NCBI RefSeq assembly: GCF_020509005.1
Contig: NC_063015.1
Location: forward strand, 4,898,001-4,962,000
DNA: 64,000 nt
DNA from: Fulvia fulva
Taxonomy: Eukaryota > Ascomycota > Dothideomycetes > Mycosphaerellales > Mycosphaerellaceae
Direction: 5' to 3'
Under the pieces are notes generated by a model that saw only the letters and a program-made list of their open reading frames with translations, searched no databases and was not told the DNA's origin. The position numbers and the translations under genes were made by a program. Positions 1-64,000 of the stretch are shown here, piece after piece. Positions within the stretch are counted from its first letter, which is position 1, and the number at the start of each line of letters is the position of its first letter.

Positions 1-1815
1 TATAGTCTATATAGACCTAAGAGCCTAACCTCAAGGCTTAAGGAGAGACAAGTTAATAAACCGAGGGAAAGAAGCCGTGTTTATAGGCTACTTAGAAAAC
101 ACTACAAAACAATAGCTGTTCTAGGATCCCGATATAAGAGCTATAAAAGCGTATAGTCACGTCGACTAGTTTAAGAATAAGAAGGGGGGAGATATAGATC
201 TTAGTATCACCTTTACTAACTAGCCGAGTCGAGCGCTATAGCGCAATCCTGTTAGGAGGAAGCCCTTTAGGGAGAAATTTTCCGATAGGGGATTATTAGA
301 GACACCATTACAAAGGCTAGAAGAAAATATTAAGGCGGTTTTAATACTATCGAAGGCCGATAACGGTGGATCTATATAGAACCTACCCAAGTCATTAACA
401 CTATAGTAACCGCTATTTATATAACTTCCCCCTCCCCTAAAGGACATTAGGGAATACTAGAAGTTTAGAGATTAGGGTACTCTAATAAAAGAAAAAGAAG
501 ATGTCATTTGGTTCGACCTATGCGAACACCTAGCGCTACCTTAGGTTATAGGCAACAAGAGGTTAAGGGGGGACGGAGATAATAACTCTAAAGAGTATAA
601 GGCTAAATACTATAAGGCTCTTATCGCCTAGATGTTCTATCTAGACCCTATAATAAGCTAGGTAGAGGAGATTCTAAACGACGTAGAAGAATATACATTT
701 GCTACTGTTAGGTAGGCTATAGCCTATTAGTAGGAAGTGCTAATCCTAAAGTCCTATAAGGTAGCCGTAGGAGACCCCGAATAGGGACATATATAGAAAG
801 AGGCAATCGAGAACGAACTCATTACCTTAGTAAGCAACAACACCTAGGAAGTAGTTATACCGCTAAAGGGTACGAATCTAATTACTTCTAGGTAGGTCTT
901 TAATAAAAAAAAGAATAATTAGTAGAGCTATTAAGAAGTTTAAGGCAAGACTAGTTATAAGAGGGTTTTTATAGAAATATAGGGTTGACTTCGAAGAGAC
1001 CTTTATACCTACTGTTAGATATAATACTCTCCGAGTATTTATAGTAGTAGTGTGTAAGAGAGATCTCGAGATATACCTAGTAGATATGAATAATGCTTTT
1101 ACCTAAAGTAGCCTTCTTAAAGACATCTATATAATCCTACCCCTAGGAGTCTAGGAGTTAAAGCACCTCTAAACATAGTGTTCAAGGTCATACGAAGCCT
1201 TTATAGGCTTAAGCAAGTAGCTAGAGACTAGAACAAGCTCTATGTTACGAAGCTAGAGAAGATTAGATTTACCTAGTCCTAGGTAGATCTATACCTACTT
1301 ATCTATACGGATAGAGACCTTATAGTCCTTACCTATATAGATAATATACCTATTGTAGCTCCGAAGCTGTTAGATGTTTAGTGGTTTAAGGCTAAGCTTA
1401 GAAAAGTGTTTAAGATTAAAGATCTTAGTAAACCTACGAAGATCCTTAGAATAAGGATTATAAGAGATAGGTCCTAAGGCACTTTAAAGCTTGATCAAGG
1501 ACACTATGTCTACGCTAACTTAGCTAAGATAAACATAGCTAGAGAGAAGGCTACGCTAACCTACTTACCTATAGAGAGCTACGAGCATTTAGTACCTACG
1601 GCTTCTATAGATAAGAGGTGTAACAAACAGGATTACTAGAGCTATAATAGTACCTAGATATAGCTAATGACAATGACAAGGCTAGACTTAGCATTCCCCC
1701 TTAGAAGAATTAGCTTATATGTTACTAATCCCTCGTAGTAGTATATAAAGGCTTTAAAGAAGCTCTCCCGATACCTACGGTCGTACCTAGACCTAGGTCT
1801 TATATATAGAAAGGG
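1..1815 (+). pseudogene. RIP-degraded Ty1/copia pol, part 1 (integrase C-terminus to RNase H)
   Basis: Translation with interrupting TAG/TAA stops follows the copia polyprotein at 10759-15390 almost codon for codon. The end of the integrase region (RDKLINRGKEAVFIGY) lies near 45-100, an RT-entry block (QEVLIPKSYK type) near 735-770, and the RT core (FEETF.PTVR, then VDMNNAFT) near 985-1110. The stretch 165-680 aligns poorly with the intact element and probably is the variable hinge between integrase and RT. CpA and TpG are rare throughout, and nearly all stops can come from CAG, CAA or TGG. The 5' LTR, gag and protease lie left of the window. The frame runs into RNase H at ~1800, where a composite retroelement is inserted; it resumes at 4254. 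This is a different family from the young element at 10459-16073: the proteins are related but the LTRs differ. Confidence 0.9.
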
Positions 1816-2118
1816 GTCGACGACGAGAATCACCTGTACGTGGTGTCGGCTACGAACCTCTCGTCTAGCTACGAGAGAGCCAAGTATTCTCACGCTGGAG
1901 CGTCGTGGGCGCGACGGGCGCGCAGCGTAGGCGAAGCCGCGGCGAACAGAGGACTACTAGCAAAACGGGTATGAAAACCATCCGACGAGCGTGTACTCGT
2001 GTCGGGAGCGAGTCCCTCTTCTTTCTACGTGTAAGAAGGGCGCGGAACCGTGGCCTATACGCTCGACAGGACACCTCTGGTATGAGTGCAGAATTTTCAC
2101 CTCCGGAGACCGTAAACC

Positions 2119-2202
2119 GAGCGGGCTATACGACGAACATTGGACGAGCGGACTATAGAACAACAACTGAGCGGACTATACAACGGCGTCGAGCGGACTA
2201 CG
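2119..2202 (+). repeat. Four spaced GAGCGGACTATA motifs
   Basis: GAGCGGGCTATA at 2119, GAGCGGACTATA at 2146 and 2169, and GAGCGGACTACG at 2191, with spacings of 27, 23 and 22 bp. The set recurs in the second module copy (about 51257-51340) with RIP-type changes. The function is unknown; binding sites for a protein on DNA or RNA are one possibility. Confidence 0.75.
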
Positions 2203-2365
2203 AAACAATCTGGTGTTTGCTAGCGGGCAATGCGGTGGGTAGGTGGACACGCGACGAAGCCTGTAAGGGCCTGTTGAACACCCGGTATAGGAACGAGGGT
2301 TTTGCCTAAGGCACTGCCTGTCCCGCTATACAACGCACCTAGTCTGACATAGTAGATTGCGACGA

Positions 2366-2421
2366 GGAAAAGACGATAGCCTAAGCAAGGAAAAGACGGC
2401 TATTAGGACGGGGAAAAGACG
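2366..2421 (+). repeat. Three GGAAAAGACG motifs at 23-bp period
   Basis: GGAAAAGACG begins at 2366, 2389 and 2412, an exact 23-bp period, with only partly similar DNA between the units. The same three motifs are present in the second module copy near 51500-51556. The motifs are conserved better than the spacers. Confidence 0.75.
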
Positions 2422-2893
2422 TATAATGCAAGTGGATTAGTTCTGTGATCGGGGAGGATCGAGGGCAGGGTGATAAGGAACTTCATATTAGTTAGTAGGT
2501 GGAAACGCAAGGAGTACGCTGCCCGGCGTGGTGTGTGCCCCGAGCAAACCTACGAGGCATAGACGGCCGCTTTCTAGAGATAGGCTGCGGTAACGCGAAG
2601 GGCGTCAAAACCTAGGGCGTGGTATACACTAGTAGCGACGGCTGACACTGTCTGTACAGCCCGAGAGGACGGATGCGTATGTCGGTCAATAGAGAGCACT
2701 AAAGGGCTCAGGCCTATAGAGGTGGATATTGGCTTAAGGAGCAAACAGGGAGGGAGGGCGTAGAGGGAAGCTTTTGCTCCGGGCTAACCTCTCGAAACGA
2801 GGCTACACGGTGGTGCTAGATGAGTAGGAAAGCGCGGTTAAGACTTGTCACCTTATCTCGTAGCTAGCTTGCTAAATACGATTCCTTCCTTGC

Positions 2894-4253
2894 TACGAGG
2901 ACTAGGCTAGGAGGCACGGGGCTCGGTTTGCCCCAGAAAAGTACAATCTGATACACTTTACGCGCCGGCCACGGTTCCACAATATGCAAGCTTCTATCCA
3001 GATATAGGGGCACACGACTAACCCGGCAAATCAGCTTAGGATCCTCGGACTATAGGTGGACCCGGCGCTACGGTGGAGGAAGCACGTATAGGCAATATTA
3101 CGGAAAGCTGAACAGAATATAGCATCATGCCAGAGGCTCACTGCGTCTATATAGGGGGCGGACTTCCGGCAGTCACGACTTCTATATACGGCTATTGTAC
3201 GGCCAGTTCTTACCTATGGCAGCCAAGTGTGGTCCTTAGGCGAGAGGGCCTGCCCATCGAAGGGACTCGTCGCGCCGCTAGCGAAGATCCAAAACCAATG
3301 CCTAAGGAAGGTCACCGGGGTATATAAGTCGACACTAACGAGGATGCTTAAGCACGAGACCGCTATACCGCCGATCGACCTATACATCTAGGGACTACGG
3401 ACCTCCTACTTAGGCAAGTCGGCACAGTACCTAGTATAGAAGGTCATCGCCAGTGTAGTCGTAAGGGCCCGCGAATCAGTACTAGCGTATAGGGGCATTC
3501 GACCCGGAAACGAGCCGAACTACCGGGCAAGGGACGAACAGCTAGCAACACAATAGGAAGGTGAGAAATCGTTTATAGAGCAACTATGGAAAGAGAGGTG
3601 GAACAACCAGGTTATAGGGCATAGTAGACGCCCTTAGCCAGCGGGACAACCTAAGGAATGGTCAGCTACAAAATCCGCGGTCAAGCACCCCCCGAAGCTC
3701 ATCCACTACCGCCTTACGAGGGCACAGAGTAGCATAGCAACCCAACTGCGAAGCGAACACATCGGCCTCCAGGGGTACCTATCATAGAGGAAGGTTCTAG
3801 GATACACGAATACTAGCTGCCCCTGCGGCTATCGCTCCCAGAACGTACGGCACGCACTCCTCGTCTGTCCGAGGTGGTCGCTAGGAAGGGGGGAGTGGAT
3901 GGCAAAGGCGAGGAACCGGACGATTGGGGCACTTCTTAACAACGCTGAGGACCTACGGCGCATTACGAACTGGATACTAGAGAAGGGCTGGCTAGAACAG
4001 TACCGCCTAGTAGGAGCATTGCAGGAAGAGAGGACACGACGTAGCGCGACGAGACCGGCTGGGAGCGGGGGCTAACGGGGTAGTGACATGGACTACGTAC
4101 GTTCAGAGGGAAAGCTAAACTAGACAAGGAGTAGTCGGGGGCGGGAAGGGTTTTCACCTATTCGGGTTTCCCTTTGTACATAACAATAGATATATACCTG
4201 CATAGGCCGGATAGGGTCCTAGAACAGGGGAATGACAAATCTATCTATCTATC
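2894..4253 (+). pseudogene. Truncated LINE A ORF2 3' end and 3' UTR in composite 1
   Basis: Starts at tacgaggactaggc, which corresponds to 24562 in LINE A copy 1, just downstream of the RT FVDD catalytic box. It therefore holds only the thumb region, the C-terminal zinc-binding segment (pattern C.CGYRSQNVRHALLVCPRW near 3825-3875) and the 3' UTR with the (ATCT)n tail. In-frame stops are TAG/TAA. It cannot encode a functional reverse transcriptase. The 3' UTR is intact, which fits mobilisation by a LINE A enzyme that recognises this end. Confidence 0.88.
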
Positions 4254-4725
4254 TATATATAGAAAGGGAGGGGGCAATCTCTAGGGATACTTGGACTCTA
4301 ACTACGCTATAGACAAAGTGGATAGAGTCTCAATTCTAGGATACGTATAGTTTCTTTATAGATCACCTATGTCCTAGATAAGTAGGAAGCAGAAGTCTGT
4401 TATAATATTAATAATAAAAGCTGAGTTTATAGCTATAAACGTAGCCGTAAAGTAGTCACAATTTCTTGCTACTGTCCTTAGGGAAATGGGGTGCCTAGAA
4501 CTAGTGGGAAAGAGCTCTTTCTAGCCGAGTATAAGGGCAAGTAAGGGCACTATTAACGAGCTAAGGCTAGTCAAGCTTATAGGTAATAACTAAGCCGCTT
4601 TGACACTTGTTAAAGATGCCTATATATATAAAAGGTCAAAGTATATTGATGTTTTATATAACTATATTAGACATCTCTAGTAGTAGAAGAAGATTATAGT
4701 AGACTACTACTATATAAAGGATATA
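4254..4725 (+). pseudogene. RIP-degraded copia pol, part 2 (RNase H)
   Basis: Continues the copia frame of 1-1815 after the composite insertion. Residues around GYLDSNYAIDKVDRVSILGY (4290-4350) and KAEFIAINVAVKQSQFL (4417-4467) line up with the RNase H of the element at 10759-12648. Catalytic Asp codons are in places changed to Asn by RIP. It is cut at 4725 by LINE B copy 1, whose 12-15-bp target duplication (ataaaggatata) occupies 4714-4725 and 9653-9664. The frame resumes at 9650. Confidence 0.87.
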
Positions 4726-4808
4726 CAAGCTAGAATATATAGATTAAAGGAGGGGGCGACCTTCACAAAGGCCTAGACTATATACAAGGCTAAAAACGGC
4801 GTGACACG

Positions 4809-6068
4809 ATGATAGCGATCGCAGGAAACGACTAGGAGCAGGAGAGTAACGAGTGGAAGGAGGTCTGCAGGAAGGCAGAAACAATGGCAATGGCAGGAGA
4901 TGGCGAGCACCTAGAAAGAGCACTTAAGGGGATGATTTTGGAGCTCCTTGGAGGGCTAAAGGCACTAAGGAGCCAAACAGGACAGATCATTAACAGGACA
5001 GTAGCAGCAGCAGCAAAGAAGAGGACACAGGAAGGCCAGAAACTAAGCTAACCAACCTGGGCAGCAGTTGCATCCCAAAACCCTCCCCCCTAGAAAACAG
5101 CTATTAAGGTCTACATTTCCGACCAGCAAGAGCTAAAAGAGATTGAGGGCCTGTTAGGCAAGGAGATCATACAGAAGATTGGGATACAAGGCATCATTAG
5201 AGCTAGGAAAGAGAAGGGAGGTGTCCTTAAGCTGTTCACAGCACAGGAGCAAGACAGGAAGAGGCTAGAGACACAGAAGGAGTGGACAGTCAAACTAGGC
5301 AAGACGGCTAAGGTCTCACACTAACAAAATATGGTTATTGCCTATAGGATGACTACAAAGTTTGACATTGAAGGAGACCTTAAGAGGCTACAGGACTAGA
5401 ACCAGGCTGTATGCCCAGGGCTACAGATCACAAAAGCAGCATAGGTCAACAGAAAGACAAAGGACACAAAGAGAGAGTCTTCTCTAGTGCTCTCGATAGG
5501 CACTGTAGAACAGGCAAACACCGTGCTTGACAAGGGCATCTTCTAGGAATGCGAAAGAATGGACACAGAAATCTATAGAAGCACCCACAGACTACTGCAA
5601 TGTTTCAAGTGCTAACAGTATAGTCATATCTCTACTAGATGCCCAAGCCAAAAGGACACTTGTTCCCACTATGCTAGTAGCCACAAAGTACAGAATTGCA
5701 CAGCCCTAAAGAGTGAAGCCAGATGTGCATGCTGTGGAAAGAAACACCCTTCCTGGTCCCAAGACTGCACAGCTAGGATTGAGGCAAAGAGGAGGGCAAG
5801 AGAAGCCAGGATCAACACCCCTATCAGATTCCAGACAGGGACAATCACCCAAGAACCCCTAAGGACTGTCTACAACCCTCTGAAAAGAGGCAGAACAGAA
5901 GAGACCACACAGGCCCAAGGCCACCCTGCTATAGGTAGACCAAAATCAATTGTGGTTGCAGGAAGAGACCCGTCACAAAGCAGGCTCAACCTTACCACAA
6001 TCCTAAATAGCAGCTAGCAGCAGGAAGCACGAGAAGACTAGCAGGAGACCAGCATAGATGAGTCATGA
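4809..6068 (+). pseudogene. LINE B ORF1, gag-like nucleic-acid-binding protein with zinc knuckles
   Basis: One uninterrupted 420-codon frame from ATG 4809 (MIAIAGND) to TGA 6066-6068, broken only by TAG/TAA. The N-terminal third is Glu/Lys-rich and probably helical. The C-terminal third has a CCHC knuckle (CFKC.QYSHISTRC; CX2CX4HX4C, about 5600-5640), a degenerate second one, and a third Cys/His cluster (CACCGKKHPSWSQDC near 5735-5780). This order is typical of Tad1-type LINE ORF1 proteins, which coat the element RNA. The TGA terminator cannot arise by CpA to TpA change, so it is the original end. It overlaps the ORF2 start as ATGA. Confidence 0.88.
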
Positions 6069-9000
6069 TTGAGACACCTAATCTTACCACTATCTAGTAC
6101 AATGTCAACAAAAGCCAGCACAAGGTCCAGAGAAGCTTTCTCTAAGCACTGGACCCAAAGAAACACCTAGTCATTGCAGTCTAGGAACCTTAGATCAATA
6201 GCAAATCTAACAGACCATCTACTACTAACGACCTAAGGTATCACACACTCCTAGCCAAACAAGGCACCCCTAGAACATGCATGTACATCAGCAAAGAGAT
6301 GGCAACAGACAGCTGGGAACAAATCCAATAGGAAGGGGGAGACATCACCTTAGTCAGACTCAACACTAACCAAGGTAGCATCCACATCCATAGTGTATAC
6401 AATCCACCCCCCAGCTCCAGAAGTAGCACCTAGCTAGGCATACTACAACAGCTGCTAGACATCCTACAGAGTGACTCCCAACACATCGTGCTAGGAGACT
6501 TCAACTTGCACCATCCTACATAGGGATCAGACTTTGCACCTGCCTATCACTTCCTAGCTAACAGACTCCTCTCCACTACCCAAAGCAACAACATGCACCT
6601 AGTTACCCCAAAGGGCCTAACTACCTGGTCATAGAGAGCAAGCTCAAGCACCATTGACCTGTGCTTTGTATCACATGACCTGCAGCAGAAGGTCACCAGA
6701 TGCTGGGTTAACCAGGACTTGGAGTCCTCATCAGATCACCTCCCAATTCAGGTGGAGTTTGAAACACAGACACAGCAGGAAGGAGACCTAGAACCTCAGC
6801 TGGCCTGGAAGGCAGCCAACTGGGAACAGATCAGACAAGACCTGGAACAGAAGCTAGCTGGACTAGAGACTAGGAGACTGGAAACAGCCTTAGACATAGA
6901 CCAAGCAGTGGCAGAACTGGTTAGAACAATGCAGGAAACTGCGGCAGCCTACACTAGAGTAAAGAAACAGTCACTGTACTAGAAGCCATTCTGGACAAAG
7001 GAATGCTCAGAGAAGGTCAAGGCAGCCAGGCAGGCCAGGAGAGCCCTTACCTAGAGTCACTCCTAGGAAGCATAGGACAGATACAACCAGGCAACTAGAG
7101 ACAAGAAGGCCCAGATCAAGAGGGACAAGATGCTGGAGTGGAGGTCAACAGTTGGATCCATTACCCAGAATCCTGAGAAGATGTGGAAACTAGCAAAGTG
7201 GGCAAGACAACCCACACAGGACAGAAACATGCTGCCCTAGTTTCCAAACATTGAAGACCAGGAAGGAGTAATCTAACACACTCTCCCAGGAAAGGCACAG
7301 GCATTAGGAAAACATTTCTTTGGCACACAGGTAGAAGCTGACCTGCAGGATCTGGAGGGCAGTGTGTATCCAACATCACTAGAGCAATCCTGCATAGTAG
7401 GAGAGGGAGAGATCAAGAGCATCATTAAGACACTCTCAGGAAACAAGGCCCTAGGACTAGATAGGATTCCAAACTTGTTCATTAAGACATACAAGGACCA
7501 GATCTCCCCTGCACTGTCAAACATCTTTTCACAGTGTATGGCCTAAGGACACTGCCCTAAACACTTCAAGGAGTCACTGACTGTGGTCTTGAGAAAACTA
7601 TAGAAAGAGGACTACACAAAGCTAAAGGCATACAGACCTATTGCCTTGCTCAACACACTAGGCAAACTCCTAGAAAAGATCATAGCAGAAAGGCTGACAA
7701 ACCTAGCTGAAGAACATAGAATCCTTCCTAAAGAACAGATAGGAGGCAGGAAACAAAGATCAACACTAACAGCTGTAGAACTTATCATAGAGCAGATCAA
7801 GACCCTATAGCACTTTAGGAACAACAAAGCAGCCACACTCCTCTTACTAGACATATCAGGAGCCTTTGACAATATCTCACACTAGAGGCTAATCCACATC
7901 CTGAAACAGAAGGCTATCCCCAACTAGACAGTCCAGTTCATCCAGTCCTTCCTTAGAGGCAGAACCACAAGACTAAGACTAGGCAGATACAAATCTGACA
8001 GCATGCCTACAGAGACGGGAATCCTACAGGGATCAACAATGTCTCTAATCCTGTTTCTCCTCTTTATAGCAGACCTGCTAGCAAAGCTAAACTCTAGAAA
8101 CATATCAGCCTCAGGGTTTGTAGATGACACAAACATCCTAGCCTGGTTAGACAGCACAGAAGAGAACTGCAGAATCTTGCAGAAGAAACACAAGGAATGT
8201 GAGGAATAGGCCAGGAAACATGGAGCCAGATTTGCCCTAGAGAAGTATCAACTCATCCACTTCAGTAGAGCTAGAAACAGACACAATATGCAAGCCCCAA
8301 TCACTATTCAGGGACACACAACAGAACCCTTAAGTGAATTAAGGGTGCTAGGAATATGGATAGATCCAAAGCTCAGCTAGGGACCATAGGTCAAGAAAGC
8401 ACAGGCAAGAGCAGACAACAACAGGCAATCAATTGACAGGCTTACAGCCTCCATATAGGGAGCCACATTTGCGAAAGCAAAGGTTATGTACAAGGCCATT
8501 GTGAAGCCAGCCATGCTATATGGAGCCTAGATCTGGTTAGCCTAAGACAAGATCCTAAAGAGAATTGTAGATCCTATTAGCAGAGCCCAAGCCTCCTGTC
8601 TGAAAAAGGTGCTTGGAGCATACAAGTCAACTCCAACAAGGGTGGTCGAAATGGAGTCTGGCTCCCCACCAGCCAAGCTCTACCTTCAAGGGTTGAGATA
8701 CCAGTATACAGGAAAGACGTCTGCATACCCAGCCTAGCTAGTAATCCAGAAGGCAGTCAACAAAATCAGGAGCTAGTGCACAAGAAGGCATAGACAAGCA
8801 AGACCCAATCCAGCCCTACAGAAGCAGCAGGACCTGCAGAAGTTCAAAGAACTAACAGAACAGCTGCACCTAGCCTAGCAGGAACAGGACAGAAGGGCTC
8901 AAGGGAGAGGATCAGCAGCCAGCCAAGGGAAGAAGCAACAGTCTCTAGCTAAAAGGATGGCAGGACTCCTCTGGAAGACTAAATAGACAAGAACCCTATA

Positions 9001-9505
9001 GAGGCCAGGAACCCTAAAGGCACTCTAACAGTTTTGTAGCCACAACTACCTACTGTACTCAGACCTGACCAGGTCAGAAGCAAGCATAGCAATACAAATC
9101 CGCTCTGAACACATCGGAGTCAGGGCATACCTACATCAGAGAAAAGTCCTAGGTATCGAAGACAGGAGTTGCCTATACGGCTACCTGTCCCAGAATGTCG
9201 AACATAGACTTCTGGTTTGCAAAGAATGGAGTACAGGGAGAGGTGAATGGAGGGCAAGGGCAAGGAACAGAAACTTCTAAGCTATAATCAGCAATAAGGG
9301 AGACCTCTAGAGAATTACAAGGTGGATCATCCACCAAGGATTTTTGGAGCAGTTCTCTCTTACTAGGGAAACAGAGAGATGGATTGAGGAGAGAAAGAAG
9401 GAGGAGGAGGAGAGCAGGAAGAGGGGGACAACTCTAGGGTTGCAGACAAGGTAGTCAGAGGCTAACCACCATGACACTAGTGCACCCTAATGGAAGGAAA
9501 ACTGA
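6065..9505 (+). pseudogene. LINE B ORF2, endonuclease and reverse transcriptase
   Basis: A 1147-codon frame from ATG 6065 to TGA 9503-9505; positions 6719, 7364, 8003, 8675 and 9107 all fall in the same phase. Order: an apurinic-type endonuclease (YNVNKSQ start, HIVLGDFNLHHP near 6484-6520, SSDHLPIQVEF near 6722-6760); a reverse transcriptase (LGLDRIPNLFIK near 7450-7490, LDISGAFDNISH near 7849-7885, SGFVDDTNILAWLDS near 8110-8155 with the DD pair intact); then a C-terminal Cys/His segment (C.YGYLSQNVEHRLLVC near 9172-9215). The enzyme would nick the target and copy its own RNA there (target-primed reverse transcription). Stops are TAG/TAA only, at former Trp or Gln positions; the terminal TGA is original. 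Confidence 0.9.
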
Positions 9506-9649
9506 GAACTCATAGCAAGGAAGCTATTAGAGAAGGAGAGGAGGTTTTTACCTAGGAATAGGTTTCCTACCTTATGCAGTAACATATATAGACATAAACC
9601 CGCATAGGCCGGAGGGCACCACAACGGGTAAATGAATCATCTATCTATC

Positions 9650-9774
9650 TACATAAAGGATATAGCTACTAATAGGTTAATAAAGCCCCTTAATAGCTAG
9701 TAGTTCCAAAGCTTTATAAGGTAGCTCTAGCTTACGTAAAGGGATTGTAGGAGACCATATGGCCTAAGTAGGAG
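9650..9774 (+). pseudogene. RIP-degraded copia pol, part 3 (C-terminal end) and polypurine tract
   Basis: After LINE B the copia frame resumes and ends with FQSFIR.L.L (9708-9738), equivalent to the last residues FQRFVSQLNLS of the intact element. The purine-rich gtaggag immediately before TGTTAAG at 9775 is the expected polypurine tract, which primes plus-strand DNA synthesis. Confidence 0.82.
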
Positions 9775-10008
9775 TGTTAAGAACATATAGGCCGTAGGTC
9801 AAGTATATAGGTATAGGTGTGTTATATAACTAGATCACGTAACTAGGGTTTACTAGCCTATAGGCTAGTAAACATCTAGACACCTAGTATCTACCTATAC
9901 TAATACTAGCGATACTATATATAAATATACGCTATCCTATTAGGTCCTTCTTCGTCTTTCGTATAATCTGCTGTCTTCTACTACTACGTAACTCGTACCT
10001 ATTTAATA
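9775..10008 (+). repeat. 3' LTR of the RIP-degraded copia element
   Basis: Begins TGTTAAGAACATATAGGCC directly after the polypurine tract. Downstream, gypsy homology starts at about 10009, fixing the right end near 10003-10008 (terminal CA probably mutated to TA). The start TGTTAAGA is shared with the LTR of the young copia, but the rest differs, so these are separate families. The 5' LTR is outside the window. Confidence 0.72.
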
Positions 10009-10458
10009 ATATATAATCGCCGGTCTATAACGATACGTATACTTAAACTAAAGTCCGATCTCTAGTAGAGGATTGCTAACGTATAGCTATAATAATAGAA
10101 GATCGCCGTATTAGATTACGAAATTATCGCGGATCAACTATACGTCGATAAAGCCTTATATATCCTAGCCTTTTAGAACCTCCGTACCCGGATAGTACGT
10201 AAATACTATAATAGTAGAGTAGCTAGCTACTAAGGTATAGTAAGGACTTTTAATCTACTATAGAGGCAAAACCTCTTCTAGCCTAGTATAGTAAGTAACG
10301 TCGTAAGATACGTACGATACTACCTTAATATAGGCGCTCGACTCTATTAAGACTAATAAAGTAAGGCACCCATCCCTATACTATACGCCCGGTTATAAAT
10401 AGAAGTATATCGCCGTAGACTTTATTGTCGACCTACCCGCTAGTAAAGATCCCGATAC
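10009..10458 (+). pseudogene. RIP-degraded gypsy-1A pol, part 1 (end of RNase H, integrase zinc region, start of integrase core)
   Basis: From about 10020 the sequence matches the reverse complement of 61190 downward (gypsy-1C). The integrase zinc-binding block (RIPed V.S.DT..T) precedes an integrase core start (YIAVDFIVDLPASKDPDT, about 10405-10458), in which Asp of the first DDE position is visible. The frame stops at 10458, where the young copia is inserted, and continues without loss at 16079 after the duplicated GATAC. Confidence 0.85.
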
Positions 10459-10693
10459 TGATGAACAGGTACGGGTAGATGGCAGCGGAGTGGAGTAAGA
10501 GATCAATCTTCAACTGACTAATAGCACGAGCATGCAGCAATATATCAGGAACCAATATGTTGATTGTGTTAGATGTCTATCTAAGCTAAAGGGGAGAGAA
10601 GGTATCTCCCTACAAGCTGAGTCATTGTGGATGCCTCAGGCTGCCAGATCACTTCCTGATTGTTGACTCCCTTTGAGATGCTACATCTTAACA
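10459..10693 (-). repeat. 3' LTR of the young copia
   Basis: 235 bp; in element sense it starts TGTTAAGATGTAGC and ends CTGTTCATCA. Identical by eye to the LTR at 15839-16073 except one base. Provides transcript termination. The flanking GATAC at 10454-10458 is the target duplication. Confidence 0.95.
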
Positions 10694-10705
10694 CTCCCAC
10701 TCATC
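10694..10705 (-). promoter_or_regulatory. Polypurine tract of the young copia
   Basis: In element sense GATGAGTGGGAG lies directly before the TGTTAAG of the 3' LTR. The degraded copia has the related gtaggag at the same place. Expected primer site for plus-strand DNA synthesis. Confidence 0.8.
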
Positions 10706-10758
10706 TCGTATGGGAGGTTACAGTCTGCTCACTTCCTGTCAATAGTACTTGGACCTTT

Positions 10759-12648
10759 TTATGACAGGTTCAGCTGGCTTACAAACCTCTGGAAGTGTGG
10801 ACCAGTCTTTGGTTTTGTAAACCCGTCTGCAACCATCTCAGAGGTTGGGGTGTACTCAACAGCAATAAGCCTCCTCCACCAAAGTTTCCTAACAGCGTTA
10901 TAGGCAATGTCAATGTGCTTCGACTTGTCATGAACATGTGCATCTTTCACTAGGGTGAGGGCAGCTTGATTGTCACCTCTTAATTGGACTGGTCTCAAAT
11001 TTGATACAGTCTCCTGGTTTCCAGTGATTCTTGGTTGATGGGAACAGTCTCCCACTAACTCTGGACAATCCATTTCCCTCAGCAGTGAAGCTAGGAATTG
11101 GGACTGCTTCGCACATGCATTCATAGCCATGTATTCAGCCTCCATTGTGGATGTTGCTACAGACTTTTGCTTCTTGCTCATCCAAGAAACTGGTGCCCCA
11201 CAGAGGAAGAAGACATACCCAAGGATTGAGACTCTGTCTGCTTTGTCCATTGCATAATCAGAATCACAGTATCCAATAAGGTGTCCTTTTCCAGACTTTG
11301 AGAACTGAAGTCCTAGATCAGGGTATGATCTTAGGTACCTAGTGATCTTCTTCAAAGCCTTCATGTGGTAGGTGGATGGGTCACTCACAAATGAGCTCAT
11401 CCTTCCTAGGGCAAAAGCAATGTCTGGCCTTGTGATTGTTGCTGGCCACATCCAAGTACCATTAATACTCTGGTACTCTGCCTTGTCACACCTCTCATCC
11501 ATGTGGCTTGAAGGTTTGAGGGCCTCATAGCTGTCCATGGGTGAGTGTGTAGGTGCTGCCTTCTCATGGTTCATTCCCATCTTGGCTAGGCTGTCCCTAA
11601 CAAAGTGTCCTTGGTCAAGTTTCAGGATTCCTCTCTTCCTGTCCCTTGTGACTCTCATGCCAAGGATCTTTTCAGGTTCACCTAGATCTTTGATCTTGAA
11701 GATCTTGCCAAGTTCTCTTTTGAACCAGAGAACATCTGTCAACTTTGGTGCAGCAATTGGAATGTCATCCACATGTATAAGGATTATGATCTCCCTCTTC
11801 TTATGGATAAGTAGGCATGGATCCACTTCTGACTGTGTGAATCCAATCTCTCTGAGCTTTGACACACAGAGTTGATTCCAATCTCTAGCTGCTTGCTTAA
11901 GTCCATACAAGCTTTTGAGGATTTTGAACACCATGTTTGGTGGAAGCTCAACTCCTGGTGGTGGTAACATGAAGATGTCTTCATGGAGGGTGCTTTCTGT
12001 GAATGCATTGTTCACATCCACTTGGTGAAGATGAAGATCCTTCTTACACACAATAGCCATAAACACCCTAAGGGTGTCCTGTCTTACTGTAGGTGCAAAT
12101 GTCTCCATAAAGTCAACACCAAACTTCTGTGAGAAGCCCCTTGCAACTAGTCTAGCCTTGAACTTTTCAATAGCTCCACTAATGCTTCTCTTAATATCAA
12201 AGACCCATCTTGATGTAACCAGATTTGCTCCTTTTGGTGGAACAGAATTTTCCCAGGTGTTGTTACTCTGTAGAGCATCTAGTTCCTTTTGGATTGCTTC
12301 CTTCCAAAGATGTCCCCATTTCTTGTCATTCACAGCATCCTTGTAGGATTTTGGAATTGGGACCTCTTGCTTGTATGCAATGGCTTCTACAGTTGCTGCA
12401 AAGGCCATTTCCTCAACTTCTTCCAGGAATTCGCTATCCCATGGTATTGAACTGTCCACTGATTGCATGGCTGCAAAGAAAGCTTGGTGAAAAGCAGCAA
12501 GGTTCTCTGAGAGGTCCATTGCTTCTCCCACTTCAGTGGTTAGTTCGGGCTTAGGGACTATGGATCTTGGGGCTTTCTGTTTCATGTCATAGCCCTCAAC
12601 ATCATAGTCAGCCTTTCTCTTTCCAAGGGATGATTTAGGGACCGTCAC
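10759..12648 (-). CDS. Copia polyprotein, C-terminal part: reverse transcriptase and RNase H
   Basis: Open for 629 codons to a stop at 10759. The apparent start is GTG and the first ATG is 21 codons in; the frame is in phase with the upstream gag-integrase frame, so this is the 3' part of one polyprotein, not a separate gene. RT: QSNNTWENSVPPKGANLV entry, FKARLVARGFSQKFGVDF, QVDVNNAFTES, LYGLKQAARDWN, and the catalytic box LIHVDDIPIA, in which the usual Tyr before VDD is His. RNase H: GYCDSDYAMDKADR, SWMSKKQKSVATSTMEAEY, RGDNQAALTLVKD, HIDIAYNAVR. All acidic residues expected for catalysis appear present. It would copy the RNA in virus-like particles. Followed by the polypurine tract and 3' LTR. 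Confidence 0.93.
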   Translation of the reverse strand: MTVPKSSLGKRKADYDVEGYDMKQKAPRSIVPKPELTTEVGEAMDLSENLAAFHQAFFAAMQSVDSSIPWDSEFLEEVEEMAFAATVEAIAYKQEVPIPKSYKDAVNDKKWGHLWKEAIQKELDALQSNNTWENSVPPKGANLVTSRWVFDIKRSISGAIEKFKARLVARGFSQKFGVDFMETFAPTVRQDTLRVFMAIVCKKDLHLHQVDVNNAFTESTLHEDIFMLPPPGVELPPNMVFKILKSLYGLKQAARDWNQLCVSKLREIGFTQSEVDPCLLIHKKREIIILIHVDDIPIAAPKLTDVLWFKRELGKIFKIKDLGEPEKILGMRVTRDRKRGILKLDQGHFVRDSLAKMGMNHEKAAPTHSPMDSYEALKPSSHMDERCDKAEYQSINGTWMWPATITRPDIAFALGRMSSFVSDPSTYHMKALKKITRYLRSYPDLGLQFSKSGKGHLIGYCDSDYAMDKADRVSILGYVFFLCGAPVSWMSKKQKSVATSTMEAEYMAMNACAKQSQFLASLLREMDCPELVGDCSHQPRITGNQETVSNLRPVQLRGDNQAALTLVKDAHVHDKSKHIDIAYNAVRKLWWRRLIAVEYTPTSEMVADGFTKPKTGPHFQRFVSQLNLS

Positions 12649-12954
12649 TTGTGACCTGGTAACGTCTATTTTCTAGGGATCTAGGGAGCTTCTCTTAATT
12701 AGCTAATTGATTTTCTGAAATTCCCCTACGTTCTCCGGAGGTTAGGGAAGTTGTACAAATAGCTTTCTCGGCTAAGCGACTTTAGGGCTCTTAATTAGCT
12801 AATCTATTTCGGGGGTGCTTTAATAGACGCCTGAATAGTAGGTAGATTGTCCTAAGGATACGTTCTTCCTCGGCCTTCCTAAGGGCTTCCTAGCTAGTAC
12901 GCTACTTAGTAGATTCAATATTAGAACATTAAGACCTATATCACCTCTAGGCTA
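12649..12954 (-). other. RIP-like patch with seven in-frame stops inside the copia polyprotein
   Basis: The polyprotein frame is kept exactly (306 nt from the first stop, 12954-12952, to the next open segment) but contains seven stops, all TAG or TAA and none TGA. By hand count there are only about ten CpA/TpG dinucleotides in ~300 bp, against many more on both sides. An AT-hook-like GRPRKN lies inside. The region corresponds to the hinge between integrase and RT. A short gene-conversion tract or an RT template switch with a RIPed relative explains it better than direct RIP of this copy. Confidence 0.85.
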
Positions 12955-15390
12955 GTCCTTAAAGAAGTCTATATGTGTGTGTTGTTTAATAGCTCTTATG
13001 TCTGGTTCCCAAAAGAGCCAGGCTTTAGCTGTGTTTTCAACATACCCAATAAACACTGCTTCTTTACCCCTATTCATTAGCTTGTCACTTCTTGCCCATT
13101 GAGGTTGGGATCTTGTGTCCATATAGACAACAGCTTTGCATCCCCAAACTTTCAAATGGTTGATGGTCGGTTTGATACCATCAAAAGCCTCATCTGGTGA
13201 AACCTTGAACCCATCGTAATCTGGGCCATTTGGCAGTTTGTTCCTCATATAAGTTTGGGCCTCTAGTGCTTCAGGCCAAAATTCAACCGGCATCTTAGCC
13301 TCTTCAAGCATTGCCCTTATAGAGTCCTCTGAGGTTTGTATTGACCTCTCAACTGGTCCATTCTGTAGAGAGTTGTATGCCTCAGTCGGCTCGAGCCCAA
13401 TCCCCAAATCCTTCTCCCACTGCTTCACTAATGCAATAAGTTCTTTTGCATTGTCAAGTCTTACTGCTTTCAGCTGCGCTGATGATTTCCTCTCTGCTTT
13501 GATCTTCCAATTCTGGAGAGCAACTGGAGCATCTTCTCTTTTCCTAAGAGGAAAGGTCCACTTCTTCCTAGAGAAGTTGTCAACAATCTCAAGCCAGTAT
13601 TTGAATCCTAGTCTTGAGATTGGTAGTGGGCCACATATGTCAATAGATACAAGGGCAAGTCTTTCAGGTCTTCTCTCTGTAACTTTGCCTTTGTACTTCT
13701 TCATCTTTGCTATTGAGCATACTCTGCACTGGTGAAAGCCATCCTTAGGGATAGGAATGGGTTCTTTCAAGTCTGTTACCTTGTGAAGATTCTGGAGCAA
13801 ATTCTTCCCAAAGTGTGCAAATCTTCTATGCCAAAGCTCCCACTGCTTCAGGTCGGTCTCTGATTGAGCAGTCACAAAGGCATTCTCCATTGGTGGTGCA
13901 CATGATGAGTAATGTGCCCGTTCTTGTAGGAGAGGAGAAATCTCATCAATGAATGGAACCCCCCCAAGGAGCTTTGTCTGGACAACAGTCTCACCAGAGG
14001 GGGAAACAAGAGAAAATGATGGAGGTTGCACACCAAACTGCTTGCTAAACTGGTTCCATGAAACCAGGTTCACTCCTAGCTTGGGTACAAGCAGGACATC
14101 TTCCAAAACAACTTTTCTGCCAGCTCTCCCACTCATCTCTGCATTCCCAATATGAGTGGCCAATAAAAACCCACCTCCCACTTTGATCCATTTCTTCCTT
14201 GTCAAGGGAGTCATAGATCTAAAGAGGCAGCTTTGGTCAGTCATATGGGATGAAGCACAGGAGTCAAGTAACCACTCTGACGAGGGGAACTTGCCTTGGA
14301 CTTCTGCAGTTGAGTGAGCCACTTCATCATACTCATCATCATCAGACATTGTCTCTGGGGATGAGCTGCATAGTGACTCTTGGGCGGAGAAACCTTTTCC
14401 AGTCTTCTTTGCTTTAGAGGTATAAGACTGGGCCTGGTTCTTCTGGAGTGACAGCATGTCAGAGCTGAGTTTCTTCACCATTTTCTTAAGTTCTTCCATA
14501 GAGGACTTCTCTCTTGGTGTCCTCCTTGAAGTGGGTGGTGGAGTTCTCTTCTTCTTGACATGTGTTGTATTCTGGGAAGATGGTGGTTGGGAATGAGATC
14601 TAAGGACCTTTCTTGCCTCAGGCAAACTAGGGCAGTCCTTGATCAGATGATCCTTCTCACAGAGAAGGCAGGAGAGTGGTCTTGCTAGACCTGAGGGCTT
14701 GACCCAGGTGGCTGCCATGCCATACTCAGCCTTAGAGGGATCCAACCTGGCTTCTTGAGCTTCAAGGATCTTTAAGGTCCTTTCATGATCCATCTTTGGC
14801 TGAGCCATGATAGTATCCCTGGCTACATGGTAGTCAGGTGGCAGTGAGCTTAAGAGCTGGGTCATCCTCACATCAGCTTTCCTGTAATGCTGACCCTCTG
14901 GGTCAACATCAGCAATCCTTTTTCCAAGAGAAACCAGGTGTGTCCATGCAGATCTGATGGTGAACTCTTCACTCATCTCAAAGGTCACAAATTGCTTTGT
15001 GAGCTCATGTGCATGGGTTGGTAGCACCTGGCTATACTTGTTCCAGAGATACACCCACTTCTCAGCAGCTCTTCCAGATTCACATGAGCCCTCAAGCTCA
15101 AATTCATCTTCTTCTGTGATCCTACTAAGGATACTGAAGTTGCATACTGCATTGTGTCTTGTCCATGTTGGCGTATTGAGGATCTCTTTGGTTGTAGCCT
15201 CTTCTTGGAGTTTCAGAGTCTTGCCCTTGATGTTGTCAAAAGACACTTCCATTAGGTCATCAATTGCAAAGAATGCTGATTGGCTCTCCATCTTGTATCT
15301 CTGAAGGTTGAACCATCTCTTCCAATTGTCCCTCCCAAGAATTGGGATTTTGCCTCCCTTCTCCTCTGTCTTCTCTTGGTATGAATCCAT
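12952..15390 (-). CDS. Copia polyprotein, N-terminal part: gag, protease, integrase
   Basis: Open from ATG 15390 (MDSYQEKTEEKGGK) for 812 codons to TAG at 12954-12952. The frame is open 24 nt further upstream only from a TTG, so ATG 15390 is the likely start. Gag (residues 1 to ~330) has a zinc knuckle CLLCEKDHLIKDC, one residue shorter than CX2CX4HX4C. The protease has WLLDSCASSHMTDQ, with Cys where copia proteases normally have Gly (DSG). Then a GAG-preintegrase block (LWHRRFAHFGKNLL, CRVCSIAKMKKYKG) and integrase with SIDICGPL, KAVRLDNAKE and NGPVERSIQ, the Asp-Asp-Glu triad. The terminal TAG lies in the RIP-like patch and is not the original end. Products would be capsid, processing protease and the enzyme inserting the cDNA. 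Confidence 0.92.
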   Translation of the reverse strand: MDSYQEKTEEKGGKIPILGRDNWKRWFNLQRYKMESQSAFFAIDDLMEVSFDNIKGKTLKLQEEATTKEILNTPTWTRHNAVCNFSILSRITEEDEFELEGSCESGRAAEKWVYLWNKYSQVLPTHAHELTKQFVTFEMSEEFTIRSAWTHLVSLGKRIADVDPEGQHYRKADVRMTQLLSSLPPDYHVARDTIMAQPKMDHERTLKILEAQEARLDPSKAEYGMAATWVKPSGLARPLSCLLCEKDHLIKDCPSLPEARKVLRSHSQPPSSQNTTHVKKKRTPPPTSRRTPREKSSMEELKKMVKKLSSDMLSLQKNQAQSYTSKAKKTGKGFSAQESLCSSSPETMSDDDEYDEVAHSTAEVQGKFPSSEWLLDSCASSHMTDQSCLFRSMTPLTRKKWIKVGGGFLLATHIGNAEMSGRAGRKVVLEDVLLVPKLGVNLVSWNQFSKQFGVQPPSFSLVSPSGETVVQTKLLGGVPFIDEISPLLQERAHYSSCAPPMENAFVTAQSETDLKQWELWHRRFAHFGKNLLQNLHKVTDLKEPIPIPKDGFHQCRVCSIAKMKKYKGKVTERRPERLALVSIDICGPLPISRLGFKYWLEIVDNFSRKKWTFPLRKREDAPVALQNWKIKAERKSSAQLKAVRLDNAKELIALVKQWEKDLGIGLEPTEAYNSLQNGPVERSIQTSEDSIRAMLEEAKMPVEFWPEALEAQTYMRNKLPNGPDYDGFKVSPDEAFDGIKPTINHLKVWGCKAVVYMDTRSQPQWARSDKLMNRGKEAVFIGYVENTAKAWLFWEPDIRAIKQHTHIDFFKD

Positions 15391-15823
15391 AATAAATTGG
15401 ATGTAATGAAACAAGGTGTGTATGTTCCAAGGTGGTGGCTCAGATCCTGCTGAGGCTTCTGGTGTAGAATGGGAAAGTTCGTAGGTGTGGATACCAAGGC
15501 CTGCTTGGTAAAGTAAAGAAGGAGCGGTGTGAGGTCTCGAGGCTAGGACACAGGTCTGTCTCTCCTAGCAGAGCTTCAAATGACTTACTTGAAGTCCTTC
15601 TTGATAGTATCTCGATGCAGTTCTGCCTACAGAGTATCTTCAAGGTATTGGCTTTGAGTAAGCCGCACAGAGTCCTTGTCTGGGTTACCTATCACTTAGT
15701 ATCGAACTAAGCTCCTTGATAGGATAGACGGGGTAGACTTCTGATTCCCAGATGTTTTCTGCTACGATAGCAAGGGATACAAGTAACCTGTACTGATATA
15801 GGTTGCTCTTATTCCTGCACAAA
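15391..15823 (-). other. Untranslated leader of the young copia
   Basis: About 430 bp between the primer-binding site and the gag ATG. CpA/TpG content is normal and I see no convincing open frame. It should hold the packaging signal, but I recognise no motif. Confidence 0.7.
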
Positions 15824-15838
15824 CCCGGGCTCATAACC
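15824..15838 (-). promoter_or_regulatory. Primer-binding site complementary to the anticodon arm of initiator tRNA-Met
   Basis: In element sense GGTTATGAGCCCGGG begins directly after the 5' LTR. Its complement contains GGGCTCATAACC, the CAT-anticodon stem-loop of initiator tRNA-Met. Priming from a tRNA-iMet half cut in the anticodon loop is known for Drosophila copia and yeast Ty5. Confidence 0.85.
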
Positions 15839-16073
15839 TGATGAACAGGTACGGGTAGATGGCAGCGGAGTGGAGTAAGAGATCAATCTTCAACTGACTA
15901 ATAGCACGAGCATGCAGCAATATATCAGGAACCAATATGTTGATTGTGTTAGATGTCTATCTAAGCTAAAGGGGAGAGAAGGTATCTCCCTACAAGCTGA
16001 GTCATTGTGGATGCCTCAGGCTGCCAGATCACTTCCTGATTATTGACTCCCTTTGAGATGCTACATCTTAACA
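15839..16073 (-). repeat. 5' LTR of the young copia
   Basis: 235 bp, TG...CA; one difference from the 3' LTR. It should contain the promoter: a TATATT-like stretch occurs about two thirds along in element sense. The target duplication GATAC follows at 16074-16078. Confidence 0.95.
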
Positions 16074-16078
16074 GATAC

Positions 16079-17379
16079 TAGACTAATCTATAAATATATT
16101 ATAATAGTTACCGATATACTAACTAAACGCGTACGGCTACTCCCTACTAATAATTTGAACGCTAAGCACGCCGCCACCTTGTTCTATAAGTATATATTCC
16201 CCGTATACGGCCTACCGTAGGTAGTCGTAAGCGATAGAGGTACGTAATTCGTTAGCGCGCTCTTCCGTAGACTCTACGTAAGGCTTAGTATCTACTAAAA
16301 TCTTTCTATAGCCTTCTATCTAGAAACGGATAGGTAATTAGAACGTACAAACTAAGTACTCAAATAGTATATCCGCGCCTATACGATCTATTAATAAGAT
16401 AACTAGGTCGAGTTGCTACCCGACGCCGAGTTCGCCCTTAATAATTACGAGTCTATAAGTACCGGAATGACTCTATTCTTCGCCGACTCTAGCCGCTACC
16501 CGCGGATAGAGTTTAGTAGCCTAGCTAAACTATAAGTTATAGCTCGGGAAGTACCTAACGTCGAGGCCGCTAACGCGTTAGTTAATAATATTTAAGACAC
16601 TTAAGTATAAATACGGCGGATACTCGAGTCTATACGCCGCGACCGCCTAGACGAGCTACGCGACGTATATACTTTTACGTAAGTACGAACGGCCGACGCC
16701 GTAAACACTCGGCGAGCGCTAGCGCCTACCTACTAGCCTAATAATATAGTTCTACTAGATGCCCGTAATTCTAGGACTATACGCCTAAGTAAGAAACTCG
16801 ATTATAAGTTCCTTAGGCCGTTTCGAGTCGTTAAGGCCGTAGGTAGACGCTCGTATAAACTCGAACTTAGCGATAGGATACAAATTTATAACGTGTTCTA
16901 TACGAGTAAGTTATACCGCGTAGTAACCGAAGGGATGCCTAGATAACGTAAACTACTACTAGCGCCCGTAATTGTCAAACGCGAAGGCTAGGTATCGGAG
17001 GAACACGAAGTAGAGGATTTAGTAGATTGCAAGATTAGGTATAACAATATATAGTATATAGTCATTTAGAAGGATCGTACGCGGAGCTAGGCTAAGTAGT
17101 TAGCTATACTACCTAGATATAAAGAACTCGCGATCGCGTTCTACTAGCGATACCTAGATAAACCTAAGCCTACCTTTAACGGACTCGATTAGCCGGTAAC
17201 TTAATACGGGCTAGCGCTAATCCTCGGACCGTATACACAAACGCGGTATAACTATAGCTTCTTTAATAAAGCTCTCGAAACTAGTACCGGTATTAGTACT
17301 AGCGATAGCCCTCTATACGCTCCGAGTATTAAACGTAGAAACGACGTAGGAGCTCCTTATTCGAGGAGGGGGGGGGTAC
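16079..17379 (+). pseudogene. RIP-degraded gypsy-1A pol, part 2 (integrase core, C-terminal domain, chromodomain)
   Basis: Continues the integrase frame broken by the young copia: LIYKYIIIVTDILTKRV, then YGLP.VVVSDRGTQF (second Asp, about 16208-16250), an ETDR..E block (Glu, about 16322-16350), and the basic C-terminal part FLRPFRVVKAVGRRSYKLEL (about 16810-16870). Near 16990-17090, EEHEVEDLVDCKIR and a YIVI.K segment form a chromodomain, so the element is a chromovirus; in this group the domain directs insertion to heterochromatin. A G-rich tract (17363-17376) precedes the LTR and probably is the polypurine tract. TAG/TAA stops are scattered through the frame. Confidence 0.88.
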
Positions 17380-17577
17380 TGTTACGAGACAGTCCTTTTT
17401 ACAAACTGCCTCGTAATATAGTATCGTTAGCCGTACGCCTACGCGCTAGTAGCCGCTAGTACCCGCTAGCTCGATTCGCGCAACTTTATCTTCTAGCGCT
17501 TCTCGCGCTCTCTTAGATAGCTCGCGTAACTATATATGTCTTTGCCCGACCCTATTATAGTACTCTCGCCCGTAATG
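17380..17577 (+). repeat. 3' LTR of gypsy-1A
   Basis: 198 bp starting TGTTACGAGACAG and ending near CCCGTAATG. The same sequence recurs at 39533-39730 with RIP differences, and homology stops at both ends in both places, which sets the limits. Termini fit TGTTAC...GTAACA after RIP. Confidence 0.85.
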
Positions 17578-18151
17578 AGAGGTTTAGAGTAGTTAGGAAG
17601 CTTTACGCTTAAGGTACTAGTATAATCTCGACCTATCTATTGTTTCCGAAGCGTAGGGATTTTTATATCCTTATTAAATAGAATCGGGCTATAGTGTTCC
17701 TTACATTACGGAAGCATATAAAGGAGCTTAGGCTTACTATAGTCCCGTCGGAAGTTAAACTTAGGGGGATTTAGATCGGTCTTCTTTCCTAGGTACTACT
17801 AGTTATTCGTCGCTAAAAAGACATACCCTTATAAGATAAGGAACAGTATCGCGGGGTACCTATTAGCCTAATATTCCGTACTACTATAGTTATAATAGCA
17901 CCTATTAAGCGCTTTAGACTGCTCGCGGTTCTATAACTACGGGCGCTATATTAAGTAAACCTACGGTTTAGGCACTTAATCGGGGTTCTCTAGTTATATA
18001 GACCTTTAATTTTTACTAGGGTTGAAGGACCTAACCTCTATTACGATCCGAGCGTATATATAGGTAACATCCTATTATTAAAACTTAAGGCTACGTACGC
18101 TAAGAATTAGGTAACTAATTAGTTACCTATAGCCTCTTTAAGAGTAACACT
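17578..18151 (+). other. Unassigned RIPed stretch with a residual reading frame
   Basis: Directly right of the gypsy-1A LTR. The frame from 17581 is open apart from TAG/TAA for about 190 codons (KRRDFYILIK, RKHIKELRLTIVPSEVK, VEGPNLYYDPSVYIGNILLLK). I recognise no domain. It is likely a piece of the element into which gypsy-1A inserted. It is strongly CpA-depleted like its neighbours. Confidence 0.45.
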
Positions 18152-18408
18152 TGTCTATTCTAGATAGATATATATAATATATAACCTGCTTTTAAAACAC
18201 CCTATATAAGCCCGTATAATAACTTCCTACACTTCTAACGTAATAGTTGTAAGCCCGGTTAGCGCTTACTAATATTCGCTACGATAAGGAAGCCCTAAAG
18301 TAGAGTTTATATCGTTATAGCACGACTACTATAACTAGTACAGTAGTACCCTCTAGGCCTAGTAAACCCGCGTAGAACTTTCACTAGCCTATAACCTATT
18401 TTGTAGTT
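18152..18408 (+). other. Possible 5' LTR and leader of copia-2
   Basis: Lies just upstream of the copia-2 gag frame. A TGTCTATTC start at 18152 would suit an LTR, but the second LTR is not in the window, so the limits cannot be tested. No coding potential was seen. Confidence 0.35.
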
Positions 18409-20948
18409 ATAGCTACTATCGAGACGCCGGTAACTACCGGTACCCTACCTTAGGGTACCGTAGTTCTAAAGAGCTATAACTAATAGGACAAGTTTAACCG
18501 TTAGCTAGAGCTCTACGTAGAGTCTTTGAATGTCTAGAAGTATATAGATCCTTACTAACTAAGTAGCGAGCTAATAGAGCCTACTTACTTAACGTTTAAG
18601 GAAATCTAATAAGCATATACGGTAGGAGACGCTATATTAAGAGACTTTATCAAGCTACGACAAATAGACGTAGACCGAAGGTAACGGATATACGACATCT
18701 TTACTACTACGCGATTAAAGCTCATTACCTACCTTATCCGTACGACGATAGAGCTAGGGCAAGAGCTAATATACGGCTAGAACACCCTTAGAGCAAAATA
18801 CCAGACTCTTAAGGATTAGTATAGTCTAGATGATATACTACGTAAGCGGCAGCTTACGCTTAAGCTATCTAGGCTTTAGAAGGCTAGCGTACGTAGAATC
18901 GATAACTAGTACTTAGACTAGTTAGTTTTATAGACTAAGATACTTAAGTATAACTACGCCGAGTACGACGACCTTAGTAGACACTTCCTACTTACTATTT
19001 AGTAGAAGTAGGCTCTAGCCTACGGTGCTTCTCTATATAACGAGTAGAAGCGTAACAAAATGTTACTATAAAAGCTTACTAAGCGTTACCTCGAATAGAT
19101 ACGTAATGCCGTACTAGTAATAACTAACGGTCGATTAGTCTTCGAAACCTTCTCCGGAGAAACCTTAGTAGAGGATGAAACAGTACCTATAGGTGCTAGT
19201 TAAGAGGAGGGTGACCGTAGTAGTAGCCGTAGTAATAATAACCGTAGTAATAGCCGCGGTAATAAGGGTCGTAGTAGTAGCCGCGGCGATAAGAACAAAG
19301 ACAAGGATAACAATAGGCTAAGCGGCTACTAGAACAATACCGGCGAGTCTAAGAACACCTATTACAAGGGCCTGTTCTTATATGATATAATTAACTCTAA
19401 TAAGCGCGTAGTAAAGGATTAGCGCTTAGAGTAGTAGAAGAAGTACTAGAAAAACTTTATTAACTACTACTTAAGCGACGACGGCGAGCGTCTACTTAGC
19501 GTGTTAAATCGTAATAATCGTAAGGACTAGGAACGTAACAAGGCTATTACTAATACGAAGAAGGTATTACTAAGCAATAAGGGCTTTATTAGCCTTACTG
19601 TGCTTTCTAGCTTAATTAGCAAGTTAAGCGTTAACTTTAGAGATTGCTAGGTATATAATAACTGTTTAGACACTTATATAATCAGTTATTATGACTAGGA
19701 GGGTATAGAGTTTTCTATAGAGCGCCTTACTACCTTAAAAATATAGGCTAGAATAACTACCTTTCTAATTATAGCGTTAGGGCGTATTTATATATCAATT
19801 AGGGGCTATTTATTTACCCTACTAGATATAGCTTACTACCTAGGCTTTTGTATTAACGTCATCTCTTATATACGTATAGAAATAGCCGGACTCTAGTAGT
19901 ACGGACGTAGCAATTCAATATAGTATAACGACACTAAATTGATAGACCTATACCGCCCTACTAGTATAATTTCTTTCTTTAAGGTAGTTATGCTACCTAA
20001 GTCACCTATTATTTACTAATAGCCTATAAAAGAGGGCCTAGTACTACCGAAGGTCACTAAAAAGATACGTAACGCGCATTTTATTAGCACTATTAGTAGG
20101 GGTACAAACATCGGCGATAAACCTACTAATAGCGTAGTATCTCTAACTACTTAAGAGGATAGTAACCATACCGTTCTCGTAGTTATAAACAGTACTAGGG
20201 GCACTAAAGGTATAGCTACGTCTAGTAGGACTCCTATTAAATACCGAAAGCTCTCTAGCCGCTAGTAGTATCAAATCTTTAGTTATATTAGCGCTAAACG
20301 TATTAAGTAGTTACCGCTTAGAGTTAAGGGGGTGATTATTGACGATAGTCTAAGCGCACCCCTTACTACACATTATAGAGTATATAGGCTTAGTAAAGCT
20401 TATAAGGTATATAATCGGTCTTAGCCTATTAGGGTAATGACTCTATACGGCTATATAGCTATAGACTTAGTAGAATTCACTGTCGCCTATAACGGTAATA
20501 GGTACCTTGTCTACTTCTACGATCTAGATACTTATAGACACTTCTAGTTTACTATTAAGAATAGGGATTAGTAATCGGTGTTAGCTTACTTTAATAGCCT
20601 ACTAAGCTTTATTAACTTTATTAGTCGTAGGTTTATATACTTCTATAGCGATAACGAGCCCGCTATTAGGAAGGTGTTTCGCTTAGTTATTAATAACAAT
20701 AAGATTAAATAGTACGTAACCGTAGAATACGCGCCTACGTAGGACCTAGTAGAAAGAGCTAGAGCTCTAATTATCACTATAAGTAGAACTATTCGTATCT
20801 ACGTACGATTACCGGAAAAGCTTTAGCTAGAATATACTATAGTAGCGGTATATATCCTCTAGCGATCCCCTATCTAGTTAAAGGGCTAGAAGACCCTATT
20901 CGAATTAGTAATAGAACGAATTCTAAACGTAGGTTATATAGTAGTATA
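18409..20948 (+). pseudogene. RIP-degraded copia-2 gag, protease region and integrase (left part)
   Basis: One phase reads through TAG/TAA stops as a copia gag (KFNR.LELYVES, YIDPY, PTYLTFKEI; about 18490-18610), then an Arg/Ser/Asn-rich basic stretch (RSSSRSNNNRSNSRGNK, about 19217-19270). Downstream comes a region like the pre-integrase block, then integrase with LYGYIAIDLVEF, RRFIYFYSDNEPAIRK and VERARALI (about 20440-20780). A third copia family, distinct from those at 1-10008 and 10459-16073. At 20948 it is cut by LINE A copy 1, whose 14-bp duplication tatatagtagtata is at 20935-20948 and 25916-25929; the frame resumes at 25930. Confidence 0.82.
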
Positions 20949-21155
20949 AATCGCTCATCGATCTCTACGCCAAAACAAGACACATTCGAAAGCTCTTATT
21001 AAGGCCATTCTAACGATATATAAAGCAGGCCACTGCCCCTAGGACTAAGGGAGTTCTACCTCATTCAATCTAGACAGCTTGAAGCTCTCTTCACCCTGTT
21101 TCTTTAGCTCTAAACGCCGCGGAGGTACCTAGCTACATTAGGCAACTCCTAGGCA

Positions 21156-22433
21156 ATGGCAGCCTAGGCTACGGCACTAACGGCGCCTACGGCCCTATAG
21201 GCGAAGCCCCCCTAAGACAACTGGCAGCAACTTATAGAGGACGCAAAAAGTATAGAAACTAACGATCAGCTCCCTTACCGGTCTCTACAGGTAATGATCA
21301 CTTAGCTACGCACGGCGCTTGTACTGTCGTATCACCGAGGGCAACAAGAAATGAGGACGACGTCCTAGGCGATTAGCAAGGCCACCCGGAATCAACACCC
21401 CTATAGCTAGGCATCGGTCGCGGCATCGATACTAGGCCCCCGCCTAACGCACGATGTAGTTACGATCCGTATTGCAGCAAAGGAAGACTAGGCCGAAGTT
21501 GCGAAGCTATCGAATAAGGAGCTCGCCTAACGAATTAACCAACTAGGGGTGGTCGTAGTGAACTAATAGTCTAACGGCACTCTATAGATCTATACTAGCT
21601 CTACTACTGCTAGGAGGTACCTAGAGGCACAGCTATAGTGGGCATCTAGGGTTGCGGCATTAGCGAAGGTCTTAACGAAACAATTCACGATCCTAGTCCA
21701 CGACATGCCTAAGGAGTTTGACCTAACTAACCAGGGTCACCTACGCGCTCTCTAAGAGGACAACCCGGTCACTCTTAACTCTCTAATCCAGAAGGCGACT
21801 TGGCTCTATAGGAAATGGCTAGAAGGCAAGAAGGCCTCGGCGCTAATAGTATAGCTATAAGACGCGAAAGCGGCGGATCTAGCGATAGAACAAGGCCTGG
21901 TCTAGCAATATAGCCTTAAGACAGTAGAAAAGCACTCCTCATCCTTTCGTGTCCTCTAATGCTTCAAATACCAATAGTATAGATACCAAACCTATACGTA
22001 TATAAACAAGCAGGCCTGCTCGAACTGTATAGGAGACTATATGTCTAGGGACTGTACATCGACTACAAGACGGTGCGCGAAATGTCCGGGGCACTACCTA
22101 TCGTATAGTGCGGAATGCCTATAGCGGAAACTAGCGAAAAACAAGGCAATTACAAACAGAACCGTCGCCCCAAGATTCTACGGCGACCGTAAGGCTAGCC
22201 TACACCGGAACTAACTAGCGGCGGTCGGGCACAAGCGCCCTAGGGCCGAGAACGATATAAAGGATACGCAACCTAGGGCGTACGGGAGGCCACGTGCTCT
22301 ACTAGCTACGGCGAGGGAATCTAACTAGGCCCGGCTCCCCTTTAGTATATAGCCGATAGGCGTAGACCAGGACGTATAGGGCAGTAGGACATAGGACGAT
22401 ATAGAGGAAATGATTGTCGATGCCGATGACTAG
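21156..22433 (+). pseudogene. LINE A ORF1, gag-like protein with zinc knuckles
   Basis: A 426-codon frame from ATG 21156 (MAA.ATALTAPTAL) to TAG 22431-22433, interrupted by TAG/TAA. The middle contains a helical, Ala/Lys-rich part (VAALAKVLTKQFTILVHDMP near 21650-21720). Near the C-terminus are Cys/His clusters: CSNCIGDYMSRDC at 22017-22055 (expected His now Tyr, a CpA to TpA effect) and CAKCPGHYLSYSAEC at 22077-22121, after a decayed first knuckle (CFKY). It would bind and chaperone element RNA. The final TAG lies 5 nt after the ORF2 ATG, so the ORFs overlap slightly; whether that TAG is original or RIP-made is unclear. Confidence 0.82.
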
Positions 22434-25400
22434 CCTCGACACGCTTAGCATTATCTAGTATAACGTTAACCATAGCAAGGATATAGTCTAGAACCATTTC
22501 CTACACGAGGCGGACCCGCGCGTCTACTACGTCCTTACAATCTAGGAGCTATAGATTAACCCGCACTATAAGAGACCAACGACCTACAAGTCACTAGGCT
22601 ACACGACATGCCTACGAGGCGACGGCAGACCCCGCACGTACTTCTATGTCAGCAAGGACATACTAGAATCCGACTGGGAGGTAGTGTACTACGTAGACGA
22701 AGAAGGCGGGGGCGATATTACCTCCCTCCACGTAGGTAGCACCTAGATACACAACCTATATATACAACCGCTAGCCTCGAGGTCTAGCCGCGACCTAGGG
22801 GTCTGTAGACACCTAGACAGTGCGCTCAAGAGACAAGGGTGCCACATCGTAGTAGGAGACTTCAACATACACTACCCTTCCTAGGAAAGCCTTATATAGC
22901 CGCACCCTATAGCCGACGAAGTACTCGACTTGATAGCGAGCAACGCAATTGCCCTTAATACCCCGAAGGACCTAGGCACCTAGAAGAGAGGGGGACTCCA
23001 AGGCACGATCGACCTCTCCTAGATCTTAGATAGCCACTACTATACGGTAACCTACTATAGGATCGAACATAAACTCGAGGCGTCGTCAGACCACATGCTA
23101 GTCAGGACCTCTATTGCGACACAGATACAACGCACACTAGCGAGAACCCCTAAGCCAAACTAGGGAAAGGCCTACTAGGCTAACATCTAGGCGTACCTCG
23201 ATAACTCTAAGAGGCTAGTCCAGATCGCGTAGCAGCAATATAACAGTAAAGACGAGATAGACGAAGTAGTCTAGGGGTTGACAGACGAAATAAGAAAAGC
23301 GACCTCACTTCACGTTCCGCTTGCCTAACTAACGATATGGTCCAAACTATACTGGACGCCGGAGTGCACTACGGTAGTAAGAGAAGCAAGGAGAGCCCGC
23401 CGGGTATAGACGAGCAGCTATAGCGAGGAGGCCTAGAACGTATATAGGGAGGCATACCAACAGAAGAAAGCCATAATACGAAGGGAGAAAGCAGTCGGCT
23501 AGAGGGCTATAGTGGAAGAAATCGCCGGCAAGCCAGAGAGGATGTGGAAGCTAGCGAAATGGGCCCGACAGGACCCTATACAGGGCCCCTCCTTCTCTAT
23601 CCTAGCGCTACAATCGCCTAGTGGCCCGGTTAGCGACCCCGAGGCCAAGGCGCGTCTACTGGCTAGCAAGTTCTTCCCGCCCCTAGTCGAGGCTAATCTA
23701 AGCGACATAAACAGCTCTACTCCCCTAGCCCCTAGCATCGCGGTCTAATAGGAGGTGTCCGAGGGAGAAGTTACCGCTATGCTAAGGATGTTGCCGGCGA
23801 AGAAAGCCCCGGGGCCGGATGGGATCCCAAACGAGCTACTAAAGAAGTGTAGAGATCAACTAGCCCTAGTAGTTGCAGCGATCTTTAACGCCTGCCTACA
23901 GACCGGGTACCACCCGATAGCTTTTAAACAATCGACGACAGTAGTCCTACGCAAGCCGCAGAAGGAAGACTATACGCAGGTGAAGTCGTACCGCCTAATT
24001 GCGCTCCTTAACACTCTTAGGAAGGCGCTTGAGAAGCTGGTTATAACGAGACTCTCCGAGGCGGCAGAGGAACACTCCCTACTCCCGGACACCTAGATAG
24101 GTGCGCGCCTATAGCGATCGACGCTATCCGCGATGGAACTTATCACCTCTTAGGTAAAGGCCATCTAGTATAAGAATAGGGACAAGGTGGCTTCCTTACT
24201 TAGCCTAGACATATCGGGAGCCTTCGACTACGTGTCACACCCGCGGCTACTCTACATCCTAAGGTCGAAGGGACTCCCTGAGTGGCTTGTCAACTTCGTA
24301 CGGTCCTACCTCTAAAACCGTAGTACGTCGATCCTGGTCGGCTAGTACAGAAGCCCATTTCAAGCAGTCTATACTAGAATCCCGTAAGGCTTAACGCTAG
24401 CACCTATTCTGTTCCTCTTCTTTATAGCGACGCTGCTCCCAGCCCTAGAATCCTAGAACACCGCTGCGAGCGGCTTCGTAGACGACACAAACATCCTAGC
24501 GTGGTCTTCCTCGACTAAGGAGAACTGTAGGCTACTAGAAGAGAAGCACAAGATCTACGAGGACTGGGCTAGGAGGCATAGGGCTCGGTTTGCCCTAGAA
24601 AAGTACAATCTGATACACTTTACGCGCCGGCTACGGTTCCACAATATACAAGCTTCTATCTAGATATAGGGGCACACGACTAACCCGGCAAATCAGCTCA
24701 GGATCCTCGGACTATAGGTAGACCCGGCGCTACGGTAGAGGAAGCACGTATAGGCAATATTACGGAAAGCTGAACAGAATATAGCATCATGCCAGAGGCT
24801 CACTACGTCTATATAGGGGGCGGACTTCCGGCAGTCACGACTTCTATATACGGCTATTATACGGCCAGTCCTTACCTATAGCAGCTAAGTGTGGTCCTTA
24901 GGCGAGAGGGCCTGCCTGTCGAAGGGACTCGTCGCGCCGCTAGCGAAGATCCAAAACCAATGCCTAAGGAAGGTCACCGGGGTATATAAGTCGATACTAA
25001 CGAGGATACTTAAGCACGAGACCGCTATACCGCCGATCGACCTATACATCTAGGGACTACGGACCTCCTACTTAGGCAAGTCGGCACAGTACCTAGTACA
25101 GAAGGTCATCGCCAGTGCAGTCGCAAGGGCCCGCGAATCAGTACTAGCGTATAGGGGCATTCGACCCGGAAACGAGCCGAACTACCGGGCAAGGGACGAA
25201 CAGCTAGCAACACAATAGGAAGGTGAGAAATCGTTTATAGAGCAACTATGGAAAGAGAGGTGGAACAACCAGGTTATAGGGCATAGTAGACGCCCTTAGC
25301 CAGCGGGACAACCTAAGGAATGGTCAGCTACAAAATCCGCGGTCAAGCACCCCCCGAAGCTCATCCACTACCGCCTTACGAGGGCACAGAGTAGCATAGC

Positions 25401-25737
25401 AACCCAACTGCGAAGCGAACACATCGGCCTCCAGGGGTACCTATTATAGAGGAAGGTTATAGGATACACGAATACTAGCTACCCCTACGGCTATCGCTCC
25501 TAGAACGTACGGCACGCACTCCTCGTCTGTCCGAGGTGGTCGCTAGGAAGGGGGGAGTGGATGGCAAAGGCGAGGAACCGGACGATTGGGGCACTTCTTA
25601 ACAACGCTGAGGACCTACGGCGTATTACGAACTAGATACTAGAGAAGGGCTGGCTAGAACAGTACCGCCTAGTAGGAGCATTGCAGGAAGAGAGGACACG
25701 ACGTAGCGCGACGAGACCGGCTAGGAGCGGGGGCTAA
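22426..25737 (+). pseudogene. LINE A ORF2, endonuclease and reverse transcriptase
   Basis: A 1104-codon frame from ATG 22426 (MTSLDTLSII.YNVN) to TAA 25735-25737 with no frameshift. Endonuclease: HIVVGDFNIHYPS near 22843-22880 and EASSDHMLVRT near 23075-23110. RT: KKAPGPDGIPNELLKK near 23800-23850, LSLDISGAFDYVSH near 24200-24240, AASGFVDDTNILAWSS near 24463-24510 with the catalytic DD intact. C-terminal zinc-type segment (RHALLVCPRW near 25510-25540). Internal stops are TAG/TAA at former Gln or Trp. This is the source family for the 3' part of composite copy 1. It is dead as read from the genome. Confidence 0.9.
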
Positions 25738-25929
25738 CGGGGTAGTGACATAGACTACGTACGTTCAGAGGGAAAGCTAAACTAGACAAGGAGTAGTCGG
25801 GGGCGGGAAGGGTTTTCACCTATTCGGGTTTCCCTTTGTACATAACAATAGATATATACCTACATAGGCCGGATAGGGTCCTAGAACAGGGGAATGACAA
25901 ATCTATCTATCTATCTATATAGTAGTATA

Positions 25930-26905
25930 TAGCTCCCTTATATACGTATTTATCTATAGACTAGATTAGACTAGTAAGAGCGAGAAACTCTAAGAGAGAG
26001 CGCTTATAGGCTATCTTATAGGATACGACTCTACTAACATCTACCGCGTATAGAACCTATTAAAAGATAGAGTTATACGAGTTAAGGACGTCCTCTTCGA
26101 TAAGACTACGTTCTATAACCTATTCCGCCTTATAGTAGGGTATACGACCCCTATCGAGAACATCGTAATAGCGGAACCGGCTAAAGAGCCTAAACAATAC
26201 TACGACCTATATATTGCTTATTACGAGCAAGATATAGTATAGGCCGAGGGGGTAGAAGAATAGGCTTAGTAGCTATATACCTAATAACCTCGAGACGCCT
26301 ACTCAAAGCTCCTTAGGTAAGAACTATACTAGCCGTAATACCCCGAGTTAGTAATATATAACTAAAAGGACCGGCAAATCGAGTACGTAACAGATCACGT
26401 GACTCAAGACAATATATAGTAGTTAGTATATAACACTACTAACTACTACGATACCCTATAGTAGTAGATAATAGATACCCTTACCGTAGAAGACCGTAAG
26501 GAGATTATAGGTAATACGGACCCTAATCGCGAGCTATATCTATTTATATTTATACTACTAGAAGACGCGTTAATATATAACGCGTCTAATATACTACTCT
26601 TCCCCCTAGAGCTAGAGCTGTATACACTAGAGGAGTCTAACTATATAGTTATAGAGAATAGAAAGCGCCTACGAACGGCCTACTTCTACTATATACTATA
26701 CTAGATTATAGTCGCTAATATAATTATCGGCTAGATGTCCGGTATACGACCTAGAACACGCGCCTATCGCGATAAGAGCGATCGAAGCCCTATACGAAGA
26801 GGCAATAGCCCTCTAAGGCGTATTAATATTACTACCTCTATATACCGCGATAACCTTCCGCCCGAACCTTCTAACTACCGAGCCGCTATAAAACACCGCT
26901 TCTAC
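25930..26905 (+). pseudogene. RIP-degraded copia-2, right part (integrase C-terminus, hinge, RT entry)
   Basis: After LINE A the copia-2 frame continues: LKEREAIGYLIGYDSTNIYRV (about 25985-26050) and RVKDVLFDKTTFYN (about 26068-26112) are the post-integrase block that precedes the copia RT. An Arg-rich hinge (GIRPRTRAYRDKSDR, 26738-26782) and LPPEPSNYRAAIKHRFY (26854-26905) follow. Homology ends abruptly at ~26905, where a gypsy on the other strand begins, so RT and RNase H are missing. Confidence 0.8.
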
Positions 26906-28554
26906 TTATGTCCCGTACCTATAATTAACGCACCCGAATAGCTAACAGCTCCTCCGTTGATCTAATAGATCCCTATTTATAGTTCGTCTATATCGGGTAT
27001 CCTACCTCGATCGGGAGAATAGTACGATAGCTATATAGGACCTCCGCCGGAGTTATACCCGTAATTCTAGATACCGTAGTTCTATTAGCCTAAAGCACCG
27101 TAGTAATCTATCGTTCCTAGGACTTATAGGTGTTCTTAGTAAGCTTAGCTAATATAGCTAGAACAGGTCGATATCCTACTTCTATAGTTATATTTAACTA
27201 CGGATAGTAGGGTAAGATCTAGATATACTTAATACCTATACTAATAAGCATCCTCTCTACCTCCCCTTTATTAATACTAGCGTTATTAAGCACAATCTTA
27301 TAGTAGTATCTATACTGGCTAAACACTATCTCGTATAAGAACTTAGTAATCGCCCGCGAATTTAGAGGCTTCCGTACGACCTTCGCCTTAATCTACCTAC
27401 TTAGAGCTTCTCGGGCGATAAGTAAGTACCCGTTTCTATACACGTAGACGGGATCGTAGTACTACCTCTCTCCTATAACCTACTAAGTCGATAAGTACAT
27501 TTCTCCTACTCTCTAGTTACCTTCGCGAAAGTTATAAGGAGTATAAGTCCTTACCTAATTCGATACGTCGGAGAAGTAGCCCTCCTAGTAATACTAGCTA
27601 GTAACAAGATTATATACTAGCTCTACACTCCGATAACTATGCTTTTTATAACAGTGTATTACGATCTCTTTCTAAGCATCATTATCGTCTACTACTAGCT
27701 ATATTGGTGTACCCCTTCGCCGCTAATAAATCAAGAGCTTGTCTCTTAAGTAGTACCGAGGACTCTTCTTAACGAGGTTTCGATACTTAGCCCGGGTAAC
27801 CCCTTCCGGTCGTGTTCGATATTCTAGAATATAAGCTATAAGCTCGGAATTGTTACTATACTAGGGTTAGAGGAGTCGTTTACGCTCTAGAATAACGGGG
27901 AAAGTGTTAACTAGCTCGGCGTAACGGAAAAATTTGTCGTTAATTATCTTATTAATATTATCGTTAGGTTCCGTAAGCTCCTTAGCTATAGGTAGTTTAC
28001 GAGATAGTATATCCGGTTCGGAGTACTTCTTCCTATCGACATGCCTTACTTCAAAGGTAAATAGCCGGATCTAAGTAACCTACCTTACTATTATAGAGTT
28101 TAGAATGTCGGATATTAGCCGATTTAACTACTATACTAGCGTTTTAGTATTAACTTCGAGGATAAAGTCTACTCCTACGAGGTAGCGCTATACCTTCTTA
28201 AGGCCCTTTAGTACTCCGAGGCACTCCCGCTTTCCTATATCGTACTTAGCCTCGTTTACGTTCTAGGGACCGCTCTTATACCTTACTGGGTGTCTTCGTC
28301 GAGTGTTATCTAGTAATTCCTACGATATTATATAACCCTACCTAATACTACTCGCGTTAATAGAAACGAAGATCCTACTAGCTCCTAGGGCGTAGGAGAT
28401 AGTTACTAACGCCGGTGTTATTACTAAGAATCTTACTAGATTCTCTTTCGAGAACTACTTATTCTAAGTCTAGATAAACTCGACGTCCTTCCTTAAAAGC
28501 TTATATATTAGCCGAAATGTCGCAACCTGACGCGACTAGAAGGTGATTTTCGCC
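26906..28554 (-). pseudogene. RIP-degraded gypsy-2 remnant (RT thumb/RNase H and integrase)
   Basis: Read on the minus strand, 28554 to 26906. The RNase H region includes PALVTISYALGASRIFVSINAS, KYDIGKRECLGVLKGLKKV and GVDFILEVN (about 28400-28150). Integrase follows: DPVYVYRNGYLLIAREALSR, KFLYEIVF, INKGEVERMLISIGIKYI.ILPYYP (about 27480-27200), then TGITPAEVLYSYRTILPIEVGYP (about 27070-26990). Each block ends in a few codons interrupted by TAG/TAA. It is truncated on both sides: it stops against copia-2 at ~26905 and is cut by LINE A copy 2 at 28555. No LTR was seen. The family is distinct from gypsy-1. Confidence 0.8.
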
Positions 28555-31157
28555 TTATATTGCTAAACACGACACATTCGAAAGCTCTTATTAAGGCTAT
28601 TCTAACGATCTATAAAGTAGGCCACTACCCCTAGAATTAAGGGAGTTCTACCTTATTTAATTTGGATAGCTTAAAGTTCTCTTCACCCTATTTCTTTAGC
28701 TCTAAACGCCGCGGAGGTGCCTAGCTACATTAGGTAACTCCTAGGTAATAGTAGCCTAGGCTACGGTACTACCGGCGCCTACGGCTCTATAGGCGAAGCT
28801 CCCCTAAGACAACTAGTAGCAACTTATAGAGGACGTAAAAAGTATAGAAACTAAAGATTAGCTCCTATACCGGTCTCTATAGGTAATAATTACTTAGCTA
28901 CGTACGGCGCTTATACTGTCGTATTACCGAGGGCAATAAGAAATAAGGACGACGTCTTAGGCAATTAGTAAGGCTATCCGGAATCAATATCCCTATAGCT
29001 AGGCATTGGTCGCGGCTTCAATACTAGGCCCCCGCCTAACGTACGATATAGTTACGATCCGTATTATAGCAAAGGAAGACTAGGCCGAAGTTACGAAGCT
29101 ATCAAACAAGGAGCTCGCCCAACGAATTAGTTAACTAGGGGTAGTCGTAGTGAACTAATAGTCTAACGGTACTCTATAAATCTATACTAGCTCTACTACT
29201 ACTATAAGGCACCTAGAGGTATAGCTATAGTAGGTATCTAAGGTTGCGGCATTAGCAAAGGTCTTAACGAAGCAATTCACGATCCTAGTCCACGATATAC
29301 CTAAGGAGTTCGACCTAACTAACTAAGGTCACCTACGTACTCTCTAAGAGGACAACCCGGTCACTCCTAACTCTCTAATCCAGAAGGCGACTTGGCTCTA
29401 TAGGAAATGGCTAGAAGGCAAGAAGGCCTCGGCGCTAATAGTATAGCTATAAGACGCGAAAGCGGCGGATCTAGCGATAGAACAAGGCCTAATCTAGTAA
29501 TATAGCCTTAAGATAGTAGAAAAGTACTCCTTATCCTTTTGTGTCCTCTAATACTTCAAATACTAATAGTATAGACACCAAACCTATACGTATATAAACA
29601 AGTAGGCCTACTCGAACTATATAGGAGACTATATGTCTAGGGACTATATATCGGCTACGAGACGGTACGCGAACTGTCCGGGGTACTACCTATCGTATAG
29701 CGCGGAATGCCTATAGCGGAAACTAGCGAAAAACAAGGCAATCACAAACAGAACCGTCGCCCTAAGATTCTACGGCGACCGTAAGGCTAGCCTATACCGG
29801 AACTAGCTAGCGGCGGTAGGGTATAAGCGCCCTAGGGCCAAGAACGATATAAAGGATACGTAACCTAGGGCGTACGGGAGGCCACGTGCTCTACTAGCTA
29901 CGGCGAGGGAATCTAACTAGGCCCGGCTCCCCTTTAGTATATAGCCGATAGGCGTAGACCAGGACGTATAGGGCAGTAGGACACAGGACGCTATAGAGGA
30001 AATGATTGTCGATACCGATAACTAGCCTCGACACGCTTAGCATCATCTAGTATAACGTTAACTATAGTAAGGATATAGTCTAGAACCATTTCCTATACGA
30101 GGCGGACCCGTACGTCTACTACGTCCTAGTAATCTAGGAGCTATAGATTAACCCGTACTATAAGAGACTAACGACCTATAAGTTACTAGGCTATACGACA
30201 TGCCTACGAGGCGACGGTAGACCTCGTACGTACTTCTATGTTAGTAAGGACATACTAGAATCCGACTAGGAGGTAGTGTACTACGTAGACGAAGAAGGCG
30301 GGGGCGATATTACCTCCTTCTACGTAGGTAGCACCTAGATACACAACCTATATATACAACCGCTAGCCTCGAGGTCTAGCCGCGACCTTAGGGTCTATAG
30401 AAACCTAGACAGTACGCTTAAGAGACAAGGGTGCCATATCGTAGTAGGAGACTTTAATATACACTACCCTTCCTAGGAAAGCCTTATATAGCCGCACCCT
30501 ATAGCCGACGAAGTAGTCGACTTGATAGCGAGTAACGTAATTACCCTTAATACCCCGAAGGACCTAGGCACCTAGAAGAGAGGGGGACTCTAAGGCACGA
30601 TCGACCTCTTCTAGATCTTAGATAGCTACTACTATACGGTAACCTACTATAGGATCGAACATAAACTCGAGGCGTCGTTAGACCACATACTAGTTAGGAC
30701 CTTTATTACGACATAGATATAACGTATACTAGCGAGAACCCCTAAGCTAAACTAGGGAAAGGCCTACTAGGCCAACATCTAGGCGTACCTCGATAACTCC
30801 GAGAGGCTAGTCTAGATCGCGTAGCAGCAATACAATAGTAAAGACGAGATAGACAAGGTAGTCTAAGGGTTAATAGACGAAATAAGAAAAGCGACCTTAC
30901 TTTACGTTCCGCTTACCTAACTAACGACATAGTCTAAACTATACTAGACGCCGAAGTGTACTACGGTAGTAAGAGAAGTAAGGAGAGCCCGCCGGGTGTA
31001 GACGAGCAGCTATAGCGAGGAGGCCTAGAACGTATATAGGGAGGCATACTAATAGAAGAAAGCTATAATACGGAGGGAGAAAGTAGTCGGCTAGAGGGCT
31101 ATAGTAGAAGAAATCGCTAGCAAGCTAGCGAAATGGGCCCGATAGGACCCTATATAG
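28555..31157 (+). mobile_element. LINE A copy 2, left part (ORF1 and ORF2 endonuclease)
   Basis: Collinear with LINE A copy 1 from about 20972 to 23580, but heavily RIPed, with many more TAG/TAA codons. Zinc-knuckle, endonuclease (GDFNIHYPS equivalent near 30445-30485) and linker regions are recognisable. An 18-bp deletion between two gctagcga repeats near 31130 is absent from the copy at 61215-64000. Its first bases (tatattgctaaac) resemble the copy at 61215 rather than copy 1. Split at ~31157 by LINE B copy 2. Confidence 0.88.
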
Positions 31158-31300
31158 ATAGATAGATGATTCATTTACCCGTTGTGGTGCCCTCCGGCCT
31201 ATGCGGGTTTATGTCTATATATGTTACTGCATAAGGTAGGAAACCTATTCCTAGGTAAAAACCTCCTCTCCTTCTCTAATAGCTTCCTTGCTATGAGTTC

Positions 31301-34300
31301 TCAGTTTTCCTTCCATTAGGGTGCACTAGTGTCATGGTGGTTAGCCTCTGACTACCTTGTCTGCAACCCTAGAGTTGTCCCCCTCTTCCTGCTCTCCTCC
31401 TCCTCCTTCTTTCTCTCCTCAATCCATCTCTCTGTTTCCCTAGTAAGAGAGAACTGCTCCAAAAATCCTTGGTGGATGATCCACCTTGTAATTCTCTAGA
31501 GGTCTCCCTTATTGCTGATTATAGCTTAGAAGTTTCTGTTCCTTGCCCTTGCCCTCCATTCACCTCTCCCTGTACTCCATTCTTTGCAAACCAGAAGTCT
31601 ATGTTCGACATTCTGGGACAGGTAGCCGTATAGGCAACTCCTGTCTTCGATACCTAGGACTTTTCTCTGATGTAGGTATGCCCTGACTCCGATGTGTTCA
31701 GAGCGGATTTGTATTGCTATGCTTGCTTCTGACCTGGTCAGGTCTGAGTACAGTAGGTAGTTATGGCTACAAAACTGTTAGAGTGCCTTTAGGGTTCCTG
31801 GCCTCTATAGGGTTCTTGTCTATTTAGTCTTCCAGAGGAGTCCTACCATCCTTTCAGCTAGAGACTGTTGCTTCTTCCCTTGGCTGGCTGCTGATCCTCT
31901 CCCTTGAGCCCTTCTGTCCTGTTCCTGCTAGGCTAGGTGCAGCTGTTCTGTTAGTTCTTTGAACTTCTGCAGGTCCTGCTGCTTCTGTGGGGCTGGATTG
32001 GGTCTTGCTTGTCTATGCCTTCTTGTGCACTAGCTCCTGATTTTGTTGACTGCCTTCTGGATTACTAGCTAGGCTGGGTATGCAGACGTCTTTCCTGTAT
32101 ACTGGTATCTCAACCCTTGAAGGTAGAGCTTGGCTGGTGGGGAGCCAGACTCCATTTCGACCACCCTTGTTGGAGTTGACTTGTATGCTCCAAGCACCTT
32201 TTTCAGACAGGAGGCTTGGGCTCTGCTAATAGGATCTACAATTCTCTTTAGGATCTTGTCTTAGGCTAACCAGATCTAGGCTCCATATAGCATGGCTGGC
32301 TTCACAATGGCCTTGTACATAACCTTTGCTTTCGCAAATGTGGCTCCCTATATAGAGGCTGTAAGCCTGTCAATTGATTGCCTGTTGTTGTCTGCTCTTG
32401 CCTGTGCTTTCTTGACCTATGGTCCCTAGCTGAGCTTTGGATCTATCCATATTCCTAGCACCCTTAATTCACTTGAGGGTTCTGTTGTGTGTCCCTGAAT
32501 AGTGATTGGGGCTTGCATATTGTGTCTGTTTCTAGCTCTACTGAAGTGGATGAGTTGATACTTCTCTAGGGCAAATCTGGCTCCATGTTTCCTGGCCTAT
32601 TCCTCACATTCCTTGTGTTTCTTCTGCAAGATTCTGCAGTTCTCTTCTGTGCTGTCTAACCAGGCTAGGATGTTTGTGTCATCTACAAACCCTGAGGCTG
32701 ATATGTTTCTAGAGTTTAGCTTTGCTAGCAGGTCTGCTATAAAGAGGAGAAACAGGATTAGAGACATTGTTGATCCCTGTAGGATTCCCGTCTCTGTAGG
32801 CATGCTGTCAGATTTGTATCTGCCTAGTCTTAGTCTTGTGGTTCTGCCTCTAAGGAAGGACTGGATGAACTGGACTGTCTAGTTGGGGATAGCCTTCTGT
32901 TTCAGGATGTGGATTAGCCTCTAGTGTGAGATATTGTCAAAGGCTCCTGATATGTCTAGTAAGAGGAGTGTGGCTGCTTTGTTGTTCCTAAAGTGCTATA
33001 GGGTCTTGATCTGCTCTATGATAAGTTCTACAGCTGTTAGTGTTGATCTTTGTTTCCTGCCTCCTATCTGTTCTTTAGGAAGGATTCTATGTTCTTCAGC
33101 TAGGTTTGTCAGCCTTTCTGCTATGATCTTTTCTAGGAGTTTGCCTAGTGTGTTGAGCAAGGCAATAGGTCTGTATGCCTTTAGCTTTGTGTAGTCCTCT
33201 TTCTATAGTTTTCTCAAGACCACAGTCAGTGACTCCTTGAAGTGTTTAGGGCAGTGTCCTTAGGCCATACACTGTGAAAAGATGTTTGACAGTGCAGGGG
33301 AGATCTGGTCCTTGTATGTCTTAATGAACAAGTTTGGAATCCTATCTAGTCCTAGGGCCTTGTTTCCTGAGAGTGTCTTAATGATGCTCTTGATCTCTCC
33401 CTCTCCTACTATGCAGGATTGCTCTAGTGGTGTTGGATACACACTGCCCTCCAGATCCTGCAGGTCAGCTTCTACCTGTGTGCCAAAGAAATGTTTTCCT
33501 AATGCCTGTGCCTTTCCTGGGAGAGTGTGTTAGATTACTCCTTCCTGGTCTTCAATGTTTGGAAACTAGGGCAGCATGTTTCTGTCCTGTGTGGGTTGTC
33601 TTGCCCACTTTGCTAGTTTCCACATCTTCTCAGGATTCTGGGTAATGGATCCAACTGTTGACCTCCACTCCAGCATCTTGTCCCTCTTGATCTGGGCCTT
33701 CTTGTCTCTAGTTGCCTGGTTGTATCTGTCCTATGCTTCCTAGGAGTGACTCTAGGTAAGGGCTCTCCTGGCCTGCCTGGCTGCCTTGACCTTCTCTGAG
33801 CATTCCTTTGTCCAGAATGGCTTCTAGTACAGTGACTGTTTCTTTACTCTAGTGTAGGCTGCCGCAGTTTCCTGCATTGTTCTAACCAGTTCTGCCACTG
33901 CTTGGTCTATGTCTAAGGCTGTTTCCAGTCTCCTAGTCTCTAGTCCAGCTAGCTTCTGTTCCAGGTCTTGTCTGATCTGTTCCCAGTTGGCTGCCTTCCA
34001 GGCCAGCTGAGGTTCTAGGTCTCCTTCCTGCTGTGTCTGTGTTTCAAACTCCACCTGAATTGGGAGGTGATCTGATGAGGACTCCAAGTCCTGGTTAACC
34101 CAGCATCTGGTGACCTTCTGCTGCAGGTCATGTGATACAAAGCACAGGTCAATGGTGCTTGAGCTTGCTCTCTATGACCAGGTAGTTAGGCCCTTTGGGG
34201 TAACTAGGTGCATGTTGTTGCTTTGGGTAGTGGAGAGGAGTCTGTTAGCTAGGAAGTGATAGGCAGGTGCAAAGTCTGATCCCTATGTAGGATGGTGCAA

Positions 34301-34741
34301 GTTGAAGTCTCCTAGCACGATGTGTTGGGAGTCACTCTGTAGGATGTCTAGCAGCTGTTGTAGTATGCCTAGCTAGGTGCTACTTCTGGAGCTGGGGGGT
34401 GGATTGTATACACTATGGATGTGGATGCTACCTTGGTTAGTGTTGAGTCTGACTAAGGTGATGTCTCCCCCTTCCTATTGGATTTGTTCCCAGCTGTCTG
34501 TTGCCATCTCTTTGCTGATGTACATGCATGTTCTAGGGGTGCCTTGTTTGGCTAGGAGTGTGTGATACCTTAGGTCGTTAGTAGTAGATGGTCTGTTAGA
34601 TTTGCTATTGATCTAAGGTTCCTAGACTGCAATGACTAGGTGTTTCTTTGGGTCCAGTGCTTAGAGAAAGCTTCTCTGGACCTTGTGCTGGCTTTTGTTG
34701 ACATTGTACTAGATAGTGGTAAGATTAGGTGTCTCAATCAT
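31301..34741 (-). pseudogene. LINE B copy 2 ORF2, endonuclease and reverse transcriptase
   Basis: Same 1147-codon frame as 6065-9505: ATG at 34741-34739, TGA at 31303-31301. Endonuclease SSDHLPIQVEF begins near 34081; the RT FVDDTNILAW box lies around 32660-32695. Stops are shared with copy 1. One visible amino-acid difference is MYPTP here versus MYPTS in copy 1 (33442-33428), where copy 1 has a C to T change before A. Confidence 0.9.
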
Positions 34742-35997
34742 GACTCATCTATGCTGGTCTCCTGCTAGTCTTCTCGTGCTTCCTGCTGCTAGCTGCTATT
34801 TAGGATTGTGGTAAGGTTGAGCCTGCTTTGTGACGGGTCTCTTCCTGCAACCACAATTGATTTTGGTCTACCTATAGCAGGGTGGCCTTGGGCCTGTGTG
34901 GTCTCTTCTGTTCTGCCTCTTTTCAGAGGGTTGTAGACAGTCCTTAGGGGTTCTTGGGTGATTGTCCCTGTCTGGAATCTGATAGGGGTGTTGATCCTGG
35001 CTTCTCTTGCCCTCCTCTTTGCCTCAATCCTAGCTGTGCAGTCTTGGGACCAGGAAGGGTGTTTCTTTCCACAGCATGCACATCTGGCTTCACTCTTTAG
35101 GGCTGTGCAATTCTGTACTTTGTGGCTACTAGCATAGTGGGAACAAGTGTCCTTTTGGCTTGGGCATCTAGTAGAGATATGACTATACTGTTAGCACTTG
35201 AAACATTGCAGTAGTCTGTGGGTGCTTCTATAGATTTCTGTGTCCATTCTTTCGCATTCCTAGAAGATGCCCTTGTCAAGCACGGTGTTTGCCTGTTCTA
35301 CAGTGCCTATCGAGAGCACTAGAGAAGACTCTCTCTTTGTGTCCTTTGTCTTTCTGTTGACCTATGCTGCTTTTGTGATCTGTAGCCCTGGGCATACAGC
35401 CTGGTTCTAGTCCTGTAGCCTCTTAAGGTCTCCTTCAATGTCAAACTTTGTAGTCATCCTATAGGCAATAACCATATTTTGTTAGTGTGAGACCTTAGCC
35501 GTCTTGCCTAGTTTGACTGTCCACTCCTTCTGTGTCTCTAGCCTCTTCCTGTCTTGCTCCTGTGCTGTGAACAGCTTAAGGACACCTCCCTTCTCTTTCC
35601 TAGCTCTAATGATGCCTTGTATCCCAATCTTCTGTATGATCTCCTTGCCTAACAGGCCCTCAATCTCTTTTAGCTCTTGCTGGTCGGAAATGTAGACCTT
35701 AATAGCTGTTTTCTAGGGGGGAGGGTTTTAGGATGCAACTGCTGCCCAGGTTGGTTAGCTTAGTTTCTGGCCTTCCTATGTCCTCTTCTTTGCTGCTGCT
35801 GCTACTGTCCTGTTAATGATCTGTCCTGTTTGGCTCCTTAGTGCCTTTAGCCCTCCAAGGAGCTCCAAAATCATCCCCTTAAGTGCTCTTTCTAGGTGCT
35901 CGCCATCTCCTGCCATTGCCATTGTTTCTGCCTTCCTACAGACCTCCTTCCACTCGTTACTCTCCTGCTCCTGGTCGTTTCCTGCGATCGCTATCAT
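34738..35997 (-). pseudogene. LINE B copy 2 ORF1, gag-like protein with zinc knuckles
   Basis: ATG 35997, TGA 34740-34738, overlapping the ORF2 ATG as ATGA exactly as in copy 1. The first 73 codons are open, further than in copy 1, because codon 9 is still CAG; the frame then meets a private TAG (cA to tA) in the KKRT.EG context. Zinc-knuckle region near 35210-35060. Otherwise as in copy 1. Confidence 0.88.
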
Positions 35998-36005
35998 CGT
36001 GTCAC

Positions 36006-38354
36006 ATAGGACCCTATATAGGGCCCCTCCTTCTCTATCCTAGCGCTACAATCGCCTAGTAGCCTAGTTAGCGACCCCGAGGCTAAGGCGCGTCTACTAG
36101 CTAGCAAGTTCTTCCCGCCCCTAGTCGAGGCTAATCTATACCATATGAATAGCTCTACTCCCCTAGCCCCTAGTATCGCGGTCTAATAGGAGGTGTCCGA
36201 GGGAGAAGTTGCCGCTATACTTAGGAAGTTACCGGCGAAGAAAGCCCCGGGGCCGGATAGGATCCTAAACGAGCTACTAAAGAAGTGTAGAGATTGACTA
36301 GCCCTAGTAGTCGTAGCGATCTTTAACGCCTGCCTATAGACCGGATACTACTCGATAGTATTTAAACAATCGACGATAGTAGTCCTACGTAAGCCGCAAA
36401 AGGATGACTATACGTAGGTGAAGTCGTACCGCCTAATTACGCTCCTTAATACTCTTAGGAAGGCGCTTAAGAAGCTAGTTATAACGAGACTCTCCGAGGC
36501 GGTAGAGGAATACTCCCTACTCCCGGACACCTAGATAGGTACGCGCCTATAGCGATCGACGCTATCCGCGATAGAACTTATCACCTCTTAGGTAAAGGCT
36601 ATCTAGTATAAGAATAGGGACAAGGTAGCATCCTTACTTAGTCTAGATATATTGGGAGCCTTCGACTACGTATTATACCCGCGGCTACTCTATATCCTAA
36701 GGTCGAAAGGACTCCCTAAGTAGCTTATTAACTTCGTACGGTCCTACCTCCAAAACCGTAGTACGTCGATCCTAGTCGGTTAGTATAAAAGCCTATTTTA
36801 AGCAGTCTATACTAGAATCCCGTAGGGCTTAACGCTAGTATCTATTCTGTTCCTCTTCTTTATAGCGATGCTACTCCTAGCCCTAGAATCCTAGAACACC
36901 GCTACGAGCGGCTTCGTAGACGACATAAACATCCTAGCGTAGTCTTTCTTAACTAAGGAGAACTATAGGCTACTAGAAGAGAAGCACAAGATCTACGAGG
37001 ACTAGGCTAGGAGGTACGGGGCTCGGTTTACCCTAGAAAAGTACAATCTAATACACTTTATACGCCGGCTACGGTTCTATAATATATAAGCTTCTATCTA
37101 GATATAGGGCTATACGACTAACCTAGCAAATAAGCTTAGGATCCTCGGACTATAGGTAGACCCGGCGCTACGGTAGAGGAAGTACGTATAGGCAATATTA
37201 CGGAAAGCTAAATAGAATATAGCATTATACTAGAGGCTCACTACGTCTATATAGGGGGCGGACCTCCGGTAGTTACGACTTCTATATACGGCTATTATAC
37301 GGCTAGTCCTTACCTATAGTAGCTAAGTATAGTCCTTAGGCGAGAGGGCCTACCTATTAAAGGGACTCGTCGCGCCGCTAGCGAAGATCTAACACTAATG
37401 CCTAAGGAAGGTCACCGGGGCATATAAGTCGACACTAATAAGGATACTTAAGTATAAGACCGCTATACCGCCGATCGACCTATATATCTAGGGACTACGG
37501 ACCTCCTACTTAGGCAAGTCGGCATAGTACCTAGTATAGAAGGTCATCGCTAGTGTAGTTATAAGGGCCCGCGAATTAGTACTAGCGTATAAGGGCATTC
37601 GACCCGGAAACGAGCCGAACTACCGGGTAAGGGACGAATAGCTAGTAATACGATAGGAAGGTAAGAAGTTGTTTATAGAGCAACTATAGAAGGAGAGGTA
37701 GAACGACTAGGGTGTAGGGCATAGTGGACGCCTATAGCTAGCGGGACAACCTAAGGAATAGTTAGCTACGAAGTCCGCGGTCAAGTACCCCTAAAGCTTA
37801 TCTACTACCGCCTTACGAGGGTATAGAGTAGTATAGCAACCTAACTACGAAGCGAACACATCGGCCTCTAGGGGTACCTATTATAGAGGAAGGTTCTAGG
37901 ATACACAAATACTAGCTGCCCCTACGGCTATTACTCCTAGAACGTACGGTACGTACTCCTCGTCTATCCGAGGTGGTCGCTAGGAAGGGGGGAGTAGATA
38001 GTAAAGGCGAGGAACCGGACGATTAGGGCACTTCTTAATAACGTTAAGGACCTACGGCGTATTACGAACTAGATACTAGAGAAGGGCTAGCTAGAACAGT
38101 ACCGCCTAGTAGGAGTAGTATAGGAAGAGAGGATATAGCGTAGCGCGACGAGACTAGCTAGGAGCGGGGGCTAACGGGGTAGTAATATAGACTACGTACG
38201 TTTAGAGGGAAAGCTAATCTAGATAAGGAGTAGTCGGGGGCGGGAAGGGTTTTCACCTATTAGGGTTTCCCTTTATATATAATAATAGATATATACCTAT
38301 ATAGGCCGAATAGGGTCCTAGAACAGGGGAATAATAATCTATCTATCTATCTAT
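36006..38354 (+). mobile_element. LINE A copy 2, right part (ORF2 RT to 3' tail)
   Basis: Resumes after LINE B copy 2 with the duplicated target and follows LINE A copy 1 from about 23565 to 25915. It retains the 49-bp segment lost in the copies at 54260 and 61215. The RT catalytic box reads GFVDDINIL (near 36911-36940). Heavy RIP; TAG/TAA throughout. It ends with an (ATCT)n tail at 38354. The right flank (gypsy-3) does not match the left flank (gypsy-2) and I find no target duplication. Confidence 0.87.
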
Positions 38355-39532
38355 TTCACGGCCCGTAGACCGGTAAGTATATACACCTATACGTAAGCTA
38401 TCCTAGGGTTACTAGGCGCGCCCTTACTTACTAGGGTGGTTAGTCGTCTATATTTTAGTAGCTAATAAGGGGGGGGGTTCAAGTATATACCCGGTAGTAT
38501 TATTAGTACATTTTAGTAAAATTAAGGTTAAGGTCGACTCGAAGTCGAAATCTCAAGGTATTAAGGCACCTAAGGTTAAGGTTCTTAGTATTAAGCAAAG
38601 TAAGTATAACGTTACGAGTAAGGTTACGGTTATAAATAAGGTTATAAGTTTTAGTTATATCTTTATCGAGGTTCGAGTCGTTTACTAGTATTAGAGCTAG
38701 CTAAGAGTTACTAGAAAGTCTAACAAAGGTATATAGGCCTTATAGGAGGCTATAATCCTAGAAGGGATAGAAGACTTAGATAGCGACGAAGATAACACCC
38801 TGGAGGCTTTAAGCTCTAATAAGGGTAAGGAAAGGGTACGACGAAATGACTAAGAAGAGGATAACTTAAATAAGGGTACTATAACGTTAGGAATGCCCTA
38901 TAGTCCGGATACGATAGTAGCCTTGTTTAGCCGTCTTACTATTACTATAGAAAATGTAGGATCTCGCTTCCCTACTCTAGAGAGTCCGGAAAACCCCCTC
39001 TTTAATAGTAGGAACGCTACTAAGTTCTAGGAGAAGTTCAATAATCTTATAGACTAGTATCTACTAAGGCTATTAATCAAGAAAGACAACTTCTAGGGTC
39101 GTTTCGAGCGTAACTACGAGACCACTATCCGACGTTTAGTAATAAGGTTAGAGGGATAGTAAGTAAGGCGGAGTACCTTTAGGAGGTCCTTCTTAGCTAA
39201 ATTTTCGAGATTCGATACCTATTCGATATTAGGAAGTCGAGAATATCTTAAAGAGATAGTCCGGGCCGAGAAAGGGAAAAGCCCTAAGGAATACGATATA
39301 AAGGAGTTTATTTGTCTCTTCGTAGCCTCGAGTGACCTAATTAATCCCGAAGACCTCGATAATAGCTCCCGTAGCCGTCTTCTACTTTAGGAGCTCCTAG
39401 AGTTAGTTACTAAGGCAGTTTATAAGAAATGTAGACTCTATCCGAAGTAGCCTAAGAAGTTTCGGCGCTTTTAAAAGATACTAGACGAGGCGATAAGTAT
39501 CGCTAATAGTAAAGAAGGATAGAAGGCCGTAT
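38355..39532 (+). pseudogene. RIP-degraded gypsy-3 gag remnant
   Basis: After about 120 bp of non-coding sequence with a G-run at 38470, a frame with TAG stops reads as a Lys/Ser-rich N-terminus (KVKVDSKSKSQGIKAPKVKV). It then reads as a gag-like domain: NATKF.EKFNNLID, GRFERNYETTIRRLVIRLEG, FSRFDTYSILGSREYL (about 39010-39250), close to fungal gypsy gag sequences of the FLEKFE type. It is interrupted at 39533 by a gypsy-1 LTR. Pol is not seen. Confidence 0.65.
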
Positions 39533-39730
39533 TATTACGAGATAGCCCTTTTTACGAACTACCTCGTAATATAGTATCGTCGGCCGTACGCCCGCGCGCT
39601 AGCGGCCGCTAGTACCCGCTAGCTCGATTCGCGCGACTTTATCTTCTCGCGCTTCTCGCGCTCTCTTAGATAGCTCGCGTAACTATATATATCTTTACCC
39701 GACCCTATTATAGTACTCTCGCCCGTAATA
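39533..39730 (+). repeat. 5' LTR of gypsy-1B
   Basis: 198 bp, TATTACGAG...CGTAATA, matching the 3' LTR of gypsy-1A at 17380-17577. The initial TG is here TA by RIP. It is followed by gypsy-1 leader and, after LINE D, by gag-pol on the same strand, so it reads as the 5' LTR and not a solo LTR. Confidence 0.82.
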
Positions 39731-40062
39731 GTTAGTTACGCCTACCTACGAGTAGAGAGCTAACCTCTACGTACGACACTAAGACCGTACGAGACAATAC
39801 GATAGTACTAGACCGTACGATTAATTCGTAATAATAGAGAACGCTAACGAGGCCTCTCGACGCCCTCCCCTACGACCTTTAAGTATACGACCTACCGCCG
39901 CTACTTAGCGATAGTAGTACCTATATTGTACGCCCTCTATCCTAGCCGAGTTACTAACCGGAGACCCCTAGAACCTAGAACTTCATAACTAGCTCAACTT
40001 AATCCTTAGCGATAGTATATATCCGGTTCGCGTAAGTAGGATATAGTATAAGTAAGGAAATA
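39731..40062 (+). other. Leader of gypsy-1B between LTR and LINE D insertion
   Basis: RIPed sequence, short residual frames only. A primer-binding site is expected at its left end, but I could not assign the tRNA. It ends with the target duplication taagtaaggaaata (40049-40062), repeated at 45932-45945 on the far side of LINE D. Confidence 0.6.
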
Positions 40063-43000
40063 AATAAATAAATAAATAAATACATTTGGAATGCCTATCT
40101 AGCTCCTAAAAGGTCTACGAGGCCGGGGGCTATTAAGGAAGAGAGAGGGGAAAACCGTCGTACGGGGAAAAACCCTCTTTAGGTATTAGTAAATTCTCTC
40201 TATTACTTATCGGTTAATCTGTCGTACTAGAAGCGGTAAGTACTAGGTAGTTAGCCGCCCCGGAGTACTAATCTGCCCGGTACCTAGGAACGAGTGTTAG
40301 TAGCTAGCCGACTATCGAGTAGACGACAGGTCGACTATAAGTAGAGGCGGGTCGCCTATCGAGTAGGAGACAGGTCGACCGTCGAGCAGAGAACGAGCTA
40401 GCCGTCGAGTAGACGACGAGTCGACCCTTCCGGGCTCCTATACTCTATTAGTACCCCTATCGCTATTCCTCCTATCTCGGGGTCGCTATAGGCTACGGTC
40501 TACCCGTATACGTAGTCGTCGGTACCGCCGGAGTCCTACTACGTCTATAGATAGGGCGCCTTCGAAGGCTTCCTAGAGCTCTCCCTCCTAGGCTATCTCC
40601 CCTATTCTTACTACTATCTCACCCGCTATCTAGAACTACTATAGTAGGCCGGTCCGTATTACTATTCGTACCGCTACTCGTATCCTACGCGCTATACCTA
40701 TTATATATTAGAAGTCTATAGCCCTAGTCTCGAGGCGTATTACCTACCGGGCTTCTATAAAGCGTAGGTAGAATAGTACGACGTGTTTCGGCGTCTAGAC
40801 ACGTCTATATTCGTATAGGCTACTATCTACTTCCGGTACCTTTCGGCGGTATAGATAGTCCTTAAACCTAATATATTCCGAGCGGAGTAGTATCGCGACT
40901 GTTACCTATAGGCGGGTAAGGGCTCGAAAGAGCATTACCCTATCTCGGCTAATAGGTCCTGTCTTCGCCGCTACCTCGTCTTCTCGTCGGTATACTCGTC
41001 GCCGTAGTAGTTACCCGTTCGGGTGCCGTTCGCCTTTCTTCTAGCGCTCGTTCTAGATTCCCTATATCTATCTACGGACCGCGTTTACTATAGCCTTCCG
41101 TTCTTCGCGTCCCTATCCCGCTCCTATTACTAGTATACTACTAGCTAGGGCCTATACGCGGAACTTTACTATCGGGGTTTATTACGTATCTAGCTACCGC
41201 TAGGCCTATAATCCTATCTTCTTTTTAGGCGCTATAGATCGAAGGCTTGTCGTAATCGCCTAGTACGCCGCGCGGATATCGCTCCCTACCTTACTATTAG
41301 CCGTCTAGAGCGTATAGCCTATAGCGAGCTATTAGAGTGTTACGGTCTAAAAGGTAGGAGAAGCTTATTTGTCAGACAAGCGAAGAACGAGGGGAGATCA
41401 CTAGGCAGCCAGTGTATTGGAGTCACTTAGGTCACTCGTGAACGAGGTGACTTAGGGTCACTCGTGAACGAGGTGACTCAGGGTCACTTAGGTCACTCGT
41501 GAGCGAGGTGACCGCGCCAAGACATAGTACTATATAGACGACGCTCCTTTGTAAGTAGATAGGAGCCTCGTGCTCAACTCATTTTAAGTATATACTATAT
41601 ACTGTTTGGGACCACTACCTTCTTAACGAGTCAGAGACATCACTGCAAAGATCCAAGCCCGGTTGGGATAACGTACAGCGGTTCCTAACATAGAGGTAGA
41701 GGTCTCGTAGCGTAATCTACGTATCCGCTTCTAGGACCTACGTCGGTATAGTACGGTATACCCCGGTCGCCCTACGTAAACATTCGTTTTATACGTTTTG
41801 AATCTACTTTATCTAGCTAGTCGCGTAGGATAGATACTAGACTAGTACCCTAAAGGTGATCGCCTGTCGGACGATAGAGCTATATAGCTAGCGTACCTTT
41901 ATAAAGGCTACGCCCTATATAGAGGCCGCGAGGCGTATAACTAAGGCTTTGTTCTAGTCCCCCCGCTACCGGAGCTACTTTAGGTAGGCGTACTACCGGA
42001 GTTACGTATCTACTTAGAATCCTAGGACCCGGATAGATAGCTATAGAGTAATCTAGCTTACGCCGGTCCCGGCCTCGATCGTAGCTTAGAGGTTATACTT
42101 CTTCGGGGTCCTCGTAAGGTAGATTATCTAGTACTTCTTAGGTACGAAGACTACCCCGTATCGCGCTACCTATTCGTTATATACCTCGAGCGCCGCTTCG
42201 AGTTAGCGGTAGTTAGTCTCGGTTAAGTCGCTATATATTAGGATGTTTATATTATCGACAAAGCCTATATAGGAGTTAGTACCGTCGGCGCTTCCCCTAA
42301 GTAGCGGGAGGAGCGTAGAGGCGAAGAAAAGGAAGGGGATTAGAGAGAGCGATAAGCCCTACGGGATCCCCGTTTCCGTAGGCCGTATCTAAGGTTTACG
42401 CTACTTCCCTAGAACGAGCTACGTAGACCGGTTACTAAGGAAGGACTTAACGAACGCGACGAGCTAGCTAGGCAGACCTTTCGCCCGGAGGTTATAGAGT
42501 AGTCGGGCGTAGGAAACTTTGTCGAACGCCCCCGAGATATCGAGGGATAGTAGGGTAGCGACCTATTATCGGCGTATTACCTAGATTATATAAACCTATT
42601 CCGTAACGAGTTCTAGGGCGGTCGTCGTAGACCGCCCTAGTCGGGCTCCTATCTACTCGGCTAGGAGGAGCTAGTACTCCTCGGCTAGCTTAGAGATACG
42701 ATTAGCTACGATACGCTCTAGCGCCTTACCGATTATACTAAGTAGGGCTATCGGGCGGTAGGCCTTCCTTAACGTCGTATCTAGCCTTACCCTCCTTACG
42801 GAGGACGACTATACTCGAGTACCGGAAGGGGGTCGGTACGTATAACTACTAGAGGTATACCGTAAATAGCCCCGCGAGGTATAGGGCGAGCGTCTAGCGG
42901 TAGTACTTAAGGAATCGGTTAGGGATCTTATCTAGTCCTAGGGCCTTATCTAGTAGCGCCGCTTTTAGTAGTATTAGTACCTCCGCCTCCGTTACTTCTT

Positions 43001-45931
43001 AGCTAGTCTCGAGCTCCGTTAGGTATACGAAGCCTTCGATATCGTCGAGTCGGGTAGTAACCGGAGGAGGGAAGAACGCCTCTACTAGCGCGTCGGCTCT
43101 ACCTTACTAGGCTTCCTAGAGGACCCCTTACCTATTACGGATAGGTAGGAACTATAGTAGTAGTAGCGGCGTCTCCGGCTTCCTCGTACGCTTCTACTTA
43201 ACGGGCTTCTAGACCTTACTTCGGTCTCCTATAACTTCACGGACGGCGTTACGCTACGTAATATTACCCTAGCGCCTAATAATCCTACCCTTCTCGTTAT
43301 CTAGTCGGCGGTATCGGGCGTATATAGCGTCCTATTTTGTCTCGTTCTACCGGCGCCGCGCCGCTACTATAATATAGACTATGTCTACGCATTCCTACGA
43401 CTAGGCTAGCGTCGCGTACTTCGAGGGTCGGGTATAGGGGATCTTGTCCCGGATTACTCTTACTATATACTACTATAGGCTCCCTATCGCCGTATCGATT
43501 TCCGCCTCTACGCGGAGGGGTACCGGCGGTACGAGGGCCGTTATTCGTTCTTTTAGTACCTAATTAATCCCCTTCTAGTCCGCTCTCTTCTACTAAGGCC
43601 GTAGTTCTAGGGCTAGTAGCGCCTATAGGTATATTACGTCGAACGTCGTACGGATAGCTAGGTAGTCTAGATAGCCGCTATCGAGTTCTAGGTCCGTATC
43701 GTAGAAGATAGTCCGCTAGGCTATCTACTATATTACGAAGGTTAGGTTAAGCGTCTAGGTCGTATTTTTCTACTAATACGTAGCCGTGCCTACGGAAAGT
43801 ACTAGGCTAATACCGGATCCCTCTACTAGACCGATAAGCGCGTCTACGGCGCTATAGGCCGAGAGTACGCTATTGCCTCCCTATCTTAGGTAGTAGAGGT
43901 TGAGGTCGCCGACTAGGATATATATATTAGCTTGCTCTTAGAGAGCTTCTTAGAGCTAGTAGAGGGTAGCCGACTAGCTATCGTCTTCTATCGAGCCTAG
44001 TACTAAGTACGGGTTATAGGCGTTATAGATAGCTATTGTCTTGCCTTCGGTAAGGCGTAGCTATAGAGAGGCTATGTCGCTAGAGTAGGTATAGGTCGTC
44101 TACGTTATTATCGCGATTTCTTTACTTACGTAGAAGTAGACCCGCGCTACCGGCTAGTCGCCTTAGGGTACTATAAGGTAGTATCTCGGGTCTATAAGTA
44201 TCGTCTTTCCGTTTGTCTACTACTCTTAGATAGCAACTTTATAGTGCCGGCTAGGGTGTAGTAGGCTAAGGAGTAGCTTCTAGGCCTTGTCCTTACTCTT
44301 ATTAGCGTTATACTATACGATAGTTAGCTAGGTAAGCGTACTATTTATAGTTAGACTATTATGTTAGCTATAGTTCTCCCTTCTACCTCCGTAGGTTTAG
44401 TACTATATTGTCGTCCTCGTCGCCCTCGCCCTCGCCTTCGTTATCCTATCGCGGGGCCGGCGTCGCTAGCGTAGCTACCGGTAAGGGCGCGCTACCTCCG
44501 TAGGGGCGGAATATCGTCGTATCGAGGCGCGTCTGTCCGAGGCCCTAAGCCCGGGGGTCGGTAAGCGCTAGTCGGCCTACTCCGTATATTAAGCGTCTAT
44601 CGCTATTTAGCCTCCTCTTCTTACTCCTATATATAACCGGCTAGAAGCCGTCGGCGTTAACTCTTAGACGGTATAGTACTATCGCTATTCCTCCTCTTTC
44701 CTACCGTATACCTAGGCGCGCTCCTACCGCCTATTCCGCTACCTACCTCTTTACTCTATATCCGCCTATCTACGCCTTATAGTCCCCGCCGTAGTTAGCG
44801 TACTTACTTATCTTAGGGTAGGGGTATTCGCGGGTATTATATACCTTCGCGTAGTAGCTATAGTAGGTCTCCTACCTATAATACTTTATAGTGTGCCCAA
44901 ATCCCTAGTACCGGAAGCACTAGGTTACTATATAGGTATAGTCGTACTTTTTAACGTAGTAGTACGAGTAGGCTAGGACTAGTCCCTTCTCTATAGCCTA
45001 GATCCTCTAGCTATTATACTTAAACGCGAGTACGAGCGACGAGTGTTTCCGCTCTATTCGTTCCGGCTTCTTTAGCTAGTACGCCCGGGTAATAATAAGG
45101 CCTAGGATAGTAGCCTAGTTGTCCTTTACGATAGCCTCTCCTATCGCTACCGGACTAGTATCTACTAGGAAGGTATTAACTCGGACACCGTATATAAGGG
45201 CCTAGTATACTAGCGCGACCGGCGCTACGCTCTTCGCGTTTAGTACCTCGACCGCCTAGGCTACGCTCTATAGTAGCGTCGGTCTCCCCGCTATAGTTAC
45301 GAGCGTATAGCGTACATCTCTACTCTTTAGCTTCTAGGCTATAATAATGTCTTGTTTACTAGCCTATCGCGCCTACTCTACGAGGCTTTAGTACAATAGT
45401 ACCGCTACCCGCTCTCTTTCTTTAGGGTTGTCTATATATATCGTGGCCTTATACTAAACTAGCCTAACGCGGTACGTTAGTTACTCTACGGCTACTATAG
45501 CCGCTTAGGTATATATCGCCGGCCTAGCTCTTCCTAGCGCCTAGATCTCCCGTAGGAGGTCCGCGTTCGTTACTTTCTTTACTAGCGCTAGCGCCTTCGT
45601 CGCCCGTAGTAGCTCCTAGATCGCTTTAGCTAAGCTCTCGAGGAGGCTACTGATCGCGCGTTCGTAGGGCAGATTAGCGCTCGCGAGGGTAGCTATAATT
45701 TCGTATATAATCGCGGTATATTCTACCGTATCTATACCGTGTTTCGTATACTAGTTCTTCTAGTTAGTAGCTTACGGTTATTATAGTCGTTATAGTAAAT
45801 AGTCTCCGTGTTTCGTTTCTCCCGGGCGCGTCGTCGCTCCGCGCGTTTCCCTTCGTTTGCCGCCTTTCGAGGGCGCTCTTTACTTTTACGACGCTATCGC
45901 CCCTTCGTTTATTATCGTCTATATTTTACGT
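40063..45931 (-). mobile_element. LINE D, RIP-degraded non-LTR retrotransposon with (TTTA)n tail
   Basis: Bounded by the 14-bp repeat taagtaaggaaata. The left end is the 3' tail, a run of aaat units on the plus strand, unlike the (ATCT)n tail of LINE A-C. On the minus strand: a gag-like ORF1 with a zinc knuckle (CFRY.GFGHTIKY, about 44925-44888, one Cys now Tyr); endonuclease between about 44400 and 43600; RT with LLSLDISGAFDKVSYARLL (about 42552-42500), GIP.GLSLSLIPFLFFAS (about 42380-42320) and GFVDNINIL (about 42265-42240, second catalytic Asp now Asn). CpG-rich but nearly CpA-free, with many TAG/TAA. A RIP-free island of 0.3 kb sits inside at 41370-41690. It interrupts gypsy-1B between leader and gag. 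Confidence 0.85.
41370..41690. repeat. RIP-free 321-bp island with palindromic repeats, candidate solo LTR
   Basis: Runs from TGTCAGACAAGCG to GGTTCCTAACA (TG...CA). CpA and TpG are normal here, unlike the LINE D sequence on both sides. It contains three ~23-bp units, each a near-palindrome with arms GGTCACTCGT and ACGAGGTGAC (41430-41452, 41456-41478, 41491-41513), plus partial units. TGACTCA, a Gcn4/AP-1 type site, occurs at 41474-41480, and a ctatatag TATA-like box near 41530. I see no clear 5-bp target duplication, so the solo-LTR call is tentative. At this length it would be shorter than the ~400-bp minimum reported for RIP in Neurospora. Confidence 0.55.
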
Positions 45932-48900
45932 TAAGTAAGGAAATAGAATAGATAGGGACATACCGCCGGTCGGTATAGGTAGGTCTACTCTCTCTTATCT
46001 TTATATACCCGATTTATAAATTCCTATAACTAATAATACGCCTTAGTCTTTAATACGACACGAGGGTAGTAGGGTAGAGGGTAAGAAGCTAGTACGACTA
46101 GATGTCGAAGACACTCGTCTCTCGTCTTACGAGGACGATAGTAAAGGTATCGACTTTATATAGTTTATTAATAGTATATTGCCTCCTCGTATAGACTAGA
46201 TCGACTTCGACGATATAGACTTCGAGTACGATCTAATAAACTATAAGATCGCCGATACCGAAGTATTTAAGAAGGTAGTTACCTTACGGCCTAATACTAT
46301 ATATCTTAAGGTTAAGAGCACTATAGATAGGTACGCCTACTAGAAGGTTATACTCGACTACTCCCGAGCCTAGGTACGACGCTATCGCGAGGAACGCGAT
46401 CAAGTCGACACTAAACTCGCGAAGCTCTAAGAAGAATATAATATCGTCTTCGAAGACCGATAGGATATAGCGACCGAGCGAGATAAGATATAAGCCGATA
46501 CTATAATATATTAGACATCCTAGGAAGATGCTAAGGCCCGTATCTAGACACTATAAATAGCCTTAGATAACGCCGTAACTAAGGAACACTATAAGAAGAT
46601 TACCGATAAGCTAGTAGGCCGTATTAATACTACTAATAGCTATCTCGAGCAAGTAGAGGACGAAGTCGACTAACTTAAGGCCAAGATTATATAGTAGGAC
46701 ACTAAGATCTCGTAACTTAAGATATAAGCCCGGCTTACCGCCTTACTAAGCGAGCGAGACCGCCCGCTCACTTTCCCTAAGTAGTTACGACCCTAGTAAT
46801 AGCCGTAGTAGTAGGAATAGTAGACTACTAGTCTAGAGGGATTCCTATAAGCCGGCACCCGTCGTTCTTAGACTCTAGTAGGTAGCGGCTATCGGGCCCG
46901 TACCTATAACCGTACTACCCGCGCCGGTTCTCTCGTACCCTTAGTAGCCCGTACTAATAACACTACGATATTTACCGCCTAAACCGACTAACGTTTCCTC
47001 TATCCTAAAGAGTTCGACAACTTAGGCGAGCTCTCCTATATCGACTAGAAAGAGAGCTATAAGGACTCTATCGTAGTACGATATACTATATAAACACCTT
47101 GCCTTAATATCTTTAACTACGTTAAGCGTTATACTCTCGGTACCCCTAGGGATATTATCCCTACGGCTATTAAGAACGACGAATAGGTAAGCCTCGAGGA
47201 CATATAGGACGAGTTAGACGACAACTTTGGTAAGAATCCTCGAGATATTAAGCTTAAGGCTAGACGCGACCTATACTAGCTAAACTAAAAGTACGGCTAG
47301 GAGTTTAGTAAATATATCGTCGAATACCGCCGCTTTAGCGCTAAGGCCGGTAAGCCTATAGTATCGTACGAGCTATAGATTAGCCTAAACAAGTTCTAGA
47401 TAAAGAAGATTGTTACGGCGGTACTTAGGGTAGTCTATTATCCGAAGTGAGCCTAGATAAGGCTCCGCTAGTATAAAGCTTACGAGCTTTACGACCTCGT
47501 CTTTTACCTATTTAGGTAAGCCGGTAGTACGGGTCTAAGCGGGCCGCTTACGTAGCCGTAATAAAGATAGAGGACTACTAGCTTATAGACCCCGTTAGCT
47601 AGTTTATTCGTATTACTAAAGACAAGGAAGAGGTATATAATACTATAAAGAGTATATATAGTAAGAGGGATAAGGATAAGGACACCTAGTAAGGCGGTAA
47701 CGGGCGTCGTAGTAGTTAAGGACAAGGCTAATAGGGCTTTAGATAATAGAGCGCTAGTATAGTACTACGAGCCGCGCCGCCTACTATAAACAATACGCTT
47801 ACGGTCTCTACGCGTACCTAGAACGCTAGCCCGGCCGTACGCCTTATCCCCTAGCGTTATACTATACTACCTAAGCTTACTAACGAACTCCGCAACTAGC
47901 TACGCTAGTAAGGCCGCTACTTCCGCTATCGTAAACCTAGATATACCGGCCTCGACCCTATATATATTCTTTATAACTCCCGCGGTAAGTAGCGTACCGG
48001 TAACGTCGACCGCGAGACACCTATTACTCTTAACGCTATAACCGACGCGCTAGCCCTCTAGATCGAAGTACTACCCGTTTAGGGAAATGCCTAGCTCCTT
48101 AGTACCGTCGCGCTAAAGGAGTAATATACAAATCTACGAATTATAAACACGAAGAATAAGACTACGAGATATATACCTAAGAGGAAGAATACCTATATAT
48201 AGTAATAGCTAAGGGTAACACCTATACGCCTAAATATATATATAACTAACGTATAGAAAGTATATAGTATGTACTAGCACTATAACTAGTATATTAGGTA
48301 GAAGAGCAAACGTACTCACCCTCTCTAATACTAGCGCCTCCTCTAAGTTTATTAACCTAAGATTCGTTCGCGTAAATAAAGTCCCTACCTTTAAGCTAGA
48401 AAGGCTAAGACGCCTACGTATAGCTAACGGAGCGGCTATACGACTACTCGAAGTAGTACTAATAGACGTTACTATCGGTAGCTATACTAGTTAAGAGCTA
48501 TACTACGTTACTAACCTCGATAAGTACGACCTAGTACTAGGCATCTCCTAGCTCGAAGAACAGGACCCTTCGTGTAGCTTTAAATATAAGACACTTAGCT
48601 TCAATAAGCCTACCTACTACTAACATTATTACTAGAACGGCATAGCTTATACAATTATAATAGAAGCCGATAATAGTAAGCCTAAGGCGCCGAAACTAGT
48701 ATTACCCGAGCTAGAACCCGATATCTATTTTATTAGCGCGGACGCCTATTATCGTATAGTGAAGCGAGCCTAGAAGCGATAAGACTAGCTAGACGCTAAT
48801 AAGCTCTTCGTACTATAGCCGGAGGATTTCGACGACGAGGAGCATACCTCTACCTTCGCTATATCGTTAGATAATTTAGAAATCTTTATAAATAAGAACA

Positions 48901-50772
48901 AGGTATAGGACCCGAAGGCTAAGCTACCGCCCGAATATCACGACCTAGCCGACGCCTTTAGGTATAAGAGCGAGTTTAAGCTACCTAAGTATAGCCCGTC
49001 CGACTATACGATCAACTTGAAACTAGGATTAGAAGCGTAGCGACCCTATAAGAAGGCCTTTAGTATAAACCCGGATTAGCTAGTAGTCGTTAAGAAATTT
49101 ATTAATAATAGTATAGCTAACGGTACGGTCGAACTATCTAAATTAGACATATCGTCTCCCGTATTAATTATTAAAAAGCTAGGAGGCGAACTCCGCGTCT
49201 ACGTCGACTACCGCGCCCTAAATACTATTATAGTTAAGGACCGATACTTAATACCTCTATTAAGGGAGACACTTAAGCGAGTTTCTAAGGCTAAGTAGTT
49301 TACTAAGCTTAATATCGTCGCCGTATTTAATAATATACGTATCCGTAAGGGGGACAAATAGATAACCGCCTTTATTACTAGGTATAGATCGTACTAGTTT
49401 AAGGTCCTTCCGTTCGGCCTCTATAATAGCCCTAGTAGTTAGTAGCGTAAGATTAACAATATCCTCCGAGAATTCCTAGACGACTTCGCTATAGTATACC
49501 TCGATAACGTCCTAATTTATACGGACGGCTCCTTAGATAATTATAGAGCTTACGTACGAAAGGTCCTATATAGACTACGGGATATAGGGCTACTAGTAGA
49601 CATCGATAAGTGTGAATTCTACGTCAAACGAATCAAATACCTAGGCCTTATCATTACGACGGAGGACGTTAAGATAGACCCTATAGAGATTGAAGCTATT
49701 ATAAACTAGGAGGTGCCTTGTAACGTTAAGGACGTTCTTACGTTCCTTAGCTTTACTAGATTCTATAGGAAGTTTATCTACGGCTTCTCTAAAGTAACCG
49801 CGTACCTTATAGACCTTACGAAGACAGGTAAAAAGAGCAAAGTCGACGGCAAGGTAGTTAAGAAGCTACCCTTTATATAGACCTAATAGTACGATATAGC
49901 CTTTAAGGAACTTAAGTAGCGCTTTAGCTAAGTAGGTATACTGGCCTATTATTAACTAGGCGAGCAGATTTAGGTAAAAATAGACTCTAGCGACTAGGTT
50001 AATATAGGGGTACTATTATAGATAATTAACGGCGTCCTTAGACCCGTAGCGTTCTACTCGAAGAAGCTTAGTCCGTAAGAATATAACTACGACATTTACG
50101 ACAAAGAGCTACTAGCTATCGTTAAGGCGTTCGAGGAATAGTAACCGGAACTTATCGGCGCTATAGACGATAAGCTAGTTCGGGTACTTACCGATCACCC
50201 TAATCTTAAGTACTTTATAACTACTAAGTAGCTTAACCGGCGCTAGGCACGCTAGGCTAAGTTCCTATCCCAGTTTAACTTTAAGATTACCTATCGCCCG
50301 GGCGCCTAAGGAACGAAACTAGATAGTCTTACCTATTGCTCTTAGGACATACCGGCGGGGGTAGACGATACTAGAACGTAGTATTAATAATAGACTATTC
50401 TAAAACCCTATAACCTAGATATCGTTACTTAGTTCGCTATATAAGTATAGGACAACCTACTAATAAACTATTAAGTACTATTAATTTACGACTCGGACGA
50501 TAAACAAGAAGACTACTATACTAGCGATATCGCTACCCCCCGGCAATTAACCCGCCCCGCCTAGCGAGACGGGATATAGCCGTTACTCGAACTAAACGAC
50601 GCCGAGGTACGTAGTAACGTCGACTCGGAACTAGATAATAGAGTCCTAGTCGAAGAGATACCTAGTAACGAGCAACCTGTCGAAGGAAGTATAGAGCCGT
50701 TAGACGAACCTACGCTACTAGAGGAACGGGAGCAAACGGAGTTATATAAAGAAGAACTATATATAGAAGTAT
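45932..50772 (+). pseudogene. RIP-degraded gypsy-1B gag-pol (gag, protease, RT, RNase H)
   Basis: Continues gypsy-1B after LINE D. Gag: a long acidic, coiled-coil-like N-terminus (about 46060-46780), the capsid part (EFDNLGELSYID, about 47010-47045) and a zinc knuckle with Cys changed to Tyr (GRYFRYRKPRYTGLD, about 47916-47960). Protease: NTSASSKFINLRFVRV (about 48328-48375), where DSG has become NTS. RT: GGELRVYVDYRALNTIIVKDRYLIP (about 49180-49255), FKVLPFGLYNSPS (about 49400-49437) and IVYLDNVLIYTD (about 49490-49525), where catalytic DD is DN. RNase H: RPVAFYSKKLSP and YDIYDKELLAIVKAFEE (about 50040-50140). A hinge follows to 50772, where LINE A copy 3 begins; integrase is missing here. 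Confidence 0.88.
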
Positions 50773-50949
50773 ATAGATAGATAGATTTGTTATTCCCCTG
50801 TTCTAGGACCCTATTCGGTCTATATAGGTATATATCTATTGTTATATATAAAGGGAAACCCGAATAGGTGAAAACCCTTCCCGCCCCCGACTACTCCTTA
50901 TCTAGATTAGCTTTCCCTCTAAACGTGCGTAGTCTATATCACTACCCCC
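50773..50949 (-). mobile_element. LINE A copy 3, 3' UTR end
   Basis: The (ATCT)n tail and last ~170 bp of LINE A in reverse orientation, separated from the rest of the copy (54260-58990) by composite retroelement 2. The target duplication tatatcactacccc at 50935-50948 and 54260-54273 proves that both pieces were continuous. Confidence 0.87.
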
Positions 50950-52028
50950 GGTCGACGACGAGAATCACCTGTACGTAGTGTCGGCTACGAACCTCTCGTC
51001 TAGCTACGAGAGAGCCAAGTATTCTCACGCTAGAGCGTCGTAGGCGCGACGGGCGCGCGACGTAGGCGAAGCCGCGGCGAATAGAGGACTACTAGCAAAA
51101 CGGGTATGAAAACCATCCGACGAGCGTGTCCTCGTGTCGGGAGCGAGTCCCTCTTCTTTCTACGTGTAAGAAGGGCGCGGAACCGTAGCCTATACGCTCG
51201 ACAGGACACCTCTAGTATAAGTACAGAATTTTCACCTCCGGAGACCGTAAACCGAGCGGGCTAAGCGACGAACATTAGACGAGCGGACTATAGAACAACA
51301 ACTGAGCGGACTATGTAACGGCGTCGAGCGGACTACGAAACAATCTAGTGTTTGCTAGCGGGCAATGCGGTAGGTAGGTGGACACGCGACGAAGCCTATA
51401 AGGGCCTGTTGAACACCCGGTATAGGAACGAGGGTTTTGCCTAAGGCACTGCCTGTCCCGCTACACAACGCACCTAGTCTAACATAGTAGATTACGACGA
51501 GGAAAAGACGACAGCCTAAGCAAGGAAAAGACGGCTATTAGGACGGGGAAAAGACGTACAATGCAAGTAGATTAGTTCTATAATCGGGGAGGATCGAGGG
51601 CAGGGTAATAAGGAACTTTATATTGGTTAGTAGGTGGAAACGTAAGGAGTACGCTGCCCGGCGTAGTGTGTGCCCCGAGCAAACCTACGAGGCATAGACG
51701 GCCGCTTTCTAGAGATAGGCTACGGTAACGCGAAGGGCGTCAAAACCTAGGGCGTGGTGTATACTAGTAGCGACGGCTGACACTGTCTATATAGCCCGAG
51801 AGGACGGATGCGCATGTCGGTCAATAGAGAGCACTAAAGGGCTTAGGCCTATAGAGGTAGATATTGGCTTAAGGAGCAAACAGGGAGGGAGGGCGTAGAG
51901 GGAAGCTTTTGCTCCGGGCTAACCTCTCGAAACGAGGCTACACGGTAGTGCTAGATAAGTAGGAAAGCGCGGTTAAGACTTGTCACCTTATCTCGTAGCT
52001 AGCTTACTAAATACGATTCCTTCCTTGC
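50950..52028 (+). other. WEIRD-like 5' module, copy 2
   Basis: Collinear with 1816-2893 with no large indel. It is more RIPed: many G or C of copy 1 in TpG/CpA are A or T here (for example tgtacgtag for tgtacgtgg near 50970). The hairpin CTCTCGT/ACGAGAG, the GAGCGGACTATA motifs and the GGAAAAGACG triplet are kept. No open frame is shared with copy 1. Confidence 0.8.
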
Positions 52029-54259
52029 CCTAGACATGGATTGGGCGGTTAGCTCTAACACAGTAATAGGAGTCATAAGTAAGCTAAAAGGACGGAAAGC
52101 CCTAGGCCTAGACAGGATACCAAACATACTACTAAAAGAGTATAGAGAAGAGATCGCGCCGAGCCTAGCAAACCTGTTTACCGCGTGCCTACGGCTAGGG
52201 TATCACCCGAAGCCGTATAGAGAGTCTATAACAGTAGTACTACGTAAGCTATAGAAAGAGGACTATACTCAGCCCAAGTCGTACAGACTAATCGCACTTC
52301 TAAACACGATAGGGAAGGTCCTAGAAAAGATAGTAGCCTAGAGACTTACGCAGCTAGCCGAGGACAACCACGTACTCCTAGTAACACAGATAGGGGGAAG
52401 AAGCTAGCGATCGACACTAATAGTAATAGAGCTAATTACGGAGCAAATTCAGACCCTCTAGCACTACGGCAGGAACCGAGCGGCGTCCTTACTATCCCTC
52501 GACATCGTAGGAGCCTTCGACAACGTCTTATACCAAAGGCTAATACATATCCTACAGTAGAAAGGCATCCCCTAGTAGGCAACGACGTTCGTCTACTCCT
52601 TTCTCTAGGAACGGACGACATACCTAGTCCTAGGAAGGTACACGTCCGACCCGGTAAAGGCAGAGACTGGAATACCTTAGGGATCTACTCTCTCCCCTAT
52701 CCTGTTTCTGATATTTATGTCTGATCTAATCCCCCTACTCACCTCTCCGCAAACCTTAGCATCGGGGTTCGTGGACGACACAAACATCCTAGCCTAGTCA
52801 GACTCGACAGAAGAGAACTGTCGCCTCCTCGAAGATAGGCACAAGAAATGCGAGGAGTAGGCAAAGAAGCATAGTGCTAAGTTCGCCCCTAAAAAGTACC
52901 AACTTATACACTTTAGTAAAGCGAGAACATACTATAATATGAAGGCGGCGGTAAGAATCTAAGGCTACGAGACAAAGCTATTAGCGGAGCTACGAGTACT
53001 AGGGATCTGGCTCGACCCGAAGCTAAGCTAGAATGTATAGGTTAAGAAAGCCTAGAGTCGAGTACAAGTCAACGAAGCCTCGATAAAGAGACTTACGGCA
53101 TCTATATAGGGAGCAACATTCGATAAGGCAAGAGTAATGTATAAGGCGATCGTCAGACTAGCTATGCTATACGGGGCACAGATTTGGGGAACAGGAGGCG
53201 TAGGCAAGCCGATCCCGAAACGGATAGAGCAACCCCTAAACAGGACATAGGCAGGCAACCTACGTAGGGTACTAGGCGTATATAAGACAACGTTAACAAG
53301 CACGGTAGAAATGGAGACAGGAACACCACTAATCGGCTAGTATATCCGGGGAATAAGAATTCAATACGCGGCAAGGACGACAGGTTACCTAGTACAAACT
53401 ACGATCTAGGAGGCAAAGAATAAGATAGAAAGCCACTACCGGAGAGGGGCCGGACATAGGACAAGCCAAAAAGAGGATGACCTTACTACCTTTGCGGCTA
53501 TATAGACAAGCACCGAATAGCTAGCACGAAAAGAGGAGGAGCGTAGGACTCGCTAGGCCGGCGGGAGCAAGGCTAAGACCTAAAGCCTAGCGGAACAGAT
53601 AGCGAGCTACCTATAGGAGCAGGACTAGAAAAAGAAGCCCCCTAAGACAACAGGCCCGATAGCGCTCCGAGCCTTCCAGAGACACAATTACCAGCTATAT
53701 AGGGACCTGACAAGGGCCGAGGCAAGCATAGCGATCCAAATCAGGTCCGAACACATTGGGTTAAGGGCCTACCTGTTTAGAAGACGCGTACTAGACATCT
53801 ATAGCCCAGCCTACCAGTGTGGCTACCTATCGCAAAACCCAGAATATATGCTACTACGATGCCCGCAGTGGGCGAGAGGCAGGGGAAATTGGAGGCACCA
53901 AGCGGGAAGGAGAGACTGCAAGTTAATCATTAGGGACAAAGGCAACATTCGCCGAATCTCTCGGTAGATACTATAGTAGGGATACCTCTAGTAGTTTAGC
54001 CTCGCTAGCGAGACGGAGGAGTAGATAGACAAGAGGCGGAAGCTAGGGGGTGGCAGATAGGGTAGTTATTAGGGCAGGCCTATGACACTAGCGTACCCCT
54101 AACAAGGGAAAATTAAGATAATAACTAGGAGGAAAAGACAGGCGGGAAGGAGGAGGGGTTTTCACTAATACGGTTTCCCCTCTATATATACGAAAACAAG
54201 ATAGTATAGCTGCATAGGCCAAAGGGCACTACAACAGCTTAATGAAATATCTATCTATC
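52029..54259 (+). pseudogene. Truncated LINE C ORF2 (reverse transcriptase to 3' tail)
   Basis: The only copy of LINE C in the window; closest to LINE B in protein. RT blocks: KGRKALGLDRIPNILLKEY (about 52088-52145), LSLDIVGAFDNVLY (about 52492-52535, Gly-Ala-Phe-Asp kept) and LASGFVDDTNILA (about 52756-52795, catalytic DD intact). Then MLYGAQIWGTGG and a C-terminal Cys/His segment (YQCGYLSQNPEYMLLRCPQW, 53812-53872). The endonuclease and ORF1 are absent because the module joins at 52029. Stops are TAG/TAA. The 3' UTR shares a GCATAGGCC block and (ATCT)n tail with LINE A and B. Confidence 0.87.
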
Positions 54260-57200
54260 TATATCACTACCCCGTTAGCCCCCGCTCCTAGCCGGTCTCG
54301 TCGCGCTACGTCGTGTCCTCTCTTCCTATACTGCTCCTACTAGGCGGTACTGTTCTAGCTAGCCCTTCTCTAGTATCTAGTTCGTAATACGCCGTAGGTC
54401 CTTAGCGTTATTAAGAAGTGCCCTAATCGTCCGGTTCCTCGCCTTTACTATCTACTCCCCCCTTCCTAGCGACCACCTCGGATAGACGAGGAGTACGTAC
54501 CGTACGTTCTAGGAGTAATAGCCGTAGGGGCAGCTAGTATTTGTGTATCCTAGAACCTTCCTCTATAATAGGTACCCCTAGAGGCCGATGTGTTCGCTTC
54601 GTAGTTAGGTTGCTATACTACTCTATACCCTCGTAAGGCGGTAGTAGATAAGCTTTAGGGGGTACTTAACCGCGGATTTCGTAGCTAACTATTCCTTAGG
54701 TTGTCCCGCTAGCTATAGGCGTCCACTATGCCCTACACCCTAGTCGTTCTACCTCTCTTTCTATAGTTGCTCTATAAACAACTTCTTACCTTCCTATCGT
54801 ATTACTAGCTATTCGTCCCTTACCCGGTAGTTCGGCTCGTTTCCGGGTCGAATGCCCTTATACGCTAGTACTAATTCGCGGGCCCTTATAACTACATTAG
54901 CGATGACCTTCTATACTAGGTACTATGCCGACTTGCCTAAGTAGGAGGTCCGTAGTCCCTAGATATATAGGTCGATCGGCGGTATAGCGGTCTTGTACTT
55001 AAGTATCCTTATTAGTATCGACTTATATGCCCCGGTGACCTTCCTTAGGCATTAGTTTTAGATCTTCGCTAGCGGCGCGACGAGTCCCTTTAATAGGTAG
55101 GCCCTCTCGCCTAAGGACTATACTTGGCTACTATAGGTAAGGACTAGCCGTATAATAGCCGTATATAGAAGTCGTGACTACCGGAAGTCCGCCCCCTATA
55201 TAGACGTAGTGAGCCTCTAGTATAATGCTATATTCTGTTTAGCTTTCCGTAATATTACCTATACGTACTTCCTCTACCGTAGCGCCGGGTCTACCTATAG
55301 TCCGAGGATTCTAAGCTAATTTACCGGGTTAGTCGTATACCCCTACATCTAGATAGAAGCTTATATATTATAGAACCGTGGCCGGCGCGTAAAGTGTATT
55401 AGATTGTACTTTTCTAGGGTAAACCGAGCCCTATACCTCCTAGCCTAGTCCTCGTAGATCTTATACTTCTCTTCTAGTAGCCTATAGTTCTCCTTAGTCG
55501 AGGAAGACTACGCTAGGATGTTCGTATCGTCTACGAAGCCGCTCGTAGCGGTGTTCTAGGATTCTAGGGCTAGGAGTAGCGTCGCTATAAAGAAGAGGAA
55601 TAGAATAGGTACTAGCGTTAAGCCTTACGGGATTCTAGTATAGACTGCTTAAAATAGGCTTCTATACTAGCCTACTAGGCTCGACGTACTACGGTTTTGG
55701 AGGTAGGACCGTACGAAGTTAATAAGCCACTTAGGGAGTCCTTTCGACCTTAGGATATAGAGTAGCCGCGGGTATAATACGTAGTCGAAGGCTCCTAATA
55801 TTTCTAGGCTAAGTAAGGATACCACCTTGTCCCTATTCTTATACTAGATAGCCTTTACCTAAGAGGTAATAAGTTCTATCGCGGATAGCGTCGATCGCTA
55901 TAGGCGCGCACCTATCTAGGTGTCCGGGAGTAGGGAGTATTCCTCTACCGCCTCGGAGAGTCTCGTTATAACTAGCTTCTTAAGCGCCTTCCTAAGAGTG
56001 TTAAGGAGCGCAATTAGGCGGTACTACTTCACCTACGTATAGTCGTCCTTTTACGGCTTACGTAGGACTACTGTCGTCGATTGTTTAAATACTATCGGGT
56101 AGTATCCGGTCTGTAGGTAGGCGTTAAAGATCACTATAACTGCTAGGGCTAGTTAATCTCTACACTTCTTTAGTAGCTCGTTTGGGATCCTATCCGGCCC
56201 CGGGGCTTTCTTCGCCGGTAACTTCCTAAGTATAGCGGCAACTTCTCCCTCGGACACCTCCTATTAGACCGCGATGCTAGGGGCTAGGGGAGTAGAGTAG
56301 CTAGTAGACGCGCCTTAGCCTCGGGGTTACTAACCGGGCTACTAGGCGATTATAGCGCTAGGATAGAGAAGGAGGGGCCCTATATAGGGTCCTATCGGGC
56401 CCATTTCGCTAGCTTCTACATCCTCGCTAGCTTGCTAGCGATTTCTTCTACTATAGCCCTCTAGCCGACTACTTTCTCCCTCCGTATTATAGCTTTCTTC
56501 TATTAGTATGCCTCCCTATATACGTTCTAGGCCTCCTCGCTATAGCTGCTCGTCTACACCCGGCGGGCTCTCCTTACTTCTCTTACTACCGTAGTACACT
56601 TCGGCGTCTAGTATAGTTTAGACTATGTCGTTAGTTAGGTAAGCGGAACGTAAAGTAAGGTCGCTTTTCTTATTTCGTCTATTAACCCTTAGACTACCTT
56701 GTCTATCTCGTCTTTACTATTGTATTGCTGCTACGCGATCTAGACTAGCCTCTCGGAGTTATCGAGGTACGCCTAGATGTTGGCCTAGTAGGCCTTTCCC
56801 TAGTTTAGCTTAGGGGTTCTCGCTAGTATACGTTATATCTATGTCGTAATAAAGGTCCTAACTAGTATGTGGTCTAACGACGCCTCGAGTTTATGTTCGA
56901 TCCTATAGTAGGTTACCGTATAGTAGTAGCTATCTAAGATCTAGAAGAGGTCGATCGTGCCTTAGAGTCCCCCTCTCTTCTAGGTGCCTAGGTCCTTCGG
57001 GGTATTAAGGGTAATTACGTTACTCGCTATCAAGTCGACTACTTCGTCGGCTATAGGGTGCGGCTATATAAGGCTTTCCTAGGAAGGGTAGTATATATTA
57101 AAGTCTCCTACTACGATATGGCACCCTTGTCTCTTAAGCGTACTGTCTAGGTTTCTATAGACCCTAAGGTCGCGGCTAGACCTCGAGGCTAGCGGTTGTA

Positions 57201-58990
57201 TATATAGGTTGTGTATCTAGGTGCTACCTACGTAGAAGGAGGTAATATCGCCCCCGCCTTCTTCGTCTACGTAGTACACTACCTCCTAGTCGGATTCTAG
57301 TATGTCCTTACTAATATAGAAGTACGTACGAGGTCTACCGTCGCCTCGTAGGCATGTCGTATAGCCTAGTAACTTATAGGTCGTTAGTCTCTTATAGTAC
57401 GGGTTAATCTATAGCTCCTAGATTACTAGGACGTAGTAGACGTACGGGTCCGCCTCGTATAGGAAATGGTTCTAGACTATATCCTTACTATAGTTAACGT
57501 TATACTAGATGATGCTAAGCGTATCGAGGCTAGTTATCGGTATCGACAATCATTTCCTCTATAGCGTCCTATGTCCTACTACCTTATACGTCCTAGTCTA
57601 CGCCTATCGGCTATATACTAAAGGGGAGCCGGGCCTAGTTAGATTCCCTCGCCGTAGCTAGTAGAGCACGTAGCCTCCCGTACGCCCTAGGTTACGTATC
57701 CTTTATATCGTTCTCGGCCCTAGGGCGCTTATACCCGACCGCCGCTAGCTAGTTCCGGTATAGGCTAGCCTTACGGTCGCCGTAGAATCTTAGGGCGACG
57801 GTTCTGTTTGTGATTGCCTTGTTTTTCGCTAGTTTCCGCTATAGGCATTCCGCGCTATACGATAGGTAGTACCCCGGACAGTTCGCGTACCGTCTCGTAG
57901 CCGATATATAGTCCCTAGACATATAGTCTCCTATATAGTTCGAGTAGGCCTACTTGTTTATATACGTATAGGTTTGGTGTCTATACTATTAGTATTTGAA
58001 GTATTAGAGGACACAAAAGGATAAGGAGTGCTTTTCTACTATCTTAAGGCTATATTACTAGATTAGGCCTTGTTCTATCGCTAGATCCGCCGCTTTCGCG
58101 TCTTATAGCTATACTATTAGCGCCGAGGCCTTCTTACCTTCTAGCCATTTCCTATAGAGCTAAGTCGCCTTCTAGATTAGAGAGTTAAGAGTGATTAGGT
58201 TGTCCTCTTAGAGAGCACGTAGGTGACCTTAGTTAGTTAGGTCGAACTCCTTAGGTATATCGTAGACTAGGATCGTAAATTACTTCGTTAAGGCCTTCGC
58301 TAATACCGCAACCTTAGATGCCTACTATAGCTATACCTCTAGGTGCCTCCTAGTAGTAGTAGAGCTAGTATAGATCTATAGAGTACCGTTAGACTATTAG
58401 TTTACTACGACTACCTCTAGTTAGTTGATTCGTTAGGCGAGCTCCTTGTTCGATAGCTTCGTAACTTCGGCCTAGTCTTCCTTTACTATAATGCGGATCG
58501 TAACTATATCGTACGTTAGGCGGGGGCCTAGTATCGATGCCGCGACCGATGCCTAGCTATAGGGGTGTTGATTCCGGGTGGCCTTACTAATTGCCTAGGA
58601 CGTCGTCCTTATTTCTTATTACCCTCGGTAATACGACAGTATAAGCGCCGTACGTAGCTAAGTGATCATTACCTATAGAGACCGGTATAGGAGCTAATCG
58701 TTAGTTTCTATACTTTTTGCGTCCTCTATAAGTTAGTACTAGTTATCTTAGGGGAGCTTCGCCTATAGAGCCGTAGGCGCCGGTAGTACCGTAGCCTAGG
58801 CTACTATTGCCTAGGAGTTGCCTAATGTAGCTAGGCACCTCCGCGGCGTTTAGAGCTAAAGAAATAGGGTGAAGAGAACTTTAAGTTATCTAGATTAAAT
58901 AAGGTAGAACTCCCTTAATTCTAGGGGTAGTGGCCTGCTTTGTATATCGTTAGAATGGCCTTGATAAGAGCTTCGAATATGTCGTGTTTT
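54260..58990 (-). mobile_element. LINE A copy 3, main body
   Basis: Reverse-strand LINE A, heavily RIPed, from the ORF2 end (cactaccccgttagcccc, 54266-54283) to the 5' end (cattcgaa region near 58970). RT box SGFVDDTNIL is at about 55545-55513, endonuclease around 57340-56870, ORF1 zinc region around 57950-57830. It lacks the 49 bp present in copy 1 (junction near 56299), a deletion shared with the copy at 61215-64000. Its left flank is gypsy-1B (+) and its right flank gypsy-4 gag (-). These do not form one interrupted element and no target duplication is visible, so recombination has reshaped one side. Confidence 0.88.
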
Positions 58991-59723
58991 GTACCTATTT
59001 AATAGTTTATAAGCCCGAGTTAGTAACTCTAACTAGTTAATATAGTTAGCTATATCGAGCGTAGTATTAAGCTTATACGTACGTCGCTAATCGGACTCGA
59101 TATTATAGAGGATCTTATAGATCTACTAGGGATAGTTATTGACCGTCTTCTTGAACTTATCTATATTTAACCCGTTTAACGAGTCGAAGGCTTCCTAGAA
59201 GTTATCGATAGTGACCCTCCTCTTCCTCGGTACCTTAGTACCCTTATCTTCTATCTTATCCCCGATAAACTCCGCTCTATATAGGTTAGCTAAGTTCAGC
59301 TCTATCTCGACCTCCTCTTCCTTAATCGCCTTAAGTTAGTCGAACACCTTCTTATACTACTTACGGTACTAGTTATTCTCGTCGAGGGGCTTATTTATAA
59401 TATCCTTTTTACGTCCTTAAGTCTACGTCGCCGGGTTCGCGCTATTATTATCGGGCGAATCGGGTAGTAGGGTAAAGAAGGATAATCTATTAAGGGACGC
59501 GTAATGAACGCGTCTATTAGTGTTCTCTATACTTACGCCTAGTACGCCGGTACCGGTCTGTCTCGCTATTACTACTATATTAGCTATAACCTACTTTAAG
59601 GTACGACTTAGCGAGTACGATACCTAATCTTAGTACTTCCTCGTATACTATCGCGGTTTCTCTATAATCTCCCGAATATAGCTTCTCGTGTCTCTCTATA
59701 CGTTAGTAATAATCTATTCGAAG
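58991..59723 (-). pseudogene. RIP-degraded gypsy-4 leader and gag remnant
   Basis: On the minus strand from the LTR at 59724-59908. After ~200 bp a frame with TAG stops reads LNRLSFFTLLPDSPDN, then a charged region (KAIKEEEVEIELNLANLYRA, RKRRVTIDNF) and FKKTVNNYP.QIYKILYNIESD (about 59160-59085). The position after an LTR and the charge pattern suit a gag, but I recognise no named domain. It ends where LINE A copy 3 begins. Confidence 0.5.
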
Positions 59724-59908
59724 TATTATAAGTAGGTATAAGTATATAGTTGGGTAAGGTATAAGTCGAATAGATGTTCTATCTAAGAGAGGCGCGGAGA
59801 GCGCGAGAGTTATATACGGGCGCCAAGCCGCTAGTCGGATTAGTTAGCGGGCGCGGGGTCTAGGTACGTACCCGCGGGTTTAAGTAAGTATACGCCGGTA
59901 CGGTAATA
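59724..59908 (-). repeat. LTR of gypsy-4
   Basis: About 185 bp; in minus sense it starts TATTACCGTACCGG (TG changed to TA) and ends near TATAATA. The organisation resembles the gypsy-1 LTR, including a shared CGCGCTCTC...CTCTTAGATAG stretch, but the sequence differs. It interrupts gypsy-1C at 59909. The right end is clear from gypsy-1 homology; the left end is less certain. Confidence 0.6.
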
Positions 59909-61214
59909 ATAGAATACGTTATAGATTTATATCCTATCGCTAAGTTCGAGTTTATACGAGCGTCTACCTACGGCCCTAACGACTCGAAACGGTCTAAGGA
60001 ACTTATAGTTAAGTTTCTTACTTAGGCGTATAGTCTTAATATTACGGGTATCTAGTAGAACTAAAATCGTTAGGCTAGTAGGTAGGCGCTAGCGCTCGCC
60101 GAGTGTTTACGGCGTCGGCCGTTCGTACTTATATAAAAGTATATACGTCGCGTAGCTCGTCTAGGCGGTCGCGGCGTATAGACTCGAGTACCCGCCGTAT
60201 TTATACTTAAGTGTCTTATATATTATTAACTAACGCGTTAGCGGCCTCGACGTTAGGTACTTCCCGAGCTATAACTTATAGTTTAGCTAGGCTACTAAAC
60301 TCTATCCGCGGGTAGCGGCTAGAGTCGGCGAAGAATAGAGTCATTCCGGTACTTATAGACTCGTAATTATTAAGGGCGAACTCGGCGTCGGGTAGCAACT
60401 CGACCTAGTTATCTTATTAATAGATCGTATAGGCGCGGATATACTATTTGAGTACTTAGTTTATACGTTCTAATTACCTATCTGTTTCTAGATAGAAGGC
60501 TATAGAAAGATTTTAGTAGATACTAAGCCTTACGTAGAGTCTACGGAAGAGCGCGCTAACGAATTACGTACCTCTATCGCTTACGACTACCTACGGTAGG
60601 CCGTCTACGGGGAATATATACTTATAGAACAAGGTGGCGGCGTGCTTAGCGTTCAAATTATTAGTAGGGAGTAGCCGTACGCGTTTAGTTAGTATATCGG
60701 TAACTATTATAATATATTTATAGATTAGTCTAGTATCGGGATCTTTACTAGCGGGTAGGTCGACGATAAAGTCTACGGCGATATACTTCTACCCGTAACC
60801 GGGCGTATAGTATAGGGACAGGGTGCCTTACTTTATTAGTCTTAATAGAGTCGAGCGCCTATATTAAGGTAGTATTATACGTATCTTACGACGTTACTTA
60901 GTATACTAGGCTAGAAGAGGTTTTACCTCTATAGTAGATTAAAAGTCCTTACTATACCTTAGTAGCTAGCTACTCTACTATTATAGTACTTACGTACTAT
61001 CTAGGTACGGAGGTTCTAAAAGACTAGGATATATAACGCTTTGTCGACCCATAGTCGATCCGCGGTAATTTCGTAATCTAATACGGCGATCTTCTATTAT
61101 TATAGCTATACGTTAGCGATCCTTTACTAGAGATCGGACTTTAGTTTAAGTATACGTATCGTTATAGACCGGCTATTATATACTTCTGTCGTACGTAGTC
61201 TATATTACTACCCC
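59909..61214 (-). pseudogene. RIP-degraded gypsy-1C pol fragment (integrase)
   Basis: The reverse complement matches gypsy-1A 10011-10458 joined to 16079-16900, that is gypsy-1 without the young copia insertion. It gives an independent view of the empty site: AAAGATCCCGATACTAGAC reads straight through. It includes the zinc-binding region, the integrase core (SKDPDT..LIYKYIIIVTD, SDRGT) and the C-terminal FRVVRAVGRRSYKLEL block. Truncated at 59909 by the gypsy-4 LTR and at 61215 by LINE A copy 4. Most RIP changes are shared with gypsy-1A. Confidence 0.87.
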
Positions 61215-64000
61215 TATATCGCTAAACATAATATATTCGAAAGCTCTTATTAAGGCTATTCTAACGATCTATAAAGTAGGCCACTGCCCCTAGAATTGAG
61301 GGAGTTCTACCTTATTTATCTTGAATAGCTTGAAGTTCTCTTTACCCTATTTCTTTAGCTCTAAACGCCACGGAGGTGCCTAGCTACATTAGGCAACTCC
61401 TAGGCAATAGTAGCCTAGGCTACGGTACTACCGGCGCCTACGGCTCTATAGGCGAAGCTCCCCTAAGATAACTAGTACTAACTTATAGAGGACGCAAAAA
61501 GTATAGAAACTAACGATTAGCTCCTATACCGGTCTCTATAGGTAATGATCACTTAGCTACGTACGGCGCTTATACTGTCGTATTACCGAGGGTAATAAGA
61601 AATAAGGACGACGTCCTAGGCAATTAGTAAGGCCACCCGGAATCAACACCCCTATAGCTAGGCATCGGTCGCGGCATCGATACTAGGCCCCCGCCTAACG
61701 TACGATATAGTTACGATCCGCATTATAGTAAAGGAAGACTAGGCCGAAGTTACGAAGCTATCGAACAAGGAGCTCGCCTAACGAATCAACTAACTAGAGG
61801 TAGTCGTAGTAAACTAATAGTCTAACGGTACTCTATAGATCTATACTAGCTCTACTACTACTAGGAGGCACCTAGAGGCACAGCTATAGTGGGCATCTAA
61901 GGTTGCGGCATTAGCGAAGGTCTTAACGAAGTAATTTACGATCCTAGTCTACGATATACCTAAGGAGTTCGACCTAACTAACTAAGGTCACCTACGTGCT
62001 CTCTAAGAGGACAACCTAATCACTCTTAACTCTCTAATCTAGAAGGCGACTTAGCTCTATAGGAAATGGCTAGAAGGTAAGAAGGCCTCGGCGCTAATAG
62101 TATAGCTATAAGACGCGAAAGCGGCGGATCTAGCGATAGAACAAGGCCTAATCTAGTAATATAGCCTTAAGATAGTAGAAAAGCACTCCTTATCCTTTTG
62201 TGTCCTCTAATACTTCAAATACTAATAGTATAGACACCAAACCTATACGTATATAAACAAGTAGGCCTACTCGAACTATATAGGAGACTATATGTCTAGG
62301 GACTATATATCGGCTACGAGACGGTACGCGAACTGTCCGGGGTACTACCTATCGTATAGCGCGGAATGCCTATAGCGGAAACTAGCGAAAAACAAGGCAA
62401 TCACAAACAGAACCGTCGCCCTAAGATTCTACGGCGACCGTAAGGCTAGCCTATACCGGAACTAGCTAGCGGCGGTCGGGTATAAGCGCCCTAGGGCCGA
62501 GAACGATATAAAGGATACGTAACCTAGGGCGTACGGGAGGCTACGTGCTCTACTAGCTACGGCGAGGGAATCTAACTAGGCCCGGCTCCCCTTTAGTATA
62601 TAGCCGATAGGCGTAGACTAGGACGTATAAGGTAGTAGGACATAGGACGCTATAGAGGAAATGATTGTCGATACCGATAACTAGCCTCGATACGCTTAGC
62701 ATCATCTAGTATAACGTTAACTATAGTAAGGATATAGTCTAGAACCATTTCCTATACGAGGCGGACCCGTACGTCTACTACGTCCTAGTAATCTAGGAGC
62801 TATAGATTAACCCGTACTATAAGAGACTAACGACCTATAAGTTACTAGGCTATACGACATGCCTACGAGGCGACGGTAGACCTCGTACGTACTTCTATAT
62901 TAGTAAGGACATACTAGAATCCGACTAGGAGGTAGTGTACTACGTAGACGAAGAAGGCGGGGGCGATATTACCTCCTTCTACGTAGGTAGCACCTAGATA
63001 CACAACCTATATATACAACCGCTAGCCTCGAGGTCTAGCCGCGACCTTAGGGTCTATAGAAACCTAGACAGTACGCTTAAGAGACAAGGGTGCCATATCG
63101 TAGTAGGAGACTTTAATATATACTACCCTTCCTAGGAAAGCCTTATATAGCCGCACCCTATAGCCGACGAAGTAGTCGACTTGATAGCGAGTAACGTAAT
63201 TACCCTTAATACCCCGAAGGACCTAGGCACCTAGAAGAGAGGGGGACTCTAAGGCACGATCGACCTCTTCTAGATCTTAGATAGCTACTACTATACGGTA
63301 ACCTACTATAGGATCGAACATAAACTCGAGGCGTCGTTAGACCACATACTAGTTAGGACCTTTATTACGACATAGATATAACGTATACTAGCGAGAACCC
63401 CTAAGCTAAACTAGGGAAAGGCCTACTAGGCCAACATCTAGGCGTACCTCGATAACTCCGAGAGGCTAGTCTAGATCGCGTAGCAGCAATACAATAGTAA
63501 AGACGAGATAGACAAGGTAGTCTAAGGGTTAATAGACGAAATAAGAAAAGCGACCTTACTTTACGTTCCGCTTACCTAACTAACGACATAGTCTAAACTA
63601 TACTAGACGCCGAAGTGTACTACGGTAGTAAGAGAAGTAAGGAGAGCCCGCCGGGTGTAGACGAGCAGCTATAGCGAGGAGGCCTAGAACGTATATAGGG
63701 AGGCATACTAATAGAAGAAAGCTATAATACGGAGGGAGAAAGTAGTCGGCTAGAGGGCTATAGTAGAAGAAATCGCTAGCAAGCTAGCGAGGATGTAGAA
63801 GCTAGCGAAATGGGCCCGATAGGACCCTATATAGGGCCCCTCCTTCTCTATCCTAGCGCTATAATCGCCTAGTAGCCCGGTTAGTAACCCCGAGGCTAAG
63901 GCGCGTCTACTAGCTACTCTACTCCCCTAGCCCCTAGCATCGCGGTCTAATAGGAGGTGTCCGAGGGAGAAGTTGCCGCTATACTTAGGAAGTTACCGGC
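61215..64000 (+). mobile_element. LINE A copy 4 (5' part, runs off the window)
   Basis: Covers the LINE A 5' end, ORF1 and ORF2 to shortly after the endonuclease-RT linker. Very close to copies 2 and 3, sharing most RIP changes. It shares the 49-bp deletion (junction 63916/63917) with copy 3 but lacks the 18-bp deletion of copy 2 (it keeps gctagcgaggatgtagaa near 63785-63805). GDFN equivalent near 63108-63120 (gagactttaat). TAG/TAA stops throughout. With copy 3 in the opposite orientation it forms an inverted repeat separated by about 2.2 kb. Confidence 0.88.

Follow-up and report, generated by a model that had tools for sequence, protein, structure and literature searches.

The window, that is, the whole 64,000-nt stretch of Fulvia fulva (C. 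fulvum) DNA that was analyzed, at 4898001-4962000 of contig 4, contains two composite retroelements, in each of which a module of about 1.08 kb precedes the 3' part of a LINE, as well as LINE copies used for comparison. Its main features, with target site duplications abbreviated as TSDs, are as follows:

1801..1815: 5' TSD of composite 1 (TATATATAGAAAGGG; the last G possibly belongs to the module)
1815..2893, plus strand: module copy 1 (1079 bp counting the first G)
2894..4253, plus strand: LINE A 3' part of composite 1 with (ATCT)n tail (join point equal to 24556)
4254..4268: 3' TSD of composite 1
4745..9651, plus strand: full-length LINE B with a 12-base TSD and without module (comparison copy)
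20972..25918, plus strand: full-length LINE A with TSD and without module (comparison copy)
31151..36005, minus strand: LINE B lacking its first 56 bases, with a 16-base TSD and without module, inside a LINE A copy
41693..43928, minus strand: reverse transcriptase-encoding part of a fifth LINE (joins L074 and L048 fall in the same stretch or beside it)
50933..50948: 5' TSD of composite 2 (TCTATATCACTACCCC), inside a minus-strand LINE A copy
50950..52028, plus strand: module copy 2
52029..54257, plus strand: LINE C 3' part of composite 2 with (ATCT)n tail
54258..54273: 3' TSD of composite 2

Both modules lie in sense to their LINE 3' parts, which come from two different LINEs. As the preliminary description had stated, the two modules are shared sequence (1815-2893 and 50950-52028, 96.0% identity over 1079 bp), copy 2 runs on into a different LINE (LINE C) than copy 1, and both composites end in an (ATCT)n tail. 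Other statements of that description stood in part. The module ends are constant in both copies, but the 5' end reads GGTCGACGACGAG and lies at 1815 (not 1816) and 50950; a single TSD pair encloses each composite, of 15 bp in the first but of 16 bp, not 14 bp, in the second; and composite 1 does continue into LINE A, but at a point equal to 24556 and not 24562 (window 2893-4262 aligns with LINE A 24555-25925 at 97.6% identity). The extra 5' G at 1815 is common to the module and to the TSD of composite 1. Composite 2, located within the tail end of a LINE A copy on the minus strand, has one further C between TSD and module. Its module differs from the majority of 34 complete gapless modules at 46 positions, 41 of them RIP-type, the class to which most differences from this majority belong, and its join is the same as in seven other junction rows of the sample described below.

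A domain scan of the LINE A, B, and C proteins detected RVT_1 in all three and an APE-type endonuclease in A and B; the fifth LINE was recognized only via protein similarity (26-43% identity to A, B, and C). The two LINE B copies (4801-9655 and 31151-36005) are 99.75% identical and lie in opposite orientation. None of the LINE copies in the window has an open frame of at least 200 amino acids, unlike the window's Copia-type LTR retrotransposon (10762-15564, minus strand), which has open frames of 870 and 637 amino acids with integrase, gag, and RVT_2. In the part of the literature consulted, the LINE Tad1 accounts for 29.2-31.0% of repeats in four other C. fulvum isolates (PMC10823647).

The module (GC content = 0.56) is predicted to be non-coding, judging by the absence of a long ORF: the longest stop-free frame has 101 codons in antisense and 79 in sense. 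The suggestion that the captured RNA is unusually structured was not borne out, as the module fold energy is not lower than that of 30 shuffles (z = +1.29). A search of Rfam returned no match at E values up to 5 for the window copy and one chance-level match (E = 2.7, 12.4 bits against a gathering score of 40) for a young copy. A known structured RNA, ribozyme, or intron was accordingly rejected as its identity.

To count module copies, the whole genome (67,169,167 bases in 14 contigs) was scanned for both module ends. The 3' end (22 bases, up to 2 mismatches) was found at 604 places, with none for the reversed control, and the 5' end (16 bases, up to 1 mismatch) at 563 places, with 2 for the control; the two patterns are of unequal sensitivity, so that these numbers are only roughly comparable. 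At an assumed mean length of ~3.6 kb, the composites would account for some 3% of the genome, an estimate based on the 604 copies. Among places found by whole-module similarity, 40 of 41 carry a complete module, the remaining one being a partial copy in the tandem at L058. On contig 1, an exact 5' end lies one module length upstream of 40 of the 43 exact 3' ends (at exactly 1079 in 38 cases). The exceptions are L052, with an altered 5' end; the second copy of the module-module tandem at L054; and L057, a composite that is 5'-truncated within the module. A 13-base direct repeat (module 486-498) lies near the 5' end of L057, as if the polymerase had slipped just before synthesis ended. No module match ending short of the 3' end was present in the DNA examined, except the small internal repeat at L057 (the same as L027). 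A G precedes GTCGACG in all 37 complete module 5' ends read, and in several composites this extra G lies outside the TSD, indicating that it belongs to the module RNA or its cap. Neither an unfused module nor a source gene was found among the 83 places read out of about 604.

These 83 places yielded 84 junction rows (L024 and L054 being one place), 44 from the window and longer loci and 40 from short stretches. The rows come mostly from contigs 1 and 2; eight loci were picked by whole-module similarity, and most rows by an exact module 3' end, a choice that biases the sample toward young copies and a constant end. The preliminary description had called for a check of whether the junctions vary, and they do: the 84 rows contain 55 distinct join sites, 40 of which were seen once, with recurring joins in 8, 5, 5, 3, and 3 rows. 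The Chao1 estimate is ~126 sites, a rough figure for a selected sample. By 150-base matches, the carrier is LINE A in 24 rows, LINE C in 24, LINE B in 11, and LINE D in 7, with LINE parts of 475 to 4863 bases in these assigned rows, and 18 rows fall below the cut-off. Among the latter, L007, L035, L065, and L087 map upstream along the LINE C copy that L044 contains; L055 is LINE C at 88.0% identity; L002 runs into LINE D and is matched by L066; L074 and L048.18 correspond to the fifth LINE of the window; L058, L054, and L024 are module on module; and L041 (two rows), L052.39, L085, L091, and L092 are without family assignment. The targets of joining thus include the module itself and five or more LINE families.

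A strict rule describes where the LINE is entered. Native LINE context was available for 52 of the 55 sites, and 50 were usable after two alignments at 75-77% identity were dropped. The triplet RYC stands just upstream of the join in 45 of these 50 sites (p = 4e-49), against a background of 6.1% of 36,683 positions taken from ten composites. By position, -1 is C in 49 sites, -2 is a pyrimidine in all 50, -3 is a purine in 46, and +1 is a pyrimidine (C or T) in 46. Given C at -1, RYC is found at 45 of 49 sites, against 23.7% expected (p = 5e-24). Five of the 50 joins are not at RYC. The L054 join follows AAC and that of L069 is shifted by one base; both are one C short, as would fit a module RNA with GC, or occasionally just G, at its end. 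The shared C at the join can be assigned to either partner. When C/T and G/A changes are allowed, the LINE resumes at once in all 79 rows with context (66 of them identical), a precision inflated by selection on the exact 3' end. Joins of module on module are also present, one of which, at L058, is at RYC.

Several explanations of this rule were considered and rejected. One-base microhomology alone is inconsistent with the enrichment of R and Y upstream even among C sites; since R and Y are absent from the chimera, plain microhomology cannot account for RYC, and the motif must act on the LINE RNA, as a stop for reverse transcriptase (RT) or as a cut. A codon-boundary effect does not fit with 22 of 41 joins in phase 0, against a background of 48.9%, nor does a spliceosomal acceptor AG fit with a pyrimidine at -2 in 50 of 50 sites.

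The modules themselves indicate that joining is recurrent. L005 (on LINE A) and L007 and L008 (on LINE C) have identical modules, with the same three differences from the majority, at three different joins. Two further haplotypes, defined by 12 diagnostic sites, are likewise spread over carriers: one in L053 (A), L056, L048, and L035 (C), and the other in L045 (D), L044 (A), and L034 (C). Conversely, the join TCAGCATCGG carries two module haplotypes (L008 and L034), as does the join CCTGGACATGG (L056 and L032). The sharing of one module sequence by LINE A and LINE C, and the presence of two haplotypes at a single join, mean that joining took place repeatedly; this cross-over of haplotypes and joins is not the product of one copied chimera. 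Some join recurrences may be copies or DNA duplications (L047/L049; L059-L061). L059-L061 (contig 1: 8826062, 8830729, and 8835400) share a strand and a join, are spaced 4.67 kb from one another, and are probably a tandem duplication of a composite. Taken together, the 604 3' ends, the 55 join sites, the several LINE families, and the haplotype/join cross-over uphold the earlier proposal of a recurrent capture and not a one-off event.

Clear TSD-bounded, truncated LINEs without a module were seen twice in the DNA examined. The first, on the minus strand of L040 near position 6617 of its reverse complement, is a LINE A copy flanked by a 15-base TSD; its truncation point coincides to the base with that of the LINE A part in window composite 1 (GATC), and it has two extra bases, GC. 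The second is window 31151-36005, truncated at GGC. Counts along LINE A (947 at the 5' end, 1120 and 1038 at inner positions, 1382 at the 3' end) show that truncated copies exist; they are non-monotonic and too noisy to give the module-bearing share. On contig 1, an exact module 3' end lies within 6 kb upstream of 16 of 50 LINE C and 7 of 92 LINE A exact ends, tallies that undercount mutated modules.

In 20 composites, one TSD pair of 12-17 bp surrounds the whole composite. The TSD begins with (T)(C)TATAT in 18 of them and with TATT in the other two; such starts prolong the (ATCT)n tail, suggesting that tail and target pair when reverse transcription is primed. The location of the LINE tail, on the 3' side, and the single TSD pair that flanks the composite indicate that copying began with the LINE part, and a truncation inside the module, as in L057, is expected if copying went from LINE to module. 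In the mechanism that we propose, the makers of the composites would be LINEs that encode both reverse transcriptase and an APE-type endonuclease. Target-primed reverse transcription would begin at the (ATCT)n tail of the LINE RNA, LINE copying would halt at an R-Y-C triplet, and the sequence would then pass to a discrete non-coding RNA of 1.08 kb, entered exactly at its 3' end and followed to its 5' end, giving a single insertion with one TSD pair. The module would thus exist as a transcript of its own whose 3' end is defined, and the join would arise where RT switches templates, at RYC sites.

The overall picture, a recurrent LINE-made fusion to one discrete RNA, is very probably correct. 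SVA-like composites are moved by LINE enzymes and have one fixed build, whereas the present composites differ among themselves in LINE part and join, and we consider it very improbable that a few chimeric masters formed once and were then copied as units in the SVA manner. Such copying would agree with the joins that recur and with repeats that are plainly duplicated DNA (the common flanks of L047/L049 and the ~4.67-kb spacing of L059-L061), but not with the 40 of 55 sites seen once, nor with one haplotype at many joins and one join with different haplotypes; it could add to the count, but free recombination among modules would be needed for it to be the main source. There is even less reason to take the module for a LINE family's own 5' region, despite its being at the 5' end, in sense, and mostly complete. 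The LINE parts vary in length, from 475 to 4863 bases, and full-length or near-full-length TSD-bounded copies of LINE A and LINE B in the window start with other sequence, so that this refuting condition of the preliminary description did not materialize in these copies; the copies read included no full-length LINE C or D. Exchange at the DNA level, whether module copies and LINEs recombined or underwent gene conversion, could mix module haplotypes among composites, but TSDs around 20 whole composites, constant module ends, and the RYC motif would not be expected from it, making it a highly implausible source of the joins.

For the joining step itself, we lean slightly toward an RT template switch. 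It is possible, with a clearly lower probability, that the RNAs were joined before reverse transcription, the LINE RNA being cut at RYC^Y and ligated to the module RNA 3' end, by a tRNA-type ligase or by the module's own chemistry, and the chimera retrotransposed as one template. The single precise module end, the strict site rule, which holds on the module itself in L058, and the lack of extra bases in 79 of 79 rows are consistent with this, and RtcB ligation is a stated alternative for human U6/LINE-1 chimeras in the part of that account consulted (PMC13174262). On the other hand, the module has no Rfam match to a ribozyme or intron, the selection on exact 3' ends inflates the precision, and the Magnaporthe authors, in the portion of their report used here, attribute the same type of site to RT pausing (PMC2104539). 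A more tentative extension is that the module is an RNA-level mobile element, joined by its 3' end, ahead of reverse transcription, at RYC^Y sites in LINE RNAs and in other copies of the module through self-catalysis or a ligase pathway, and furnishing a 5' end to truncated LINEs, with different RNAs in two fungal classes obeying the same site rule.

The closest parallel is MINE (WEIRD-MGL) of Magnaporthe grisea/oryzae. The sections of the published account consulted give a WEIRD of 1113 nt, TSDs of 10-20 bp, the switch motif GCC*A/U, at which the authors favour RT pausing, and 31 MINEs (PMC2104539). As in MINE, a complete non-coding RNA of ~1.1 kb lies 5' of a same-sense, 5'-truncated LINE, there are TSDs, hot spots, and a tripartite case, and in those sections no free copy of the RNA was found either (PMC2104539). 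The MINE motif GCC falls within RYC, and 10 of the 13 distinct rows of Table 3 of that account are RYC (PMC2104539). Differences are the 604 module 3' ends and several LINE families here, against 31 MINEs, and the C or T at +1 in 46 of 50 sites here, against A/U in MINE (PMC2104539). Regarding sequence, three published 20-base WEIRD/MINE primers, a comparison limited to the primers and not the whole WEIRD, matched the module no better than chance. The previously proposed MINE parallel holds for anatomy and appears to hold for the motif, which is wider here (RYC|Y), and the module composites probably function as MINE chimeras do. Mammalian U6 snRNA/LINE-1 chimeras also resemble them, with a full-length ncRNA in sense 5' of a truncated LINE, TSDs, and recurrence (PMC13174262). 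They differ in that a known small RNA is involved and copies are far fewer, with a catalogue of 253 for known types, and an RYC-like rule does not appear in the account consulted (PMC13174262).

A limited search of the open-access literature found no report of such composites in C. fulvum. The earlier survey of fusions of an unknown ncRNA with LINEs covered, in the part of it consulted, one fungus and 31 MINEs (PMC2104539). The ~600 natural products present here suffice to define the joining rule, show that it is not tied to one LINE family, and allow a test of template switching against prior RNA joining.
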